A stretch of 64,000 nucleotides of DNA, taken from contig NZ_JAJKFV010000014.1 in assembly GCF_020966775.1 (NCBI RefSeq), forward strand, positions 1-64,000, in the 5' to 3' direction. Below, piece by piece: positions 1 through 64,000 of the stretch. Positions within the stretch are counted from its first letter, which is position 1. Each line of letters begins with the position of its first letter. The notes under the pieces were generated by a model that had not been told where the DNA came from, made no database searches, and saw only the letters and a program-made list of their open reading frames with translations. This DNA is from Rhodopirellula halodulae. GTDB taxonomy: Bacteria; Planctomycetota; Planctomycetia; Pirellulales; Pirellulaceae. The position numbers were made by a program, and so were the translations under genes.

Positions 1-468
1 GTGCGATCACTGTTGATGTTTTACAACCCAATTGATGGTTGGCGGCGCGTCGGATGCCGCGAGAGTCGAACTCGCGTCGATTGGGCCCAAGAGGTACGGA
101 CGCTTTTGGAAGTCGACTATCCCGATGCGGAAACCGTGACGCTCGTGTGCGATAACCTCAACACGCACAGCATTGCGAGTCTCTACCATACATTTGATGC
201 GGAACGAGCGGGACGTCTCCGTCGGCGTCTCAACTTAGTGTTCACTCCTAAGAACGGCTCGTGGTTGAACATGGCGGAAATGGAACTGAGCCTTCTAAGT
301 CGCCTATGTCTGGGCAGCATTCGATTTGAAACTGCCGAAGCCATGGACTGTCACATTGAGCGTTGGCAATCCGATCGCAACGCAAAAAAGCGTGGCACAA
401 ATTGGAGATTCACCACCGAAGATGCGCGAGTCAAACTCAAGTCGCTTTATCCGCAGCATGACACATAG
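1..468 (+). CDS. IS630-family transposase, C-terminal part cut by the window edge
   Basis: The frame is open from base 1 and ends at a TAG near 466-468, giving 155 residues that match the C-terminal half of IS630/Tc1-mariner-type DDE transposases. Visible catalytic motifs are V-C-D-N (Asp at residue 51) and S-W-L-N-x-x-E (Glu at residue 93); the first catalytic Asp and the helix-turn-helix lie outside the window. The GTG at base 1 is probably internal rather than the true start. The enzyme would cut and rejoin DNA during transposition at TA targets (family knowledge). No terminal inverted repeat could be recognised after the stop, so the right end of the element is not placed. It may be an intact element or an old remnant; the visible part has no frameshift. 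Confidence 0.8.
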   Translation: MRSLLMFYNPIDGWRRVGCRESRTRVDWAQEVRTLLEVDYPDAETVTLVCDNLNTHSIASLYHTFDAERAGRLRRRLNLVFTPKNGSWLNMAEMELSLLSRLCLGSIRFETAEAMDCHIERWQSDRNAKKRGTNWRFTTEDARVKLKSLYPQHDT

Positions 469-504
469 AGCCGGAACGACCACTACGGCCGGCGACATGC
501 AAAC

Positions 505-525
505 GTAGGTCAGGCCGTGCCTGAC
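505..525 (+). repeat. GTAG-headed palindrome (REP-like), family A
   Basis: GTAG head, then a hairpin with stem halves GTCAGGC and GCCTGAC around CGT. It lies 36 bases after the transposase stop in the same sense. A related inverted copy is at 622-642. Confidence 0.7.
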
Positions 526-621
526 GATGGTGAAATGCCAGCCAATACCACCATCTCGACGAATCACAATCGCGGCGCGGAATCTTGGACGCCTCGCTTT
601 GTTCCGAAGCATCGGCCGGGG

Positions 622-642
622 CGTCAGGTGAGACCTGACCTA
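622..642 (-). repeat. GTAG-headed palindrome (REP-like), family A, inverted copy
   Basis: On the minus strand this is a GTAG head followed by stem halves GTCAGGT and ACCTGAC with a short loop. It lies about 110 bases after the stop of the minus-strand oxidoreductase and faces the copy at 505-525, so the two form an inverted pair about 100 bases apart. The 282 bases between the transposase and the oxidoreductase hold nothing else recognisable. Confidence 0.7.
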
Positions 643-750
643 CGGTTGGTTTGGAAAATGAAAACGCCCGCTGGTCGCGAAATGGCGACGAGCGGGCGTT
701 GTTCGTTTTGGCGGTGTTGCCGCCGGTCAGTTGTCGCTAGCTAACGAGGC

Positions 751-2175
751 TCAACCCAAACTCCAACCGTCGCGGTATTCGCGTTGGACGAATTCGTTGA
801 CGGATGAAACGTTCGGACTGCTCAGGTCCTTCGCATTCCATTCGATGCGTTGGCCTTCGCCCGCACGCATGGCCAAGTTGCCGACCAAGATCGTTTCGGT
901 CAGGCGGCCAGCGTAACCGAAGTTCGACATGGTTCCGGGCTCGTATTCGCCTTTGACCGTGCTGACAAATTCCCATTTGTGACGCTCGTCGCCACTGGCT
1001 TTGTGTGGGATGCGTGGCAGCCAAGGATCAGGCTTCTTGAAGTCGACGAATTTGTCTTCGGGAAGCAGGTAATACTTGGCACCGTAATCATCGGGCGAGA
1101 ACACCAAGCCTTTGCTGCCGACGATGACGGCACCGGATTGTTTGCGTCCACCGTCACGTTGAGCCTGAACGCGTTTTTGGAACGACGCGGGCAATTGCGA
1201 GATGATGCTTTCCGGTGGCAAGTTGCCTCCGTCGTACCAGTAGAACTTACAAGGTGGCAACGTCGCTCCGTTGGCACCTTCACGCTCGGGGAACTCAAAC
1301 ATCAGCGAGCTGCTGGCGGGGAATTGTTCGCCTTCCACGATGCCAGGATTCTTCACGGCGGTGACGGCGATGGGGTCCCACAGATGCAACGCCTTCACTG
1401 GCATGTTGGTGGTGTGACATGCCATGTCGCCGAGAGCTCCGGTGCCGAAGTCGACCCAACCACGCCAGTTGAACGAATGGTAGGCTCCTTTGACGAATGG
1501 ACGCATCGGTGCGGGACCGATCCATGCATCCCAGTTCAGCGAATCCGGCACGGGGTCTTCGCCTGACGGACGTCCACCACCCTGTGGCCACACGGGACGG
1601 TTGCTGAAGATGTGAATCTCAGTCACGTCGCCGATCGCACCGCTTTGGATGACTTCCACGGCTTCGCGAAGTCCGTCTTCGCTGGTGCCCTGGTTGCCCA
1701 TTTGAGTGACCACGCCGGTCTTCTCAGCGGTCTCACGCATCAAACGAGCTTCGCGAATCGACCATGTCATCGGTTTTTGGCAGTAGATGTGCTTGCCCAT
1801 GTTCATGGCTTTGACACAGGCCGCCGCGTGCGTGTGGTCGGGCGTGCTGCACGTCACGATGTCGACTTTGTCACCCAGCTTGTCCAACATTTCGCGGAAG
1901 TCGTCGAACTGCTCCGCGTCTTTGAATTCGCGTCCTTTCTTCGCCAGCGTGTCGCGATCGACATCGCACAGCGCGGCAATCTTCACGCCTTGGTTGGCGA
2001 TGTGACTGGTGTCGCTACCGCCTTTTCCGCCCACGCCGATGCAAGCGGCCGACAGGGCGTTCAATGCCGAAGGCGATTCTTCTTGAGCCAGGCTGGTCCC
2101 GGCGAAATAGCCGACGCCGGCAGTCAATGCTGCCGACTGGCCAATGAAACGACGACGATTGGTTTTCTGGGTCAT
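751..2175 (-). CDS. Tat-exported Gfo/Idh/MocA-family oxidoreductase
   Basis: A 474-residue NAD(P)-dependent dehydrogenase-like protein. The N terminus has a twin-arginine signal (N-R-R-R-F-I-G, then a hydrophobic Ala/Gly-rich stretch ending near A-Q-E-E), so it is probably exported folded with its cofactor. The Rossmann loop G-V-G-G-K-G is near residues 44-50. The usual E-K-P cofactor/substrate motif reads C-Q-K-P near residue 130, a variant common in the expanded planctomycete paralogues. The C-terminal alpha/beta domain has many Trp and Asp residues. ATG at 2175 was preferred to an upstream TTG at 2181. The substrate is unknown; the family oxidises sugars, inositols and sugar acids. It stands alone, followed by a REP-like hairpin. 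Confidence 0.88.
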   Translation of the reverse strand: MTQKTNRRRFIGQSAALTAGVGYFAGTSLAQEESPSALNALSAACIGVGGKGGSDTSHIANQGVKIAALCDVDRDTLAKKGREFKDAEQFDDFREMLDKLGDKVDIVTCSTPDHTHAAACVKAMNMGKHIYCQKPMTWSIREARLMRETAEKTGVVTQMGNQGTSEDGLREAVEVIQSGAIGDVTEIHIFSNRPVWPQGGGRPSGEDPVPDSLNWDAWIGPAPMRPFVKGAYHSFNWRGWVDFGTGALGDMACHTTNMPVKALHLWDPIAVTAVKNPGIVEGEQFPASSSLMFEFPEREGANGATLPPCKFYWYDGGNLPPESIISQLPASFQKRVQAQRDGGRKQSGAVIVGSKGLVFSPDDYGAKYYLLPEDKFVDFKKPDPWLPRIPHKASGDERHKWEFVSTVKGEYEPGTMSNFGYAGRLTETILVGNLAMRAGEGQRIEWNAKDLSSPNVSSVNEFVQREYRDGWSLG

Positions 2176-2364
2176 GGACAAAGAGTTCCGAGGGAATGGA
2201 AAGAGGTGGGCAAAGGAGGCGAGTCCCTCCGCGGATCCGCCAGCGAAATCTTTCTTAGACGGAAGCCGAGCGGGGAGGGGCGGCGAGCGGGATTATCCTT
2301 TCGCCGGAATGCCCAGATTACCATCTCCATAGAGGGCAGGCAATCTTTTGGATGACCGTCCGAA

Positions 2365-3069
2365 CCAGAAAACGGGCTCGCGGAAAATGCGAAAAGATCC
2401 CACCCGAGCGACCGCGACAATCGTCAGCCGCGGGCGTGTCAGACACCGCGAGCAATTATCCGCCGAATCGCAGCCACGTGGGTTGGCCACTCTTGGCCGA
2501 CAGAGAATCGCACGACGGGCAGAGCGTCCGGTGGAACCGGACCTACAGCACTGGTCGGACCAGAAAACGGGCTCGCGAAAAATGCGAAAAGATCCCACCC
2601 GAGCATCGCGACAATCGTCATTCGCGGGCGTGTCAGACACCGCGGGCAATCACCCGCCGAATCGCAGCCACGTGGGTTGGCCACTCCTGGCCGACAGAGA
2701 ATCGCACGACAGGCAGAGTGTCCGGTGGAACCGGTGATGGGCAGAGCGTCCGGTGGAACCGGACCTACAACGCTGGTCGGACCAGAAAACGGGCTCCCGG
2801 AAAATGCGAAAAGATCCCACCCGAGCGATCGCGACAACCGTCAGTCGCGGGCGTGTCAGACACCGCGGGCAATCACCCGCCGAATCGCAGCCACGTAAGT
2901 TGGCCACGCTTGGCCGACAGAGAATCGCACGACGGGCAGAGTGTCCGGTGGAACCGGTGATGGGCAGAGCGTCCGGTGGAACCGGACCTACAGCGAGGTA
3001 GGTTGGCCACTCTTGGCCGACTTTTGGTCATACAGCGGAGAACACGGCGTCCGGTGGAACCGGACCTAC
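2365..3069. repeat. Tandem composite repeat with two kinds of palindrome, about 196-222 bases per unit
   Basis: Three diverged copies of one unit begin with C-A-G-A-A-A-A-C-G-G at 2365, 2561 and 2783. Each unit carries a GTRG-headed hairpin with stem TTGGCCA and TGGCCGA (2478-2501, 2672-2695; head degenerated to GTAA at 2895-2918) and, in the opposite sense, a hairpin with stem GTCCGGT and ACCGGAC headed GTAG on the minus strand (2526-2546, 2748-2768, 2971-2991, and one more at 3049-3069). Headless copies lie at 2720-2734 and 2943-2957, and an extra TTGGCC hairpin at 2998-3021. The array fills the gap between the oxidoreductase and the phosphatase. Long open frames across it are by-products of the repetition. 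No gene is supported in 2176-3091. Confidence 0.85.
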
Positions 3070-3091
3070 CAATCGATCCGCGTGTTTTGTC

Positions 3092-3673
3092 TCAACGGGT
3101 TTCGATGAGCTGCCAGTTTCCGGCGTCGGTTTCGACTTTCCAAATTTCCGGCAGGGCTTCGTCTTTCAACTGACTCGCCACCAGCGATGCCAGGGGATCA
3201 GGAATGATGAACGCCACGACCTGATTTCGATTGCGACGCAAAATTCGACGCACGGCTTTGCCGACTCGAACCGCCGCCTCGTACAAAGGCTCGCCACCAG
3301 GAGGACAGGTCGACTCCGGCGTGTCACAGAGTTCGCGGTACAAGCGTGGCTGGTTGCGACGAATTTCCTCGATCAGCTTGCCGTGCCAAAGTCCATGATC
3401 CACGTTGCGGAATTCTTCCACGACTTTGGGACGCAGGTCTCGGCCTTCGGACAGCAACGTCGCTGTTTCGACAGCGGATTGGCAAGGCGCAGTGAAGATG
3501 CCGTTCAAACGAATTCCCGCCAGCTCACTCGCCAACGACTCCGCCTGATCACGACCACGAGAGCACAAGGGCATGTCCAAGTTGCCCTTCATGCGGCCTT
3601 GTTCGTCGAACGACGTGGCACCCGGACGAATCAGAACCACCTTTGAAACCGCTTTGGAACGCAGCGAAATCAT
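3092..3673 (-). CDS. Histidine-phosphatase-fold protein lacking both catalytic histidines
   Basis: A 193-residue protein of the phosphoglycerate-mutase/histidine-phosphatase superfamily by pattern: V-V-L-I-R-P-G-A-T-S-F at the N terminus, then a G-R-x-Q-A-E-x-L helix, a F-T-A-P-C-Q-S-A-x-E-T-A segment and a V-D-H-G-L-W-H-G segment. The invariant phospho-acceptor in R-H-G is Pro17 here (codon CCG, read directly), and the second active-site His-Gly is replaced by Pro158-Asp159. Ordinary phosphatase chemistry is therefore unlikely; a binding or regulatory role is inferred. The ATG at 3673 overlaps the rpe stop as ATGA, which decides the start over a longer open frame and implies translational coupling to rpe. 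A REP-like hairpin (3049-3069) follows the stop by 22 bases. Confidence 0.8.
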   Translation of the reverse strand: MISLRSKAVSKVVLIRPGATSFDEQGRMKGNLDMPLCSRGRDQAESLASELAGIRLNGIFTAPCQSAVETATLLSEGRDLRPKVVEEFRNVDHGLWHGKLIEEIRRNQPRLYRELCDTPESTCPPGGEPLYEAAVRVGKAVRRILRRNRNQVVAFIIPDPLASLVASQLKDEALPEIWKVETDAGNWQLIETR

Positions 3674-4377
3674 GTCTGGCCTCCTGCACCGGGGTGCGAT
3701 CCGTTCATCGCCAGCGTCAATTCGTTGATCGCCGTTTCGTAATCGTGCTGGCCGAAGATCGCCGATCCCACGACGAACAAGTCGCATCCGGCTTCGCGAG
3801 CGGCGCCGATCGTGTCGACTTTGATTCCGCCGTCGATTTCAAGCAGCAAATCCGGTTTGCGTTGCTTCAGACTCTTCAGTCGATCCAGTGCGACAGGATT
3901 GAACGACTGGCCGCCGAACCCAGCGTTGACGCTCATCACCAACACCATGTCCACGGCGTCCAAGCAGTCGTCCAGCTTGGCAAAATCCGTGTCGGTATTG
4001 ATCGCCACGCCGACACCCACGCCCAGGTCACGGATCTGGCCCGCCACTTCAACGCTGTCCTGGACGGCTTCCACATGAAAGGTCAACAAGTCCGCGCCGG
4101 CATCGACCATTGGTTTCGCATACGCCATGGGGTCGCTGATCATCAGATGAACATCCAAGGGCATGTTCGTATGACGACGCAAACCTTCCACGATCGGCAT
4201 GCCGTAGGTCAGGTTGGGCACGAAATGGCCATCCATCACGTCCAAGTGCAGCACCCGCGCTCCTGCGGCGGTGAGTTGTTCGACCTCGGATCGCAAATCA
4301 CCAAAGTCGCATTGCAAAAGGCTCGGCAAAATCGCCGGGCCCGCGGCACGGATGGAATCGAGCTTCGCTCGGCTCAT
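3670..4377 (-). CDS. rpe: Ribulose-phosphate 3-epimerase
   Basis: A 235-residue TIM-barrel enzyme that interconverts ribulose 5-phosphate and xylulose 5-phosphate in the cytosol (pentose phosphate pathway). Family signatures are present: P-A-I-L-P-S-L near residues 14-20, H-L-D-V-M-D-G-H-F-V-P-N (metal ligands His44 and Asp46), D-V-H-L-M-I near 75-80, S-V-N-A-G-F-G-G-Q-S-F, and E-I-D-G-G-I with the catalytic Asp. Length is normal. The gene is first in a two-gene unit with the degenerate phosphatase, joined by an ATGA overlap. The start M-S-R-A-K-L is the only ATG consistent with the family N terminus. Confidence 0.95.
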   Translation of the reverse strand: MSRAKLDSIRAAGPAILPSLLQCDFGDLRSEVEQLTAAGARVLHLDVMDGHFVPNLTYGMPIVEGLRRHTNMPLDVHLMISDPMAYAKPMVDAGADLLTFHVEAVQDSVEVAGQIRDLGVGVGVAINTDTDFAKLDDCLDAVDMVLVMSVNAGFGGQSFNPVALDRLKSLKQRKPDLLLEIDGGIKVDTIGAAREAGCDLFVVGSAIFGQHDYETAINELTLAMNGSHPGAGGQT

Positions 4378-4853
4378 ACAGTTGTCTCATCGGGGAATGG
4401 ATGCACCACGCGAATTTGGCTTCGCTGCGGGATAGCCTTCGCCAAAAAGCAAAAACTCGCCGCGTGATGCGGAACCACGGGAACGTTCTCACGCCGGTTT
4501 GACCAACTCAGCTGTGGAAACAACTGTTCGGCCAGCACCGCAATTCGCCATGTCGGCGGACTGTCCCAGACGCTGTGGTGTGACGCGATCCACGTGCCAA
4601 TTCAGCCGCCGCAAAACCATTCCAAACGGTTCCGGCGGTCCAACGCGACACGTGGAGGTGACGTCGATGGGGCAACAGATTGATCAAGTCGCTGGTGAAC
4701 TGTCAATCGCCGGCATTTGAGGACGCGATGGTCCAATCGCCACAATGGCGGCCCTCACCCGAAAAATCGAAATATCCAGCAATTGCTAGCAACTGTAACG
4801 GCGGGTTATCCCCCGCAAAATTTTGCCGTTGTGATTCAACTTTGCGTCTTGTC
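4378..4853. other. Intergenic region upstream of rpe, no gene seen
   Basis: About 475 bases between the rpe start and the heptamer repeat. Short open frames here show no family features, and no RNA gene, clear promoter boxes or long hairpin could be made out. Any promoter of rpe should lie here. Confidence 0.5.
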
Positions 4854-4951
4854 CTAGCTCCTAGCTCCTAGCTCCTAGCTCCTAGCTCCTAGCTCCTAGC
4901 TCCTAGCTCCTAGCTCCTAGCTCCTAGCTCCTAGCTCCTAGCTCCTAGCTC
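4854..4951. repeat. Perfect heptamer tandem repeat, 14 copies of CTAGCTC
   Basis: Fourteen uninterrupted 7-base units run from 4854 to 4951. Each unit contains the palindrome CTAG, so TAG recurs every seven bases on both strands and all six frames are closed. It is followed after four bases by a second heptamer array. The perfect identity suggests recent slippage expansion. Confidence 0.95.
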
Positions 4952-4955
4952 CTAG

Positions 4956-4996
4956 CCCTCAGCCCTCAGCCCTCAGCCCTCAGCCCTCAGCCCTCA
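4956..4996. repeat. Second heptamer tandem repeat, 5 copies of CCCTCAG plus a partial
   Basis: Five perfect units run from 4956 to 4990, then CCCTCA runs into an A-tract. Read on the minus strand each unit has TGA, again closing every frame. The array starts immediately after the terminator of the minus-strand secretin gene. Confidence 0.93.
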
Positions 4997-5041
4997 AAAA
5001 AAACGGCCGCCGTGATTCTTGCGAATCGCGGCGACCGTTTT
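4996..5041 (-). terminator. Rho-independent terminator of the secretin gene
   Basis: On the minus strand a 16-base stem (ACGGTCGCCGCGATTC pairing with GAATCACGGCGGCCGT, two mismatches of the G-U type) closes over a GCAA tetraloop and is followed by eight T. It lies about 135 bases after the secretin stop codon. This is the clearest intrinsic terminator in the window. Confidence 0.88.
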
Positions 5042-5174
5042 GTTGGATCAGCTTTTTAGCTTGTCTGCTCAGTGGCTCTGTCTATCCAAGAGTCCTGCTC
5101 GACATATCGATCGCGACCGCGACGCGGGAGAGCGGAAGGACGCTCTCCGGGTCTCTGGTCCGATCGATGGTCGA

Positions 5175-8100
5175 TCAACGCCCTGGATCAAATCCGGTCT
5201 GAGCAATCTCTTCTTCTTCCTGGATGATGATCCGTGGCGTGACCATCATCATCAGGCTGCTGGACTGACGACCAACCGCGGTGTTGCGGAACAATCGGCT
5301 GACGTAAGGGATCTTGCTCAAGAACGGCAGTCCGCGTTCGTTGCGGCCTTCGCTCATTCGCTTGATACCACCCAGAAGAATCGTGCCACCGTCTGGGACG
5401 CTGACGGTCGTGCTGACGTTCGTGAATGCGAACGTTGGCTGCTGGACCGTGGTACCTTGAACGATGCTTTCTTCTTCTTGCTCGTCTTCCTCGTCCACCA
5501 CACCGTCGCCGTTGGTGTCGACGTTGCGGTTACTGCTGTTACGAGTCGTCGAGTTTCCTTGGAAGGTGAACTCGTTGACTTCACCAATTTGGCTGAAGGT
5601 AGGGATCAAGGTCAGACGCACGAATCGTTTGTCTTCGCTGACCACACCCTGGACGTTCAGTCGGGTGCCCTCGTCCAAGACCACGATGACCGGTTGCTGA
5701 GCGACGGCGAAGTCACCCACCACGGGCACGATACTGGTCACGAATGGACGTTGGGTTTGGTCACTGATCGAAGCGATCTGTCCGTCGAACAAAGTCACTT
5801 TGGGTGCCTGCATCACGTTCGTGCGGCTGTCACCCTGAGCGGCTTGCAAGAAGAAGTAAGCTTCGATGTCGCTGAGGATCGCGAACCCGAGTGTCGAAAT
5901 CGCACCCGCGTCAGGAGCACCAAACGGTGCGACCACGCCGGAAACATTGTTGTCCAGTCGGATGTCGAGGTCGGCCGTTGGCGTTCCATCGGGATCCAAA
6001 CCGATCGTGACTTCGGGGCCACTGTCATCACCGGGCAAACCAGGTGCGTTGTCGTCGAACTGCAAGTCAAAGTCGACGCCGATCTGTTCGAAGAACGTGT
6101 CCGACAACGTGATGAAGCGGACTTCGATGGTGATTTGCAAGTTCTGCAGTCGTCGTAGCGATTCCAGCAAGTCCACGATTTGATCGTGCACGTCACTGGT
6201 CGTGCTAACCACCAACGACAGGTTCTGCGGATAAGGTGCCATCGTGCCGACGCCGCCGAGTGCTTCCCACGATTCAGGTTCGATCGTGGTTTGAATCAAC
6301 TGCATCAGTTGGCTGAAGTCAGCCATCGATTGACCACCCTGTGCACCAAAAGCGTTGGGCGATCCCAAACCGCCGGCCGTGGCAAATCCACCACCGGGGC
6401 TGTATTGGCCCAACATGTTCGGTTGCATCCCAGCGTTCGCGTTGTTCCCAGCGAACCCGGACAAACCAGACGCGGAAACGGGAACGACTTGAACGTCCGT
6501 TTGTGGATTGATCATTTGGTAGGCACTTCGCAGTGCCCCACGCAAACCTTCGTCGTAACCCGAGACGAAGTTTGGAATCGGCGTGACCAAGTCCGCGACG
6601 CGATAGGTACGCTGTTCGACCATCGTGCGGCGAGCTTCTTTGCTGGTCACGTTCAGCACTTCGTTGCCGATGACGTGAGTCAAATCCAAATCGCCCAAGA
6701 TGATGTTCAGAGCACTCTCGAGCGAGATCCGCGTGGAGATGTTCTGGCTGACCGGGGTCTCGCGATTCAAACGGATCGCGGCGAGCGCCCGGTTGTCGAT
6801 CACGATTGGAACACCGGTCACGGTTGACAGGTCGTCGAGCACGTCGCCGAGTGGTCGGTTGTTGTATTTGACTTCCACTTCGGTCGCGAGTCGTCGTTTG
6901 ATCTCTTGCTCGCGTGGTGACAGGCTGCTCTCGGCACCACTGCTTAGACGTCGGCGAGACAGCTCTTCCCACGAACGAATCTCGGGGAAGGAGAACGGAC
7001 GATCCGGATCCGGTGGGACCGCGGCACGACCGATCGCCAACATTTCGCGAACGAAGCCGTCTTCGCTGCCAGCTTGAATCTCCTCATCCATTTGGATGCG
7101 AACACCCATCCGGCTGCTGTGGAACATGCTTTGTGCGATGGGCGAACCGGGTTTCAGCTCACCGACTTGCTTGGCGATCACTTCGGCTTCGTGGAAGCGA
7201 CGATCGTCCATCAAGTCATTGAAGGTCTCGACCAGTGACGAAATTTCATCGTCCAGTCGAGCTTCCTTGGCAGCATCGTTTGCCATTTCGGTGCGAACGG
7301 CTTCGTTGGCCAAGTCCAATTCGATCTCGGCGCGATGCTGTTCGACGTAGGTTTTCTGATCCGTCAAAGCACGGTCGACCATGGCAGCGAGCGATGCTTT
7401 GGAGGCTTCGTCAATCGAAGCTCCCTCAACACGTCGACGCAAACGTTCGAGATCGTCCACGGCGTCCATCGGCGCGTTGGTACGTTTCTCGTTCGCCTTG
7501 GAAAGTTCCGTGGTGACTTCGCGGTACAAGCGACGGGTTTGTTGTTGTGCTTCGAGTTCCGCTTTGTCCATCGCGGTCATCGGTTGCCCGGCGGCCGGCG
7601 AAGGCAAACGCGAAGGCTGCAACAACGTCAATTTGTCTTTCAAGGCTCGACGCGTTTCGGTGTCCAACTCGGACTCGAACGTCCAAGCCTTCACAAACGC
7701 TTGGCGAGCTTCGGTCTTCTTGCCTTGCGACAACAAGTCCATGCCTTCACGGTACAAACGATCGCCGTCGGAGTTGCCTCCGCCCAGTGGCGACGTCGCT
7801 TGCACTTGGCTCACACCACCGGGAAGCGTGCTCGCTCCGCCGGCTTGTTGAACGAAGCCCGTTCCGGCTGCGGCGGTGCCGCTGGTTTGCATGATTGGAT
7901 TGGCGGGCTGTTTCGCCAACGCGTTCAAGTCCAATCCGGTGCGACGTGCGGCGGCTTGCGCGTCCAACAGCAATTGCCATGGACGAGCATCGCCGGCTTG
8001 GAATTCATGTTCTTTCACGCCCAAGGTTTGAGCCTGGTTGGCCAGTTGGTAGGCGGTCTTCACATCGCCCTTGTCCAGAGCGGCGCGACCGGCGGCCACC

Positions 8101-8366
8101 AACTTCAACGTTTCCGTCCGACGAACCGCCAAGGGTTTCGCGGCGGAGGCCGGAGTCGATGCCGCGGGCGTTTTGGCTGCGGTGTCGCTTGGGGGCAATG
8201 TGAATTGTGCGGACGCCTCGGGAGCGGCCATCACGGTCGACAGCATCGAAGCCATCGACAACGACAACAACGAACGAGTGACCTTGCGACGCCATCGAGT
8301 TTCCGGCGCTGACGTGGGCGATGCCTTCTCAGGTTCGCTGGTCGACGCGGTCAACGATTGACCCAA
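5175..8366 (-). CDS. Large secretin (type II/III secretion or pilus outer-membrane channel family)
   Basis: A protein of about 1060 residues with a basic-hydrophobic signal sequence (R-W-R-R-K-V-T-R-S-L-L, cleavage near A-S-A-Q-F), an Ala/Gln-rich helical N-terminal half with tetratricopeptide-like segments, a short secretin N0/STN-like module (V-E-V-K-Y-N-N-R-P-L-G-D-V-L-D-D-L), and a C-terminal secretin barrel. The barrel has the hallmark V-x-V-P-D-G-G-T-I-L-L-G-G segment, then L-P-F-L-S-K-I-P-Y-V-S-R-L-F and M-M-V-T-P-R-I-I. It should form an outer-membrane multimer. No other secretion genes are adjacent. The start is uncertain: TTG at 8366 follows AAGGA at close spacing; TTG at 8354 or an open frame reaching 8651 are alternatives. 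A strong terminator follows. Confidence 0.85.
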   Translation of the reverse strand: MGQSLTASTSEPEKASPTSAPETRWRRKVTRSLLSLSMASMLSTVMAAPEASAQFTLPPSDTAAKTPAASTPASAAKPLAVRRTETLKLVAAGRAALDKGDVKTAYQLANQAQTLGVKEHEFQAGDARPWQLLLDAQAAARRTGLDLNALAKQPANPIMQTSGTAAAGTGFVQQAGGASTLPGGVSQVQATSPLGGGNSDGDRLYREGMDLLSQGKKTEARQAFVKAWTFESELDTETRRALKDKLTLLQPSRLPSPAAGQPMTAMDKAELEAQQQTRRLYREVTTELSKANEKRTNAPMDAVDDLERLRRRVEGASIDEASKASLAAMVDRALTDQKTYVEQHRAEIELDLANEAVRTEMANDAAKEARLDDEISSLVETFNDLMDDRRFHEAEVIAKQVGELKPGSPIAQSMFHSSRMGVRIQMDEEIQAGSEDGFVREMLAIGRAAVPPDPDRPFSFPEIRSWEELSRRRLSSGAESSLSPREQEIKRRLATEVEVKYNNRPLGDVLDDLSTVTGVPIVIDNRALAAIRLNRETPVSQNISTRISLESALNIILGDLDLTHVIGNEVLNVTSKEARRTMVEQRTYRVADLVTPIPNFVSGYDEGLRGALRSAYQMINPQTDVQVVPVSASGLSGFAGNNANAGMQPNMLGQYSPGGGFATAGGLGSPNAFGAQGGQSMADFSQLMQLIQTTIEPESWEALGGVGTMAPYPQNLSLVVSTTSDVHDQIVDLLESLRRLQNLQITIEVRFITLSDTFFEQIGVDFDLQFDDNAPGLPGDDSGPEVTIGLDPDGTPTADLDIRLDNNVSGVVAPFGAPDAGAISTLGFAILSDIEAYFFLQAAQGDSRTNVMQAPKVTLFDGQIASISDQTQRPFVTSIVPVVGDFAVAQQPVIVVLDEGTRLNVQGVVSEDKRFVRLTLIPTFSQIGEVNEFTFQGNSTTRNSSNRNVDTNGDGVVDEEDEQEEESIVQGTTVQQPTFAFTNVSTTVSVPDGGTILLGGIKRMSEGRNERGLPFLSKIPYVSRLFRNTAVGRQSSSLMMMVTPRIIIQEEEEIAQTGFDPGR

Positions 8367-8716
8367 TTCATCCTTGATCCGTCCCGCAGGACACGACCGG
8401 TTCCGCCGGGGCGGATGATACGAGCGGTTCAACGCGACTCTCCTTCTTCGCGTGAGACATGAAATCCATAAAGTGCCGGAAAGCTCTCGCCCAGACTCAC
8501 CCAAGGCGGACTGGTTGTCGGCCGGGAACGCTTGCAGCATCCCGCGTTTCGAACTGGTCTCGTGGATAGAATCCCCCGTCCTGGGAAAATTCACCCAATG
8601 AGTCAGCACGAAAACCTTCCTAGCGAGGTTGGCAATACGATTTGCGGACAACCAGTGTCAACACGGCTTTGAGAGAACCAAACGGATTTTTGTCAAGCGG
8701 AAAACAAGCCCACTGC
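8367..8716. other. Divergent intergenic region between secretin and DNA ligase
   Basis: About 350 bases between two divergently read genes. The secretin frame stays open leftward through it, so part may be coding if that start lies upstream. No RNA gene or convincing promoter was recognised; promoters of both genes are expected here. Confidence 0.4.
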
Positions 8717-10417
8717 ATGAAACTCTTCGCGGAACTTTTTCGACGACTCGATCAAACGACCAAAACGAATGAAAAGGTCGCCGCGATCGCTGCGTACATG
8801 TCGGCGGCGGCACCCGAGGACGCCGGGTGGGCAATCGCCGCACTCAGCGGGAGACGCGTCAAACGCTTGGTTTCGACGGGTTTGCTGCGTCGACTGGCTG
8901 CTGAACAGGCCGGCGTCCCCGATTGGTTGTTCGAGGAATCGTACGACGCCGTCGGCGATCTGGCGGAGACCATCACGCTGCTCGTGCCCGCAGGAAACTC
9001 GTCCGCTGCGGATTCCCGCAGTTTGTCAGAATGGATGCATGAAAAAGTTCTGCCGCTGTCCCGCATGGACGAATCGCAGCAATCCGACGCCGTCCGACAA
9101 ATGTGGGCGGAAACGCGAGGCACCTCGCGGTTGATCCTGATGAAATTGATCACCGGAGCATTTCGGGTCGGCGTCAGTTCGCGTTTGGTCGCTCGCGGGA
9201 TCGCCGAATCCAATGGGTTGCCGGCGGACGTGATCGCTCACCGGTTGATGGGCGATTGGTCCCCCACGCCCGAGTTTGTGCAGAAACTCCATTCGCCTGA
9301 TCTGGACGATGCCCTGCACAGCCGGCCTTATCCATTTTGTCTCGCGCACGCCCTCGCGGACGATGCGAATGAAACGGGCGACGCACCGGATTGGTCTGCC
9401 TTGGGTGATCCGGCGGACTACCAAGCGGATTGGAAATGGGACGGAATTCGCGGACAGGTCATCCGCCGTGCGGGACGGACCTACATCTGGTCTCGTGGCG
9501 AAGACCTGATGGTGGATCGCTGGCCGGAGATCGAACGTGCTGCGGAGTTTCTGCCGGACGGCACGGTGCTGGACGGGGAAATTTTGGCGAGCCGATTCGC
9601 AACCACGGATGCGTCGAGTCCATCGATCGAGGTTCTGCCGTTCGCCCAGCTCCAACGTCGCATCGGACGCAAAACCGTCGGCAAGAAACTGCTCACCGAA
9701 GTTCCCGTCATGTTCCACGCGTTTGACTGCATCGAAGCGAACGGGCTGGATCTGCGTGAGCAACCTCTGTTCGAGCGTCGCGAACAACTGCAATCGATCC
9801 TGGCGAAGCATCAACCTCCCAGCATGGTTTGGAACGAACCACTTTCGTTTTCCAGTTGGCAGGGACTTGCCGACCTTCGTTCGCAAAGCCGTGATGTGCT
9901 GGCCGAAGGCGTGATGATCAAGCGGCTGGACGCGCCGTACAGCGTCGGTCGCACACGAGGCGTGTGGTGGAAATGGAAACTCGCACCGCACACGGTCGAC
10001 GCGGTGTTGATCTATGCTCAGCGAGGCCATGGCAAACGGGCGAGTCTCTACACGGACTACACCTTCGCAGTTTGGGATGGCGACAAACTGGTTCCATTCG
10101 CGAAAGCCTACAGCGGTTTGACCGACGCCGAAATTCAGAAGGTCGACCGCTTTGTTCGTGACAACACGTCGGAGCGTTTTGGACCGGTGCGAAGTGTTCA
10201 ACCCGAGTTGGTGATGGAACTGGCTTTTGAGGGATTGCAACGCAGCACGCGGCACAAGTCCGGCATCGCGACTCGTTTTCCCCGCATTGTTCGTTGGCGA
10301 ACGGACAAGAAACCCGAGGACGCGGATCGCTTGTCTGATCTACTCGCCATGCTGCCTGATCCCGAGCCCAAATCAATCTCGGTCAAAAATGAATCGGCTT
10401 CGCCACGAAACATTTGA
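8717..10417 (+). CDS. ATP-dependent DNA ligase (LigB/LigC-type, damage-response clade)
   Basis: A 566-residue ligase that seals nicks using ATP. The N-terminal helical domain covers roughly residues 1-200; the adenylation domain begins with the nucleotidyl-lysine motif K240-W-D-G-I-R-G. Later motifs include a D-G-E-I-L segment, A-E-G-V-M-I-K-R near residues 395-405 and V-W-W-K-W-K. The OB-fold domain ends near V-M-E-L-A-F-E-G and R-F-P-R-I-V-R-W-R, typical of the clade described as cisplatin-damage-response ligase. The family is usually clustered with an Lhr-type helicase, an MBL-fold exonuclease and the PdeM nuclease; here only the helicase is nearby. ATG at 8717 gives M-K-L-F-A-E-L and was chosen over the open frame from 8642. 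Confidence 0.92.
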   Translation: MKLFAELFRRLDQTTKTNEKVAAIAAYMSAAAPEDAGWAIAALSGRRVKRLVSTGLLRRLAAEQAGVPDWLFEESYDAVGDLAETITLLVPAGNSSAADSRSLSEWMHEKVLPLSRMDESQQSDAVRQMWAETRGTSRLILMKLITGAFRVGVSSRLVARGIAESNGLPADVIAHRLMGDWSPTPEFVQKLHSPDLDDALHSRPYPFCLAHALADDANETGDAPDWSALGDPADYQADWKWDGIRGQVIRRAGRTYIWSRGEDLMVDRWPEIERAAEFLPDGTVLDGEILASRFATTDASSPSIEVLPFAQLQRRIGRKTVGKKLLTEVPVMFHAFDCIEANGLDLREQPLFERREQLQSILAKHQPPSMVWNEPLSFSSWQGLADLRSQSRDVLAEGVMIKRLDAPYSVGRTRGVWWKWKLAPHTVDAVLIYAQRGHGKRASLYTDYTFAVWDGDKLVPFAKAYSGLTDAEIQKVDRFVRDNTSERFGPVRSVQPELVMELAFEGLQRSTRHKSGIATRFPRIVRWRTDKKPEDADRLSDLLAMLPDPEPKSISVKNESASPRNI

Positions 10418-10455
10418 GACAAATGTTCTACACTTGTCGAACTCGTCAACGGCCC

Positions 10456-10479
10456 GTAATGCAGCCTGCCAGGCTGCAT
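10456..10479 (+). repeat. GTAA-headed perfect palindrome
   Basis: GTA followed by ATGCAGCCTG, a central C and the exact inverse CAGGCTGCAT: a perfect 10-base stem. It starts 38 bases after the ligase stop in the same sense, in a convergent gap. A second small hairpin (CTGG/CCAG) lies near 10568-10579. It may act as a terminator although no T-run follows. Confidence 0.75.
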
Positions 10480-10619
10480 CCTGCCCGTTCACCACCAACG
10501 CAATCTTCAATACCGACGCATTGCATTCAATTCGTGGTTGAATGGCGTTGCCAAGGTGGCGGAACCGGCTGGCAGCCAGTGCCGCGTGGTGACTTCGCAA
10601 CGTGTCGACTGGCTAGCGT

Positions 10620-11648
10620 TCATTTTCGCCCGAGCATTCGGTCCAGCGAATCCGAGGTTTGATAGATCAACGCTTCCGGATAGTGTGCGTACGGATGGAA
10701 ATACTCGAAGGTCAAATAGCCGTCGTATCCGATGCCGTCAAACGCTTCCAACACGGCGGGCCAATTCGTGGTTCCATCCAGCAAGGGGCGAAACGCTTCC
10801 AACGAGTGATCGCTTCCCTTCTTGGTGTACTCCTTCAAGTGCACGTTCTGGATTCGATCACCCAAGATCGGGATCCAGTGTTCGGGGAACTGATACTCCA
10901 TGATGTTTCCTGTGTCGAAATGAACGCGAACGTGCTCGCTGTCAAAGCTGTCCACAAATTCTGCCATCTCCATCGGTGACATCAGGAAACCGTTGAAGAA
11001 GATGTTCTCCATATTCATCTTCACACCCAGCTTTTCCGCCTCGGGCAACAACTTGCCGATCGCTTCTCGAGCCCGAGCGTCACACACATCGTTGGGTGTC
11101 GGATCATGGTCTTCACGCCACGGCATGTGCACGGCACCGGGAACCACCAGCAAATTTTCCGTCCCCAAGTCATGGGCGGCTCGCGTCATTTTGCTGGCCA
11201 GTTCCATCCCGCGGGAACGTTCCGCCGGATCGTTGCTGGTCAGCGGATAAGGCCAAAACAAAAACGAACAAACGCCGCTGATCGCGATTCCGATTTCGTC
11301 CGCCATCTTGCGGATTTCGGTGAACTCCTTCGTTCCCGATTTCGGTGACAAATCGCTGTCTAAGTCATAGTTCAGCTCGATGCCGTCGAATCCAGCATCC
11401 TTGGCCATTTGCAAGCATTGCTTCAGCGACATCTTGTCCGGGTATGGAAACGCCCACAAATTGATCGACTTTTTGAAGTCATACTTTGGCCGGTCTTGGC
11501 TCAAAGTTTGCAACTCATTCGCCGGAGAGGCCCCCGTTTTCCCCGCCGCGATCGCACCGGACAATGCCGCTCCACCAAAGGCCGCATAGCTCAGCCATTC
11601 TCGGCGATCCACGGACGATTGCGACTTGGATGAATGATGGTTTCCCAT
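10620..11648 (-). CDS. Sugar-phosphate isomerase/epimerase-like TIM-barrel protein, exported
   Basis: A 342-residue protein with an N-terminal export signal containing D-R-R-E-W-L and a Gly/Ala-rich hydrophobic stretch (Tat-like). The rest resembles xylose-isomerase-like TIM barrels (hydroxypyruvate isomerase, IolE and relatives): G-F-D-G-I-E-L-N-Y-D, N-M-E-N-I-F metal-binding strand, V-H-F-D-T-G-N-I and N-V-H-L-K-E-Y, which supply the Glu/Asp/His metal ligands of the fold. The substrate cannot be told. ATG at 11648 has GGAG eight bases upstream. It sits in reverse orientation between the ligase and its partner helicase, an insertion into what is normally one gene group. The C terminus (F-E-Y-F-H-P-Y) is complete. 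Confidence 0.85.
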   Translation of the reverse strand: MGNHHSSKSQSSVDRREWLSYAAFGGAALSGAIAAGKTGASPANELQTLSQDRPKYDFKKSINLWAFPYPDKMSLKQCLQMAKDAGFDGIELNYDLDSDLSPKSGTKEFTEIRKMADEIGIAISGVCSFLFWPYPLTSNDPAERSRGMELASKMTRAAHDLGTENLLVVPGAVHMPWREDHDPTPNDVCDARAREAIGKLLPEAEKLGVKMNMENIFFNGFLMSPMEMAEFVDSFDSEHVRVHFDTGNIMEYQFPEHWIPILGDRIQNVHLKEYTKKGSDHSLEAFRPLLDGTTNWPAVLEAFDGIGYDGYLTFEYFHPYAHYPEALIYQTSDSLDRMLGRK

Positions 11649-11786
11649 GGAAGCGGCTCCTGGATCGACGTTGGGGATGATGGAGGATGTTCCCTAGCCT
11701 AACCCAACGCACGACACCGCAGTGGACATTGCCACGTCGCAACACTCCATTGCGTATGTCATGTCTTACATGGCGGCGCAAAAGGC

Positions 11787-11810
11787 GTCGGCCAAGAGTG
11801 GCCAACCTAC
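11787..11810 (-). repeat. GTAG-headed palindrome of the TTGGCC family
   Basis: On the minus strand GTAG is followed by a hairpin TTGGCCA...TGGCCGA, the same as the element at 2998-3021. It is in the divergent gap between the isomerase-like gene and the helicase. The rest of the gap (11826-11917) is a striking pyrimidine-rich leader of repeated CTC/CTT triplets directly before the helicase ATG, without a Shine-Dalgarno site. Confidence 0.75.
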
Positions 11811-11917
11811 GAAGCATTGAGCCGCCACCAGCATCACTGACGTTCCTCCGCCCTCCACACTCAGTCCTCTCTTCTCAGCCCTTCTCCCTTACTCCTTCTC
11901 CCTCACTCCTCCTCTTC

Positions 11918-14398
11918 ATGTCGAAAACTGATCGCATTCGTCCGAGAGAGCTGGTGGATCGATTTTTCGCTGTTCGCGATTCCAAACCCTTTCTGTTTCA
12001 GCGTTCGGCTTGGAAAGCCTACTTGTCCGGAAAAAGTGGGCTGGTGCATTCCGCCACTGGCACGGGCAAAACGCTCGCCGTTTGGATGGGGCCGCTGCTG
12101 CAGTGGATGAATGCAAACAAAGACGCCAGTCGCTGGAATCCCAAACGTCCACCGGGATTGCAAGTCCTCTGGGTCACACCGCTGAAAGCACTGGCCGGCG
12201 ACACAACCGCAGCGATGCAAGCCGCGATTGATGAGCTGAATTTGCCGTGGGATCTGCAAGGCCGCACGGGCGACACCAAAGCCAGTCTCAAAGCGAGGCA
12301 GATGAAGAAGCTGCCAACGGCGATGGTCACGACCCCCGAAAGCTTGACGTTGATGCTGACACACGAGCGTTTGCAGCCGCAACTGTCCGAACTCAAAGCC
12401 GTCATTGTTGACGAATGGCACGAACTGCTGGGGACCAAGCGTGGCGTGCAAGTCGAACTGGCGCTGGCTCGTTTGCGTCGTTGGTCACCCGAGCTGCAAA
12501 CCTGGGGCGTGTCAGCAACGCTGGGCAATTTGGACGAAGCCTTGGAATCGTTGGTCGGTCCTGCCAACGTCGACGACGCGGTGATCATTCACGGCAAGAG
12601 CAAAAAGAAAACCAAACTGTTCTCGATCCTTCCTCGCGTCATCGAACGCTTTCCTTGGTCCGGACACATCGGCACTCGGATGATTCCCGAAGTGGCGAAG
12701 GAAGTCGAACAAGCCAGCTCGTCACTGATCTTTGCCAACACTCGATCCCAGACCGAGATCTGGTACCAAAAACTGCTGGCCCACCGTCCCGACTGGGCCG
12801 GGCAGATTGCTTTGCATCATGGTTCGCTCGACACCAGCGTTCGACATTGGGTCGAAAACGGTTTGCGAGAGGGCAGTTTGAAGACCGTGGTCTGCACCAG
12901 CAGTCTGGACCTCGGCGTCGACTTCACCGCGGTTGACTTGGTGATTCAAATCGGCAGTCCCAAAGGAGCCGCCCGTTTGCTGCAACGTGCCGGACGAAGC
13001 GGCCACCAACCCGGCGCGATCAGTCGACTCGCGTTCGTTCCGACCAATGCGTTTGAATTGATCGAATTGGCGGCTGCACAAGATTCCATCCGAGACGGCA
13101 AGCTCGAATCGCGACCGCTGATCCCCGCGCCGATGGACGTGCTCACGCAACACTTGGTGACCGTCGCCATTGGAGGCGGCTTTGAATCTGACGACTTGCT
13201 GCAGGAAGTCCGCCAAACGCGTGCCTATGAATCGCTGACTCAAACCCAATGGCAATTCGCGATCGATTTTGTGGTTCGCGGCGGCAACACACTGGATGCC
13301 TATCCTGAATTCAAACGAGTCGAGCTGATCGACAGACGCTATCAAGTCACTCAGAAACGTGTGATGTCGACGCATCGCATGAACATCGGGACGATCGTTT
13401 CGGACGCTTCCATGCGAATCAAATTTCTGAAAGGCGGCACGCTGGGAACGGTCGAAGAATCGTTCCTCTCCAAGGTCAGCCCCGGCGACAAATTCCTGTT
13501 CGCCGGCCGACTGGTCGAGTTGGTTCGGATCCAAAACAGCGAAGCCTATGTCAAACGCACCAAGGGCACGCCCGATGCGGTTCCACGTTGGATGGGCGGA
13601 CGCATGCCGCTGTCGAGCGAATTGGCCGAAGGTTTGCGTTTCAAATTGCAGCAAGCCGCCGAGGGCAATTACATCGGTCCCGAGATGAAACGCATGCGAC
13701 CGTTGTTGGAACTGCAACGCGATTGGAGCCACGTTCCCGCCGCGAATGAATTGCTGATTGAATCCATTCGCACGCGTGACGGACACCAGTTGTTCTTCTA
13801 CCCGTTTGCCGGACGGTTGGCACACGAAGGCCTCTCCGCGGTCCTGGCCCATCGGATGTCTCGAATCAAGAAGATTTCATTCTCGTTTGCCTGCAACGAT
13901 TACGGATTTGTGCTGACCTCGCCCGAACCGGCACCGCTTCAAGAAGCCCTCGACGCCGGGTTGTTGTCGCCGGACCAATTGGTGGCCGACATCGGTGAAT
14001 CACTCAACGCGACGGAAATGAGCCGGCGAGGGTTTCGAGCGATCGCACGAATCGCTGGCTTGATCAATGGCGGTTTCCCCGGACGACAAAAGCCCAACAA
14101 GCATTTACAAGCCAGTAGCAACTTGTTCTTTGAAGTCTTCCGCGAATACGATCCTGACAACTTGCTTTTGAAGCAGTGCAACGCGGAAGTCCTCGAGAAC
14201 CAGCTCAACGCTTCTCGCATGGAAGACGCCTTGCGTCGCATTGAACAAAGCCGCGTTGTGCTCAAGCAACCGCCCAAAGTCACCCCGATGGGATTCGGTT
14301 TGTTGGTCGATCGGCTGCGCGAACGACTCTCCAGCGAAACTCTGGCGGACCGCATCGCTCGCATGCAAGCTCAGCTCGAAAAAGCCGCCAATCAATGA
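11918..14398 (+). CDS. Lhr-type ligase-associated DEXH-box DNA helicase
   Basis: An 826-residue superfamily 2 helicase. Walker A reads A-T-G-T-G-K-T (residues 46-52), motif Ia V-T-P-L-K-A-L, Walker B D-E-W-H (165-168, the DEXH form), motif III S-A-T-L-G, and motif VI Q-R-A-G-R-S-G-H-Q. The C-terminal part has the winged-helix and Lhr-specific core with the F-x-P-F-A-G-R segment, as in the short ligase-associated Lhr class. Its role is ATP-driven unwinding in repair, presumably with the ligase at 8717-10417 (inferred from the known association). ATG at 11918 gives M-S-K-T-D-R-I and matches the family start; the upstream frame is open but encodes a pyrimidine-rich leader. No PdeM or exonuclease gene follows. 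Confidence 0.92.
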   Translation: MSKTDRIRPRELVDRFFAVRDSKPFLFQRSAWKAYLSGKSGLVHSATGTGKTLAVWMGPLLQWMNANKDASRWNPKRPPGLQVLWVTPLKALAGDTTAAMQAAIDELNLPWDLQGRTGDTKASLKARQMKKLPTAMVTTPESLTLMLTHERLQPQLSELKAVIVDEWHELLGTKRGVQVELALARLRRWSPELQTWGVSATLGNLDEALESLVGPANVDDAVIIHGKSKKKTKLFSILPRVIERFPWSGHIGTRMIPEVAKEVEQASSSLIFANTRSQTEIWYQKLLAHRPDWAGQIALHHGSLDTSVRHWVENGLREGSLKTVVCTSSLDLGVDFTAVDLVIQIGSPKGAARLLQRAGRSGHQPGAISRLAFVPTNAFELIELAAAQDSIRDGKLESRPLIPAPMDVLTQHLVTVAIGGGFESDDLLQEVRQTRAYESLTQTQWQFAIDFVVRGGNTLDAYPEFKRVELIDRRYQVTQKRVMSTHRMNIGTIVSDASMRIKFLKGGTLGTVEESFLSKVSPGDKFLFAGRLVELVRIQNSEAYVKRTKGTPDAVPRWMGGRMPLSSELAEGLRFKLQQAAEGNYIGPEMKRMRPLLELQRDWSHVPAANELLIESIRTRDGHQLFFYPFAGRLAHEGLSAVLAHRMSRIKKISFSFACNDYGFVLTSPEPAPLQEALDAGLLSPDQLVADIGESLNATEMSRRGFRAIARIAGLINGGFPGRQKPNKHLQASSNLFFEVFREYDPDNLLLKQCNAEVLENQLNASRMEDALRRIEQSRVVLKQPPKVTPMGFGLLVDRLRERLSSETLADRIARMQAQLEKAANQ

Positions 14399-14655
14399 TC
14401 GGCCGTGGCGTTGATCGCATTTGCTACCGATCGCCTCGGCGGGGTGCACGCCGTTTTGTCCCATGCAGCGGTGCCGTATGGGGCCTTCAGCAAAAGCTTG
14501 GCGAAGTGAACCGAAAACGTGCCAGAATTGTCATGCAAACGCGGGCGTTGCAGTGGCGAGTCGGACGGGGCGGGATTCCTCATTCTACCCTTTCACCAGC
14601 TTGGGCATCTCGTCACAATGCCGGCAACTTCTGACCTTTGAATTGGCCAAACGAC

Positions 14656-16356
14656 GTGAACGCTCCCGAAAAATCCGACTCGGCGACCCCAGAAAAAACT
14701 CCGTCCAAGCACTTCATTCGACAAGCCATCGATGAGGATTTGGCCAGCGGTCGATTCGATGGCGTCGCGACGCGTTTCCCGCCCGAACCCAACGGGTACC
14801 TGCACATCGGACACGCGAAAAGCATTTGTCTGAACTTCGGTTTGGCTCGCGAAATGGGTGGCACGTGCAACCTTCGTTTCGACGACACCAACCCGATCAA
14901 AGAAGACACCGAGTACGTCGATTCCATCCAAGACGATGTGCGATGGTTGGGATTTCAGTGGGACAACCTGCATTTCGCCAGCGACTACTTTGATCAACTT
15001 TACGAGTGGGCCGAACAACTCATTCGTGACGGCAAAGCGTATGTCTGCGATCTGACCGCCGAGGAAACTCGCGAGTACCGTGGGACGCTCACCGAACCGG
15101 GCAAAAACTCGCCTCATCGCGATCGCACGCCGGAGGAGAACCTCGAACTGTTCCGAGCCATGAAGGCGGGCAAGTTCAAAGATGGCGAGAAAACGCTGCG
15201 AGCCAAAATCGACATGGCGGCTCCCAACATCAATCTTCGCGACCCGGTGATGTACCGAATCGCTCACGTGCCTCATCACCGCACGGGCGATAAGTGGTGC
15301 ATTTACCCGATGTACGACTGGGCTCACGGACAATCGGATTCGCTGGAGAAAATCACGTTCTCGATTTGCACGTTGGAATTTGAACACCATCGCCCGCTGT
15401 ACAACTGGTACTGCGAAAGCCTGAACATTCATCATCCACGACAAATCGAATTCGCTCGTTTGAACATGACCTACACCGTCATGAGCAAACGCAAGTTGCT
15501 GCAACTGGTCAAAGAGAACCACGTGTCGGGATGGGACGACCCTCGCATGCCAACATTGGTCGGTTTGCGACGTCGTGGTTACACGCCCGAATCCATTCGA
15601 GCGTTCTGCGCTGATATCGGCGTGGCCAAATTCAACAGCACGATCGACGTCATCCGCCTGGAAAACGCCGTTCGCGAACATCTCAACGCGGTCGCACCGC
15701 GACGCATGGCGGTCCTGGATCCGATCAAGCTGACCATCACCAACTGGCCCGAAGGCAAAGTCGAGATGATGTCGGCGATCAACAATCCAGAAGACGAATC
15801 CGCCGGCAGTCGCGAGATCCCTTTCAGTGGCGAACTGTTCATCGAAAGCGATGACTTCCGCGAAGAGGCTCCTCGCAAGTTCTTCCGCTTGAAAAAGGGC
15901 GGAGCGGTTCGCCTGCGTTCCGGTTACATCGTTGATTGTCACGACGTCGTGAAAGACGCCGACGGCAATATCACCGAAGTCCTCTGCACCTACGACCCGG
16001 AAACCAAATCCGGCGAAGACACCTCGGGCCGCAAAGTCAAAGGCACAATCCATTGGGTCAGCCGCGAACATGCGAAACAAGTCACCGTTCGCAACTACGA
16101 CCGACTCTTCAAAGTTGAGAACCCAGACGCCAGTTCCGACACAGGATCGTTCTTGGATCACTTGAACCCGGATTCTCTGACGACGCTGACTGCGTACGTC
16201 GAACCGGAATTGACCAACGTAAGCGCCGGCGACCGAGTCCAGTTCGAACGTTTGGGGTATTACGTCGTGGATCCAGACACAACGACCGACGAAGTTGTCT
16301 ACAACCGCATCGTTCCGTTGCGGGACACATGGGGCAAAATCGCCGCCAAGTCATGA
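14656..16356 (+). CDS. glnS: Glutamine--tRNA ligase
   Basis: A class I aminoacyl-tRNA synthetase that charges tRNA-Gln in the cytosol. The N terminus has [14 protein letters not shown] (HIGH at residues 50-53), the KMSKS equivalent reads V-M-S-K-R-K, and the anticodon-binding beta-barrel domain follows, ending with the usual P-L-R-D-T-W region. Length (566 residues) is normal for bacterial GlnS. GTG at 14656 gives M-N-A-P-E-K; a TTG at 14638 is an alternative. Having GlnS means Gln-tRNA need not come from transamidation. A GTAG palindrome follows the stop by 12 bases. A long open frame on the opposite strand is a composition shadow. Confidence 0.96.
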
Positions 16357-16367
16357 ACCAAAATCCC

Positions 16368-16392
16368 GTAGCTGAATTCGTCAAGAATTCAG
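16368..16392 (+). repeat. GTAG-headed palindrome, GAATTC family
   Basis: GTAG then CTGAATTC, loop GTCAA, and GAATTCAG: a perfect 8-base stem. It begins 12 bases after the glnS stop in the same sense, between convergent glnS and polX. It could serve as a 3'-end hairpin for glnS. Confidence 0.75.
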
Positions 16393-16435
16393 AAACACGA
16401 CAACAAACCCGCCACGAATCCCAAACCAATCGCGT

Positions 16436-18169
16436 TCAACCGCCGACGGCTGCCAACCGCTTGGCGAACGCTTCGTAAGGCAACGTGTTGGCAACGTCCG
16501 CGGCGGTCAAACCTCCGCGGCGTGCTTGGCGGATACCGTATCGCATCACCCACAACCCGTCGGTCACGTGGGCGTCCGTGTTGATCACGATCGAGATGCC
16601 GCGTTTCTTGGCCGCTGCTAAGTGAACGTCGTTCAAATCCAGTCGAGCCGGATTGGCGTTCAACTCCAAGAACTTGCCGTTCTCTTTGGCTGCTTGCATC
16701 ACCGCGTCCATGTCGACGTCATACGCTTCGCGTCGATTCAAAATGCGACCGGTGGGATGGGCGATGCAATCCACATGCGGATTCTCAATCGCACCAAGAA
16801 TGCGATCCGTAATTTGGTCGCGAGGCTGTTTCTGCCCGTAGTGAACGCTGCCGAGGATCCAATCGCCTTGTTCCAGCACCTCGTCGGGTAAATCCATTCC
16901 GCCCGATTCCAGGATATCGCACTCGATCCCTTTCAAAATCACCAACCGACCTTCGTAATCCTTGCGAACCTCGTCGATGATCTCCCACTGTTTCAGCAAC
17001 CGTTCGCTGTCCAGTCCACCCGCCATTGAAACGCGTTTGCTGTGGTCGGTAATCGCGATGTATTTCAAGCCTCGCTCAATGGCCGCGTCTGCCATCTCAG
17101 CGATCGTGTTCTGTCCATCGGTCGCGGAGGTGTGCATGTGCAGATCACCCAGCACATCGTCGGTTTCGATCAACGACGGCAATGCGTCCTCGGCAGCCCA
17201 TTGGAATTCGTGTCGGTCCTCTCGAAGCTCCGGTGCAATCCATGGTAAACCGATCGATTGATACACCTCCTCTTCGGAAGCTCCCGCGACGCGAGTTTCA
17301 TCGTCCAATCGAAAGACACCGTATTCGTTGATCTTGTAACCGTGCTCTTTCGCCAGCCGTCGGACGTGAATGTTGTGGGCTTGGCTGCCGGTGAAATATT
17401 GCAGTGCCGCGCCAAATTCGGATGCCTCCACCAAACGCATGTCGACTTGAAAGGCTTTCCCAACGCGAATTGACATCTTTGTGTCGCCGCGGCCGATGAT
17501 CGAAACCAAGCCGGGGAAAGCCGCCAAATGATCCATCGCGGCTTCGCGGTCGCTCGCCACCGCCAGCAGATCCAAGTCGCCCACCGTGTCGCGTCCGCGC
17601 CGGTAACTGCCCGCCCATTCCATCTGTTCGATCGCTTCGCACGTTTGCATGTGCTTGGTGATCTCACGAGTCAGTTCGTCGGCCTTGGACCAATAGATTC
17701 GCTCCGAAGCGGCTTTCGCGATCGCCAGCCCATCCAAAATCGACGCTTCGGTCTTCTTGCCAAAACCTTTCAGCCCCGCGACTCGGCCTTCACGGCATGC
17801 CGCCGCCAGATCGTCCAGCGATTCGATCTGCAACTCTTCCCGAAGCTTGCTCGCCTTTTTGGCCCCCAGCCCCGGAATCCGAGACATTTGAATCACAATT
17901 TCGGGCACCGCTTCACGCAGTTCTTCCAATTGAGGCAGCGACCCGGTGTCCAACAGCACTTGGATCTTCTCAGCGATCGTCTTGCCAATGCCCGATAGCT
18001 TGGACAGATCCTGACTAGGATCTTTCGCCAGATTGGCAATCGGTTCGTCCAAGTCGCGGATTGCGCGGGCGCCGTTCTGGTAAGCCCGAATTCGAAACGG
18101 GTTTTCGCCTCGAAATTCCAGCAATTCGGCCAATTCTTCAAAAACAGCAGCGACGGCGGCGTTGTCCAT
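16436..18169 (-). CDS. polX: DNA polymerase X with C-terminal PHP nuclease domain
   Basis: A 577-residue family X polymerase for gap filling in base-excision repair. It has helix-hairpin-helix segments near residues 57-65 and 97-105, then the nucleotidyltransferase motif G-S-Y-R-R-G-R-D-T-V-G-D-L-D-L-L (187-202) with two metal-binding Asp. The PHP domain begins at D-L-H-M-H-T (342-347) and continues with I-T-D-H-S-K, G-I-E-C-D-I, G-S-V-H and I-N-T-D-A-H, so the 3'-5' exonuclease metal site looks intact. Length matches bacterial PolX. It is probably the last gene of a minus-strand run after the histidine kinase, 54 bases upstream. Confidence 0.96.
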   Translation of the reverse strand: MDNAAVAAVFEELAELLEFRGENPFRIRAYQNGARAIRDLDEPIANLAKDPSQDLSKLSGIGKTIAEKIQVLLDTGSLPQLEELREAVPEIVIQMSRIPGLGAKKASKLREELQIESLDDLAAACREGRVAGLKGFGKKTEASILDGLAIAKAASERIYWSKADELTREITKHMQTCEAIEQMEWAGSYRRGRDTVGDLDLLAVASDREAAMDHLAAFPGLVSIIGRGDTKMSIRVGKAFQVDMRLVEASEFGAALQYFTGSQAHNIHVRRLAKEHGYKINEYGVFRLDDETRVAGASEEEVYQSIGLPWIAPELREDRHEFQWAAEDALPSLIETDDVLGDLHMHTSATDGQNTIAEMADAAIERGLKYIAITDHSKRVSMAGGLDSERLLKQWEIIDEVRKDYEGRLVILKGIECDILESGGMDLPDEVLEQGDWILGSVHYGQKQPRDQITDRILGAIENPHVDCIAHPTGRILNRREAYDVDMDAVMQAAKENGKFLELNANPARLDLNDVHLAAAKKRGISIVINTDAHVTDGLWVMRYGIRQARRGGLTAADVANTLPYEAFAKRLAAVGG

Positions 18170-18223
18170 GAGGGCGATTCAGTTCAGCGATCGTTGTCGA
18201 GTGATGGTTCTGGGATGGACCCA

Positions 18224-19078
18224 TCATTCGACGCGGGAGCCGTCCGAATTGCAATGGTGTGGCCAGCTCATCAACACCGTGGTTCCCGATTCGCCATCAG
18301 ATTCGAACTTCAACGAACCGCCAATGGCGTCCAGCACCAACTTGGTCACCGTCAAACCCAAGCCCGCTCCTTCGCGGCGATCTTTTCCCGTGACCAAACA
18401 CTCGAACGGTTCGCAGATTCGGTCGGCATAGGCCGTGTCCAATCCCATGCCGTTGTCCTGAAACCGAATGGACGTGAAGTCACATTCGCGAGCGATCGAC
18501 ACCACCAACTCCAATTTTCGCGATTCATCCGCGAAACACTTGGCGTTGCGGAGCAATTGTTCGATCGGAATGTTCATTAACTTTCGATCAATGCAACACT
18601 TGGTGTCACCTTTGATCGTCAACTCTGACGCATCACCGCCGATGCTTCCCCACGTTTCCGAAACCACTTCGGCCAAGTAGTAAGCGTCCGGTGCAATCCT
18701 AGAGCTGGGATCCGCGAATCCGGTGTGCAGTAGCTCCATCGTTCGCATGTGCAGCGACACCATTTGAGTCAATCGCTGCATCCGTTCCGCGGCGGATTGA
18801 ACCGTTGCCAGCGATCGCCGTGCGTCGTCCAGATCCAACGGCTCAGTCAGAGCTTCGCCGATGAATCCGGAGAAAAATGTGACATGGCGGGTGGGAGCGC
18901 TCAAGTCATGCATTAATCGACGGATGTACCCCGTGTCGATCAATGGTTTGGTTGACTCGCTGGACGCACTCACCACGGCTGTCGCGGCGGATGTCAATCC
19001 GTTGGCCGAAGGAGGCGACGAGTTGGAACCAGCCCCGTGGGTTCCGTGAATCGATGAGTCATTCGACATGTTTAGCAT
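18224..19078 (-). CDS. Soluble histidine kinase without a sensor domain
   Basis: A 284-residue protein. After a Ser-rich N terminus the dimerisation helix carries H57-D-L-S-A-P-T-R, like the H-box of bacteriophytochrome-type kinases. The HATPase domain has an N-box around Asn178, G1 D-N-G-M-G-L-D (208-214) and G2 G-A-G-L-G-L (237-242). No transmembrane segment or recognisable input domain is present, so the signal must come from a partner. It would autophosphorylate and pass phosphate to a receiver; none is adjacent. Its ATG at 19078 lies 20 bases inside the end of the MOSC gene, implying coupled translation; an ATG nine bases further is an alternative start. Confidence 0.85.
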   Translation of the reverse strand: MLNMSNDSSIHGTHGAGSNSSPPSANGLTSAATAVVSASSESTKPLIDTGYIRRLMHDLSAPTRHVTFFSGFIGEALTEPLDLDDARRSLATVQSAAERMQRLTQMVSLHMRTMELLHTGFADPSSRIAPDAYYLAEVVSETWGSIGGDASELTIKGDTKCCIDRKLMNIPIEQLLRNAKCFADESRKLELVVSIARECDFTSIRFQDNGMGLDTAYADRICEPFECLVTGKDRREGAGLGLTVTKLVLDAIGGSLKFESDGESGTTVLMSWPHHCNSDGSRVE

Positions 19079-19796
19079 TCCGGCGAATCAAATTTTCTTT
19101 CCAAGCTTCCGACAACGGTTCGCAAGCCGCCAACTTCAAGTCGGCTTCTGCGTCCCGAGGCTTCGCGAACAAAATGTCGTTCGCTGTCTCGATGGTGAAT
19201 TCGGGTGCTGGTCGCTCAATCAAGTGCAACGTCGCGCCCGCCTGAACCTGCCCCGGGTTCAGCACTCGGAAATACCATCCGGTGCGTCGGGTTTGTTGAA
19301 CCCGCACCGCTAACTTAGGCAGCCCCCATCGCTGGGACAACTTCCAGCACGGTTCTCGCGGTTGAGAAATTTGCAGACGCAAACCCTGCGATGGCTTTGT
19401 ATCCAACTCTCCCGCCGAGTGATCATCACGATCCGATGGATTCGATTCGGGACGTCGACATTCAAACACGTCTCCGATGCAAACGTCCGATTCCAACCAT
19501 CCATCAAGTGTCAGGTTCTCCCCGAACGCACCGGGGCCCCAATTGATCTCAGGAAATTCTTGATTCCACTGCGAAAAATGTGGGTGGCAATAACCCAGCA
19601 CCGCCTTGTCCACGCCGCCGTGATTTTTTTTGTCGGCTTGCTCGTCACCTGCGAGCCCCATTGCCCCCACATCAATGGCATCATCGACCACACACTTGTC
19701 AATCGCGGAGGTCCACGGTTTCGATGGATCGCCATCCTTCAGATACGACCGACACCGGCCGATTTGCACGGAAACAATTCGCAAGGAATCGTGCAT
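19059..19796 (-). CDS. MOSC-domain protein (YiiM-like)
   Basis: A 245-residue protein with the MOSC fold found in molybdenum-cofactor sulfurases and YiiM-type reductases. Visible features are the K-N-H-G-G-V-D-K-A-V segment (His59), W-G-P-G-A-F-G-E-N-L-T and the conserved cysteine in Q-P-R-E-P-C-W-K-L (Cys150). An acidic insertion near residues 115-135 is not typical. The family binds Mo cofactor and reduces N-hydroxylated bases or handles sulfur (family knowledge); the substrate here is unknown. It is first in a minus-strand run, overlapping the histidine kinase by 20 bases. Divergent from the dehydratase at 19941. Confidence 0.88.
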   Translation of the reverse strand: MHDSLRIVSVQIGRCRSYLKDGDPSKPWTSAIDKCVVDDAIDVGAMGLAGDEQADKKNHGGVDKAVLGYCHPHFSQWNQEFPEINWGPGAFGENLTLDGWLESDVCIGDVFECRRPESNPSDRDDHSAGELDTKPSQGLRLQISQPREPCWKLSQRWGLPKLAVRVQQTRRTGWYFRVLNPGQVQAGATLHLIERPAPEFTIETANDILFAKPRDAEADLKLAACEPLSEAWKENLIRRNAKHVE

Positions 19797-19940
19797 GATG
19801 AGGATCCTTCACTACCACAGCGACTTTCATTGTCTGTAATCTGTCCAGCATCTTCGCCGGAACGTCACGCATCCGCCTTCGTTCCGTTCATCCTACCCGC
19901 TGAATCCCCCCCGATCGATCCGTCTTTTTCAATTCCCTCC

Positions 19941-21683
19941 ATGAATCCTGCCAACTCAGAAACCGAACGCGATCCCACACAACTTCGCTCTCACCGCTGG
20001 TTCGGCAAAGACGACTTGCGTTCGTTTGGCCATCGTTCGCGTTTGAAAGGCATGGGGTTTGACGATGTGGATTACCGCGATCGTCCGGTGGTGGCGATCC
20101 TGAACACATGGAGTGAACTGAACACCTGCCACTCGCATTTCCGAAATCGAGCCGACGAGGTCCGACGCGGAATCCTCCAATCCGGTGGCTTTCCCGTGGA
20201 AGTCCCCGTGATGTCGTTGGGCGAGATGATGATGAAGCCCACAACGATGCTTTATCGCAATTTGCTCGCGATGGAAGTTGAAGAAGTCTTGCGTTGCCAC
20301 CCCATCGACGCGGCGGTGTTGATGGGCGGTTGCGACAAAACCGTTCCGGCGATGTTGATGGGGGCGATCAGCTCCGACATCCCGAGTTTGTTCCTTCCCG
20401 CCGGCGCCATGTTGCGGGCTCGATGGAAAGACCAAACGTTGGGCAGCGGCAGCGACGCGTGGAAATACTGGGACCAACGTCTCGCCGGCAACCTCTGCGA
20501 TCGAGATTGGAATGGCGTCGAAAATTGCATCGCGGCGTCCGCGGGAACCTGCATGACGATGGGCACCGCCAGCACCATGGCCTGCGTTGCCGAAGCCATG
20601 GGATGGACGCTGCCTTCCGCCGCCACCATTCCCGCCGTGATGGCCGAACATTCTCGATTGGCGGTCGCCACCGGCCGCCGCGCCGTCGATATGGCTTGGG
20701 AACAACTCAAACCCAGCCACTTCTTCACGGCCGACAGCATCGATAACGGACTGACGACCTCGTTGGCAATCGGCGGCAGCACCAACGCGATTGTTCACCT
20801 GATCGCCATCGCGGGCCGGTTGGGACACGAACTCACCTTGGACCGCTTCGACGAACTGTCACGTCAAACCCCCGTGCTGGGCGACTTGCGTCCGGGCGGA
20901 CGTTTTCTTATGCAAGACTTCTTCGAAGCCGGTGGCATCTGTGCGTTACTTGATCGCATCCAAGACTTGCTGAACCTCGATTGCAAGACCGTCGCCGGCA
21001 CCACACTCGGCGAACAAATCAAAGACGCGGAAGTCATCGACAACGAAGTCATCCGCACTCGCGAAAACCCGGTGTCTCCCGCCGGTGGAGTCTGCCTGCT
21101 GCGAGGCAACTTGGCACCATCGGGTTGCGTGATCAAATCCATCGCGGCCAGCAAAAAATTGCTGCACCATCGCGGCAAAGCGGTGGTCTTTGACAACTAC
21201 CCGCAGATGAAAGAACAAATCCACGATCCCGACTTGGACGTGGATGAAAACAGCGTATTGATTCTTCGTTCGGCGGGACCGTTGGGTGCCCCTGGGTTTC
21301 CGGAATGGGGCATGTTGCCGATTCCAAAGAAGCTGTTGCAATCCGGCGTGACGGACATGGTGCGAATGAGCGACGCACGGATGAGCGGAACCAGCTACGG
21401 CACCTGCGTGCTGCACATCTCACCGGAAAGCGCCGCGGGAGGGCCGCTGTCATTGGTTCAAACGGGCGACGAAATCGAGATCAATGTTGCCGAACGCACA
21501 ATCCACTGGCATGTGGAGAAAGCCGAACAAGAACGCCGCCGTCAGCAGCAACCTGAACTCGCTCCGGCACCCGAACGTGGCTACATGAAGCTGTATGCCA
21601 AGCACGTCACGCAAGCCGATCAGGGATGCGATTTTGACTTCCTCGCCGGTCGTTCCCCCGGTGAGGAACCCGCGATCCACTGA
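19941..21683 (+). CDS. IlvD/Edd-family dehydratase (dihydroxy-acid or sugar-acid dehydratase)
   Basis: A 580-residue iron-sulfur dehydratase. Cluster-binding cysteines are present as T-C63-H-S-H-F, G-G-C131-D-K-T and G-T-C204-M-T-M-G, and the A-I-G-G-S-T-N-A and R-M-S-D-A-R-M-S-G-T segments are intact. The N-terminal R-S-x-x-W-F-G-K-D-D and the S-H-F-R and P-T-x-M-L-Y-R-N-L segments resemble the sugar-acid branch (L-arabinonate and D-xylonate dehydratases) more than classic IlvD, so it may act on a sugar acid rather than in valine/isoleucine synthesis. That assignment is an inference. ATG at 19941 gives M-N-P-A-N-S; the frame is open far upstream but overlaps the divergent MOSC gene. Convergent with the GH29 fucosidase. 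Confidence 0.85.
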   Translation: MNPANSETERDPTQLRSHRWFGKDDLRSFGHRSRLKGMGFDDVDYRDRPVVAILNTWSELNTCHSHFRNRADEVRRGILQSGGFPVEVPVMSLGEMMMKPTTMLYRNLLAMEVEEVLRCHPIDAAVLMGGCDKTVPAMLMGAISSDIPSLFLPAGAMLRARWKDQTLGSGSDAWKYWDQRLAGNLCDRDWNGVENCIAASAGTCMTMGTASTMACVAEAMGWTLPSAATIPAVMAEHSRLAVATGRRAVDMAWEQLKPSHFFTADSIDNGLTTSLAIGGSTNAIVHLIAIAGRLGHELTLDRFDELSRQTPVLGDLRPGGRFLMQDFFEAGGICALLDRIQDLLNLDCKTVAGTTLGEQIKDAEVIDNEVIRTRENPVSPAGGVCLLRGNLAPSGCVIKSIAASKKLLHHRGKAVVFDNYPQMKEQIHDPDLDVDENSVLILRSAGPLGAPGFPEWGMLPIPKKLLQSGVTDMVRMSDARMSGTSYGTCVLHISPESAAGGPLSLVQTGDEIEINVAERTIHWHVEKAEQERRRQQQPELAPAPERGYMKLYAKHVTQADQGCDFDFLAGRSPGEEPAIH

Positions 21684-21726
21684 TCGCTTAGTCATGTCGA
21701 ATTGACTCCGTTCCGCCGCCGAACGC

Positions 21727-23361
21727 TCATTCGCGAAAGCGGCCTTCGAGGTCGACGGCTTTGGTGCCTTGCAAGGCTTTGTCTTCGTCTTTCTCGATTT
21801 GATTGGGGTGATGCTGTTGCGAATTGGTTTGGATCGCAAACGACCACGCATGTTCGCTGCTTCCTAAATCTTCGGGCGGCGTGATTCGCAGACCATCATC
21901 CGACATTGCCCAAACAACGTCAGCTTCTGATCCCAGCAATCGCACTGACACCACCTCGTCCGCCTGCCACTCTTTGGTGCCATCAATCACGAAGGGTTCT
22001 TCGGGACGTTGCATCTGGATGGCGAACAAAGTTTCCCCATTGGTTGTGAACGCCAAGTGATCGTCTTTCTGATCGCTGGTTTTCCAATACCGCGAGCCGT
22101 AGATTGCTTCACCGTTGATGTCCAGCCAACGTCCCATGGCTCGCAACTTCTCAACTTGCCAAGGCGGAATCGTTCCGTCAGCTCGGGGACCGATGTTGAT
22201 CAAGAAGTTGCCGTTGCGGCTGACGACCTCGACCAATTCGTGGATCACTTCGGCGTCCGTCTTCTTCCATTTGTAGTTCGGGTCTTCTTCAGCCGCCAAG
22301 TAACCAAACGATGTGCCGAGCGTGGTGCAGCTTTGCCATTTCGGCCCCACGACCTTTAATTTCAAATTGTCTTTTTCCAAACACCCGACGCCGGCCGGCC
22401 AATTGCGATTGCCGCCCTTGTTGTTCACGTAGACGTCACGCCCATCTTTGGCCGCGTCATTCATGAAATCTGTGATCATGACACGGCATTGGTCGTAGAA
22501 ATACTGAATTTCGGGACGCAGCTTACCCTTGCGGATATCGTTTCCATCCCGCGTCCAAATTGGCACGTCATCGACCCACAAGAAATCGGGTTTGTACTTC
22601 GTTTGGATTTCTTTCCAACGAGCGACATAGTCATCCACAAACGCTTTGCTGTAGCTGAACTCCGGTCCATACAACATGCGAGATTCCGGAGACGCTTCCA
22701 TCTCGCGAACGATCATGTCTCTCGGTTCACTGTGCACCGCATAAATCTGTTTCGCGAAAAAGCCCGGGTGTCGTTCGCGATGGTACGAGGGTGCGTATTT
22801 GAGTCCAACCTTCTTCAGCGACTCACCCAAATCTCCGACCAAATCGCGATGCGGTCCTTTGTCGACCGCGTTCCATGGCGTCAAATCGGAATCCCAGTTC
22901 GCCCACCCATCGTGATGCTCGGCGGTCATCACCACGTACTTCGCTCCAACGGTTTGGAACAACTCAGCCCACTGATCCGGCGACCATTTTTCGGCCCGAA
23001 AAGAATCCACCACATCCTTGTAGCCAAACTCCGGCGGCGTCGCACCAAAGCGAGATTTCAAAAACGGGTTGTAGGCATCCGGCTCCGCGTACAACAGCTT
23101 TGGCAAGTGTTCGGCATACCCGCGATCATTCTTGCGATGAGCCATCACGCTGTAGGGGCCCCAGTGAATGAAGATCCCGATCTTCCCATCATCAAACCAC
23201 GCGGGAATGGGCATCGTTTGCAGGGATTCCCAACTGCCGTCGTACGGCTTCGTTCCCGTGTGCGATTCCACAGGGGCCGCCGCCCCTTCTTGGGATTGCA
23301 CTCTGTTTGGAGTGACGAGCAAACACGTGACCAGCAAACAACCAATCGAAACGAACTTCAT
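21727..23361 (-). CDS. Secreted alpha-L-fucosidase, family GH29
   Basis: A 544-residue protein with a Sec signal ending near V-Q-S-Q-E. GH29 signatures: W-F-D-D-G-K-I-G-I-F-I-H-W-G (residues 55-68), A-E-H-H-D-G-W near 147, and K-P-D-F-L-W-V-D-D (nucleophile Asp264 in the W-x-D segment). A downstream N-F-L-I-N-I-G-P segment and a C-terminal beta-domain follow. It would release terminal L-fucose from glycans outside the cytoplasm. Functionally it fits the fucose isomerase at 47739 and the sulfatases, though 14 kb away. The upstream gap (23362-23659) shows no gene. Confidence 0.93.
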   Translation of the reverse strand: MKFVSIGCLLVTCLLVTPNRVQSQEGAAAPVESHTGTKPYDGSWESLQTMPIPAWFDDGKIGIFIHWGPYSVMAHRKNDRGYAEHLPKLLYAEPDAYNPFLKSRFGATPPEFGYKDVVDSFRAEKWSPDQWAELFQTVGAKYVVMTAEHHDGWANWDSDLTPWNAVDKGPHRDLVGDLGESLKKVGLKYAPSYHRERHPGFFAKQIYAVHSEPRDMIVREMEASPESRMLYGPEFSYSKAFVDDYVARWKEIQTKYKPDFLWVDDVPIWTRDGNDIRKGKLRPEIQYFYDQCRVMITDFMNDAAKDGRDVYVNNKGGNRNWPAGVGCLEKDNLKLKVVGPKWQSCTTLGTSFGYLAAEEDPNYKWKKTDAEVIHELVEVVSRNGNFLINIGPRADGTIPPWQVEKLRAMGRWLDINGEAIYGSRYWKTSDQKDDHLAFTTNGETLFAIQMQRPEEPFVIDGTKEWQADEVVSVRLLGSEADVVWAMSDDGLRITPPEDLGSSEHAWSFAIQTNSQQHHPNQIEKDEDKALQGTKAVDLEGRFRE

Positions 23362-23659
23362 GGACTCAGCAACTTCAGGGGGCGTGGGGTGTTTTTGCCA
23401 CGGATCTCAAGCGGTTTTGGCAACACAGTGCCGTTGATCAACCACATGTGATGGCGGGCTCGCGAATCAGCATAAAACGATGCCGTCGCACAAACGAAAT
23501 TACGTCGGTCCACCGACCGGAATTTCGCGAAAAGAGGGGGCTCGCACGCCGGAGCCACCCAATTTTGCCGCAATGCCATTCGTTGCCCAAACGAATTGCG
23601 AATCGAGTTGTTGAGAGCTACCAAAGGATTGTCAGCTCACAATGAAAACGTCTTGTCAT

Positions 23660-25660
23660 TCACAACGAAGGAATGGTTGGGCCCGAGGATCCGCCTCCCG
23701 GTCGCGTCATCATTCGCGGTGCCGCCGGTCGTGGTGCAGGCCGAGGCATCACCCGAGTTTGGATGTCGATTCCGACTCCCTTGTCCAATTCCCAATTGGC
23801 CAAGTCCGCCCAAGGTGTTTGCCGATGTTCGTAAGCACAGCGTTGCAAAAACTCGTTGGCTCGTTCGGCCAATGCCGCTCCCTCAGAAGTGTGCAAGCGA
23901 GCCGATGGTAAGAAGAGCATGAAGTTCGTGTCAGACTGGATTGTTTGCGGGGCGCGTTCGCACGCCGCGAGGTATTCGTAGTACCTCGCCAACACAGCCA
24001 ACATCCGGCCGCGTGACAACAAATACGCCGCCCGCCATCGAGGTGATTCTTCCTCGTCCAGGAGTGATTGCCAGTCCTGAGTTTGTGACTTGTCCAGCCA
24101 TTGCTCGGTCGCTTGCATGGCTTTCTCACACCGAGTTTTCTCACGTCGAAGCAAGTTTTCCGATTGGGAACGAAAGGCACTGGGCGTGAGATAAAGTGCT
24201 GTGAACTGAGTCGGGTTCAACGCCGCTCGTTTTCCCACGAACAACATCTGCGGTGGAGCCAACAGCTCCTTTTCATTCATGCTCCATTCTGCCGTTTGAA
24301 CCACGAACTGACGCAGCGGACTGTATCGCATGGCATCCTGAACCGCCGCGACGGATTGATAGCTCGGCAAATATTCATGCAGCCGATCGACGTCGTAGCG
24401 ATCATCCACGCCGTCGTCATACAACGTGAACGTGCCTCCGGTTTGCAATGCCAATCGAGTGAGCGCATATGGGCCAAACCCCGACAACACCCTTTCGCGA
24501 TAAGCCGTGCCGTACCAAGGCAACGCCGCCACCGGTTGCACCTTGGCGTTTTTCAGAGGCACCTCCGCTTCATGCCAGTACGGCAAGAAAATCCTTTGCG
24601 GCACCGCTGATTCGGGGCCGCGGTCCACGGTCAAAAAGAACTCACCACCTCGTCCCGGTGCCGTCCATCGCTGCAAACCCTTTTGCATCCCCATCACCGC
24701 GGTCGGTCCCAGCACATGCACCACCGCGTTGGCTTTCTTGCATTGGTCGATGGTCCGTTCGAGTTTGGCCACGTCGTCACCCGACTCGTCCGTCAACAGA
24801 ACGATCATCAATCGTTCTTTTCGGTTCCGGCCGTACCGGTAATGTTCAATGACCTGTTCCACGGCGGTCATCGTGTTCTCCACCCCGCTCGTGTCGACGG
24901 GAACTCGGGTCATCGCATCGATCGCACTCACGCCAATCAACGATGGCGGCGAGACTTCGCGGTTCGCACGACCAAATGCGACCACGCTGCTGAACAAACG
25001 ATGTCGATCGACTTGCTTGGACGATTCCGGTCGCGTCAACGCACCGATCTCGTCGTAGAACATCCGAATCCGCTGCGCCATCCGATCTCGGTTCAGCTGC
25101 AAACTGATCGAAGCATCCAGCAACCACACCACCAATGTGTCGCCTTGTGACAGTTCACCTCGAATCGCATTTTCAACCGCTTGCGTCGCTGATTCGATTC
25201 CATCCGCCGCACCGATCTGCTCGGTGGTGGACTCGCTGCGTTCCGTCGTGACCTCGCCTCCCGTTTTCGCCATCCACTTTCGGATCGATGCCAAACGGGT
25301 CGAGTTGTCTTGTTTCAGTTCCTCGACCGACGAATCCGCGAGTGTTTCTGCTGCGTTGATCCACTCGGGAGTTGCCAACGTGACCAATGCAGTCTCCGCC
25401 GACGTGTCGACGGGTTGCTCCTCCAGAGGCATCTCACCCATCTCCGGCAACTCAATCGCCGAAGTCGGCATGAGTGAGAAGCTCGAATCCTCGTCGCTCA
25501 TCTCCGCGAAATTCGCGGTGATGACTTGCCCGCGTTGCTCCATCCAATCGGGAAAGACCCACAGCCCCATCACCAGCAACAACGCCGTGTGAACGATCAT
25601 CGAAATCAGCCAAGGATGATCTTTCAGATGGTCTCGAATCTCTTCCCGAATGGAATTCAT
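23660..25660 (-). CDS. Membrane-anchored protein with a von Willebrand A-like domain
   Basis: A 666-residue protein. Residues 18-37 form one transmembrane helix after a short basic-acidic cytoplasmic tail. An acidic Glu/Ser/Thr-rich linker (50-170) leads to a VWA-like Rossmann domain starting T-L-V-V-W-L-L-D-A-S-I-S, with the MIDAS residues Asp182, Ser184 and Ser186 intact and a later V-L-L-T-D-E-S-G strand. The remaining part is predicted helical and ends in a Pro/Arg/Gly-rich tail. The function is unknown; similar proteins are frequent in planctomycetes. ATG at 25660 shares its A with the sulfatase stop (TGATG), so the start is settled by coupling. Confidence 0.8.
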   Translation of the reverse strand: MNSIREEIRDHLKDHPWLISMIVHTALLLVMGLWVFPDWMEQRGQVITANFAEMSDEDSSFSLMPTSAIELPEMGEMPLEEQPVDTSAETALVTLATPEWINAAETLADSSVEELKQDNSTRLASIRKWMAKTGGEVTTERSESTTEQIGAADGIESATQAVENAIRGELSQGDTLVVWLLDASISLQLNRDRMAQRIRMFYDEIGALTRPESSKQVDRHRLFSSVVAFGRANREVSPPSLIGVSAIDAMTRVPVDTSGVENTMTAVEQVIEHYRYGRNRKERLMIVLLTDESGDDVAKLERTIDQCKKANAVVHVLGPTAVMGMQKGLQRWTAPGRGGEFFLTVDRGPESAVPQRIFLPYWHEAEVPLKNAKVQPVAALPWYGTAYRERVLSGFGPYALTRLALQTGGTFTLYDDGVDDRYDVDRLHEYLPSYQSVAAVQDAMRYSPLRQFVVQTAEWSMNEKELLAPPQMLFVGKRAALNPTQFTALYLTPSAFRSQSENLLRREKTRCEKAMQATEQWLDKSQTQDWQSLLDEEESPRWRAAYLLSRGRMLAVLARYYEYLAACERAPQTIQSDTNFMLFLPSARLHTSEGAALAERANEFLQRCAYEHRQTPWADLANWELDKGVGIDIQTRVMPRPAPRPAAPRMMTRPGGGSSGPTIPSL

Positions 25661-27225
25661 CAATCAATCGCCCGCAGAGGAAACTGCTCACTGGGAACAT
25701 GCTGCTGTTCCGCAATGGCAAGAATTCGATTCATCACGTCAGGATGTTGCTGGCTGACGTCGGTGGTCTCCGCCCGATCATTTGCCAGATCGTACAACGC
25801 AAACGCCGGTGGTCCGGTGGTATTCTTCTTTGGGCGTCGAGCCAGCCCTTTGCGGATGGCTTTCCACTGCCCCATCCGAATCGCTTGCTGTCCGGAATAA
25901 CCAGGCGATTCCCAGTAGAGAAAATCGTGTGTCGGCTGGTTCGATTCTCCCTGCAACAGCGGCAAAAAGGAAATCCCGTCAATTGTTGCCGGATCCACTT
26001 CTACGCCAGCCGCGTCCGCCAGCGTCGGCAGGAAGTCCCACCAAGCACCGACCCAATCCGATGTTCTGCCCGCGGGCACCACGCCGGTTTGACGAGCAAT
26101 CAATGGCACGCGAATGCCACCTTCATCCAATTGCCCTTTCAAGCCTTTCAGTCCATCGGCGGATTCGAAGTAGTCGCTATCAGAACCGCCCAAACGGTTG
26201 TAGGTCGGACCGTTGTCAGACGTGAATAGGATCAAGGTGTTTTCGCCCAGTCCCAGCGAATCGATCAAGTCAACCACTTGCCCGATTCCCGTGTCCATCC
26301 GAGTGACCATCGCGGCGTAACCGGCACGTGGACGTGGATGTTCCAGGTAACCTCGGTGCGTGTATTCCTCTTCTTCAATCACGCCGTCGTACGCGTTCAA
26401 GTCTTCGTTGGGCACCTGAATCGAAAGGTGAGGCACGGCGAATGGCAAATACGCAAAGAACGGTTTGGAAGGATCGTCGGAAACACTCTGACGAATGAAC
26501 GCACAGGCTTCGTCAACAAATTGGTCCTGCGAATACGTTTCACCGTGCAGCGTTCGATCGTTGCCGGGCTGGACTTCCTTCACACGATTTCGCCACAGAA
26601 ACTTGGGGTAGTGATTGTGTGCGTGGCGTTGGCAGTTGAAACCGTAAAACAAATCAAACCCTTGCGAGTTCGGATCACCAGTCGTGCCGAAGTGCCCCAG
26701 CCCCCACTTGCCGAACGCGCCGGTGCGATACCCAGCCGATTTGAGATATTCCGCAATCGTGACCTCGTCAGTTGGCAACGGAAACTGCCCCGGAAACTCC
26801 AGTTGCAATTCTTCGCGGATCGCGGGATCGATCTTGGGGTCACCATTGTCGCGAACGTGTGCGTGGCCCGGATGCTTGCCCGTCATCAAACAACAACGGC
26901 TGGGCGCGCAAACCGCGTTGCCGGAATAGAAGTTGGTCAGCTTAATGCCTTCCGCCGCCAACTGATCCAAACGAGGCGTCCGTATCTTCTCTTGTCCGTA
27001 GCACCCCAGTTCTCCGTAACCCAAATCATCCGCGACGATCAACACGATGTTGGGCGGTGTTGTCTCCTGCGCGTTCAACGGATTCGACACCACAACGCTC
27101 GACAAGATCAACGCCATACAGGCGAGCAGCCCAACCATTCGTTCGGGTTGAATTGGCGATAGGACTCGAAAAGGTTTCCAAGCCAAGCAGAAAATTGGTG
27201 ACGGCATAGGTAGAGCTGAAATCAT
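25660..27225 (-). CDS. Secreted formylglycine sulfatase (arylsulfatase family S1)
   Basis: A 521-residue sulfatase. The signature C106[11 protein letters not shown] is the site where Cys is converted to formylglycine. Metal-binding Asp-Asp in V-A-D-D-L-G-Y (residues 65-70) and T-S-D-N-G-P further on are present. The N terminus is long; a signal sequence (hydrophobic stretch from residue 31 ending near N-A-Q-E) would also fit a start at the ATG at 27138. It removes sulfate esters, probably from polysaccharides, outside the cytoplasm. The following VWA gene begins within its stop codon. No sulfatase-maturating enzyme is encoded in the window. Confidence 0.93.
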
Positions 27226-27755
27226 GTTGTTCTAGGTCACGACGCAAAGGGATCTCCGCAGCAGCGTCTCGCTTTTCGCGGTCCCCACAATCCGATCAGT
27301 TTCCCCGCCCCGAAACGCCGCGTCAAATCCGAAGCTCACTCGCACCCCATAAGCGGCCGGAACGGGAATTTCCTTCCCGCACCGTCACTCAAATCCCGTT
27401 GTCGAGATGAGCCCCGTGAAAAATCAGACCCGAGAGGGCAGGTTCCGATCAGCTTTCTAATTAGCTTGCAGATATTGGTGACTGGCGCCATCCGGCTTGG
27501 CACCTCATTCGGATTGAAGATCGCAATTGCCGCGATTACTCGCCAGCTTGCCTCCGTGACGAGACGCAATCGCCAGAGAACTGTGGTTCTCAACCGGAGC
27601 CGCAACGGACTTTTGGCAATGCGCTGAAAACGATGGTTGACTTAATCGCAAGCCAGCCCTACTTTTGAGCGTGAGAGATCTGTGGCGGAAGTCTCGCTAG
27701 CCAGTCGGTAAGACCAAACAAGTGTTTCCATTACCTGTTTGCGAGGGGGGCCGCG
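27226..27755. other. Intergenic region, no gene seen
   Basis: About 530 bases between divergent genes. No open frame with family features, RNA gene or strong hairpin was found. Close to 27756 the run GAGGGGGG is a likely ribosome binding site for the next gene. Confidence 0.5.
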
Positions 27756-28832
27756 GTGTCCGTCAGATTGTTCATTGGCGTGTTCATGCTTTGCGTGGAC
27801 ACTGGAACTCCCGCATTCGCCCAAGAGGTGAAGCGGTTGAAGCTCAGTTCGTCCAAGATCACAAATAGCTACACGATCGATTGCGGCAGAGTCCCCGCGT
27901 CGGACACCACGCAGATCTCGGTTGATGTGGTGAATGACACAGACGAAGTCGATCACTTCGACGGGCTCATTCTCAACTCTGACTATGTCGACGCGAAGTT
28001 TAATGACGGCCCGTTGTTACCTGGTCAAACCAGGCGTCTGACCATTGCGTTGAAGCCTCAAAAGCAACTCAGGCGGGGAAAGGGAGCGGCCCACGTGTCC
28101 TTCAAACGGCCTGGTGCAGGCAAAAGCAACCTCAGGCTCACCCTGACTTACGCAGTCGCTGACCACTTCTCGTTCGACAGTCCGTTTGCTTCCTTGCAAT
28201 ACGATCGCAAGACAGGACCCACCAAATTCACGCTCCCCGTATTTGTTGACCCGGCTTTCGACCATGACTTGCTGGAAGTTGGCTGTAACAACAAACGTGT
28301 AAAAGCCGCGTTTGGGGATTTCGATGGCTCTGGTTTTGGCCAAATTCAATTGGACGTCCCGCCCAATTTCAGTGAGTGCTTCGCGGTAATATCCATGCGG
28401 CATCCATCAACCGGCATTCAAGCAGAATGCAAGGTGCTCATCCGGCCCACGCAACACCTAAAACTTGCACCGGCAAGGTTGCTATTCAAGACCAGCGAGG
28501 ATGGATCGCTCGCAGCCTCATTGACTGTCATTCGGATTGTCGGTGACGAAAACGCGACTGCCCCGCTTGAAACAGGCAGTTCCCAGAGCAAGCCGATCGT
28601 GGAATGGACCTTGGAAGGGCGAACCAGGTTCGGCGAGGTGCTTGATGTTTCCAAATCACTGTGCCGTGTCTCTATCAAGATCCCTGTAGCAACCCGGGAA
28701 AAACTAAAACTTCTTTCGACTAGAGAAAGCAACCCAGAAGCAAAGACACGGAAAATTCACGTGTCGGTTCGGTGGGGTGAATACTCGGTAAAGGAGGATT
28801 TGCCGTTTAAGATCTTCGAAGAATCAATCTGA
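27756..28832 (+). CDS. Secreted hypothetical protein, DUF1573-like beta-sandwich
   Basis: A 358-residue protein starting at GTG 27756, with GAGGGGGG six to thirteen bases upstream. The N terminus is a Sec signal (V-R-L-F-I-G-V-F-M-L-C, cleavage near A-F-A-Q-E). The body is made of beta-rich repeats. The first (residues 45-110) has I-D-C-G-R-V, V-V-N-D-T-D and L-P-G-Q-T-R-R-L, like the DUF1573/ASPM-type immunoglobulin folds common in planctomycetes. No catalytic motif is visible. Probably periplasmic. Function not recognised. Confidence 0.7.
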   Translation: MSVRLFIGVFMLCVDTGTPAFAQEVKRLKLSSSKITNSYTIDCGRVPASDTTQISVDVVNDTDEVDHFDGLILNSDYVDAKFNDGPLLPGQTRRLTIALKPQKQLRRGKGAAHVSFKRPGAGKSNLRLTLTYAVADHFSFDSPFASLQYDRKTGPTKFTLPVFVDPAFDHDLLEVGCNNKRVKAAFGDFDGSGFGQIQLDVPPNFSECFAVISMRHPSTGIQAECKVLIRPTQHLKLAPARLLFKTSEDGSLAASLTVIRIVGDENATAPLETGSSQSKPIVEWTLEGRTRFGEVLDVSKSLCRVSIKIPVATREKLKLLSTRESNPEAKTRKIHVSVRWGEYSVKEDLPFKIFEESI

Positions 28833-29052
28833 AACTTGGAAGGCAGCAACGCGAACACGGAGTTTTTGAGTCTTCACGTTGAATGTCTACGCATGCTCTC
28901 CCGTCACCAACACGGGGCGATCGAGTCGCACTTAGCGATGGCCCCCAAGGGCTTGCCCGAGCATCCTTCAGTTGATCACCGGACAATCTCTCAAGGCTCT
29001 TGATACGAGAACCGTCCTGCAAACTTTTGTTGTCACGAATACGCAAACAAAA

Positions 29053-30078
29053 ATGTCTAAAAGCCTCCGCGACCATCAGCGTCCCTCGATCCCTTTCCTA
29101 CGGTGGATGCAATGCTTGGTGCCTGGCACTTTGCTAATAGTCGGGACGACTATCGGGACCGCACAAGAAACGTCGCTGGGATCCGGCGAGCACTATTTCC
29201 AGGCGCATTATGCTGCCATGGCGGAGATTCGTGACTACGACGTCTTGTACAGCGGATTCACTGATAGGTCGCCGGAGACTGGTGACTCCTACTTTCTGGA
29301 GATGCAAGGGCGGAGTGTGGCGAGCGAAGACGACAACATGGTGGTTGGGCTGAAGAAGTACGAGCGCACAAGTGGTCCGCGCACTTCGGAGGCACTTGCC
29401 AAAGATTCGCCGCAGAGTGTCAACAGTATGGAAGTCTATTCAGGACGCCTGATTGGCAGTGACCTTGTCACTCGGAAGTTCCCGGGAGGGATGCGTCGAG
29501 CCAAGTTTCCAAAAGAAATTTCACCCTACTACTTCCATAGGATGGAAGGACTCCCAGCGTTTCCCCTGTTCGGCACGGTCACCTTTCCACTTTTCATGGA
29601 CCCCGCAGGAAAAGTCTTTGAAAGAATTAAAGCGGAGCGAACCAGTCCAACAGCAAACCAACAACTGGTTCGCGAGACTGCCGATGAAGCGGTTGTTCGC
29701 ATTGAGGTGGAAAAGCCAGTTGGAAAAAAACGCAGGATCTTTTTCTACTTCGATCCGGCGACTCTTCTGGTCGTTGGCGAGAGGGTGTCTCTACTGGAAG
29801 GAACGTCTTGGAACCCGATTTTCAAAGCCGAGTACACCTACACGAAATACGATGGATTGTATGTCCCTGAATCGATGAGAGCGGTGACGTTTCGGACTCG
29901 TGGTGGCCAAGAGATTATTGAGCGACATACCGAGGTCACGTATGTGTGGAAGGAGCTTGGACGCGAGCGTGCGAAGCAATGGCGAATGGCAGATCTTTGG
30001 CGAATCGATCATCTGAATAAGTTAATCGAAGGCGAGGATGTCTCCTCGATCGTCGCCGAAGGGGCAGGAGACAACTAA
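29053..30078 (+). CDS. Secreted hypothetical protein, planctomycete type
   Basis: A 341-residue protein from ATG 29053 (M-S-K-S-L-R-D), chosen because a signal sequence follows at once (hydrophobic stretch near residues 18-37, cleavage near T-A-Q-E). The mature part is beta-rich, with F-Y-F-D-P-A-T-L-L-V-V-G and Y-T-K-Y-D-G-L-Y-V-P-E, reminiscent of outer-membrane lipoprotein-sorting (LolA/LolB-like) sheets; this is only a fold-level impression. No catalytic residues stand out. It is followed by a convergent thioredoxin-like gene. The function is unknown. Confidence 0.65.
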   Translation: MSKSLRDHQRPSIPFLRWMQCLVPGTLLIVGTTIGTAQETSLGSGEHYFQAHYAAMAEIRDYDVLYSGFTDRSPETGDSYFLEMQGRSVASEDDNMVVGLKKYERTSGPRTSEALAKDSPQSVNSMEVYSGRLIGSDLVTRKFPGGMRRAKFPKEISPYYFHRMEGLPAFPLFGTVTFPLFMDPAGKVFERIKAERTSPTANQQLVRETADEAVVRIEVEKPVGKKRRIFFYFDPATLLVVGERVSLLEGTSWNPIFKAEYTYTKYDGLYVPESMRAVTFRTRGGQEIIERHTEVTYVWKELGRERAKQWRMADLWRIDHLNKLIEGEDVSSIVAEGAGDN

Positions 30079-30156
30079 CTCGGGGCTTGATGATGCGATC
30101 TATGGTCGAGCCGTCCGTTCGTTGCCAAGAACCAAACTCGAATCGTCAAAATTGGG

Positions 30157-31611
30157 TCATTTGTCGATCGGGTTGCCGAGCTCCATGGTCAACTCCTTGA
30201 TTCTTTCGGACACGATTGCGAAGTGGTTCTGATCCGACAGCCGTTCTGAATCTTTCAGCTTTGCGTTCTGCTCGGCCGCCTTTTCAATGTATTCGCGGCA
30301 CCTGCGGCGATTGCCCAACGCAAGATGACTTGCGGCGGCGTCCAACATCACCCAGCTCGACAAGTCAGCATTCAGGTGTTCTTCGAAGAGTGGAATTGCG
30401 TTCTCGTGCGAACCGTTACGCTGAAACTCACGAGCCAGGAGGACGGTGGCGGTCAACCACTTGTCTGATCCGTGCTCGACTTGATCGCGATATCTTCGCC
30501 AAGCCTCAATCGAGACGGATACCGGGTCACGTCCATGAAGCATCTGGGCTTTCCAGTAAAGCAGGCGGAGTCGCTTTTCTTGATCGTTTCCAGCATCCGC
30601 AATTCGCTTGTCATAGTGCTTGATCGCTTCGTCGACTCGATCTAGTCGAAAGAGGTTGTATGACTCCCGATCAAGGAATCTTTCGCGGTATTGTTCCGCG
30701 ATTCCGTCTTCCGACAAAAGGCGACGACTATTGCTCAGGGCTTCTTCGTACCGATCATCCCATTCGAGATAGGTTTGCTTTGCGGCTTCCAGTCTCCATC
30801 GAATTGAATCGCTCGATGTGGCGGGCAGGCAGCGGTCGATATAACTGATGGCACCCGACCAATCTTTTGTGGCATTGAATTCTTGCAGGCGTTCAAACAT
30901 GGCTTCGCCTTCCGCCCAGTTGTCCCGTCTGTCTTTGAGGGCAATGTACTTCTTCGCCGTTGGGTCTGTCTCGTCGATTGAAGAAAGTACCTCATCGATC
31001 GCCGGGGCATAGAACTTCAGGAGAGGGTCGTCACCTCGTTCGCTAATTTCTCCAAGCATCGGTGAGATAGCTTCGAGGGCTTCGTCGAGCAACCGTGCTC
31101 TTTCCGTCCCCGATGTACTATCTGCTGTCTTCAACAGTTCGCGAAATCGCGTTCTCACACGCTCAGCAGAGGTCAAAAGCTCGATGTAGGCATCTGGCCC
31201 CGATCCAACTTCGTATCCAGTGAGGTAACCGTATGGACGGCCGTCCGCGTCAGCCAGCACGACTGTCGGAACAGCGGAGGCAAGGTAGTGACTTCTCAGC
31301 TCCATCAGCTTCTTTTCGCGTCGTTCTTCGCCGGGGCCATCGCCAAAGTTGTAGTCGAGTTCAATGAGTTTGTACTTTCCCTCCGTGAACTCAATGAACT
31401 GCTCCGTCCGGAAGACTTCCCGTTCGAGGACATCGCACGCATGACACCACCCGTGCCCCGTGAACAAGACAAACATGGACTGCCCGCTTGCTGTTGCCTC
31501 CGCCTTCGCAGCATCGAAATCACGACTCCAGTTCGGTCCTTCTGCAGATCCTCGACCGCACATCAGGAGTGAAACACAAGCCAGTGTCAGTACTTGCCCC
31601 AGTCTCATCAT
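30157..31611 (-). CDS. Secreted thioredoxin-fold protein with helical-repeat C terminus
   Basis: A 484-residue protein with a Sec signal (cleavage near G-S-A-E-G). A thioredoxin-like domain covers residues 27-160, with active site W-C56-H-A-C59 in the context F-T-G-H-G-W-C-H-A-C-D and the cis-Pro segment A-V-P-T-V-V. The second half (about 180-484) is helical with TPR-like helices (W-R-R-Y-R-D-Q, E-F-Q-R-N-G-S-H-E-N-A). It probably acts on disulfides in the periplasm. The start A-T-G-A-T-G follows GAGGATGA. Similar C-x-x-C/TPR architectures recur in planctomycetes. Convergent with the previous gene. Confidence 0.82.
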   Translation of the reverse strand: MMRLGQVLTLACVSLLMCGRGSAEGPNWSRDFDAAKAEATASGQSMFVLFTGHGWCHACDVLEREVFRTEQFIEFTEGKYKLIELDYNFGDGPGEERREKKLMELRSHYLASAVPTVVLADADGRPYGYLTGYEVGSGPDAYIELLTSAERVRTRFRELLKTADSTSGTERARLLDEALEAISPMLGEISERGDDPLLKFYAPAIDEVLSSIDETDPTAKKYIALKDRRDNWAEGEAMFERLQEFNATKDWSGAISYIDRCLPATSSDSIRWRLEAAKQTYLEWDDRYEEALSNSRRLLSEDGIAEQYRERFLDRESYNLFRLDRVDEAIKHYDKRIADAGNDQEKRLRLLYWKAQMLHGRDPVSVSIEAWRRYRDQVEHGSDKWLTATVLLAREFQRNGSHENAIPLFEEHLNADLSSWVMLDAAASHLALGNRRRCREYIEKAAEQNAKLKDSERLSDQNHFAIVSERIKELTMELGNPIDK

Positions 31612-32077
31612 TCATCCTCAACAGCAACGGAACGGAAGTTTCAGAATAGCACAGTTGGTGCTTCACCGAATGAAAGACGAGTATGGCCACTCAAAGTGGT
31701 GTTTGCAGACAGGCGGTCTGTGCAGACAGTGCCTACACCAAATGTGGATTGTCAGTTTGGGTTGGCGAAAGATGAGAACCAGAGATGCGAGACCAGTAAA
31801 TTTCACAAAAACGCTGGCATATAACGCATGCCAATCGCGGCTGAGAAAGCAGCAAATCCACTGGCCGAGTGGCGGCCGTCGCCAAACAGCTCCTCAACTG
31901 CGGTCGATTGCGATGCTGAAAATTTTGGCGAATTTTTATCGAGCTCGTTAACGAGGGTGGATCGCAGCAATTGATACAAAGACGAAGTTGTCTGTGGTCA
32001 ACAATGAAGCGTGCATCGAATCCCTCACTACGGGAGGCTTCTCTATCTCTCTCTGTCCATCACCCAACCGTCGCTTC
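31612..32077. other. Divergent intergenic region with one GTAG-headed repeat
   Basis: About 465 bases between divergent genes. At 31705-31736 the minus strand reads GTAG, then nested inverted repeats of GTCTG and CAGAC, resembling the REP-like elements elsewhere. The rest shows no gene. The frame of the downstream gene is open from 31988, but the signal sequence supports a start at 32078. Confidence 0.5.
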
Positions 32078-34738
32078 ATGGTTTTACCCCGAACGATTGC
32101 CGTCCAGATCACCGTTGTCTTGCTTTCGCTTGGCTCAGCTCATGCTCAATCCGGATCAGCAGTTGGCTCCGGTGGGTCGGAGTCCCAAACCCCGAAACAA
32201 ACCTCGCAAAGCTTTCGCTTCACTTTTCAAGACGCACCCTGGCCGGATGTGCTGGCTCAATTTGCGGAGTGGTCGGGGCTGACGTTGGATCTGACCGACA
32301 CACCACCGGGCGACTTCAGCTACTACGACAATCGATCGCACTCCACGAAGGAAGCGATCGACATCCTCAACGGGTATTTGCTGCCGCGGGGCCATGTGCT
32401 GTTACAACGAGACCAATTTCTGGTTTGTCTGAAAACGGACAATCCGATGCTCGCCAATCTGATTCCAACGATATCGGTCGAACAGCTCGATCAATACGGC
32501 GAGAACAACTTGCTAAGGGTGATTGTTCCACTGGAGAAAATCGATGCAGAAACCGCCGCCGAAGAAGTTCGCGGTGTTTTGGGGCCATTCGGTGAAGCGA
32601 CCGCATTGGAATCTTCTCGTTCGGTTGTGCTGCAAGGTTTCGGCAGCGGGCTTCGGCAATCTCTCGATATCCTTCGCATCAGTCGCCCTCCGGTAACCGA
32701 CGACAAATTGGAATTTCGCTCCTACGAGATCGTCCATTTGCCTGTCGCTGATGCCGAAAAGCAGGTCCGTAATCTTTTCGGCGTGAAAGGTCCAGCCATG
32801 GCTCGCAACGTGAGCGGTGCACGATCGGAAATTGAACGCTCCCGTTACTACCGAGAACGCGGCGGACGAGGAGGTCGCGACGACGAAAACCAGTCGGCAC
32901 CTCCAATTCCGTTGTTAGAAAAGGTGGCGATGAACATGCAAATTTCTTCGTTGGATCGCACCAACACACTTTTGGTCACCGCGACCCCAGAAGGCTTGGC
33001 TCTGGTCGAAGAAGTCTTGCAGTCCATCGACGTGCCAAACGGCCAAACGGGACGAGATTGGGCAGCTAGCTCCGAGCCGGACCTGCGAGTCTACGGGATG
33101 ATCTCCGCAAACGAGGGCGAGGTTGCCAAAACCATTGACGTGTTGATGCCTGGAGTGATCGTCAATGAGGACAGCCGTCAAGACACCATCCATGTGTATG
33201 GAACCGACGAACAGCACCAGGAAGTCGAACGTTTGATTCGCATATTGGATATTAACGAAGGCGGAAGCCGAACCGTCGAAGTGATACCACTGCGTCGTTC
33301 TAATCCATCCGCTGCGGCGAACTTTTTGAATGAGCTTTTTGCAAATGCAGATCGTGACGAGCGACCATCCATTCAAGCCGAATTAGCCAGCCGAAGCATC
33401 ATCGTGCGAGGCACGGAGAATCAAGTGGAAGAGGTGCGGGCTGCACTGATGAAGCTCGGTGAGTCGGGCCGCGCCGGATCAATTGCAGGTCGAGGCCCCG
33501 GTATTCGACGCGTCCAGGTTGGCAGCAGCAACGCTCGAAGTATCGCAGAAGCCGCCCGCCAAGTCTTCTCCGATGGTCCAAGCAATCAGCCGCAAATTCG
33601 GATCGTGGTCCCTGGGCAACACTCCCCCGATCGCGATCCTGCAACATCGGATCCACCGGAGCAGAGCACCGATGAATGGTCCATGCCCAACCGAGATATG
33701 TTGCATCGCAGCATTCCAGCGGAAACTGCCCCGCAGACATCCGGTTCGCTCGGACACGAAACCGCGTACGAACAGTCCCGCGATGCAGACACTCTTATCG
33801 GAACCACTTCCGTTGCTCTGCCTTCGAGCAACGAAAAACGATCCAAGGTCCAGGTAATCGTCGATGGCGATGAACTGATCATCTCGTCAGGAGACCCCGG
33901 TGCTCTCCAGGCTGTCGAAGGCACCATTCGCGAACTCGCGCGACAAATGCCAGCTCGCAAAACCTGGACTGTTTTCTACCTGCGAGTGGCGGAGGCTTCC
34001 AAGGCAGCCACGCAACTGACCGACCTGATCTACGAACCGAATTCCGCTGGTTTGACATCGGGCGTTTTCTTAGCCGACACCAGTTCGGATTCGATTCGCA
34101 TCGTGCCCGACAAACGTACAAATTCGCTGTTAATCAACGGCACTGCCGAGCAATTGGTTTCAGTGGAACGATTTCTAGAGATCATTGACGCCACGGAGGT
34201 CCCCGGATCGTTCATTGATCGGAAACCACACGCCATCAAAGTCGAATATGCAAACGTCAATGAAATCGCAGAGCTGATCCGCACGCTCTACAAAGATTAC
34301 CTCGTCGACCCTGCCGCAGAACGGGCTCGTGCTGCACGATCATCTCGTCGTGGTCGAGACAACGATGACGATGATGATGACCGTCGCGAAAGAGACGAGC
34401 GTCCTGTCGTCTCGTCAGACCAAAATGACTCACCGGGCATTCGCCTCACACTCGCTGTGGACGAACAAACCCAAGAGATTCTGGTGGCATGCAATGACCA
34501 GCTTTTTGAAGAGATTCAATCGGTTGTGAAAGAACGTGATTTGGCCGCGAGCCAGAATCAGCCGGTCGTGCAAACGATCGATCTTCCGCCAGGCACCGAA
34601 GCGGAGGTCCTTCGTGCGTTGCAAATTATTGGCGCAGATGTGACCACCACCGATGCCTCCTCAACGGACCTGTTCTCCAGACGAACTACCAACGACCGCT
34701 CTGGGCGACGAGATGATGAACGACGTCGCGAACGATGA
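32078..34738 (+). CDS. Secretin-like protein of N-domains only, without the barrel
   Basis: An 886-residue exported protein (signal ending near A-H-A-Q-S). It starts with a short secretin/TonB N-terminal-like module (F-T-F-Q-D-A-P-W-P-D-V-L) and then carries several NolW-like secretin N domains: segments such as V-I-V-P-L-E-K-I-D-A, V-E-V-I-P-L-R-R-S-N-P, W-T-V-F-Y-L-R-V-A-E-A and I-K-V-E-Y-A-N-V-N-E-I, each with a D-x-R-T-N-x-L-L-I or equivalent strand. The C-terminal secretin barrel motif (V-P-D-G-G-T-I-L-L-G-G) is absent, and the protein ends in a charged Arg/Asp tail after a D-D-D-D-D-D stretch near residue 770. It may be a periplasmic ring or adaptor. Start chosen at ATG 32078 before the signal. 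Confidence 0.75.
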   Translation: MVLPRTIAVQITVVLLSLGSAHAQSGSAVGSGGSESQTPKQTSQSFRFTFQDAPWPDVLAQFAEWSGLTLDLTDTPPGDFSYYDNRSHSTKEAIDILNGYLLPRGHVLLQRDQFLVCLKTDNPMLANLIPTISVEQLDQYGENNLLRVIVPLEKIDAETAAEEVRGVLGPFGEATALESSRSVVLQGFGSGLRQSLDILRISRPPVTDDKLEFRSYEIVHLPVADAEKQVRNLFGVKGPAMARNVSGARSEIERSRYYRERGGRGGRDDENQSAPPIPLLEKVAMNMQISSLDRTNTLLVTATPEGLALVEEVLQSIDVPNGQTGRDWAASSEPDLRVYGMISANEGEVAKTIDVLMPGVIVNEDSRQDTIHVYGTDEQHQEVERLIRILDINEGGSRTVEVIPLRRSNPSAAANFLNELFANADRDERPSIQAELASRSIIVRGTENQVEEVRAALMKLGESGRAGSIAGRGPGIRRVQVGSSNARSIAEAARQVFSDGPSNQPQIRIVVPGQHSPDRDPATSDPPEQSTDEWSMPNRDMLHRSIPAETAPQTSGSLGHETAYEQSRDADTLIGTTSVALPSSNEKRSKVQVIVDGDELIISSGDPGALQAVEGTIRELARQMPARKTWTVFYLRVAEASKAATQLTDLIYEPNSAGLTSGVFLADTSSDSIRIVPDKRTNSLLINGTAEQLVSVERFLEIIDATEVPGSFIDRKPHAIKVEYANVNEIAELIRTLYKDYLVDPAAERARAARSSRRGRDNDDDDDDRRERDERPVVSSDQNDSPGIRLTLAVDEQTQEILVACNDQLFEEIQSVVKERDLAASQNQPVVQTIDLPPGTEAEVLRALQIIGADVTTTDASSTDLFSRRTTNDRSGRRDDERRRER

Positions 34739-34819
34739 AGCCGCCCGGCAATTTGAAACAGGCTCGGTCGCAAAATCACAATCATGTCGCATGACATTGC
34801 AGTTTTGAATACAACAAAG

Positions 34820-34842
34820 TTCGACCCGTTCGAACGGGCGAA
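34820..34842. terminator. Palindrome between convergent genes, possible bidirectional terminator
   Basis: A perfect 14-base palindrome CCCGTTCGAACGGG sits inside a longer inverted repeat (TTCG before, CGAA after). It lies about 80 bases after the secretin-like stop and a few bases beyond the stop of the opposing cytochrome gene. There is no T-run, so termination is a guess. Confidence 0.45.
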
Positions 34843-34847
34843 ATACT

Positions 34848-36854
34848 TCACTCAGCCAACTTCATGGGCGTGTTGTCTCGTTGCCGGACGATCGCATCGA
34901 TCGCTTCTTGGTCCACTTGATTGTCGGAACCGATCATCAACGCTGGTCTGGCAGGATGCGCCCGTTCTTTCCAGAGCTGAAGGATGGATTGAATCGATTT
35001 CTGACGCTCCGTGTCGCTTCCCAGCGGATCCAACTCTTGGCTTACATCATGCGGAAACGATTGCAGCGAACGTCGGGCGATCATTCGAACGGCGAGGTAA
35101 GGATCATCCATTGCACGGGCGAGGTAAAGCGTTTGCCAGTCATCACCAGACACCATCTGCGCGTCGGACCAACCCATCGCCCAAGCCGCCATTGCACGAT
35201 TGGCCGCATTGCCTTTCAGCAACCATAGAACCGATGCGGCAGTTTCCGACTGTTGGGCATCCAGCTTTGGCGGCTCGATCAAATACCACTCGTCGAGATG
35301 CTTCGCAGTCCACTGCAACGTCTTGTCCAAATGGCACTGATTGCACGCATTGGGGCGGTCCGCCGCCAGTTCCAATTTCAGATTGGGACTGGTGATGCTG
35401 TGATTGCGAATGGACTTCAGCAACCCATACGCGGTGTGGGGCATGTGACAGTTGTAACAACTGGAACCCGCCGAGTCCGCCGCGTGGTGAGTGTGCGACG
35501 AGGCATATTGCTGCGCGTCGTGGCACTGCGTGCAAGCATCGTTGCCAAGGGCCATCGGCTTTAACTGGTCATTTGCCCATTCTTCGGAGGGACGATCATC
35601 ATCCGAAGATTGATGCAGTTGATGGCACGACATACATCCCATCTCGCCATTCAGGAAACACTCGGACTGTTCCATCGACGTGTACTCTCGTCCAGCCACC
35701 CGCAGGACACCGTCGGCGTAGAAAGTTCCTCGGTTGGTTTTTATGACTCGATCACGAAGCTCTTCGTTTTGGAGCAACTCTTGCATTTCAGGACTGTGCA
35801 GCTGCCAGATGTCATGCGACTCTCGCAGGTCTTCTCCAGGCAGAAAGCCATGCCCTTCCACATTGATCTGATCTGGATCGCCTTTGAGCGTTAGCACCGA
35901 ATGACATTGGCCACAAACTTGAGAGGAACGGACGTGCGAAAGATTGTCGGGGTTCACGATCGGGTCGCGTGAATCGTCCGCAGCCACATTGGAACCACTA
36001 GTCGTCCCTCGATGAAACGCGATGTGCGGTTCGCCGGGGCCGTGACAGGCTTCGCAACTGATCCCAAATTCTGCGGTTCGCGTATCGAACTCGCCAAATG
36101 ACATTTCTCGAACTTGTGGATGGGTCGAGTGACATTTGCTGCATCCAGAATTCCACCGACCAATCTCGTGCGACGCTTCCTCTTCGGGAGGTTGCAGGAA
36201 CGCGGCCGAACGTGGGATCCATTCCTCCGTCTCCTTCAAAAACACAAACGGCAGAATCCCCAAGGTTCGTCGCAAACCGATTGGGAACCAATACGCCTGC
36301 ATGTGATGAGACCCCGTCGACATGACGATGGGACGATTGACCCACTGTGATGCCTCGGGTGTTCCCTCGATCGCCGTTGGTTCCAACATCCCGGCCCAGC
36401 AGACACCGTCGACTTCTCGCAGGTGGAACTCCTGTCCATTGTGCGAGAGCTTGACGTCGTTGAAGTCACCCAGCACGGTTTCGGGCTGAACGACTTGGGT
36501 CATCGTTCGGTGATAGGACGCAAACCAAGTCGCATGGTTATTCGGATGGCATTCCAAACACGCGTCAGATGCAACGTACCCTCGGTCAGCGACCTCAATT
36601 GGGCGAAATGCTGTCAATTGGGCCTTCGGCGTTGGTTCGGGTTTCGGAGACGCGTCGGGTTGCTGCCGCGGAGGCTCAACCGTTTGTTGCTGGCGTGTCA
36701 AAGGCTCCGCTGACGGTGGCAAAGCCATCGCCACCACACCAACAACAACGACGGGCACCAGCATCGCGATCGCAACCGACCGTTTGACCCACCAAACGAG
36801 GCCTCCGCCTACCAAACCGACGCATAGACTGAAAAGAATGACCGATGAGTTCAT
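34848..36854 (-). CDS. Octahaem c-type cytochrome, membrane-anchored
   Basis: A 668-residue protein with two N-terminal transmembrane helices (residues about 4-46), a Pro/Gln-rich linker, and eight C-x-x-C-H haem sites read as CLECH (99-103), CSKCH, CEACH, CGQCH, CMSCH, CTQCH, CYNCH and CNQCH. The spacing resembles cytochrome c554/NrfA-like multihaem modules. The last 130 residues carry no haem and look like HEAT-type helices. It should transfer electrons in the periplasm; whether it reduces a nitrogen or sulfur compound cannot be told. Haem attachment needs a cytochrome c maturation system, which is not in this window. No partner gene is adjacent; ATG 36854 has no strong ribosome site. Confidence 0.9.
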   Translation of the reverse strand: MNSSVILFSLCVGLVGGGLVWWVKRSVAIAMLVPVVVVGVVAMALPPSAEPLTRQQQTVEPPRQQPDASPKPEPTPKAQLTAFRPIEVADRGYVASDACLECHPNNHATWFASYHRTMTQVVQPETVLGDFNDVKLSHNGQEFHLREVDGVCWAGMLEPTAIEGTPEASQWVNRPIVMSTGSHHMQAYWFPIGLRRTLGILPFVFLKETEEWIPRSAAFLQPPEEEASHEIGRWNSGCSKCHSTHPQVREMSFGEFDTRTAEFGISCEACHGPGEPHIAFHRGTTSGSNVAADDSRDPIVNPDNLSHVRSSQVCGQCHSVLTLKGDPDQINVEGHGFLPGEDLRESHDIWQLHSPEMQELLQNEELRDRVIKTNRGTFYADGVLRVAGREYTSMEQSECFLNGEMGCMSCHQLHQSSDDDRPSEEWANDQLKPMALGNDACTQCHDAQQYASSHTHHAADSAGSSCYNCHMPHTAYGLLKSIRNHSITSPNLKLELAADRPNACNQCHLDKTLQWTAKHLDEWYLIEPPKLDAQQSETAASVLWLLKGNAANRAMAAWAMGWSDAQMVSGDDWQTLYLARAMDDPYLAVRMIARRSLQSFPHDVSQELDPLGSDTERQKSIQSILQLWKERAHPARPALMIGSDNQVDQEAIDAIVRQRDNTPMKLAE

Positions 36855-36905
36855 GCGGAAATTCTAACAAATCGAAACCTGCTTCCGCACGAGAAATTCA
36901 GCGTG

Positions 36906-38423
36906 TCAGTCGAAGGTGACTTCGATCTTTTTCAGATTCGGTTGAGATGCGTTTTCCGTGGTGTCTTCCAGTTTTACCTCGAATTGAAAACCGTATCCCG
37001 GTGGCAGGGACGCCAGGCCGAGTTCGGCGGGAATCCGCTGCACTTGCTTTGAAAAGCCAGGAACGTAGTCATACGTTTCGTGGATCTCGGTCCACGCGGT
37101 CCATTCGTCAATCGATTGGTCGTTGTCCACATCCACGCCCATGCGAACTTGGACGCTTTCGACCCACGGACCGTCACTGACGAAGTCCAGAGGTTGCTGA
37201 GTCGCCAAATAAAAACGGCCCTCTGCAAACATCACATCGGGGTCCGGGTGACCTTTGCCGATGTTCCCGCACCAAGTGAATGGCTGGTCGATGCCTTCAG
37301 AAGTGAACCATCCAGCACTCATCGATTTGCTGTCGGCGGGGTCAAAGTCACAGAACAGATAGTACTGGCCACCGATGCTGATGCCTGCCCAATCTCCGTA
37401 GGCGTTTTGCTCGGGTTCATGAATTTCAAACTCGGCAACGTTGGTCTTGAAACGCTCCGGATTTTCTTTGACCCAGTGTGGATGTTTGTAGGTGCCGGTT
37501 TCCCCCGTCTCCGTCGTGCGTTCATCCACGGGTGGTGGCATGACCTTGAAATCCTGTAGGCCATCCGGGCTGACCGCGTGCACGGCCAATGGAGAATCCC
37601 AAGCGTGTGTTTGAGCGTTGATGGGTGACCAGTCCTCCAGGATCAAATGAAACTTGCCGTCCAAGTCGCGAATGATGGCGCAGTCCGATCCATGCGACGG
37701 GTCGTCGTACGCCATGCCGCGATTGATCCCCGGTTTGCCATCGAACAAATTCTCGTCGACATACACGTGAGGATCTTGATCGTTGGGAAAGTCGTAATAG
37801 AAGTAGGCTTTGCCGTCGGCGTACTCCGCCGTCGTCATCCATTTCGCGAAGGATTCCGTGATGGGGCCGTGGTGCACCCAATGCTTCATGTCAGTGCTCT
37901 GCCAAGCGTGGTAGCCACCCAAGCGTTTTTGCAGCCCTCCCGGCGCATCGTATTGATTCGCAAAACGAGTCGTTTGCAGCGGCATGTCAAAGCCGTCGAG
38001 CTTGACCGACTCGGGCTGAAACGCTTTGTTTTTCTGCTTGCCTTTCCCGCCTCCGTAACGACCGAACATCCAATAATTGTTGGGTCCCAAACAAAGCATC
38101 ACGGGTGCATCCCCCAAATTACTGGGCCCCAAATTTTCAATCGGCTCCCAATTCAACCATTCATCGGATTGTCTGACCACCAGCGACTTGGCCGATCGTT
38201 TTTGATCGAACGTTTTCAGTTTGCTTTTGAGTGACGCTGTCGTTTCGGTCGGCTTGGCGGTTCCATCCTCCAAGGCGATGTTCTGGCTCGATTCGATGTC
38301 CGACGACCAATGCTGGCCATCAATGGTCCAGGTTTCTGACGCCAAACAGTAGGACTGCAGCAACCCGACAGATAAACCGGACAACAAGCAAAGCCAAGTG
38401 GTAAAGAAAGGCGTCATCTTCAT
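36906..38423 (-). CDS. Secreted beta-propeller glycosidase-like protein (GH43/GH32-like)
   Basis: A 505-residue exported protein; the start ATG 38423 (M-K-M-T-P-F-F) precedes a signal ending near L-A-S-E-T. The body has repeating propeller-like strands, such as Y-W-M-F-G-R-Y, G-Y-H-A-W-Q-S-T-D-M-K-H-W, A-Y-F-Y-Y-D-F and R-F-Y-L-A-T-Q-Q-P, seen in glycosidase families GH43, GH32 and relatives. Acidic residues in D-A-P, D-C-A-I and P-D-P-D-V positions could be catalytic, but the assignment to a numbered family is uncertain. It is the last gene of a minus-strand run of carbohydrate-active proteins, 44 bases after the beta-helix gene. Confidence 0.65.
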   Translation of the reverse strand: MKMTPFFTTWLCLLSGLSVGLLQSYCLASETWTIDGQHWSSDIESSQNIALEDGTAKPTETTASLKSKLKTFDQKRSAKSLVVRQSDEWLNWEPIENLGPSNLGDAPVMLCLGPNNYWMFGRYGGGKGKQKNKAFQPESVKLDGFDMPLQTTRFANQYDAPGGLQKRLGGYHAWQSTDMKHWVHHGPITESFAKWMTTAEYADGKAYFYYDFPNDQDPHVYVDENLFDGKPGINRGMAYDDPSHGSDCAIIRDLDGKFHLILEDWSPINAQTHAWDSPLAVHAVSPDGLQDFKVMPPPVDERTTETGETGTYKHPHWVKENPERFKTNVAEFEIHEPEQNAYGDWAGISIGGQYYLFCDFDPADSKSMSAGWFTSEGIDQPFTWCGNIGKGHPDPDVMFAEGRFYLATQQPLDFVSDGPWVESVQVRMGVDVDNDQSIDEWTAWTEIHETYDYVPGFSKQVQRIPAELGLASLPPGYGFQFEVKLEDTTENASQPNLKKIEVTFD

Positions 38424-38467
38424 GGGGACAAATTCTCGTGAGAGGGATGAACGAGCCGTTCGGTTTT

Positions 38468-40699
38468 TCACGAACCAGCGGACTGTGTCACGTTTTCCTG
38501 GCCGAGGTCCTTCACCTCGCCTTGGCTGGTGATCGTGTTGTGTCGCGAAAGCGGCCCGAGCACGACTGGATGGGACGTTTGATTCTGCAGATCGATTTCG
38601 GATGCTTCGTAAGTGTGCGGCCCGAGCTTTTCAAAATGGGATTCGTGGCCTTTGGGTACGGCCGGGTAGTCGACGCTTAAGAAATCGAAACGCTGCGAGT
38701 AACCCACCACGATCGGTCGTGATGTTTCGCGAGTCGCCGTGTCAGACCAAAGGCGAATTTTGTGACGTTTGCCTTTGATCGCGGCCAATGGGTGATCGCC
38801 CAACGAATGCGGTGCCGGCAGAACCTGCAAATCGATTTGTTGTTCGCGGTGCGAATCCGAGTGGACGTACAACAGTGGCCCGTAGGCGGCATTGCCACTG
38901 CAATTTTCCAACACACCGCGACTGGGCAGAGAGTATCCCTGGATCACACAATCCAGCACTTGGCAATCGCGCACGATCGCTTTCTTTGCCATGTACAGCT
39001 TGATACCGCCGCGGGTTTTCTGCACACGGCAATTCTCGACAATCATTTCGCCCGCACCCTTGTAGGCGCGAATGCCATCTTCCGTGCAATTGATCATGTG
39101 ATCTCGTGGAATCGGCAAACCACGAACATCCTCGGGCCATTGCAGTTGATAACCATGTCGTTTCGCGAGATCGTCGCGATCCTTCTCGGCATACAACTCA
39201 TTGCTACGGCGGACGGTTCCCTCGACGTGGGTATGACGCACCGTTGTTCGGTTGCCTCGTAGCGTGTAGATCGCGTGCCCGAAGGCTTCCATCTTCACGT
39301 CGCAACTATCGATCACGGTGTCATCACCACGGATTTGGATGCCGCAATGCTTTCGCAATCGAACGACACTGCCGCCACCGATGCCGTACATGTTGCCGTG
39401 GCCATAGGGGTACGATCCACGAATGATCAACTTCATGCCGATCAGCGAGTTGCCGCTTCCTCGGATCACGAATTCGTTCATCTTTCCGAATTTGTGATTC
39501 CGGTTGTAGCTCGCATAATCGATGGGCTGATCGACGTCAGGTGGGTATTCGTCGACCACCGTGCCGCCACGGACCGTGTTGTTGTTTCCGTTCACGCGGA
39601 ACACGTCGCGTCCCGATGCTGACTCCAAAGCAACGTGAATCGTGACACCGGTCAAATCCAATTCATTGCCACTGCCCGACATGTCCACCCCGTATCGATC
39701 GCGAATCCAATAGTCGCCGGGCTTCATGATGATTTGCTGCGAATCCCGCTGGACGCATTCGCGAAGCGATGAAATCGAATCGACATGCACGACGGGACGC
39801 GGCGTTCGGGTTGATGCGGGCTCCAAACTGTGCACACGGAAATTGGAGTAAACGTGATGCGACTTGACCATTCGGAACCCGAAGTAGCCCTGCTTTTTCA
39901 CTGGGAACGCTTCCGTTGAGTACTCCGACTCGGTGTCCACGATGGTTCCCGAATCGTCACGCGACTCGAGCGTTACCGAATCACCATGTTGAAATTGGTA
40001 AACCAACTTTCCATCGATCACGTACTGAACCAAATCGTCGTAGGCGACCAACTGAACCGACATCGTGCGATCTGGTTGAATCAGGTAGGCCCGCTGTTGG
40101 TCCTGCGATTTCAGAGCGACATGCGGTACCGAGCGACCATCGCGTGTCCGCGGGTATCGCCGCATCCGCGTCGTCTTATTTCCGCGACCACCGCTGCTCG
40201 CGTAGAAGCCTTCAATGCGATCGTAGTCGGTGAATTTGCCAGAATAACGCTGAGAATCGAACAGGCTCTTGGCAGGAGCGTGTGGATCCGTCGCCATCCA
40301 AAACTGATTCAGATCCCTTGGTTCGACGCCTGGGATCTCAGGCGAATGGGATGGGCAAACGACGTCGTAGCAAATGGCGATTCGGTTGGGCAATGGTTTG
40401 CGAAACCAAAGGGTGCAACCACGTCCGGGCAACAAGCAATTCAACTCGCCATGTTCGGCGCGAACATCCGGATCCGGGAAGCCGTCCTTCGGCTCGATCT
40501 GCACCTCCCATTGGTCCAAATTCTCGAACGGGTCTTGAGCGATCACGTCGCCAATTTCGAATCGCCCCAATGCGTGTCCACGAAGCACTGGATCTCCTGC
40601 CGCCGTTACTTGTGCGAAGAAAGACGCGGATATGAGCCAGCAAAGTAGCGTCGCTTTCAAGTTGCAGAGTTCTTTTTGCTCAGGTCCTAGTCGGATCAT
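38468..40699 (-). CDS. Secreted right-handed beta-helix protein (polysaccharide lyase/hydrolase-like)
   Basis: A 743-residue protein with a signal ending near V-T-A-A-G. Residues about 60-290 form a jelly-roll domain like the DUF1961/DUF6250 modules found in front of glycan-active proteins (W-E-V-Q-I-E, L-W-F-R-K-P-L). Residues about 320-650 are a right-handed parallel beta-helix with ladder turns such as N-N-T-V-R-G-G-T, I-D-S-C-D-V and I-V-E-N-C-R-V. The enzymatic activity cannot be read from sequence alone. ATG 40699 overlaps the stop of the esterase gene (ATGA), so the two are translationally coupled. Confidence 0.8.
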   Translation of the reverse strand: MIRLGPEQKELCNLKATLLCWLISASFFAQVTAAGDPVLRGHALGRFEIGDVIAQDPFENLDQWEVQIEPKDGFPDPDVRAEHGELNCLLPGRGCTLWFRKPLPNRIAICYDVVCPSHSPEIPGVEPRDLNQFWMATDPHAPAKSLFDSQRYSGKFTDYDRIEGFYASSGGRGNKTTRMRRYPRTRDGRSVPHVALKSQDQQRAYLIQPDRTMSVQLVAYDDLVQYVIDGKLVYQFQHGDSVTLESRDDSGTIVDTESEYSTEAFPVKKQGYFGFRMVKSHHVYSNFRVHSLEPASTRTPRPVVHVDSISSLRECVQRDSQQIIMKPGDYWIRDRYGVDMSGSGNELDLTGVTIHVALESASGRDVFRVNGNNNTVRGGTVVDEYPPDVDQPIDYASYNRNHKFGKMNEFVIRGSGNSLIGMKLIIRGSYPYGHGNMYGIGGGSVVRLRKHCGIQIRGDDTVIDSCDVKMEAFGHAIYTLRGNRTTVRHTHVEGTVRRSNELYAEKDRDDLAKRHGYQLQWPEDVRGLPIPRDHMINCTEDGIRAYKGAGEMIVENCRVQKTRGGIKLYMAKKAIVRDCQVLDCVIQGYSLPSRGVLENCSGNAAYGPLLYVHSDSHREQQIDLQVLPAPHSLGDHPLAAIKGKRHKIRLWSDTATRETSRPIVVGYSQRFDFLSVDYPAVPKGHESHFEKLGPHTYEASEIDLQNQTSHPVVLGPLSRHNTITSQGEVKDLGQENVTQSAGS

Positions 40700-42603
40700 G
40701 GTGTGGCTCCACCCGGCACCAACCATTTCAAGAGACGGAACTCAGGTGGCTTTCCTTTCCAAGTTCCACCGACGATCCGCGATGTTTGTTGATCTTTTCT
40801 GCCGGTTCGCAAACGTTCTTTCGCGGACAATCGAATTTGGCGAACGCCAAGAAAGCTTTTCAATGGTTCGCCGCCGGCGTCCTGGAATTCAGATGCTTTC
40901 AAAGTGAATGTCTGCCATCGATTGTCACCGGTGAGCTGAACCGAAGCCGCATGGTCATCAATCATCACCACGAAGTCGTTGGGCAACGCTGAACGCACCT
41001 CGAGGACCAGCTTGGCATCGTTTGGAGCCATGTAAACGATCGAGCTGGGTTTGTTGGTGGAACGAGCCCATTCTTCGGGGCGATAGGTGAACCATTCTTT
41101 TTCCCAGTCACCCTGGAAATCTTCGATCATCCGAGTCGGCCGCAGATTGGCTTGCACAGCCGCATGCTGTAGTTCGGCCGGCTCGAGCACTTGCAAAACC
41201 GACGACAAATTGAGCCGCTCGGTTTGATAGGCTCGGTAGTAGTAGCCAACACCTTCCACCGTTTTCGGCAGCCGATAAGTCACGTTGGCATAACACCACA
41301 ACGACCGATTCGTATCGGCCACCGAGAAACGTCCCGTCCAAACGTTGCTGGTTTGAGAAGCAGGCGTGTGGTGCCAAAATCGGTGCACCACATCGTCTCG
41401 GTCGGCGGGTGTCTCGTTGGGCTTGCCGTTTTGGGTGTAGTAGAAGTCCACCGACTCAACGGGCAATGAACCATCGACATCAACCGTGAATATCGAGTCG
41501 CCGTTGGCTGCTCCAAGTTGGACGTCCAAGTCCGGTGTCTCGGGAAATTCGAACGATTGCTTGAGATGCTGATCAAACCACAACAACGTGGCGGCTTCGT
41601 ACTTTGGTGTGTCTTGGTGGTTGTGATGTGGTGAACAAGTGACACGCCAATCATCGCTTGCGATTTCCTGCAACGCCTTCGGCAGATCACCCATGCGGCC
41701 ATGGAAATCGTTGGCCGGGCTGAGAAAAATAATCGGACAAGCGATCCGCTTCAAACTGACATCGTCGCCCAGTGTCTTGCAGAACAGGTCGCTGTCGTTG
41801 TAGCGATCACTGATCCCGCCGCAGGAAGGTGCCGCCGCTTTGACTCGCGAATCGACGGCAGTGAGCACTGTCAGTTTGCCGCCCATGGAATGCCCATAAA
41901 CACCAAGCCGCTTCGAATCGACTTCTGGCTGATGTTCCAAAAAAGTGAGTGCACGCCGAGCGGCGACCGCACACAAAAACCATCCGCTGTTGCGAGGCGA
42001 TTCCACCTCATCCAACGTCCATTTAGCAGCGTCAATCTTCGGAAACTGATTCCCCGGGTTGCGTGACGGTGCGTGGTATCCATCGACGGCTCCCCAATCC
42101 GTCGTCGGTCGGTAATTGGGATCTTCAACCGCGTTGTCCCAGAACAACTTCACCTCATCCGGCGATACACGATAGTTGGTCGCGGAAATTCGGCCCGCCC
42201 AAGCGATCGACACGGTGGCGTATCCACGTTTGGCATTGGCAACGCAAGCCTTGTGGTCGGCGTATTGCCCGCCGCCGTGAATTTGCAACAAACCCGGTAA
42301 ATTGCTTTGTCCTTTCGGATAGCCATAAACCGCCGCCAGCTTGGCGACTTGTCCCTTGAAGACGCCAATCCGAAATCGAACGACGCGAAGCACGACACCG
42401 TCTTCTTCCCATTCGTGCAAGACCTCGGTTTCCAACGGCTCGGAACGAGGATCGAAGCCTCGCCACATTGCATCGAAATTCGACGGAGCGTCCTCGCCAA
42501 CGATCGATGGCAGCGAATCAGCGGGCTGAGCGAGACAGGTGTCACACGCGGCAACAAGAAGCCACGCGGAAATCCAAGCGATGGCTCCAAACCAAATTTT
42601 CAT
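40696..42603 (-). CDS. Alpha/beta-hydrolase, probable carbohydrate esterase
   Basis: A 635-residue protein from ATG 42603 (M-K-I-W-F-G). An upstream ATG at 42636 directly abuts the previous stop and is the alternative. The signal contains V-A-A-C20, which matches a lipobox, so it may be a lipoprotein; a signal-peptidase-I site just after is also possible. The hydrolase domain covers residues 60-370, with H-G-G-G-Q-Y as oxyanion strand and nucleophile elbow G-H-S239-M-G-G. It resembles acetyl-xylan-esterase and dienelactone-hydrolase folds. A beta-rich C-terminal region (about 370-635) probably binds glycan. Role inferred: removal of acyl groups from a polysaccharide. Coupled to the beta-helix gene by ATGA. 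Confidence 0.8.
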   Translation of the reverse strand: MKIWFGAIAWISAWLLVAACDTCLAQPADSLPSIVGEDAPSNFDAMWRGFDPRSEPLETEVLHEWEEDGVVLRVVRFRIGVFKGQVAKLAAVYGYPKGQSNLPGLLQIHGGGQYADHKACVANAKRGYATVSIAWAGRISATNYRVSPDEVKLFWDNAVEDPNYRPTTDWGAVDGYHAPSRNPGNQFPKIDAAKWTLDEVESPRNSGWFLCAVAARRALTFLEHQPEVDSKRLGVYGHSMGGKLTVLTAVDSRVKAAAPSCGGISDRYNDSDLFCKTLGDDVSLKRIACPIIFLSPANDFHGRMGDLPKALQEIASDDWRVTCSPHHNHQDTPKYEAATLLWFDQHLKQSFEFPETPDLDVQLGAANGDSIFTVDVDGSLPVESVDFYYTQNGKPNETPADRDDVVHRFWHHTPASQTSNVWTGRFSVADTNRSLWCYANVTYRLPKTVEGVGYYYRAYQTERLNLSSVLQVLEPAELQHAAVQANLRPTRMIEDFQGDWEKEWFTYRPEEWARSTNKPSSIVYMAPNDAKLVLEVRSALPNDFVVMIDDHAASVQLTGDNRWQTFTLKASEFQDAGGEPLKSFLGVRQIRLSAKERLRTGRKDQQTSRIVGGTWKGKPPEFRLLKWLVPGGATP

Positions 42604-42636
42604 GTGCCGGCCATCGCATCCAGGTTGGTCAATCAT

Positions 42637-45546
42637 TCAGCGTACTCGAATCTCTTGAAACGACGTGTTTTCACTTTGTGAAGTCACCGGGCTGACCTGC
42701 CACACCAACCAGCGCACAGGTCCCAGGTCCGCACCACGTTCAGCGGAGTAAACCACTTCGTTAAACGCATCGTGGTTCATTCGGCGAGTGTCAACGGACG
42801 TGAGCGGTCGAAACGACTTGGTGTCATTCACGTTCCAGCCGGGATCCTTCTCCGACGCACTGGCGTACAGCGTCCACCGCTGCGGTCCGCGACGCTGTTG
42901 AAGATGATGCGACCAAACCGCTACCGAGCGGATCACCTGTGGTTGCCCCAAATCCAACTTGTAGATTCCCGAGGTCACGCCGTTGCCGAACACCGGACCG
43001 TAATTGGAATCCAAACGTCCATCGACCAAAACGGACAGCGGTTCATCACGGACACTTTGATTGGCAAGCACCTTTGGAGTGCGTTTCAATCCCGCGTCGA
43101 CCGAAAACTCATTCGTTGACTGGCGACGGAAAGTGAGAAACGGGACATCGCGAATTTCGATTTGCATTGCTCGTTGATCGCGAATGAGCGTCACTTGCAG
43201 CGGTTGGTCACCTGCTTTCAATGTTTCAGCGAGAAGATCATCAACGCGTTTGGTCTTTGAACCGTTAACGGCCTGGATCAAGTCGCCCTCTTTCAATCCT
43301 ACTTTCGCGGCAGCGGACTGCGGAGTGAAACCTGACAAAGCAATCCCACCCTCGTCCGCACTGACGCCAAACGCGGAAAACTCCGCCCCTTTCAAATCGG
43401 ACGCTTGCACTCCCATCCAGAATGTGCGTCGAGGAATCGTGATCCGGCCGCTGTCGGATCGTGGGCGATTCATTTGCGACTTGACGTCCAACTCTGGGAT
43501 TTCAGGAGTCGCGGCGATCGCTTTCAACGATTTGTCTTTGACACCGAATTGGTCCATCGGGAAATTCTCAAACCCGATTTCAAACGCGGGCGAGCCATCC
43601 TTCACGCGAAAGTCACCTTGGGACGGATTCACGAACAATGGATCCGCCACGATGGAGTTGCGATCCCAACCGAAGTCGGCGTAACGATCCTTCATTCCCG
43701 GAGTTTTGGCATAGTACAGATTCTCGTCGATGCGTTTGCCTTTGGCGGTCGGCGTCGGCATTCGGGCTCCTTGGGGTGCCGCCATAAAGATGTTGCTGAA
43801 CACCTCATCCCCACTGTCGTTGTACCAGACGTGAGGATGCAAGCCGTTGTTGATTGTGATGTTGTTCCAAGCACGACGGCGAAAGCCTTCACGCAACTTC
43901 AGCCCGCCAGACAACATGAGATTGTTGTAGATGTCGTAGTTGGAAGAGCCATCATCCAAATCGATGTCCCAACCGTGGTCACATCGCCAGCGACTGTTGC
44001 GAATCACCGTGGTTTGATAGGCGTCCAAGAAAGGGAAGTCGGGTTCGTCGTCGATGACAGCTTGGCTTTCCGCCCGATTGCTGCTCCAGTATCGATCACG
44101 CCCCCAGGAGTTGAACGACCCATGATCATGGGTTTCCTGAACGGTATCAAACACATCACAGCGTTCGATCAGGTGTCCGCCCCATGCACCGTCGCCGATG
44201 TTGATGCCCGCGCGAGCACAATCGTAGATCGAACAGTCTCGCACGGTGACCTGGCTCGCCATCTCGATTTGTACCCCGGCGGGCTGGCGTTCCACACGTC
44301 CAATCCCGTGGATCAGGCAATCGTCCACCACACAGTCAGCAGGATACTGATTGTTTTTGGGCCCGGGCGTTCGATCCACTTGGTTCAGATCGTTCTTCTC
44401 GCCATACCGAAACAGCGGATCTCGTACGGCATTCGGATTGCCAACGAAGCAAACACCGCTGGCTCCGGTGTCGTGAATGTGGCACCGCTGGATCTTCACG
44501 CGACGGTTGTAATCACTGACAAAAACCGCGTTGCCACCAAGCTGATCCATTTCCGAATCGGTGATGGTGATGTCTTCGGTTCCTTTCAAAAAGACGGCAC
44601 CGCCACGATAGATCGTCCAATCGGATCGCAGCATTTGCTCTTTGGTTTCCATGAAGGTGCGAGCGGAGTGACGGAAGACAAAACCTTTCAAAGTGATATG
44701 CCGAACAGGTTGTGATTCAGTGCCTCGAAACTCGATCAAGTGCCGCAGTCGAACGACCTCGATCTTGGCGGTCTGCAAATTCACCGCCGGTCCAGGATAG
44801 AAATACAGCGTGTTTGTTTTCGCGTTGTGATACCACTCGCCCGGTGCATCCAATTCTTCGAAAATGTTCTCGACCATCCGCTGGTCCGCGTGCATTCCCG
44901 AGGGGCGGTTGTTCTGCCAGCCTCCTTCGTAGGTCACGTTGCCCTCGGAGTCTTTTCCGGTGATCCGGTAGTGGTAACCACCCCATCGCGAACGGTGCAT
45001 CGCGTGAATGAAACCGCCAGTCGGATCCTTCCAACCCGCCGCACGAGACTTCGAAAACGCATCGGCGGCGTGGCCCTGATACGCCTGTGTTTTCTTCTGC
45101 GGATCGTAGTTCGGATAGCGTGCCATCCGTTGCAGTTGTCCATCAACGAACAATTGATCAATGGACAGTCCGACCGGCGTTGACGTTTGAAAAACTCCAT
45201 CGCGATAAGGACGCCACTGCAATTCCAGTTTCTTGCCTCCACTCAGGACTGTTTTGCCGCGGTTCTGCGCTTGATAGACCACCGGACATTCCTGAGTCCC
45301 GGAATCTTCAGGTCCCAAACGCAACGTATCGGGGAGGTAGTACACACCATCGCCCACGTGAACGGTCACGGGTTGTTTGCCCGCGACGGGCTGAACGATC
45401 TGACGTGCACGTTGGAGCGAAGCAACCGGCGATGCCGATGAACCCTTGTTTGAATCGTCGCCCGTCGCACTGACGTACACGTCCAATGCAGAGAGAGACG
45501 GCGTCGCCGAGATCAAAAGAACGCAAGCAAAGGAGAATCGCAACAT
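42637..45546 (-). CDS. GH141-like beta-helix glycosidase with PDZ and discoidin-like domains
   Basis: A 969-residue exported protein; ATG 45546 starts M-L-R-F-S-F, with signal cleavage near L-S-A-L-D. The N terminus (D-V-Y-V-S-A-T-G-D-D-S-N-K-G, then G-V-Y-Y-L-P, P-E-D-S-G-T and V-L-S-G-G) is the pattern of GH141 proteins, a family with characterised alpha-L-fucosidase and xylanase members. A parallel beta-helix fills residues 20-680. Residues about 715-800 look like a PDZ domain (A-A-K-V-G-L-K-E-G-D-L-I-Q-A-V-N-G), and about 820-969 like an F5/8 (discoidin) carbohydrate-binding domain (L-D-L-G-Q-P). Fucosidase activity is inferred from the neighbouring fucose isomerase. The stop abuts the esterase frame. 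Confidence 0.78.
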   Translation of the reverse strand: MLRFSFACVLLISATPSLSALDVYVSATGDDSNKGSSASPVASLQRARQIVQPVAGKQPVTVHVGDGVYYLPDTLRLGPEDSGTQECPVVYQAQNRGKTVLSGGKKLELQWRPYRDGVFQTSTPVGLSIDQLFVDGQLQRMARYPNYDPQKKTQAYQGHAADAFSKSRAAGWKDPTGGFIHAMHRSRWGGYHYRITGKDSEGNVTYEGGWQNNRPSGMHADQRMVENIFEELDAPGEWYHNAKTNTLYFYPGPAVNLQTAKIEVVRLRHLIEFRGTESQPVRHITLKGFVFRHSARTFMETKEQMLRSDWTIYRGGAVFLKGTEDITITDSEMDQLGGNAVFVSDYNRRVKIQRCHIHDTGASGVCFVGNPNAVRDPLFRYGEKNDLNQVDRTPGPKNNQYPADCVVDDCLIHGIGRVERQPAGVQIEMASQVTVRDCSIYDCARAGINIGDGAWGGHLIERCDVFDTVQETHDHGSFNSWGRDRYWSSNRAESQAVIDDEPDFPFLDAYQTTVIRNSRWRCDHGWDIDLDDGSSNYDIYNNLMLSGGLKLREGFRRRAWNNITINNGLHPHVWYNDSGDEVFSNIFMAAPQGARMPTPTAKGKRIDENLYYAKTPGMKDRYADFGWDRNSIVADPLFVNPSQGDFRVKDGSPAFEIGFENFPMDQFGVKDKSLKAIAATPEIPELDVKSQMNRPRSDSGRITIPRRTFWMGVQASDLKGAEFSAFGVSADEGGIALSGFTPQSAAAKVGLKEGDLIQAVNGSKTKRVDDLLAETLKAGDQPLQVTLIRDQRAMQIEIRDVPFLTFRRQSTNEFSVDAGLKRTPKVLANQSVRDEPLSVLVDGRLDSNYGPVFGNGVTSGIYKLDLGQPQVIRSVAVWSHHLQQRRGPQRWTLYASASEKDPGWNVNDTKSFRPLTSVDTRRMNHDAFNEVVYSAERGADLGPVRWLVWQVSPVTSQSENTSFQEIRVR

Positions 45547-45705
45547 TGCTGTGCCGACGGTCGTAGGTGGGGAGAGGCGGGGGAGTTTCGATCGAATCTC
45601 GAGCAGGAAACTCGGCTCCCACCATGATTGATCGTGAAGAAAACGCGACGCGGCAATGCGACTGTCGGCCAACAGTTTGCGTCACCAAGCCCGTGTGTCA
45701 CCAAA

Positions 45706-45733
45706 CTCGAGTCTGACTGCACTTGAGTCCTAC
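45706..45733 (-). repeat. GTAG-headed imperfect hairpin
   Basis: On the minus strand GTAGGA, then CTCAAGT and ACTCGAG (one mismatch) around an eight-base loop. It lies 44 bases after the stop of the sulfatase at 45777, in the same sense. Weaker than the other GTAG elements. Nothing else is seen in the 230-base gap. Confidence 0.5.
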
Positions 45734-45776
45734 CAAAAAAGGAGGCAGCATCCTTTGTCGGATGGTGAACGCGTGC

Positions 45777-47303
45777 CTATCTGTCACGAAGATTCGAAAA
45801 CAGACTTGGATCTGGTGACTCCGGCAAGGAAGACTTCCATTCTTCGAGCATTCGCGTGAGGTCATTGACCGTATTTGATTGCTGATCGCTTCTGTCGTGT
45901 TTCTCCAGCGGATCAGCAACGATGTCATACAACTCAAAATGGCTTCCGTCGTTGTTCGCGAGCAATTTCCATCGGTCGCTTACCACCGCGAACGACGCCC
46001 AGTGATGCGGCTTGGAAGCCTGTGGCGGCCAGCGAGAGGCATACTTCCAAAACAACGGTTTCGACCGTCCCGAGGTCGGATCGCCCAGCAGTGCTTTCAC
46101 TTGGCTGATTCCATCCAGCGAAGCGTTCGCGGGAATTTTGACACCGGCCAGTTCACAAAATGTGGGTAGCAAATCGACGGCGCTGATCATTGCCATGCTG
46201 TCACGATCGCCAGCTGAGATCTTGCCTGGCCAACGAGCAATGAAAGGAACGTTGATGCCACCTTCGAACAGAGAGGCTTTGAATCCTTTCCGTCCCGACG
46301 TGATTCCTTTCGCGGCACCGATCCCAAAACCGGCACCGGTCGCCGTGTCGTAACTCAATTCCAATTTCGCGTTCTTGGAGCCTCTCGCTGGACCGTTGTC
46401 AGAACTGAAAATCACCAACGTCTCGTCGGTCACTCCCAAACGGTCCAGTGCGTCCAAGACTTCGCCAATTCGCTCGTCCGCATGAGACAAGACCGCGGCG
46501 TAGATCTCGTCCGCTTCACTCAAGCCCGCTTCGTGAAAACGCCATCGATACTTGGGGATCACATGAAACGGCGTGTGTGGTTCATGGATCCAAAGGTTGA
46601 CAAAGAACGGTTGCTCGGTCGCCACGGCAGACTCGATGAAACGAATCGTTCGGTTCGCGTCATCATGCACTGGCATTTGTTCGCCCGAGCAATTGAATGC
46701 TCCGTAGTCGTCATAGCCGTAATCACCAGGCGACGGCGAATCTGGAATCATGTCGTTGGACAGGTGCCATTTTCCGTAGTGTGCAGTTTTGTAACCCGCC
46801 GATTGCAGCAGCTTGGGCAACGTCACGGCGTCAGGATCCAACCAATCCGGCATGTTGCGTTTGGCATTGCTGGGCACCCAAGCGAAATGACCATCAATGT
46901 TGTGGCGAGCCGGGTATTGCCCAGTCATCACCGCCGTGCGACTGGGAGAGCAAACACCGCTGGCAACCGTGAAACGCATGAAGTCCGTGCCTTCACGTGC
47001 AAGTCGGTCGATGTTGGGCGTTTTGACATATGGGTGTCCGTGGCACGAAAGGTCACCCCAGCCCCAATCATCGGCGAAGATGAAAAGGATGTTGGGGCGT
47101 GAACTCGACACGTCCGTTTGGCTGGCTGAACTTTCATTCGCTCGCGTTGTTGATCCGGAAACTGTTAGTCCGAAGACACACCAGCCCAGCCAGACAGCAG
47201 TCACAAGGCGGAACCACAGCTTGGCTGGCGTAGCACGAGAGTGTTCACGAAACACATGCCTCGCTAGTCGAATTTGAACGTTGGTCGATTCTTGGTCGAT
47301 CAT
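45777..47303 (-). CDS. Secreted formylglycine sulfatase (arylsulfatase family S1)
   Basis: A 508-residue sulfatase. ATG 47303 (M-I-D-Q-E-S) was chosen over an open frame extending 330 bases upstream. The N-terminal hydrophobic stretch (residues 30-52) is a signal or anchor. Motifs: F-A-D-D-W-G-W-G (metal Asp78-Asp79), C118-S-P-S-R-T-A-V-M-T-G-Q (formylglycine site), F-S-S-D-N-G-P. It would remove sulfate from glycans before or during glycosidase attack. It leads the minus-strand run of carbohydrate genes and diverges from fucI, with which it may share a regulated promoter region. Confidence 0.93.
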   Translation of the reverse strand: MIDQESTNVQIRLARHVFREHSRATPAKLWFRLVTAVWLGWCVFGLTVSGSTTRANESSASQTDVSSSRPNILFIFADDWGWGDLSCHGHPYVKTPNIDRLAREGTDFMRFTVASGVCSPSRTAVMTGQYPARHNIDGHFAWVPSNAKRNMPDWLDPDAVTLPKLLQSAGYKTAHYGKWHLSNDMIPDSPSPGDYGYDDYGAFNCSGEQMPVHDDANRTIRFIESAVATEQPFFVNLWIHEPHTPFHVIPKYRWRFHEAGLSEADEIYAAVLSHADERIGEVLDALDRLGVTDETLVIFSSDNGPARGSKNAKLELSYDTATGAGFGIGAAKGITSGRKGFKASLFEGGINVPFIARWPGKISAGDRDSMAMISAVDLLPTFCELAGVKIPANASLDGISQVKALLGDPTSGRSKPLFWKYASRWPPQASKPHHWASFAVVSDRWKLLANNDGSHFELYDIVADPLEKHDRSDQQSNTVNDLTRMLEEWKSSLPESPDPSLFSNLRDR

Positions 47304-47738
47304 GTCCGCCTGGTGCATTTCGTTCTTCGCTCGAGGTAAGTCTGGACGGCGACAACTTCGTCGTTGCAAGCTCATCAAATGGATTGACTCCACGCTAAAC
47401 GTTGGCCGAGGCACGAGCAAGCAAATGCCGGTGGACCGCACGCACCGAAGTGAAATCGTCCGCGTGTTGGACGATTCGCTGACGCAAGCGGCACTTCGGC
47501 TGCCGTATTTTCTCGCTGTGTTGTCGCAAGTGATTGGTGTCATCTGCGCAAGCACTTTGTCTGGGTTGTTTTGGCCCGGAAGTGTTTTAACGCAGATCGT
47601 TTTCAAGCTTCCTCGGGATGGTTCACCCACCACCGCCCTTTGTTATGCTCTCGGGGAGGCATCGCTTTTCAAATCGTCAAGACGACGCCTGGCTTCGCCG
47701 TCTCCCCACAATCCCCGCTTTCCATCACGAGTTGCACG
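47304..47738. other. Divergent control region between sulfatase and fucI
   Basis: About 435 bases. Both flanking frames extend into it, but neither extension carries family features. No operator palindrome or riboswitch could be recognised. It should hold the promoters of both the sulfatase run and fucI, so a shared fucose-responsive control is possible but not shown. Confidence 0.4.
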
Positions 47739-49550
47739 TTGAGTCATTCCGCACCCTCCCCCAGCGTTTGGACTGGTGACTTTCCCAAGATTGGTATTCG
47801 CCCCACGATCGATGGACGTCTGGGCGGCGTTCGTGAATCCTTGGAAGATCAAACGATGGGATTGGCGAAACGCGTCGCCGAGTTGATTCAGTCAGAAGTC
47901 CGTTATCCAAACGGAGAACCGGTGGAGTGCGTGATTGCTGACACTTGCATTGGCGGCGTCGCGGAAGCCACGGCTTGCGAGTCGAAGTTCCGCCGTGAGA
48001 ACGTCGGTGTGTCACTGACGGTAACACCATGTTGGTGCTACGGGTCGGAAACGATGGACATGGATCCAATTCGTCCCAAAGCCGTCTTCGGTTTCAACGG
48101 GACGGAACGACCGGGGGCGGTTTACTTGGCCGCTGTGTTGGCGGGGCACACTCAGAAAGGCATTCCCGCCTTTGGCATCTACGGACGCGATGTCCAGGAT
48201 TCCGGCGACGCAAGCATGCCGGCGGACGTGCAGGCGAAACTGCTTGATTTCGCGAGATGCGGATTGGCCGCAGCGTTGATGCAAGGCAAGTCGTATCTGT
48301 CGATGGGCGGAACCTCAATGGGGATTGCGGGCTCGATGGTGGACTATGCCTTCTGGGAAAAGTGGCTGGGCATGCGCGTCGAAGACATCGACATGAGCGA
48401 ATTCGCCGGCCGCATGAAACGTGGGCAGTACGATGCGGAGGAATTTGAACGAGCGATGTCTTGGGTGAAGGAGAATTGTCCCGAAGGCGAAGACTACAAC
48501 ACGGAGTCCGCCAAACGGTCCCGCGAACAACTGGACCAAGAGTGGTCGGACTGTGTGAAGATGACTTTGATCGCTCGTGACTTGATGGTTGGCAATCCGA
48601 AGCTCGCCGAGATGGGACTGAAGGAACAATCCCAGGGACACAATGCGGTTGCGGCGGGATTTCAAGGTCAACGTCAATGGACGGACCATTTTCCCAATGG
48701 CGACTTCATGGAGGCGATCCTCAACACGTCGTTCGATTGGAATGGCAATCGTGCGCCGTACGTCGTTGCGACCGAAAACGACGCTCTGAACGGAGCGACC
48801 ATGTTGTTCGGTCATTTGCTGACCAACACGGCCCAAATTTTCGCGGACTTGCGGACCTATTGGAGCCCGGAAGCGGTCGCGAAAACTTGCGACGGGTACA
48901 AGCTTGAAGGAGCCGCCAGTGACGGTCTGTTGCACCTGATCAATTCGGGCCCCGCAACGTTGGATGGAACGGGGCAGCAAGCCGACTCGGACGGAGTGCC
49001 GACGATGAAGCCGCACTGGAACATCACGGATGAGGAAGTCCAGCGATGTTTGCAGGCCACCACCTGGCATCCGTCGATGACCGAGTACTTTCCGGGCGGA
49101 GGCATGAGCACGCGGTACCGCACGCAGGGCGGCATGCCATCGACCATGACGCGAATCAATTTGGTGGACGGATTGGGGCCCGCCTTGCAAATCGCGGAAG
49201 GCTATACCGTGGATTTGCCTGAGTCCGTGCATGACACGTTGGACCAGCGTACCAATCCAACTTGGCCAACGACCTGGTTCGCTCCCAAATTGACCGGCCG
49301 CGGTGCGTTCACGTCGACTTATGAAGTCATGAACCATTGGGGGTCGAACCACTGCGTTTTGACCGCCGGTCATGTGGGCAACCTTTTCATAACGCTAGCG
49401 TCGATTCTTCGCATTCCGGTTTACATGCACAACGTCGATGAGGCTCGCGTGTTCCGTCCGAGTGTGTGGAACGCGTTCGGAACCGACGATTTGGAATCGG
49501 CCGATTTCCGAGCCTGTCAGAATTTTGGTCCGTTGTACGGACGCCGTTGA
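47739..49550 (+). CDS. fucI: L-fucose isomerase
   Basis: A 603-residue aldose-ketose isomerase converting L-fucose to L-fuculose in the cytosol, the first step of fucose catabolism. It begins at TTG 47739, followed soon by [12 protein letters not shown], the standard FucI N terminus. Residues corresponding to the E. coli metal/catalytic set are Glu346 (T-E-N-D), Asp370 (F-A-D-L-R) and His538 (S-N-H-C). Length and C terminus ([13 protein letters not shown]) are typical. It may also take D-arabinose. No fuculokinase or aldolase is in the window. Gene context of sulfatases and fucosidases supports fucose as substrate. A GTAG hairpin follows by 18 bases. Confidence 0.93.
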
Positions 49551-49568
49551 TTCGATTTTCAAACTCAA

Positions 49569-50065
49569 GTAGGTCCGGTTCCACCGGACTTTTTCTTTTG
49601 GCGTCGTCGAGCAACGTTGTTTGTGGAGGGCGTGTGCGTTGGTGCTCGGCGTTCGCTGGGGTGGTTTGTGGGAACCGCGGCTAACGCCGATCGGCTGTTT
49701 GTTTGGTTGGGACGGGGTGTTGTTTCTGTAGGTCCGGTTCCACCGGACGTTTGCTTTCGGCGTCGTCGAGCGGCGTTATTTGGGGAGGACCTCTGCGTTG
49801 GTGCTCGGCGTGCGCCGGGGTGGTATGTGGGAACCGCGGCTAACGCCGATCGGCTGTTTGGTTGGTTGGGATGCGGCGTTGGTTCTGTAGGTCCGGTTCC
49901 ACCGGACGTTTGCTTTCGGCGTCGTCGAGCGGCGTTATTTGGGGAGGACCTCTGCGTTGGTGCTCGGCGTTCGCCGGGTGGTTCGTGGGAACCGCGGCTA
50001 ACGCCGAACGGCTGTTTGGTTGGTTGGGATGCGGCGTTGTTTCCGTAGGTCCGGTTCCACCGGAC
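49569..50065 (+). repeat. Four GTAG-headed palindromes in tandem, 159-base period
   Basis: Four identical hairpins (head GTAG, stem GTCCGGT and ACCGGAC around TCC) lie at 49569-49589, 49728-49748, 49887-49907 and 50045-50065, spaced 159, 159 and 158 bases. The sequence between them is also repeated with few changes, including a G-rich stretch and the string GGGAACCGCGGCTAACGCCG. The array begins 18 bases after fucI, in its sense. The hairpin is the same as in the 2365-3069 cluster. Long open frames across the array on both strands are by-products. No gene is supported in 49551-50235. Confidence 0.92.
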
Positions 50066-50235
50066 GGTCGTGGTGGGGATGGGGTCGGTTCGTGACGATG
50101 GCGGCGGATGGGGCGATTGGTGGGGACTGGCAATCCTTCGCGGTAAAAAAAAGTGGGGGGATCGGAGGAGTGTCACTGGACAAGGGGTACGTTTGACTAG
50201 GTCTGCCATTTCCCTCGCTGCGCACGTCGACCATC

Positions 50236-51834
50236 ATGTCCTCGTTGGATACCACCTTCGAAATTCTGACGCACCATTCGTCTCCGAGTGCAGGGGAAGT
50301 GCTATGCGTTGGTGCCACCAGCAACGATCCGTCGACGAAGCTGCGAAGTGTCAAAGCGATCGCTCATCGACGCGACGCGAAAACGCTGAATTGGTTGGTC
50401 AATCGATTTGACAAGTTTCGTGAAGTGATGCTGTCCGGCTTGCTGGATGAAACCGGCCATCTCGATTCAGGGTATCTCGGCAAAGCCGTGGTTCGTCAAC
50501 TGAAAAAGGCGAGCTGGAACCAAGCCGTGGGTTTGCGGCTGATCAACATGGCCGAGTGTTTCAACCAAGCCGATGCGTTGGAATCGCTGATTCAAATTTC
50601 GTTGGAGCACGACGATTCGCTGATCCGCGCCGCAGCGGCGGAGGTCGTTTTGTCCTTGTCCGCATCGCTGTCCAAATCGGTTCGCCATCGAAGCGACGGC
50701 AAACGCTTGGATCCGGATGCGGAACGATATCGGCAACGCATGGCCGAAGCCTTGGGGCATGCGGTGGAGCAATACCATGTGCACCGCAACAACGATCTGT
50801 TGGATGCATTTCTGGTGATTTCTGACTGGAACGACGTTCTGTTGCAACGGTTGTTGGCAGACGAATCACCCACGCAAGAAACGTTGGTGCGGCGGCTCAA
50901 AAACAGCGAGCACCAGTCCGTCTTGCACCTGTTGGCGGGCTTTGTTCGACGTCGAAAAATCCCCGGTGCCGTGGTGGGAGTCTTGCTGCGTCGTCACGAT
51001 GCCATGTTCTGCGAAGCGTTGTTGGAAACGATCGGTGACCAACCCTCACCGGTGGTCAGCATCAACCTGAAAGAGTATGGACTGCCCGACTGCCTGCGAG
51101 GCGGCGAGTCGTTCATGAGATCACTGGGGAGCGATCGCGACATTGCCATGTGTCATGCTTACTCGCTGGCCATGCCGCATGAACCCGAAGTCATCCACAT
51201 GGTGTTGGCGATGTTGCAACGCAACGAAGAGGGAGCAATTCGAGCCGCGGAGACTTGCTTGAAACGCGTGGACGCTCCCTCATTGGAATTTTGGATCTCG
51301 ATTCTGGAAGCCGCGTTGGACGATGAATCGCCGGAAGAAGCCGGTGGTGATGCATCGATCGCTGACCGCGCGACGATGATGATGAACTCGCTGATTCAAC
51401 TGACGGACCATCCTGAAAAGTTGTTGTCGCAATCTGCTCAACGCTTGCTCACGCATTTGAACACGGCGGAAACGCTTCCTGTGTTCGCGGACCTTGATCC
51501 GGAAGTCGGCAAGCGTCTGGGGCAAGTCCTGATGGGAGCCGACGAAACAACGTTGGACGTGATCCGCCAGGGATTGCGACACGCGGTTCTGCAAAACCGA
51601 CTGGATGCAATCGGGTTTGCCGAGACGCTGGGGCTGATCGACTTGATGATTGAGCCTTTAGAAAGCATCGCCAAGAACGATCACCAAATTGCGAAGATGC
51701 GAACGGCACAAGCGCTCGGGCATGGCCACGGAACCCAATCGGAAGTCTTGTTGCGTGAGATGTGCTCGATGCAAAAAGGCTCGTTGCGTGATGCCGCGAT
51801 CGAGTCCATGGAAATGCGAGGATTGACGTTGTGA
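50236..51834 (+). CDS. HEAT-repeat-like hypothetical protein
   Basis: A 532-residue soluble helical protein. Repeated helix pairs such as S-L-I-R-A-A-A-A-E-V-V-L-S-L and K-M-R-T-A-Q-A-L-G-H-G-H-G suggest HEAT/armadillo-type repeats from about residue 30 to the end. No catalytic motif or signal sequence. It is probably a scaffold or adaptor. The last codons overlap the GTG start of the small membrane protein (GTGA), so the two are coupled and may act together. Function not recognised. Confidence 0.75.
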   Translation: MSSLDTTFEILTHHSSPSAGEVLCVGATSNDPSTKLRSVKAIAHRRDAKTLNWLVNRFDKFREVMLSGLLDETGHLDSGYLGKAVVRQLKKASWNQAVGLRLINMAECFNQADALESLIQISLEHDDSLIRAAAAEVVLSLSASLSKSVRHRSDGKRLDPDAERYRQRMAEALGHAVEQYHVHRNNDLLDAFLVISDWNDVLLQRLLADESPTQETLVRRLKNSEHQSVLHLLAGFVRRRKIPGAVVGVLLRRHDAMFCEALLETIGDQPSPVVSINLKEYGLPDCLRGGESFMRSLGSDRDIAMCHAYSLAMPHEPEVIHMVLAMLQRNEEGAIRAAETCLKRVDAPSLEFWISILEAALDDESPEEAGGDASIADRATMMMNSLIQLTDHPEKLLSQSAQRLLTHLNTAETLPVFADLDPEVGKRLGQVLMGADETTLDVIRQGLRHAVLQNRLDAIGFAETLGLIDLMIEPLESIAKNDHQIAKMRTAQALGHGHGTQSEVLLREMCSMQKGSLRDAAIESMEMRGLTL

Positions 51835-52274
51835 TTGGTATGCAAAACTGGAATGACAATTCCACCATGTTGACCGTGTTGATGAACGTCACGCGGATGG
51901 AGGACTTGGCACCTCAGTATCAAAAGGTTGCCGAAGACTCGTCGATGCCGTGGGTGTGGATCGCCGTCGGTGCGATCGTCGCATTGTCAATCATCGGCGG
52001 ATTGATTTGGAACGTTCGTTTCCGTGAACCGGAGGTTCCGACCAGCGACGCACTGACGATGGAACTCTGCCGAGCGCATCAATTGCCGATTTACCATCGC
52101 GGATTGATGGATCGCTTGGCCACGGCGGCAAAGCTCAGTCACACCGCGGAGTTGTTCTTGTCGCCCACGCATTTTGATGCGGCAGTGGAACGCGGGAAAA
52201 CGAACATGCGTTTACGACGGCATCATCAAATTTGGTTGGGGCAAATCCGCCGCTCGATTTTCTGTGCGGATTGA
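51831..52274 (+). CDS. Small membrane protein, hypothetical
   Basis: A 147-residue protein. One transmembrane helix near residues 40-62 (P-W-V-W-I-A-V-G-A-I-V) is followed by a cytoplasmic-type basic C-terminal part. GTG 51831 overlaps the preceding stop as GTGA; an ATG nine bases later is possible. Coupling to the HEAT-like protein suggests it may anchor it at the membrane. No known domain recognised. Confidence 0.65.
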   Translation: MIGMQNWNDNSTMLTVLMNVTRMEDLAPQYQKVAEDSSMPWVWIAVGAIVALSIIGGLIWNVRFREPEVPTSDALTMELCRAHQLPIYHRGLMDRLATAAKLSHTAELFLSPTHFDAAVERGKTNMRLRRHHQIWLGQIRRSIFCAD

Positions 52275-52291
52275 GTGGAAACGGCGGGGCG

Positions 52292-52858
52292 TCAGACGCC
52301 CGCCACCTCACAAGCCTTGTAGACAACCTTCGCTTGACGAAATCCCAAGCGTTCATAGAGTCGCACTGCGGGCGTGTTTGCCGTCGTGACTTCCAGGTGC
52401 ATTCGTTTCAGACCGGCGGATTGGAAACCAGCGGCGGATCGCATCATCAGCAACGCTCCCAAACCATTGCCACGATGTTCCGGGACGACGCCTAGGTTCT
52501 GGACCGCTCCCCATTCGTCCAGGTCCAATCCTTGGATCGTTCCGACGGGAATTGGACGTCCGCCCACTCGATCGCGATAGCGGATCAACCAAGTCGCATT
52601 GGGTACGAAGCTGGCTCGTCCGGTGATCTCGCGCATCAAACGCAGGCAGCCATCCCGACGGCTCAGGCAGGGGAACACATCAGCGTCCATCTCGCTGCGG
52701 AACGAGTGATACTTCGCCGCGGCGTGTTCTCGAATCAATCCATCGTCGTAAGGGACCCACTCGTAGCCGCGTTGTTCCAGATCCGGTGCATCCCAATGTG
52801 GTGTCCAGTCGCGCAGGTCGAGTTCCATGCGGTAGCGGCGAAAGTAAGTCATGCCCAT
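52292..52858 (-). CDS. GNAT-family N-acetyltransferase
   Basis: A 188-residue protein. The acetyl-CoA-binding motif A reads V-V-P-E-H-R-G-N-G-L-G-A-L-L-M, preceded by L-D-E-W-G-A-V-Q-N-L-G and followed by L-E-V-T-T-A-N-T-P-A-V-R-L-Y-E-R-L-G-F, the standard C-terminal GNAT pattern. A protein or small-molecule amine is acetylated; the substrate is unknown. ATG 52858 (M-G-M-T-Y-F) has a GGGGG run eight bases upstream and was preferred to an ATG at 52900. Divergent from miaA. Confidence 0.85.
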   Translation of the reverse strand: MGMTYFRRYRMELDLRDWTPHWDAPDLEQRGYEWVPYDDGLIREHAAAKYHSFRSEMDADVFPCLSRRDGCLRLMREITGRASFVPNATWLIRYRDRVGGRPIPVGTIQGLDLDEWGAVQNLGVVPEHRGNGLGALLMMRSAAGFQSAGLKRMHLEVTTANTPAVRLYERLGFRQAKVVYKACEVAGV

Positions 52859-52930
52859 GTGGGTTGCCCCCTTTCCTGGATCACGGTCTTCTGTGAACAA
52901 TTCAGTTTACCACACCAGCCGACATTTGAG

Positions 52931-53938
52931 ATGCATCCTGATCCGTTCCCCACGCCCTTTGCCCCATTGTTTGACGACGTGATCGTTCTGACCGGCCCGA
53001 CCGCGTCAGGGAAAACGGGGTTGGCCGTGCGGGTTGCGGAGACTTTGGCGGATCAGTCCGGCGGTCGTTGCGAGATGGAGATCCTTTCTTTGGACGCCAT
53101 TGCGGTCTACCGAGGGATGGACATCGGGTCGGCCAAGCCCACCGCCGATCAGCTGGCACGCGTCCCCCACCACTTGATCGATTTGGTCGATGCGTGGGAG
53201 GAATTCAGTGTGGCGGAGTATCTGACTGCGGCTCACGCGGCGGTCGAGGACGTGCGGCAACGAGGCAAAATCCCGATGTTTGTCGGCGGGACTCCCATGT
53301 ATCTCAAAGGCATCTTGCGAGGGTTCGATGCGGGACCGCCCGCGGACGAAGCCTTTCGCGAATCGGTGGAGGCGGATCTCAAAGAACATGGCATCGATGC
53401 GTTGCGAGCACGATTGCAGCAAGTCGATCCATTGTCGGCCGCCAAGATCGATCCGGGGGATTCGCGACGCATGATCCGAGCGTTGGAGTTCGCTCGAGCG
53501 ACGGGCACTCCGATCAGCCATCGGCAGTTGCAATTCGACACGGCACGAAGTGCCGAAGAAGGGCTCGTTTTCGCGATGCGAGTGCCTCGGCCGGTGCTGC
53601 ATCAACGCATCGAACAACGGGTGGAACAAATGTTTCGCGATGGATTGGTGGCAGAGGTCCAGGCTCTGTTGGACGCGGACAAGCCTTTGTCCAAAACGTC
53701 TCGTCAGGCCGTCGGCTATCGTGAAATTTTGGAAGCGATCGAGCAGGGACAACCGGCAGAATCAGCGGCGGAACAAGTCGTCTTTCACACCCGACGGCTG
53801 GCGCGACGCCAAGAAACGTGGCTCCGTTCGTTCTCCGAAATTCGCGGATTGGGGCGGTTTGACGCCGATGCTGCGCCCGACATGGATGTTTGCGAGAAAA
53901 CCATGGTGGACGCGATCTTGCAACGTCACTTGATTTAA
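52931..53938 (+). CDS. miaA: tRNA dimethylallyltransferase
   Basis: A 335-residue enzyme that adds a dimethylallyl group to A37 of tRNAs reading UNN codons. The P-loop is G-P-T-A-S-G-K-T (residues 22-29), followed by L-S-L-D-A-I-A-V-Y-R-G-M-D-I-G-S-A-K-P, P-H-H-L-I-D and V-G-G-T-P-M-Y-L-K. The usual D-S segment reads D-A, a single change in a loop that is otherwise kept. The C-terminal T-R-R-L-A-R-R-Q-x-T-W-x-R segment is intact. ATG 52931 matches the family start; the open frame upstream runs across the divergent GNAT gene and is not coding. Confidence 0.95.
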   Translation: MHPDPFPTPFAPLFDDVIVLTGPTASGKTGLAVRVAETLADQSGGRCEMEILSLDAIAVYRGMDIGSAKPTADQLARVPHHLIDLVDAWEEFSVAEYLTAAHAAVEDVRQRGKIPMFVGGTPMYLKGILRGFDAGPPADEAFRESVEADLKEHGIDALRARLQQVDPLSAAKIDPGDSRRMIRALEFARATGTPISHRQLQFDTARSAEEGLVFAMRVPRPVLHQRIEQRVEQMFRDGLVAEVQALLDADKPLSKTSRQAVGYREILEAIEQGQPAESAAEQVVFHTRRLARRQETWLRSFSEIRGLGRFDADAAPDMDVCEKTMVDAILQRHLI

Positions 53939-54009
53939 GGTCGTCGTCTTTCGCCACCAGGGACCCGCGTTTGTCATCTCGTGAGCTCTGCCGCGTCGCC
54001 CAGATGTTC

Positions 54010-55311
54010 TCACGGAGTTGAGCTCGGCGGCGATTCAATCGTTTCCGGCGGGATCACTCGTTGCCATTGCGAGTCGTCCTCGAAATTGTCTTTGGGAAAG
54101 TAGAGCACACGTCCGCTTTCCAGTTCCCAGCAAAGCACCGGAAGCTCATTGATTGCGTGAACCGACGCTCGGACGCACTCCTTGCGAGACATCAAGATCG
54201 CGTTGCCTTGCGTGGCCCAGGCGACTTCTTCCGCGCCGATCCATCCTTGTTGTTGCCAGGTCCACGGATGGCTGGGGATCGACAGCCACTTCCACGTCTT
54301 CGCGAATGAATGCAGGTAGTAGAGGGCGGCGATCGCAGCCAGTCCGGCCCAGATCATGGAGTCGCTCTGAAAGCTGACGCACGCAATCACCGAAAAGAAA
54401 ACCAGTAGAAAGCCGAGCCACCCGAGCGAGCGACGAATGCCACCGTGATCGACCGGATAAGGAACATTGACGGTGCCACTGAACCGCGTCGCGTCCTTGG
54501 GCGGAGTTCCCAGAGCAACCACGTTGTCTGCGATTTGTGAGGCTTCGTCCTCGGTAACGAGGCATCGTTGGTGCCATTCTCCTCGTAGTAAATTCCAGGT
54601 TTCCAGATCGAACGCATGGAACAGATGGTTCGCCAGGTACAGTTGGGTGTAGACGCCTTCGTGGAGAGGGACACGAACTCCTGTTGCAATTCTTTTGGCT
54701 TGCCAGCAGTAATGATGGTTGAATCGGTGAAGGTTCTTGCCGTCCCAAAACAGCAACCCACCGCGGGTGAACTTGCCCGCGGCTCGGCCCAGCAGATCCG
54801 GGCGTTCCTTCAGAACTCGTTTCGTGCGACGTTTGGGACTGATCGCTTGCGTGGCAACCGCGAATGCGATCACGACACAAAGCATCAATCCTGCGCCGAA
54901 ATATTCGGGAGTCGCATTGGGGCGGCCTGGAAGACCGAAAAGCATGAGCAGCGAAACTCCGGTGAACGCGGGAATGATGATTCCCCACATCAAACCGGCC
55001 AGCAGAAACCACAGCCGTCGTTCTGGGATCAATCGGCGAACATCCGCCTCTGTAATGACTCCGTCGAAAACCAATTCGTCGGGCGAGTTGGGCTCCAGCA
55101 GGACATGCGGAGGATGGGTCGGTTCGTGCGGATTCGCATCTGCCGTTGGCGCAACCGCGTAGGGATTGGCCTGCGAGCGGGGTTCCGCCACGCGAGATTG
55201 GTCGTCGGCGGATTTGGAGAAGACCGAAGAGAACGCGGTGCTGAAGAAACGAAAGGCAAGACTCCAACGATGCGAAGTCTCATGCAAAGTCCGTTTCGCG
55301 GCGATGCTCAT
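54010..55311 (-). CDS. Hypothetical multi-pass membrane protein
   Basis: A 433-residue protein. A hydrophilic N-terminal region (1-95) is followed by two hydrophobic helices (about 98-125 and 135-155), a central soluble part of about 150 residues rich in Trp and His, two more helices (about 300-345), and a soluble C-terminal part ending in a Pro/Ser stretch. The C-terminal domain (A-I-L-M-S-R-K-E-C, L-Y-F-P-K-D-N-F) resembles YcxB-like or bacterial PH-like modules only faintly. ATG 55311 overlaps the stop of the response regulator (ATGA). Confidence 0.65.
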   Translation of the reverse strand: MSIAAKRTLHETSHRWSLAFRFFSTAFSSVFSKSADDQSRVAEPRSQANPYAVAPTADANPHEPTHPPHVLLEPNSPDELVFDGVITEADVRRLIPERRLWFLLAGLMWGIIIPAFTGVSLLMLFGLPGRPNATPEYFGAGLMLCVVIAFAVATQAISPKRRTKRVLKERPDLLGRAAGKFTRGGLLFWDGKNLHRFNHHYCWQAKRIATGVRVPLHEGVYTQLYLANHLFHAFDLETWNLLRGEWHQRCLVTEDEASQIADNVVALGTPPKDATRFSGTVNVPYPVDHGGIRRSLGWLGFLLVFFSVIACVSFQSDSMIWAGLAAIAALYYLHSFAKTWKWLSIPSHPWTWQQQGWIGAEEVAWATQGNAILMSRKECVRASVHAINELPVLCWELESGRVLYFPKDNFEDDSQWQRVIPPETIESPPSSTP

Positions 55312-55709
55312 TCCGGCGGATGCCAGCCGTAGGTATCGACCAAGCCGCCTCGCACAATTTCACGCAACTGAGCCAATCGCACGGGTTTGCGAAGAATCTT
55401 GTAGGCCCGCATTCGCGCCGCCTCTCGTTCGATGGCTTCATCCATCAAGGCGCTCATCAGCACGTACGGCATCGCGTTGGGGCGTTTGCATAGTTCTCGC
55501 ATCACGTCCAATCCGGTGACCCGTGGCATGTGAACATCCAGCAGCACCATATGGATCGAACCTCGCTCGATCACACGCAAAGCTTCGTCGCCATCGCTGG
55601 CTTGTTTGGTTCGAACGCCACCGCGCGCGAGGGCTTCGCAGACCACGCCGCGAAAATCGGCGTCATCGTCGGTGACCAGTACTGTGGGGGTGATGCCGGT
55701 GTCGACCAT
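55308..55709 (-). CDS. Single-domain response regulator
   Basis: A 133-residue receiver (REC) domain and nothing else: acidic pocket D14-D-D, phospho-acceptor Asp58 in L-L-D-V-H-M-P, Ser86 and Lys108 in R-K-P. All key residues are present, so it can be phosphorylated. There is no output domain, like CheY-type proteins. ATG 55709 (M-V-D-T-G-I) was chosen over an open frame from 55772. It is coupled to the membrane protein by ATGA overlap, and no kinase is adjacent; the orphan kinase at 18224 is far away. Confidence 0.85.
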   Translation of the reverse strand: MVDTGITPTVLVTDDDADFRGVVCEALARGGVRTKQASDGDEALRVIERGSIHMVLLDVHMPRVTGLDVMRELCKRPNAMPYVLMSALMDEAIEREAARMRAYKILRKPVRLAQLREIVRGGLVDTYGWHPPE

Positions 55710-56067
55710 GCAAACCCATCTCCCGCTGACAATTCGATACGAAGTCCCACGTTCGATGCAGAACCGACTCATTATACGTCACGGCTCGCATTTTGGGTTG
55801 TGGGATGGCGTCAAATCTGCAACGCAAAAATGTCGCGTCTAAGCCGCGGCTGATGGCGGGATCTGCGGATTGCCGGGGTGGTGTGACGGGTGGCAGGCCG
55901 GGGCCGCGAAGGATGTGTGGGTCACGGTGAGCGAATCCACCGATGTTTCCGGCTATCATGGAGGCGTCCTCATCTCGGTCCATTTCGTTGGGTTTCCGTT
56001 CTTCTCTTCGGCCAGCGATTTCTCGAACTCGTCCAACCCAACGACGCCTCGAACGGAGTGCTCGCAG
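55710..56067. other. Divergent intergenic region, no gene seen
   Basis: About 358 bases between the response regulator and the MoxR gene. A frame is open in the plus direction but has no family resemblance. GGAG at 56055-56058 before TTG 56068 is a likely ribosome binding site. Confidence 0.45.
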
Positions 56068-57123
56068 TTGAATTCCCAAGCCCCGCCACCCGCTGAATCT
56101 GGCTCCGGCAAACCAGCCGCTCCGGCAAAGTCGGTCGCCAGCCCGCCCGGGGCCAATGCCGCGGGACAACCAGCCGATGTGGCCTTGGTCTCTGAGCTGT
56201 CCAAGCGAGTGATCGGCAACGTCGAGAACGCGATTGTTGGCAAGCGAAAACAGCTGGTGCTCTCGATGGTCGCGTGGCTCAGCGGAGGCCACATTTTACT
56301 GGAGGACGTCCCCGGAGTTGCCAAAACCATGTTGGCGCGGGCATTGGCAAAGAGCTTGGGATGCCATTTCAAACGAGTTCAATGCACGCCGGATTTGTTA
56401 CCGACCGATGTGACCGGCACCTCGATCTTCAATCAGAAAACATCCGAATTCGAGTTTCGGCCGGGACCCGTCTTCACGCAGATTCTGTTGGCGGACGAGA
56501 TCAACCGCGCAACGCCGCGAACTCAGGCATCGTTGTTGGAAGCGATGGCAGAATCTCGCGTGACGGTGGATGGAAAATCCTACTCGTTGAATCCTCCGTT
56601 CCTGGTCATCGCGACACAAAACCCGGTGGATCACGAAGGCACGTTCCCGTTGCCGGAGGCTCAGCTGGACCGTTTCCTGATGCGGTTCTCGTTGGGGTAC
56701 CCGTCGGTCGAAGAAGAAATGCGAATGTTGGATTTGTTGCAATTCCAACATCCGGTCGATGCGATGACGTCCGTGGCGACGGCGGAACAATTGGTCGCGG
56801 CTCAGAAAGCCATTCGCGCGGTGCACGTGGACCCGCGAGTCCGGCATTACTTGCTGCAGATCGTTCATCAAACGCGTCACAACGACAACTTGGCATTGGG
56901 GGGCAGTCCCCGAGCGACGATCGCATTGTTTCGATGCGCGCAGGCGATGGCGGCGATCCGAGGCCGCGCGTACGTGTTGCCTGACGATGTGAAAAAGATC
57001 ATCGCACCGGTGATGAACCATCGGTTGATCCTGAGACCCGAAAGTCGTTTAAGAAAACTGACCACGGAAAAGGTTTTGGAGGAGATCTTGGGTGAAATTG
57101 CGGTGCCAACGATCTCCACATGA
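56068..57123 (+). CDS. MoxR-family AAA+ ATPase
   Basis: A 351-residue ATPase. A Pro/Ala/Ser-rich N-terminal tail leads to the AAA+ core. Walker A region is E-D-V-P-G-V-A-K-T (79-87), and L-L-A-D-E-I-N-R-A (140-148) is Walker B. Q-N-P-V-D-H-E-G-T-F-P-L-P-E-A-Q-L-D-R is the MoxR hallmark, as is the C-terminal P-D-D-V-K segment. MoxR proteins act as chaperones for the assembly of complexes. TTG 56068 is preceded by GGAG at good spacing, so it was preferred to a frame from 55870. The stop overlaps the next start (ATGA), giving the classic MoxR-DUF58 pair. Confidence 0.92.
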   Translation: MNSQAPPPAESGSGKPAAPAKSVASPPGANAAGQPADVALVSELSKRVIGNVENAIVGKRKQLVLSMVAWLSGGHILLEDVPGVAKTMLARALAKSLGCHFKRVQCTPDLLPTDVTGTSIFNQKTSEFEFRPGPVFTQILLADEINRATPRTQASLLEAMAESRVTVDGKSYSLNPPFLVIATQNPVDHEGTFPLPEAQLDRFLMRFSLGYPSVEEEMRMLDLLQFQHPVDAMTSVATAEQLVAAQKAIRAVHVDPRVRHYLLQIVHQTRHNDNLALGGSPRATIALFRCAQAMAAIRGRAYVLPDDVKKIIAPVMNHRLILRPESRLRKLTTEKVLEEILGEIAVPTIST

Positions 57124-58559
57124 GCAACCAAGCGAGCGACGATACGGTGAAGCACCGTGTGACGGACGATGACGTGATTTCACCGTCGTCCCCGTCACGT
57201 TGGCGAGTCGTGGTGGTCGTGTGTGCGATCGTGCTGGCACTAGGAATGGTCGCGGGAGCGGGATTGTGGATGACCGCCGCGATCACCGTGGCCGCAGTGA
57301 TTGCGATCGGCAATTGGGTCGCAGCGGAATGGTCGCGTGGTGTCGTAGCGGTGCGATTGAATTTGCCCGAAGAAGGTCGCGACATCGAAGTGGTGATCGG
57401 CTCGCGTGTTCCGGTGACTGTCAACATCACCAACCAAGGTCGATTGCCCGTCGCGTGGGTATTGGCTGAGGATTTGATGCCGCGTGGGGCCGCGCGAGGT
57501 GCCCAACAGTCCCAGGGCAGCCTGTTCGATCCTCGACAAACGCCACTGCCGATTGAGGGCGAACGCTTGGCGGTGATGGCGTTATTGCCAGGGCAAACGA
57601 AAGCGATCCAGTACAGCGTTCGTTGCGTTCGACGAGGCTATTTCCAAATTGGACCGATGGTGTTGGAAACGGGTGATCCGGTGGGCATGTTCCGTCGGTA
57701 TCGTTTGGGGGCACGTCCGATGTACATCACGGTGCTTCCGAAGATTCAACTGCTATCGACCTACGAGATTGGATCACGACGCCCCATTGGCGAAATCAAA
57801 ATCCGCGCGTCGTCGATGACCGACCCAACGAGGCTTCGCGGCATTCGGGAATGGCAGATCGGCGATCCGCTTCGCAGCGTGCACTGGGCCGCGACCGCAC
57901 GGACCGGAACGTTGCACAGCAAAGTGTACGAACCATCGTCCGTTGCCGGAGCGACTTTGGTGTTGGATCTGCACGTGGAAACCAATCCGGATCGTCACGA
58001 ACCGCTCCGCACTGATCTGACCATCACGACCGCCGCGTCCATTGCAGCGGCCTTGCACGATGCTGGTGAACCGTTCGGGTTAGCGACCAACGGACGCGAC
58101 GCCGCGGACCGAATTCGAACCGAAGGTTTTCGCGGCGACCACCGCGTGCGAGATGCGTCGGTGAAGGCGGCGGGGCTGAAGAAAAAAAACGATCGTTTGC
58201 GACCGGTGTTGGTGGATGTTGACCGAGGACCGGTGCAGCTCAAGGAAGTCGTTCGCACCTTGGCTCGGTTGGAACGAACCGACGGTTTGACGCTGGCGGA
58301 ATTTCTGGTTGAAACCGAATCGCGGTTGTCCAGCGAGACGACTTTGTTGGTGATGTTGCAACAAGCGACCGAGGCGGACATCGGTGCCTTGGTGGGGTTG
58401 TCTCGGCGCGGTTGGGCAATCGCGGTGATCATCAACACGCTTGATCTGGATCGCTATTCCCGAATCGCGGGACCGTTGTTGGCTGAGAAAATTCACGTCA
58501 GCCACCTCAAGGACGAAGACAGCATCATGGACGTTTGCCGAGCGCAAATGGCTCGATAG
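57120..58559 (+). CDS. DUF58-domain membrane protein
   Basis: A 479-residue protein with two adjacent transmembrane helices (about residues 22-65). A DUF58 segment follows, with the signature R-L-R-G-I-R-E-W-Q-I-G-D-P-L-R-S-V-H-W-A-A-T-A-R and, beyond it, a VWA-like fold (A-T-L-V-L-D-L-H-V-E). Coupled to moxR by ATGA. In known MoxR operons this is followed by VWA and transglutaminase genes; here none follows. It is likely a membrane partner of the ATPase. Confidence 0.9.
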   Translation: MSNQASDDTVKHRVTDDDVISPSSPSRWRVVVVVCAIVLALGMVAGAGLWMTAAITVAAVIAIGNWVAAEWSRGVVAVRLNLPEEGRDIEVVIGSRVPVTVNITNQGRLPVAWVLAEDLMPRGAARGAQQSQGSLFDPRQTPLPIEGERLAVMALLPGQTKAIQYSVRCVRRGYFQIGPMVLETGDPVGMFRRYRLGARPMYITVLPKIQLLSTYEIGSRRPIGEIKIRASSMTDPTRLRGIREWQIGDPLRSVHWAATARTGTLHSKVYEPSSVAGATLVLDLHVETNPDRHEPLRTDLTITTAASIAAALHDAGEPFGLATNGRDAADRIRTEGFRGDHRVRDASVKAAGLKKKNDRLRPVLVDVDRGPVQLKEVVRTLARLERTDGLTLAEFLVETESRLSSETTLLVMLQQATEADIGALVGLSRRGWAIAVIINTLDLDRYSRIAGPLLAEKIHVSHLKDEDSIMDVCRAQMAR

Positions 58560-58600
58560 ATTCGGTGATCGCTCGAATGCCAACGGTCACCTGCTCGCGT

Positions 58601-60136
58601 TCAGTCTTTCAAGTCGTACACCTGCCCGTAACGGCTTCGCAGGCTGTGGATCAACGGGGCAGCCGAGAGTGGTTTGCCAGTCGCTTCGACAATCAGTTCA
58701 TCGACGGTTCGCGTGCGGCCTTTTTGATGAACGTGTCGGACCAGCCATTGGTGAAGTGGAGAAAATTCACCACGCCGAACCATCGTGTCTAAATCGCCCA
58801 GCTCATCCTTCGCCGCATCGTAGAGCTGTGCTGCCGCCAGATTGCCCAACGTGTACGTCGGGAAGTAGCCAATCAAACCCGCACTCCAGTGCACGTCTTG
58901 CAAGACGCCATCGGCAGCAGAAGGTGGGCGAACGCCGATGACTTCTTCGTAGGCATCTGACCAAGCCACCGGCAAGTCGTCGGTGGATAGGTCGCCACCG
59001 ATCAGAGCTTGTTCCAATTCGAAACGAACAATGATGTGCAGGTTGTAGGTCGCCTCGTCGGCTTCCACACGGATCAAAGATGGCTGCACCGCATTGAAAC
59101 AGCGATGCAGTTGCTCGACGGTGGCATCGCCCAAGGTCGTCGGGAAGTGCTCTTTTAGGGTTGGCGTGAAGTGTTCCCAAAACGCCAGCGTTCGGCCGAC
59201 CAAGTTCTCCCACAAACGGGATTGCGATTCATGGATCCCCAACGACGCGTAGCTGCCCGGTGGCAATCCAAACCAGTCCTCCCGCATGCCTTGTTCGTAC
59301 AGACCATGGCCAGCTTCATGGAGCGTGCCGAAGATGCTGGTGGGCAGGAAATTTGATTCGTAGCGTGTCAGGATCCGGCAATCCGATGGTCCCAAAGTCG
59401 TGCAAAACGGATGCGATGTTTCGTCCAACCGGCCTCGCTCGAAATTAAAGCCGATGGCTTCAGCGATCAAATGCGAAAATTTTTGTTGGGACGCTTTGTC
59501 GAATGTTTGGGTGATCAGTGACGTGTCGACTTGTCGCGGCGAATCCGAAATTTCTCGAATCAGTTCGACCAGATCGGCTCGCAGGTCGGCGAACGTCTTG
59601 GTCAACGCGGCGGCCTTGGCACCCGGTTCGAATTCGTCCAGCAAGGCTTCGTAAACCGTTTGCGATTCCGTTTGCAGCCGCTCGCCCGTTTCGCGTTTCA
59701 GAGCCAGCATTTCATCCAGCGCGGGCTGAAACAGCTTGTAGTCATCGGCTTTGCGTGCCGCGTCCCAAACGCCTTGGCCACGAACGCTGCAGGAAGCCGT
59801 ACGTTGCACCAACTCGCTGGGGAGTTTGCATTGTCGATGGTAATCGCTGGCCAGCCATTTCAGCGTGGCTCCGATATCACTGTGAGGATCCTTGGCCGCG
59901 TCCCAATCCTGCAAGGTTTGCAGTTGTTCTCCCACACGCGGCGATGTTTGCATGTCATGGACCAGGCCTCGCAGATAGGCGACTTGTTCGGCGCGATATT
60001 CGGCCCCACCCCGCGGCATGCCGGTGCGTTCATCCCATTCCAACGTGTCCGCCGTGGTCGATAGCTTGGCCGCATCGCGAAACGTTTGGCAAAGCGATTC
60101 AAAGGTAGCAGCTTGGTTGGTGGCAGCGTGACTCAT
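58601..60136 (-). CDS. Carboxypeptidase Taq, M32 metallopeptidase
   Basis: A 511-residue M32 carboxypeptidase with the usual family length. The zinc site is H273-E-A-G-H277 in T-L-H-E-A-G-H-G-L-Y-E-Q-G, followed by the expected G-I-H-E-S-Q-S-R-L-W-E-N (third ligand Glu). Removes C-terminal residues from peptides in the cytosol with broad specificity. ATG 60136 (M-S-H-A-A-T) has GGAG eight bases upstream; a longer frame from 60166 is possible. No signal sequence. Not in an evident operon. Confidence 0.94.
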   Translation of the reverse strand: MSHAATNQAATFESLCQTFRDAAKLSTTADTLEWDERTGMPRGGAEYRAEQVAYLRGLVHDMQTSPRVGEQLQTLQDWDAAKDPHSDIGATLKWLASDYHRQCKLPSELVQRTASCSVRGQGVWDAARKADDYKLFQPALDEMLALKRETGERLQTESQTVYEALLDEFEPGAKAAALTKTFADLRADLVELIREISDSPRQVDTSLITQTFDKASQQKFSHLIAEAIGFNFERGRLDETSHPFCTTLGPSDCRILTRYESNFLPTSIFGTLHEAGHGLYEQGMREDWFGLPPGSYASLGIHESQSRLWENLVGRTLAFWEHFTPTLKEHFPTTLGDATVEQLHRCFNAVQPSLIRVEADEATYNLHIIVRFELEQALIGGDLSTDDLPVAWSDAYEEVIGVRPPSAADGVLQDVHWSAGLIGYFPTYTLGNLAAAQLYDAAKDELGDLDTMVRRGEFSPLHQWLVRHVHQKGRTRTVDELIVEATGKPLSAAPLIHSLRSRYGQVYDLKD

Positions 60137-60298
60137 TGCAATGACTCCATGAAAAATCCCCGGCACAGATTCCTATGCCGAGGACGTTGTCATGTTCTCG
60201 CCTGTTTTGCAAGCCGCCGAGGTGTGCGGATGCAGCTCAGCGTCTGATTTTCTGCTGGTATGAGCCGACTGATTGATTTCGATGGATACGCCACTCGA

Positions 60299-62020
60299 TC
60301 AGCGAGTCGGTTCCACGTCCCATCGGAACAATGTCAGGTTTCGGAATCGGCGAACTTGCATGGCTTTTGCACGATCGACGCCGGCGGTTCTGTTTTCTTC
60401 TTCCATCGCCTGCTGCGATAGGTTTCTCGTCAGCAACCAGTGGTCTTCCTCAAGCTCGGGTGTCATTGCGGAGGGCTCTCGTTCGATCTGTTCTCGCAAG
60501 ATGTTCTGCCAGGAAGCGTGGGGCTGCTTCGCTCCCAGAACGTGCACGACCACTGTCTGCGAATCATCCTTGGCAGCCACCGCGTATTCGCCACGGATCG
60601 GCAACGACAGATATTCGCGCAGCGGTGAGTCGGTGATTTCTCCGGCCAACCAAGGTTGCTCGATCAAATCAGGATCCAGCCACAGGTGCACGATCGATTT
60701 GCCAGAAGAATATGTTGTCTTCGATTGAGATTGGAAGTGTGCGATCGATTCTCGCCAGGGTTCGCCACGATAGATCCAGTATCGGCTCGCCACCCGTGGT
60801 GGGATTTCCGTTTGGATGGAACTTTGCGTCCAAAACAGCAAGATCAGACACGATGCCCCCAACCCGATCGACAATTTCTCGTAGGAGCGTGCCGCCTGCA
60901 GCGTGGAGATCCAAGTTCCAAGCACGAAGCATCCGATCGGCAGCCCGGCGATGAAATAGCGTCGGTGCCAAAGAGGAACGCCGCCAACGTCAGCCAGAAT
61001 GAATCCGGCGGTTGCTGCAAAGACGAGGACGGTCGTGCCAAGCCATGATGACGCGATGATTGGAGTGGTCGCTCGGTGGGAATTCGCGAGCCGGCGAATG
61101 AGAATCGACGCCAGCAACGGAATCACGATCCAAGCCAACCAAGGCCAAAGAGTCCACATTACATATAGCGACTTTGGTTGGCCAAAAGCCGACCAAGCGT
61201 CACGGCGTTCCCAGATGTCTTGTTGAGCAAATGCGAAGGCGACCGCGACGCAAAGCCATCCGGTCGCGAAAAGCAGGTGCCACTTGGCTGTGGCTTTCTG
61301 TCGACCTGTTAGCTGGTGGTCTGGGTTGATCGACTCGTTTGATTGTTGGCGATACAGGCTCCATCCCGTCGTCGCGACGACCAGCGGAGCCAACGTCAGC
61401 AGCGAGGTGATGTGCATCAGCGCGGCGACCAGCACGCTGGCGTGCAGACCGATCCAGCTCGACAAACGTTGATTCCTTGGATCCCTCAGCAACAGTGCCG
61501 CGAAAAACAGACTAAATGTGGCACACAGAATGACGACGGCGTAAGGTCGCAGCTCGGTGCCAAAGAAACCGGCGTTACGATCCAAAGCCAGTGCCAACCC
61601 CGCGAATGTGGCGGCGATGAAGCTGCTGCCAACGGCCAACACCGCGCGAAACAAAACCACGCTGGAAAGACTGACACAAAGCACACTGGACAATCGCAGC
61701 AAACATTCCGCGGGGTAGCTCGGCCAAGACGACGGCGAGACGATCGACTGCCACAACCACATGCACCAGAAATACAATGGTTGCTGGTTGCCCATGCGGG
61801 CTCTCTCGGCCACCTGCGACAATTCGCCCGTGATGCACCACGATGTGTGCAGTTCGTCAATCCAAAAACTCTCGCCGGTGAATGGCCAGCGAACCGCGAA
61901 CGTCAGCACGAAGAGGACGCCGGCAATCGCTCCATCCAGCCATCGTCGGTGCCGAACGTCACGTCGTGTGACCTTTGCGCGAGAGCATTCGGGTTGGCGA
62001 TACCGTGTGGAGCGAAACAT
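60299..62020 (-). CDS. GT-C-type membrane glycosyltransferase (PMT/ArnT-like)
   Basis: A 573-residue multipass protein with about ten hydrophobic helices up to residue 430 and a soluble C-terminal part of about 140 residues. The first external loop has the acidic motif S-F-W-I-D-E-L-H-T (Asp-Glu), the sugar-phosphate-binding signature of GT-C enzymes that use polyprenyl-phosphate sugars. E-L-R-P-Y-A is a further family-like loop. It would transfer a sugar onto lipid, protein or polysaccharide at the periplasmic side; acceptor unknown. Divergent from hisD. Confidence 0.78.
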   Translation of the reverse strand: MFRSTRYRQPECSRAKVTRRDVRHRRWLDGAIAGVLFVLTFAVRWPFTGESFWIDELHTSWCITGELSQVAERARMGNQQPLYFWCMWLWQSIVSPSSWPSYPAECLLRLSSVLCVSLSSVVLFRAVLAVGSSFIAATFAGLALALDRNAGFFGTELRPYAVVILCATFSLFFAALLLRDPRNQRLSSWIGLHASVLVAALMHITSLLTLAPLVVATTGWSLYRQQSNESINPDHQLTGRQKATAKWHLLFATGWLCVAVAFAFAQQDIWERRDAWSAFGQPKSLYVMWTLWPWLAWIVIPLLASILIRRLANSHRATTPIIASSWLGTTVLVFAATAGFILADVGGVPLWHRRYFIAGLPIGCFVLGTWISTLQAARSYEKLSIGLGASCLILLFWTQSSIQTEIPPRVASRYWIYRGEPWRESIAHFQSQSKTTYSSGKSIVHLWLDPDLIEQPWLAGEITDSPLREYLSLPIRGEYAVAAKDDSQTVVVHVLGAKQPHASWQNILREQIEREPSAMTPELEEDHWLLTRNLSQQAMEEENRTAGVDRAKAMQVRRFRNLTLFRWDVEPTR

Positions 62021-62206
62021 GGTGCAAGCCTAGCTCAATGTTGCTGGCTCGGTAAACTGACCCACGCGACGTCCCGAACCGCTTTGCCGCCGCACGAATG
62101 CTCTGTGTTGATGGCTCTTAGCCGGCCGGTTGCCTGGTTGATTGGGGACGTCCGCTCGTTGTTGCTTCCGTCTTGTCATTCACCGTCAACGTTGCAGTTC
62201 TCCGCC

Positions 62207-63571
62207 GTGTCAGAATTTTCGATCCAAACCGTCGACGCTCGCGATCCTTCCTCGGACGACGCCGTGGAAACTCTGGCGGCTCTTCGCGAAAAACTGAGCC
62301 CGCGTGGTGACTTGGTGAGCCCGCGTGGCCGCGAACTGACGCAGAAAGTCTTTCGCAAACCGCTGACGCCGGTCGAAGTGGTCGAGACGATTTGTCGAGA
62401 CGTGCAATCCGATGGCACCTCGGCTCTGCTGCGGTACACAAAATCGCTCGATGGAGCCGAATTGTCCGCAGCCGAATTGCGGGTGCCGGAAGAGGATTTG
62501 AAAGCCGCCCACGCGAAGGCCGACGGAAATTTGATCGAGACCATTCGCCGAATCCGAGACAACATCGTCGAGTTTCAATCCGCGATTTTGCATCGAGACG
62601 TCACCATCACGCCTCGCCCCGGAGTTTCGTTGACCCAACGATACGTCCCGATTCCTCGCGTCGGAATCTGTGTCCCCGGCGGGGCCGCGGCTTACCCGTC
62701 GACGGTGATGATGACCGCGATTCCGGCTCAGGTCGCCGGCGTGGACGAAATCGCGGTGGTGGCACCTCCCACACCGTTTGGTTCCTACAACACGGACATG
62801 TTGGCGACGTGTCATGAGCTGGGCATCAAAGAGGTTTATCGTTGTGGCGGTGCCCAAGCCGTCGCGGCGATGGCGTACGGATGTGATGCGATGCCCGCGG
62901 TCGACAAGATTGTTGGACCGGGGAATTTGTTCGTTGCACTGGCCAAGAAGCTGGTCTTCGGCACCGTCGACATCGATTCGTTTGCGGGGCCCAGCGAAGT
63001 CATCGTGATTGCCGATGAATCCGCGGACGCAGCGTTTGTGGCTTCGGATTTGATTGCTCAAGCGGAACACTCGCCCGGGTCGGCGATTTTGATCACTTGG
63101 GACGAGTCATTGATCGCCAAGGTGGAATCTGAACTGGCGGAGCAACTGCAGGCACTCGAGCGAGGCGACCTTGCTCGCGACGCGTTGGCGGATTTTGGTG
63201 CTTTGATTCTTGCTCGTGACGCGGATCAGGCATGTGAACTCACCGATTCTTTCGCTCCCGAGCACCTGCAGATTGAAACGCGAAATCCGGAGTCGTTGAT
63301 TGAAAAAATCCGACACAGTGGAGCAGCGTTTTTGGGGCACCACACGCCGGTTGCATTGGGCGATTATGCGGCGGGACCCAGCCACGTGTTGCCAACGGGA
63401 GGCACCTGTCGTTGGGCGGCCGGGTTGTCGGCCAACAGTTTTTTGCGGTCTGGCAGCGTGACGCAGTTCACCGAGTCGGCTTTGGCGGAGATCGGTCCCG
63501 ACGTCATCACGGTGGCGGAAAAGGAAGGTTTGACGGCTCACGCTCGCAGCATCTCGATCCGCCAGTGTTGA
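62207..63571 (+). CDS. hisD: Histidinol dehydrogenase
   Basis: A 454-residue enzyme catalysing the last two steps of histidine synthesis (histidinol to histidine, NAD-dependent). Family segments: [24 protein letters not shown], and F-A-G-P-S-E. Zn ligands are in Q-A-E-H-S-P-G (Gln and His), G-D-Y-A-A-G-P-S-H (Asp) and G-L-T-A-H-A (His). GTG 62207 gives a normal length; ATG 62111 would add 32 residues of non-conserved sequence, and the frame is open even further back. Not in a his operon here. Confidence 0.93.
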
Positions 63572-63860
63572 TTCACGGGGAAGCGAGCCACTGAGGCCTG
63601 CACGAGTTGAACCGCCGCCATTTCGATCGAATCTTGGTGATCGATGCGATCGTGACGATCGTTTGAATGCGGTTGTTTTGCCTGATCGGTGACCCCCGAT
63701 TGATGCCACCGGCGAACCATTGTTTCGGCCGATTTGGCTGGGCTTTTCCCCGCAAATCGGGGGCGGCCGGCGTCATTGCCCGTTGAGAAAACGGGCTCGG
63801 ATTGCTACGTTTTTCAGTCGCTTTCCACGCACCCCCATCGCCTATTTCGGCCGGATTTCA

Positions 63861-64000
63861 GTGATCGCCCCCAACCTCGCTTCCCAGCTTCCCGACAACC
63901 AACGCATCGTCATCACCGGAGTTGGGCTGACTTCGCCCAATGGCAACGATTGGGGAACCTTCCGCAACGCTTTGCTGGAAAAACGCAGTGGCGTACAGCC
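63861..64000 (+). CDS. fabF: Beta-ketoacyl-ACP synthase II-like, N terminus only
   Basis: The window ends 140 bases into this gene. GTG 63861 opens a frame reading Q-R-I-V-I-T-G-V-G-L-T-S-P-N-G, then a W-G-T-F-R-N-A-L-L segment and K-R-S-G-V-Q, the N-terminal pattern of FabF/KAS-II condensing enzymes. The catalytic Cys and the two His are beyond the edge, so other condensing-enzyme subfamilies remain possible. No acpP gene is directly upstream; the 289 bases before it hold nothing recognisable. Confidence 0.75.
   Translation, partial: MIAPNLASQLPDNQRIVITGVGLTSPNGNDWGTFRNALLEKRSGVQ

Follow-up and report, generated by a model that had tools for sequence, protein, structure and literature searches.

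Several families of GTAG-tagged REP elements in Rhodopirellula halodulae, the majority linked to their own transposase lineages

Elements of the window and their common head

The window analyzed in this work comprises the initial 64 kb of C14, a contig in the 6.6-Mb genome of Rhodopirellula halodulae (G000). The comparison set comprised 13 genomes of the genus, i.e., R. halodulae and 12 congeners (G001-G012), and L numbers designate individual sequence stretches or loci. The genes named previously fit their Pfam matches: a DDE_3 transposase, an ATP-dependent DNA ligase, a class I Glu/Gln-tRNA synthetase (glnS), a histidine phosphatase, a sulfatase, and a fucose isomerase (fucI). Hairpins reported in the earlier note at 505, 3069, 10456, 16368, and 49569-50045, as well as the TTGGCCA sites, were all found (Table 1). 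Four single copies said to follow closely on stop codons (505, 10456, 16368, and 3069) were measured at 12-39 bases from them, and the fucI copy at 19 instead of 18 bases. Two elements were added to that list, namely 643- (GTCAGGT) and 10431- (GTAG-AACATTTG).

Table 1. Coordinates of the elements of the window and of the REP-flanked RAYTs of R. halodulae
Feature	Position	Strand	Structure or REP type	Remarks
Whole REPIN	505..643 (139 bp)		inverted pair, heads outward	
Left REP of REPIN	505-525	+	GTAG GTCAGGC cgt GCCTGAC	37 bases after stop (468)
Right REP of REPIN	623-643	-	GTAG GTCAGGT ctc ACCTGAC	
Array	2478..3069	+ and -	TTGGCCA hairpins (+: 2478, 2672, 2895, 2998), GTCCGGT REPs (-: 2546, 2768, 2991, 3069)	three units, spacings 194 and 223 bp
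TTGGCCA hairpin heads	2478+, 2672+, 2895+, 2998+, 11810-		GTGG, GTGG, GTAA, GTAG, GTAG (in this order)	
GTCCGGT REP	3049..3069	-	GTAG GTCCGGT tcc ACCGGAC	23 bases from histidine phosphatase stop (3092)
AACNNTTG-type REP	10409..10431	-	GTAG AACATTTG tct CAAATGTT	overlaps ligase stop codon
Hairpin	10456..10478	+	GTAA TGCAGCCT gcc AGGCTGCA	39 bases after stop (10417)
TTGGCCA-group hairpin	11787..11810	-	GTAG GTTGGCCA ctct TGGCCGAC	
gtcaa-type REP	16368..16392	+	GTAG CTGAATTC gtcaa GAATTCAG	12 bases after stop (16356); type of C16:46931 RAYT
Four REPs behind fucI	49569..50065 (49569, 49728, 49887, 50045)	+	GTAG GTCCGGT tcc ACCGGAC	tandem units of ~159 bp; 49569 is 19 bases after stop (49550), followed by TTTTTCTTTT, T tail present
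RAYT	C29:576761		CACGGCGG-tccc	
RAYT	C9:257469		CATCACAC-tcc	
RAYT	C16:46931		CGAAAGTC-gtcaa/gttga	
RAYT	C2:347699		TGGACTTC-gcca	
RAYT	C14:145172-145625		GTCAGGC/GTCAGGT	

An unpaired GTRG head stands directly 5' of a short stem-loop in the window elements, although 10456 has GTAA, and this arrangement is lacking at 45733. The latter, listed previously as a REP-like hairpin on the minus strand, gives only an imperfect, long-looped hairpin (-7.0 kcal/mol) and fits none of the families identified; it was therefore rejected as a REP. A search of a plasmid collection gave no match to window positions 49540-50240. Elsewhere in the window (4852-5000), a heptamer tandem repeat TCCTAGC grades into CCCTCAGC-like units.

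The head was analyzed in 864 kb of R. halodulae DNA (the window and 40 evenly spaced 20-kb stretches), where 403 perfect hairpins (stem of at least 7, loop of 2-6) provided 806 flanking 4-mers. GTAG occurred directly 5' of these hairpins 39 times, with 1.1 expected, and this 34-fold enrichment was the highest among 4-mers seen at least five times, followed by GAGG (12.8-fold) and CTTT (11.5-fold). The GAGG/CTTT hairpins were rejected as a second tagged family, since 27 of the 29 GAGG hairpins (ending in AAAG) belong to one CRISPR-like array. This array (L009:13539-15520, contig C29, at about 113.5-115.5 kb) holds 27 copies of CCGCGCTTCGATGAGCGCGG, mostly 71-74 bases apart. When the head was left free, GTAG was recorded in 20/24 AACNNTTG, 24/36 CNCGGNGG, and 61/63 gtcaa elements, with G at head positions 1 and 4 in 98-100% of them. 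For the GTCMGG pattern it was recorded in 130/270, a count that says little because this palindromic pattern matches both strands. The head is strongly conserved, but conservation extends to individual positions of the flanks: AACNNTTG elements have an A at one of them in 95% of cases, and CNCGGNGG elements have C (97%) and T (77%) immediately preceding the head, and A (86%) following the stem.

The copies are numerous, dispersed, and intergenic, as is characteristic of REPs. With up to 3 mismatches, GTAGGTCCGGTTCCACCGGAC had 155 sites in R. halodulae and none in the reversed-pattern control. Within the genus (R. halodulae, then G001-G012 in order), the numbers of sites were 178,0,4,6,1,0,0,1,0,0,0,0,0 for GTAGGTCNGG, 22,14,18,29,20,0,87,4,0,2,0,0,93 for GTAGAACANTTG, 25,0,36,45,24,0,2,0,0,0,0,0,2 for GTAGCNCGGNGG, and 62,1,18,8,3,0,64,12,6,0,1,2,114 for the gtcaa type, the reversed control being 0 in each case; the copy number of the main family differs about 30-fold or more between congeners. 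TTGGCCA was present in 21 copies in the sampled R. halodulae DNA, 17 of them with the GTAG head. In an order-wide search, GTAGGTCNGG was found in 10 of 296 genomes (R. halodulae included), with more than 9 sites in R. halodulae alone; single sites may be due to chance, since the reversed control also gave 1-2 sites in 8 of the 296 genomes. The notion that the hairpins arose by chance, their division into several unrelated families being a reading artefact, fits 45733. It can be practically dismissed as a whole, as the head enrichment, the exact repeated copies, and the empty reversed controls of R. halodulae and of the genus refute it for all the other listed elements.

REP families and their RAYTs

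The earlier note supposed that the parallel families might each have a RAYT of their own. Five RAYTs flanked by GTAG hairpins were identified in R. halodulae, each with its own REP type (GTCAGGY, CNCGGNGG, CATCACAC, gtcaa, and gcca). The PF01797 profile pointed to 8 places, of which two were REP-flanked (C29:576761 and C9:257469), while C16 was obtained with a RAYT query, C2:347699 by RAYT alignment, and C14:145172-145625 with NCBIfam NF047646. The HUH motifs of the five proteins read MPNHVH, MPDHIH, MPDHLH, or LPDHLH. Concerning matches to Y1_Tnp (Pfam) or REP_Tyr_transpos (NCBIfam), the NCBIfam cut-off was passed by the C14 protein alone and the Pfam cut-off by those of C9 and C29; PHROGs gave nothing useful for two RAYTs.

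Flanking hairpins were then read at 40 RAYT loci (4 of R. halodulae and 36 of the 12 congeners), and they were assignable to a type at 23 of them, the other 17 being without assignable REPs. Genus matches listed as stronger than about 1e-10 numbered 38, and all except G010:C8 lie in the stretches retrieved; weaker ones were covered where they belonged to a set of 30 loci. A tree was built for 28 RAYTs, i.e., the 23 labelled loci and five more, with 15 REP labels assigned by the analyst, nine of them single rows. On this tree the labels require 14 changes, which is the minimum possible, and none of 200 shuffles was as low; clade and REP type therefore agree without conflict among the 28 labelled RAYTs of the genus. 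Support was high (100/99-100) for CACGGCGG, CCGACTGAG, and AACAKTTG, and moderate for gcca (92/88), GYCAGG (91/82), and gtcaa (67/69). The label gtcaa includes L124 (gccaa and gcgga loops) and the label CACGGCGG includes GTGG-headed copies (L094), whereas rows L089, L105, and L111 each rest on one hairpin of their type. The tree excludes the 17 loci without assigned REPs, of which L100 and L109 bear unlabelled GTAA, GTTG, or GTGG hairpins, and warnings issued with the tree concerned long branches (those of L093 and L095, and the one joining the two deepest groups) as well as the shortness of the R. halodulae C14 row.

Most of the GTAG-hairpin families in this genome are hence associated with a particular transposase lineage each, and the supposed pairing stands in general, but not for every family. 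No RAYT of the AACNNTTG clade (22 sites in R. halodulae) was found among the matches listed in R. halodulae, G002, G003, and G006, and REPs of this type flank RAYTs in congeners only (loci L101, L112, and L118; genomes G001, G004, and G012). Likewise, no RAYT of the CNCGGNGG clade was found among the matches listed in G003 and G004. Congener RAYTs without assigned REPs were considered as a source for such families and rejected: none of the 19 proteins compared had its best match within the clade of AACNNTTG or that of CACGGCGG, although for one fragment (73 aa, G007) the scores were nearly equal. The 10456+ hairpin can be assigned weakly at best, by its resemblance to GTAG tGCAGGCT gct upstream of a G009 RAYT (L111).

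Three further loci were noted. L114 (G007:C12) contains a tandem pair of RAYT frames of 287 aa at a distance of 864 bases, and both are enclosed by REPs of the GGCACA type, which has the look of a duplicated REPtron. In L118 (G001:C144), a RAYT lies beside a 71-aa RAYT fragment with AACNNTTG REPs around both, an arrangement that can be read as a partial tandem duplication. In R. halodulae (L001:2010-2131, contig C29, about 2174.6 kb), two inverted-order hairpins GTAG CTCGGGGC ggaa GCCCCGAG follow an IS200-like gene that is interrupted by a TAA in frame.

The second departure from the supposed pairing is the RAYT of the main lineage (C14:145172), located on the contig of the window, about 81 kb beyond it. 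It is split by a frameshift into two frames (2125-2535 and 2225-2734 of L125), the products of which show 46-70% (piece 1) and 47-80% (piece 2) identity to one-frame relatives in congeners. It is flanked on both sides by GTCAGGC/GTCAGGT REPs, and its second frame terminates at the TAG within the head of the downstream REP. Genes of this lineage in G002, G004, and G006 are flanked by GCCAGGT (in G002 and G004 also by GCCATGT), and no flanking REP was recognized beside that of G008; three of the four are in one open frame. A neighboring RAYT lineage in G005 has GGCCGGT REPs. As the flanks of the C14 lineage vary by congener (GTCAGGY, GCCAGGT, GCCATGT), its stem drifts and the head is retained, which corresponds to the orthoswitch of Nunvar et al. 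(PMC3686654).

The REPIN at 505-643 aligns with three REPINs beside the C14:145172 RAYT, which it resembles in anatomy and sequence; by this comparison it represents a whole REPIN of this RAYT lineage, putatively mobile as a unit. GTCCGGT most likely belongs to the same lineage, because its stem length, loop length, and head are equal and it is paired with GTCAGGT/GTCGGGT in some arrays, and TTGGCCA may belong to it as well; no copy of either was found flanking any RAYT in R. halodulae or at the congener loci. There are, thus, several families, as described earlier, but GTCAGGC, GTCAGGT, and GTCCGGT, which most likely form one lineage, had been split too finely. Among the sampled GTCCGGT elements 102/110 are identical over 21 nt, and they form 45 clusters, three of which also contain GTCAGGY. 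It is conceivable, if rather doubtful, that this near-uniform class spread recently although only one RAYT of its lineage was found in the genome, a frameshifted gene with REPs of a different class on its flanks; in such a case another RAYT might act in trans, or short arrays might multiply and spread without a dedicated RAYT.

Genomic position, arrays, and comparable slots

The position of REPs was analyzed in the R. halodulae stretches retrieved, where four families contributed 270 elements. Most of these stretches were chosen for their REP content, and their genes were called by a codon-score script and not by a standard gene finder. The elements formed 120 clusters (41 same-strand arrays, 46 singles, and 33 mixed), of which 10 at stretch ends were dropped. 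The remaining 110 were located in 54 convergent, 49 unidirectional, and 7 divergent gaps, compared with 12.9%, 58.5%, and 28.7% of random intergenic points, respectively; 54 of the 103 convergent and unidirectional clusters were within 60 bases of a stop codon, vs. 21% of the random points. Of the 15 GTAG-hairpin clusters in the unchosen 864 kb, 6 were convergent and 8 were unidirectional, one of the latter lying inside a called gene; the remaining cluster was at a stretch end, and none was divergent. The placement behind genes claimed earlier is therefore well founded. Elements nearest to a stop (up to 60 bases) were sense in 46 and antisense in 8 cases (31 vs. 8 without mixed-strand clusters), a bias partly due to inverted-pair geometry; in unidirectional gaps at any distance it was weak (21 sense vs. 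11 antisense). Four clusters have a head whose TAG itself serves as stop codon.

Three slots could be compared between species. Behind glnS, where R. halodulae has one gtcaa REP, G003 has two REPs, G012 three, G004 two and one degenerate by eye, and G002 one and one degenerate by eye; those of the four congeners have gcca or acca loops and units of 37-41 bases. REPs are thus present in 5/13 genomes, with the gcca type in 4/12 congeners. G006 has a longer GTAG hairpin of another type (CCGGGGGT, 16-base loop), no GTAG-headed hairpin was found within 200 bases behind glnS in G001, G005, G007, G008, G009, and G011, and in G010 just 75 bases remain before the contig end. At the ligase locus, the nearest relative with a name is R. 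europaea 6C (protein identity of 84%), which carries CCGACCGA-type hairpins there vs. AACATTTG and TGCAGCCT of the window; they form a small array (L175:11776-11875, heads GTAG on the plus and GTAA on the minus strand) and resemble REPs of the CCGACTGAG type, which accompany RAYTs in G002, G003, and G009. At the 505 slot, R. europaea 6C has a GCCAGGT REPIN in place of GTCAGGC/T. The finding of different REP types across species in all three comparable slots fits permissive landing sites. R. europaea 6C was rejected as an empty-site partner, given the REPs of other stems at 505 and behind the ligase and a gap too poorly alignable at 2348-3099 (about 750 bases in the window and about 230 bases, without the array, in R. 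europaea 6C).

The earlier note also proposed that the REPs double as 3'-end structures, of which only the position holds. An alternative in the same vein is that the hairpins are rho-independent terminators or RNA 3'-end stabilizers kept for that role, their common head being incidental. The clustering within 60 bases of stops, the T tail of the fucI copy, and the recurrence of hairpins behind glnS, including the longer one of G006, are in agreement with it. However, T-rich tails follow just 18 of the 270 elements (6.7%, vs. 3.9% at any position), with 49569 as an exception of terminator type. A terminator scan of window positions 1-17000 gave 19 hits vs. 23.2 in shuffles, i.e., no excess, and Rfam gave no match anywhere in the window. 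REPs as terminators in general were rejected on the few tails and the lack of excess. Furthermore, the head is strongly enriched and conserved, the RAYT association holds family by family, the main family varies widely in copy number, and six congeners lack the hairpin behind glnS, all of which makes this alternative improbable.

Arrays were frequent: 32 of the 45 GTCCGGT clusters in the sampled DNA have at least two elements, with spacings that vary by locus (30-32, 114-115, 158-159, 167-168, 224, and 488-489 bp). Hybrid arrays with two REP families per unit were observed in L127:1597-2144 (G003), L042:12204-12915, and window 2478-3069; in one example, GTCAGGT (-) and CTCGGTGG (+) recur five times at 127-128 bp. 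We consider it an even question whether GTCCGGT arrays grow by recombination or replication slippage, a transposase being needed only for founding insertions. The multi-element clusters with their locus-specific spacings, the hybrid units, and the glnS slot (1, 2, 2, 3, and 3 copies in five genomes, some degenerate) speak for such growth, but dispersal is still needed to account for 45 separate clusters.

Interpretation and comparison with known systems

Taken together, the elements are very probably GTAG-tagged REPs, occurring as singles, inverted pairs (REPINs), and tandem arrays in several parallel families. Each family would be copied, now or formerly, by its own RAYT, a single-strand HUH/Y1 transposase presumably recognizing the GTAG head and the family hairpin. 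RAYT clade and stem/loop type diverge together. Copies are located mainly in convergent and unidirectional gaps behind stops, usually with the GTAG strand sense to the upstream gene, the most likely reason being that insertions are least damaging at such sites, and the same slots hold different families in different species. Further copies may be added by tandem duplication, probably through recombination, and families appear to outlast the loss or breakage of their RAYT. REPINs are reportedly also the subject of Bertels and Rainey 2011 (PMC3116915).

This is mobile DNA of a known kind with published precedent elsewhere, newly mapped in the Rhodopirellula group. Judging by titles, the literature searched for Rhodopirellula and planctomycete REPs and RAYTs showed nothing on these families beyond PMC3733652 and PMC6006769, the latter of which classifies the transposases. 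Multiple coexisting GTAG REP families and many tyrosine transposase genes were reported in R. baltica (Di Nocera et al. 2013, PMC3733652). The elements described here resemble that GTAG superfamily in the head, stems of mostly 6-9 bp, the short loop, several families per genome, tandem or paired copies, a location downstream of ORFs, and the use of TAG from the head as a stop codon. The genus-wide pairing of RAYTs and REPs and the broken RAYT were worked out in the present analysis.

REPINs are inverted REP pairs with heads outward that flank RAYTs (PMC8049555), and such pairs occur beside RAYTs here too, whereas same-strand arrays and single copies are also common here. For TnpA-REP (REPtron), the GTAG head is described as recognition and guide sequence, and the DNA is cut at a CT on the 5' or 3' side of the REP (PMC8266576). 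Similarly, CT stands directly before the head in 27/36 CNCGGNGG elements, while the other families mostly have CC, GA, or mixed dinucleotides, unlike TnpA-REP. A head-guided cleavage rule (GTGG head with a CC site) was rejected, since 0/11 GTGG copies of CNCGGNGG have CC and 6/11 have CT.

A parallel is provided by the orthogroups of Pseudomonas and Stenotrophomonas (Nunvar et al. 2013, PMC3686654), where orthologous RAYTs have drifting REP classes (termed orthoswitch), some RAYTs are frameshifted, and REPs are abundant without a cognate RAYT. The present case differs in belonging to another phylum and in that the RAYT of the lineage is flanked by a class other than the most uniform and abundant one. 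Several REP/RAYT lineages exist side by side in one genus, the members of which kept, lost, or broke single RAYTs, and this makes the survival of REPs without a transposase testable outside Pseudomonas, Stenotrophomonas, and enterobacteria.
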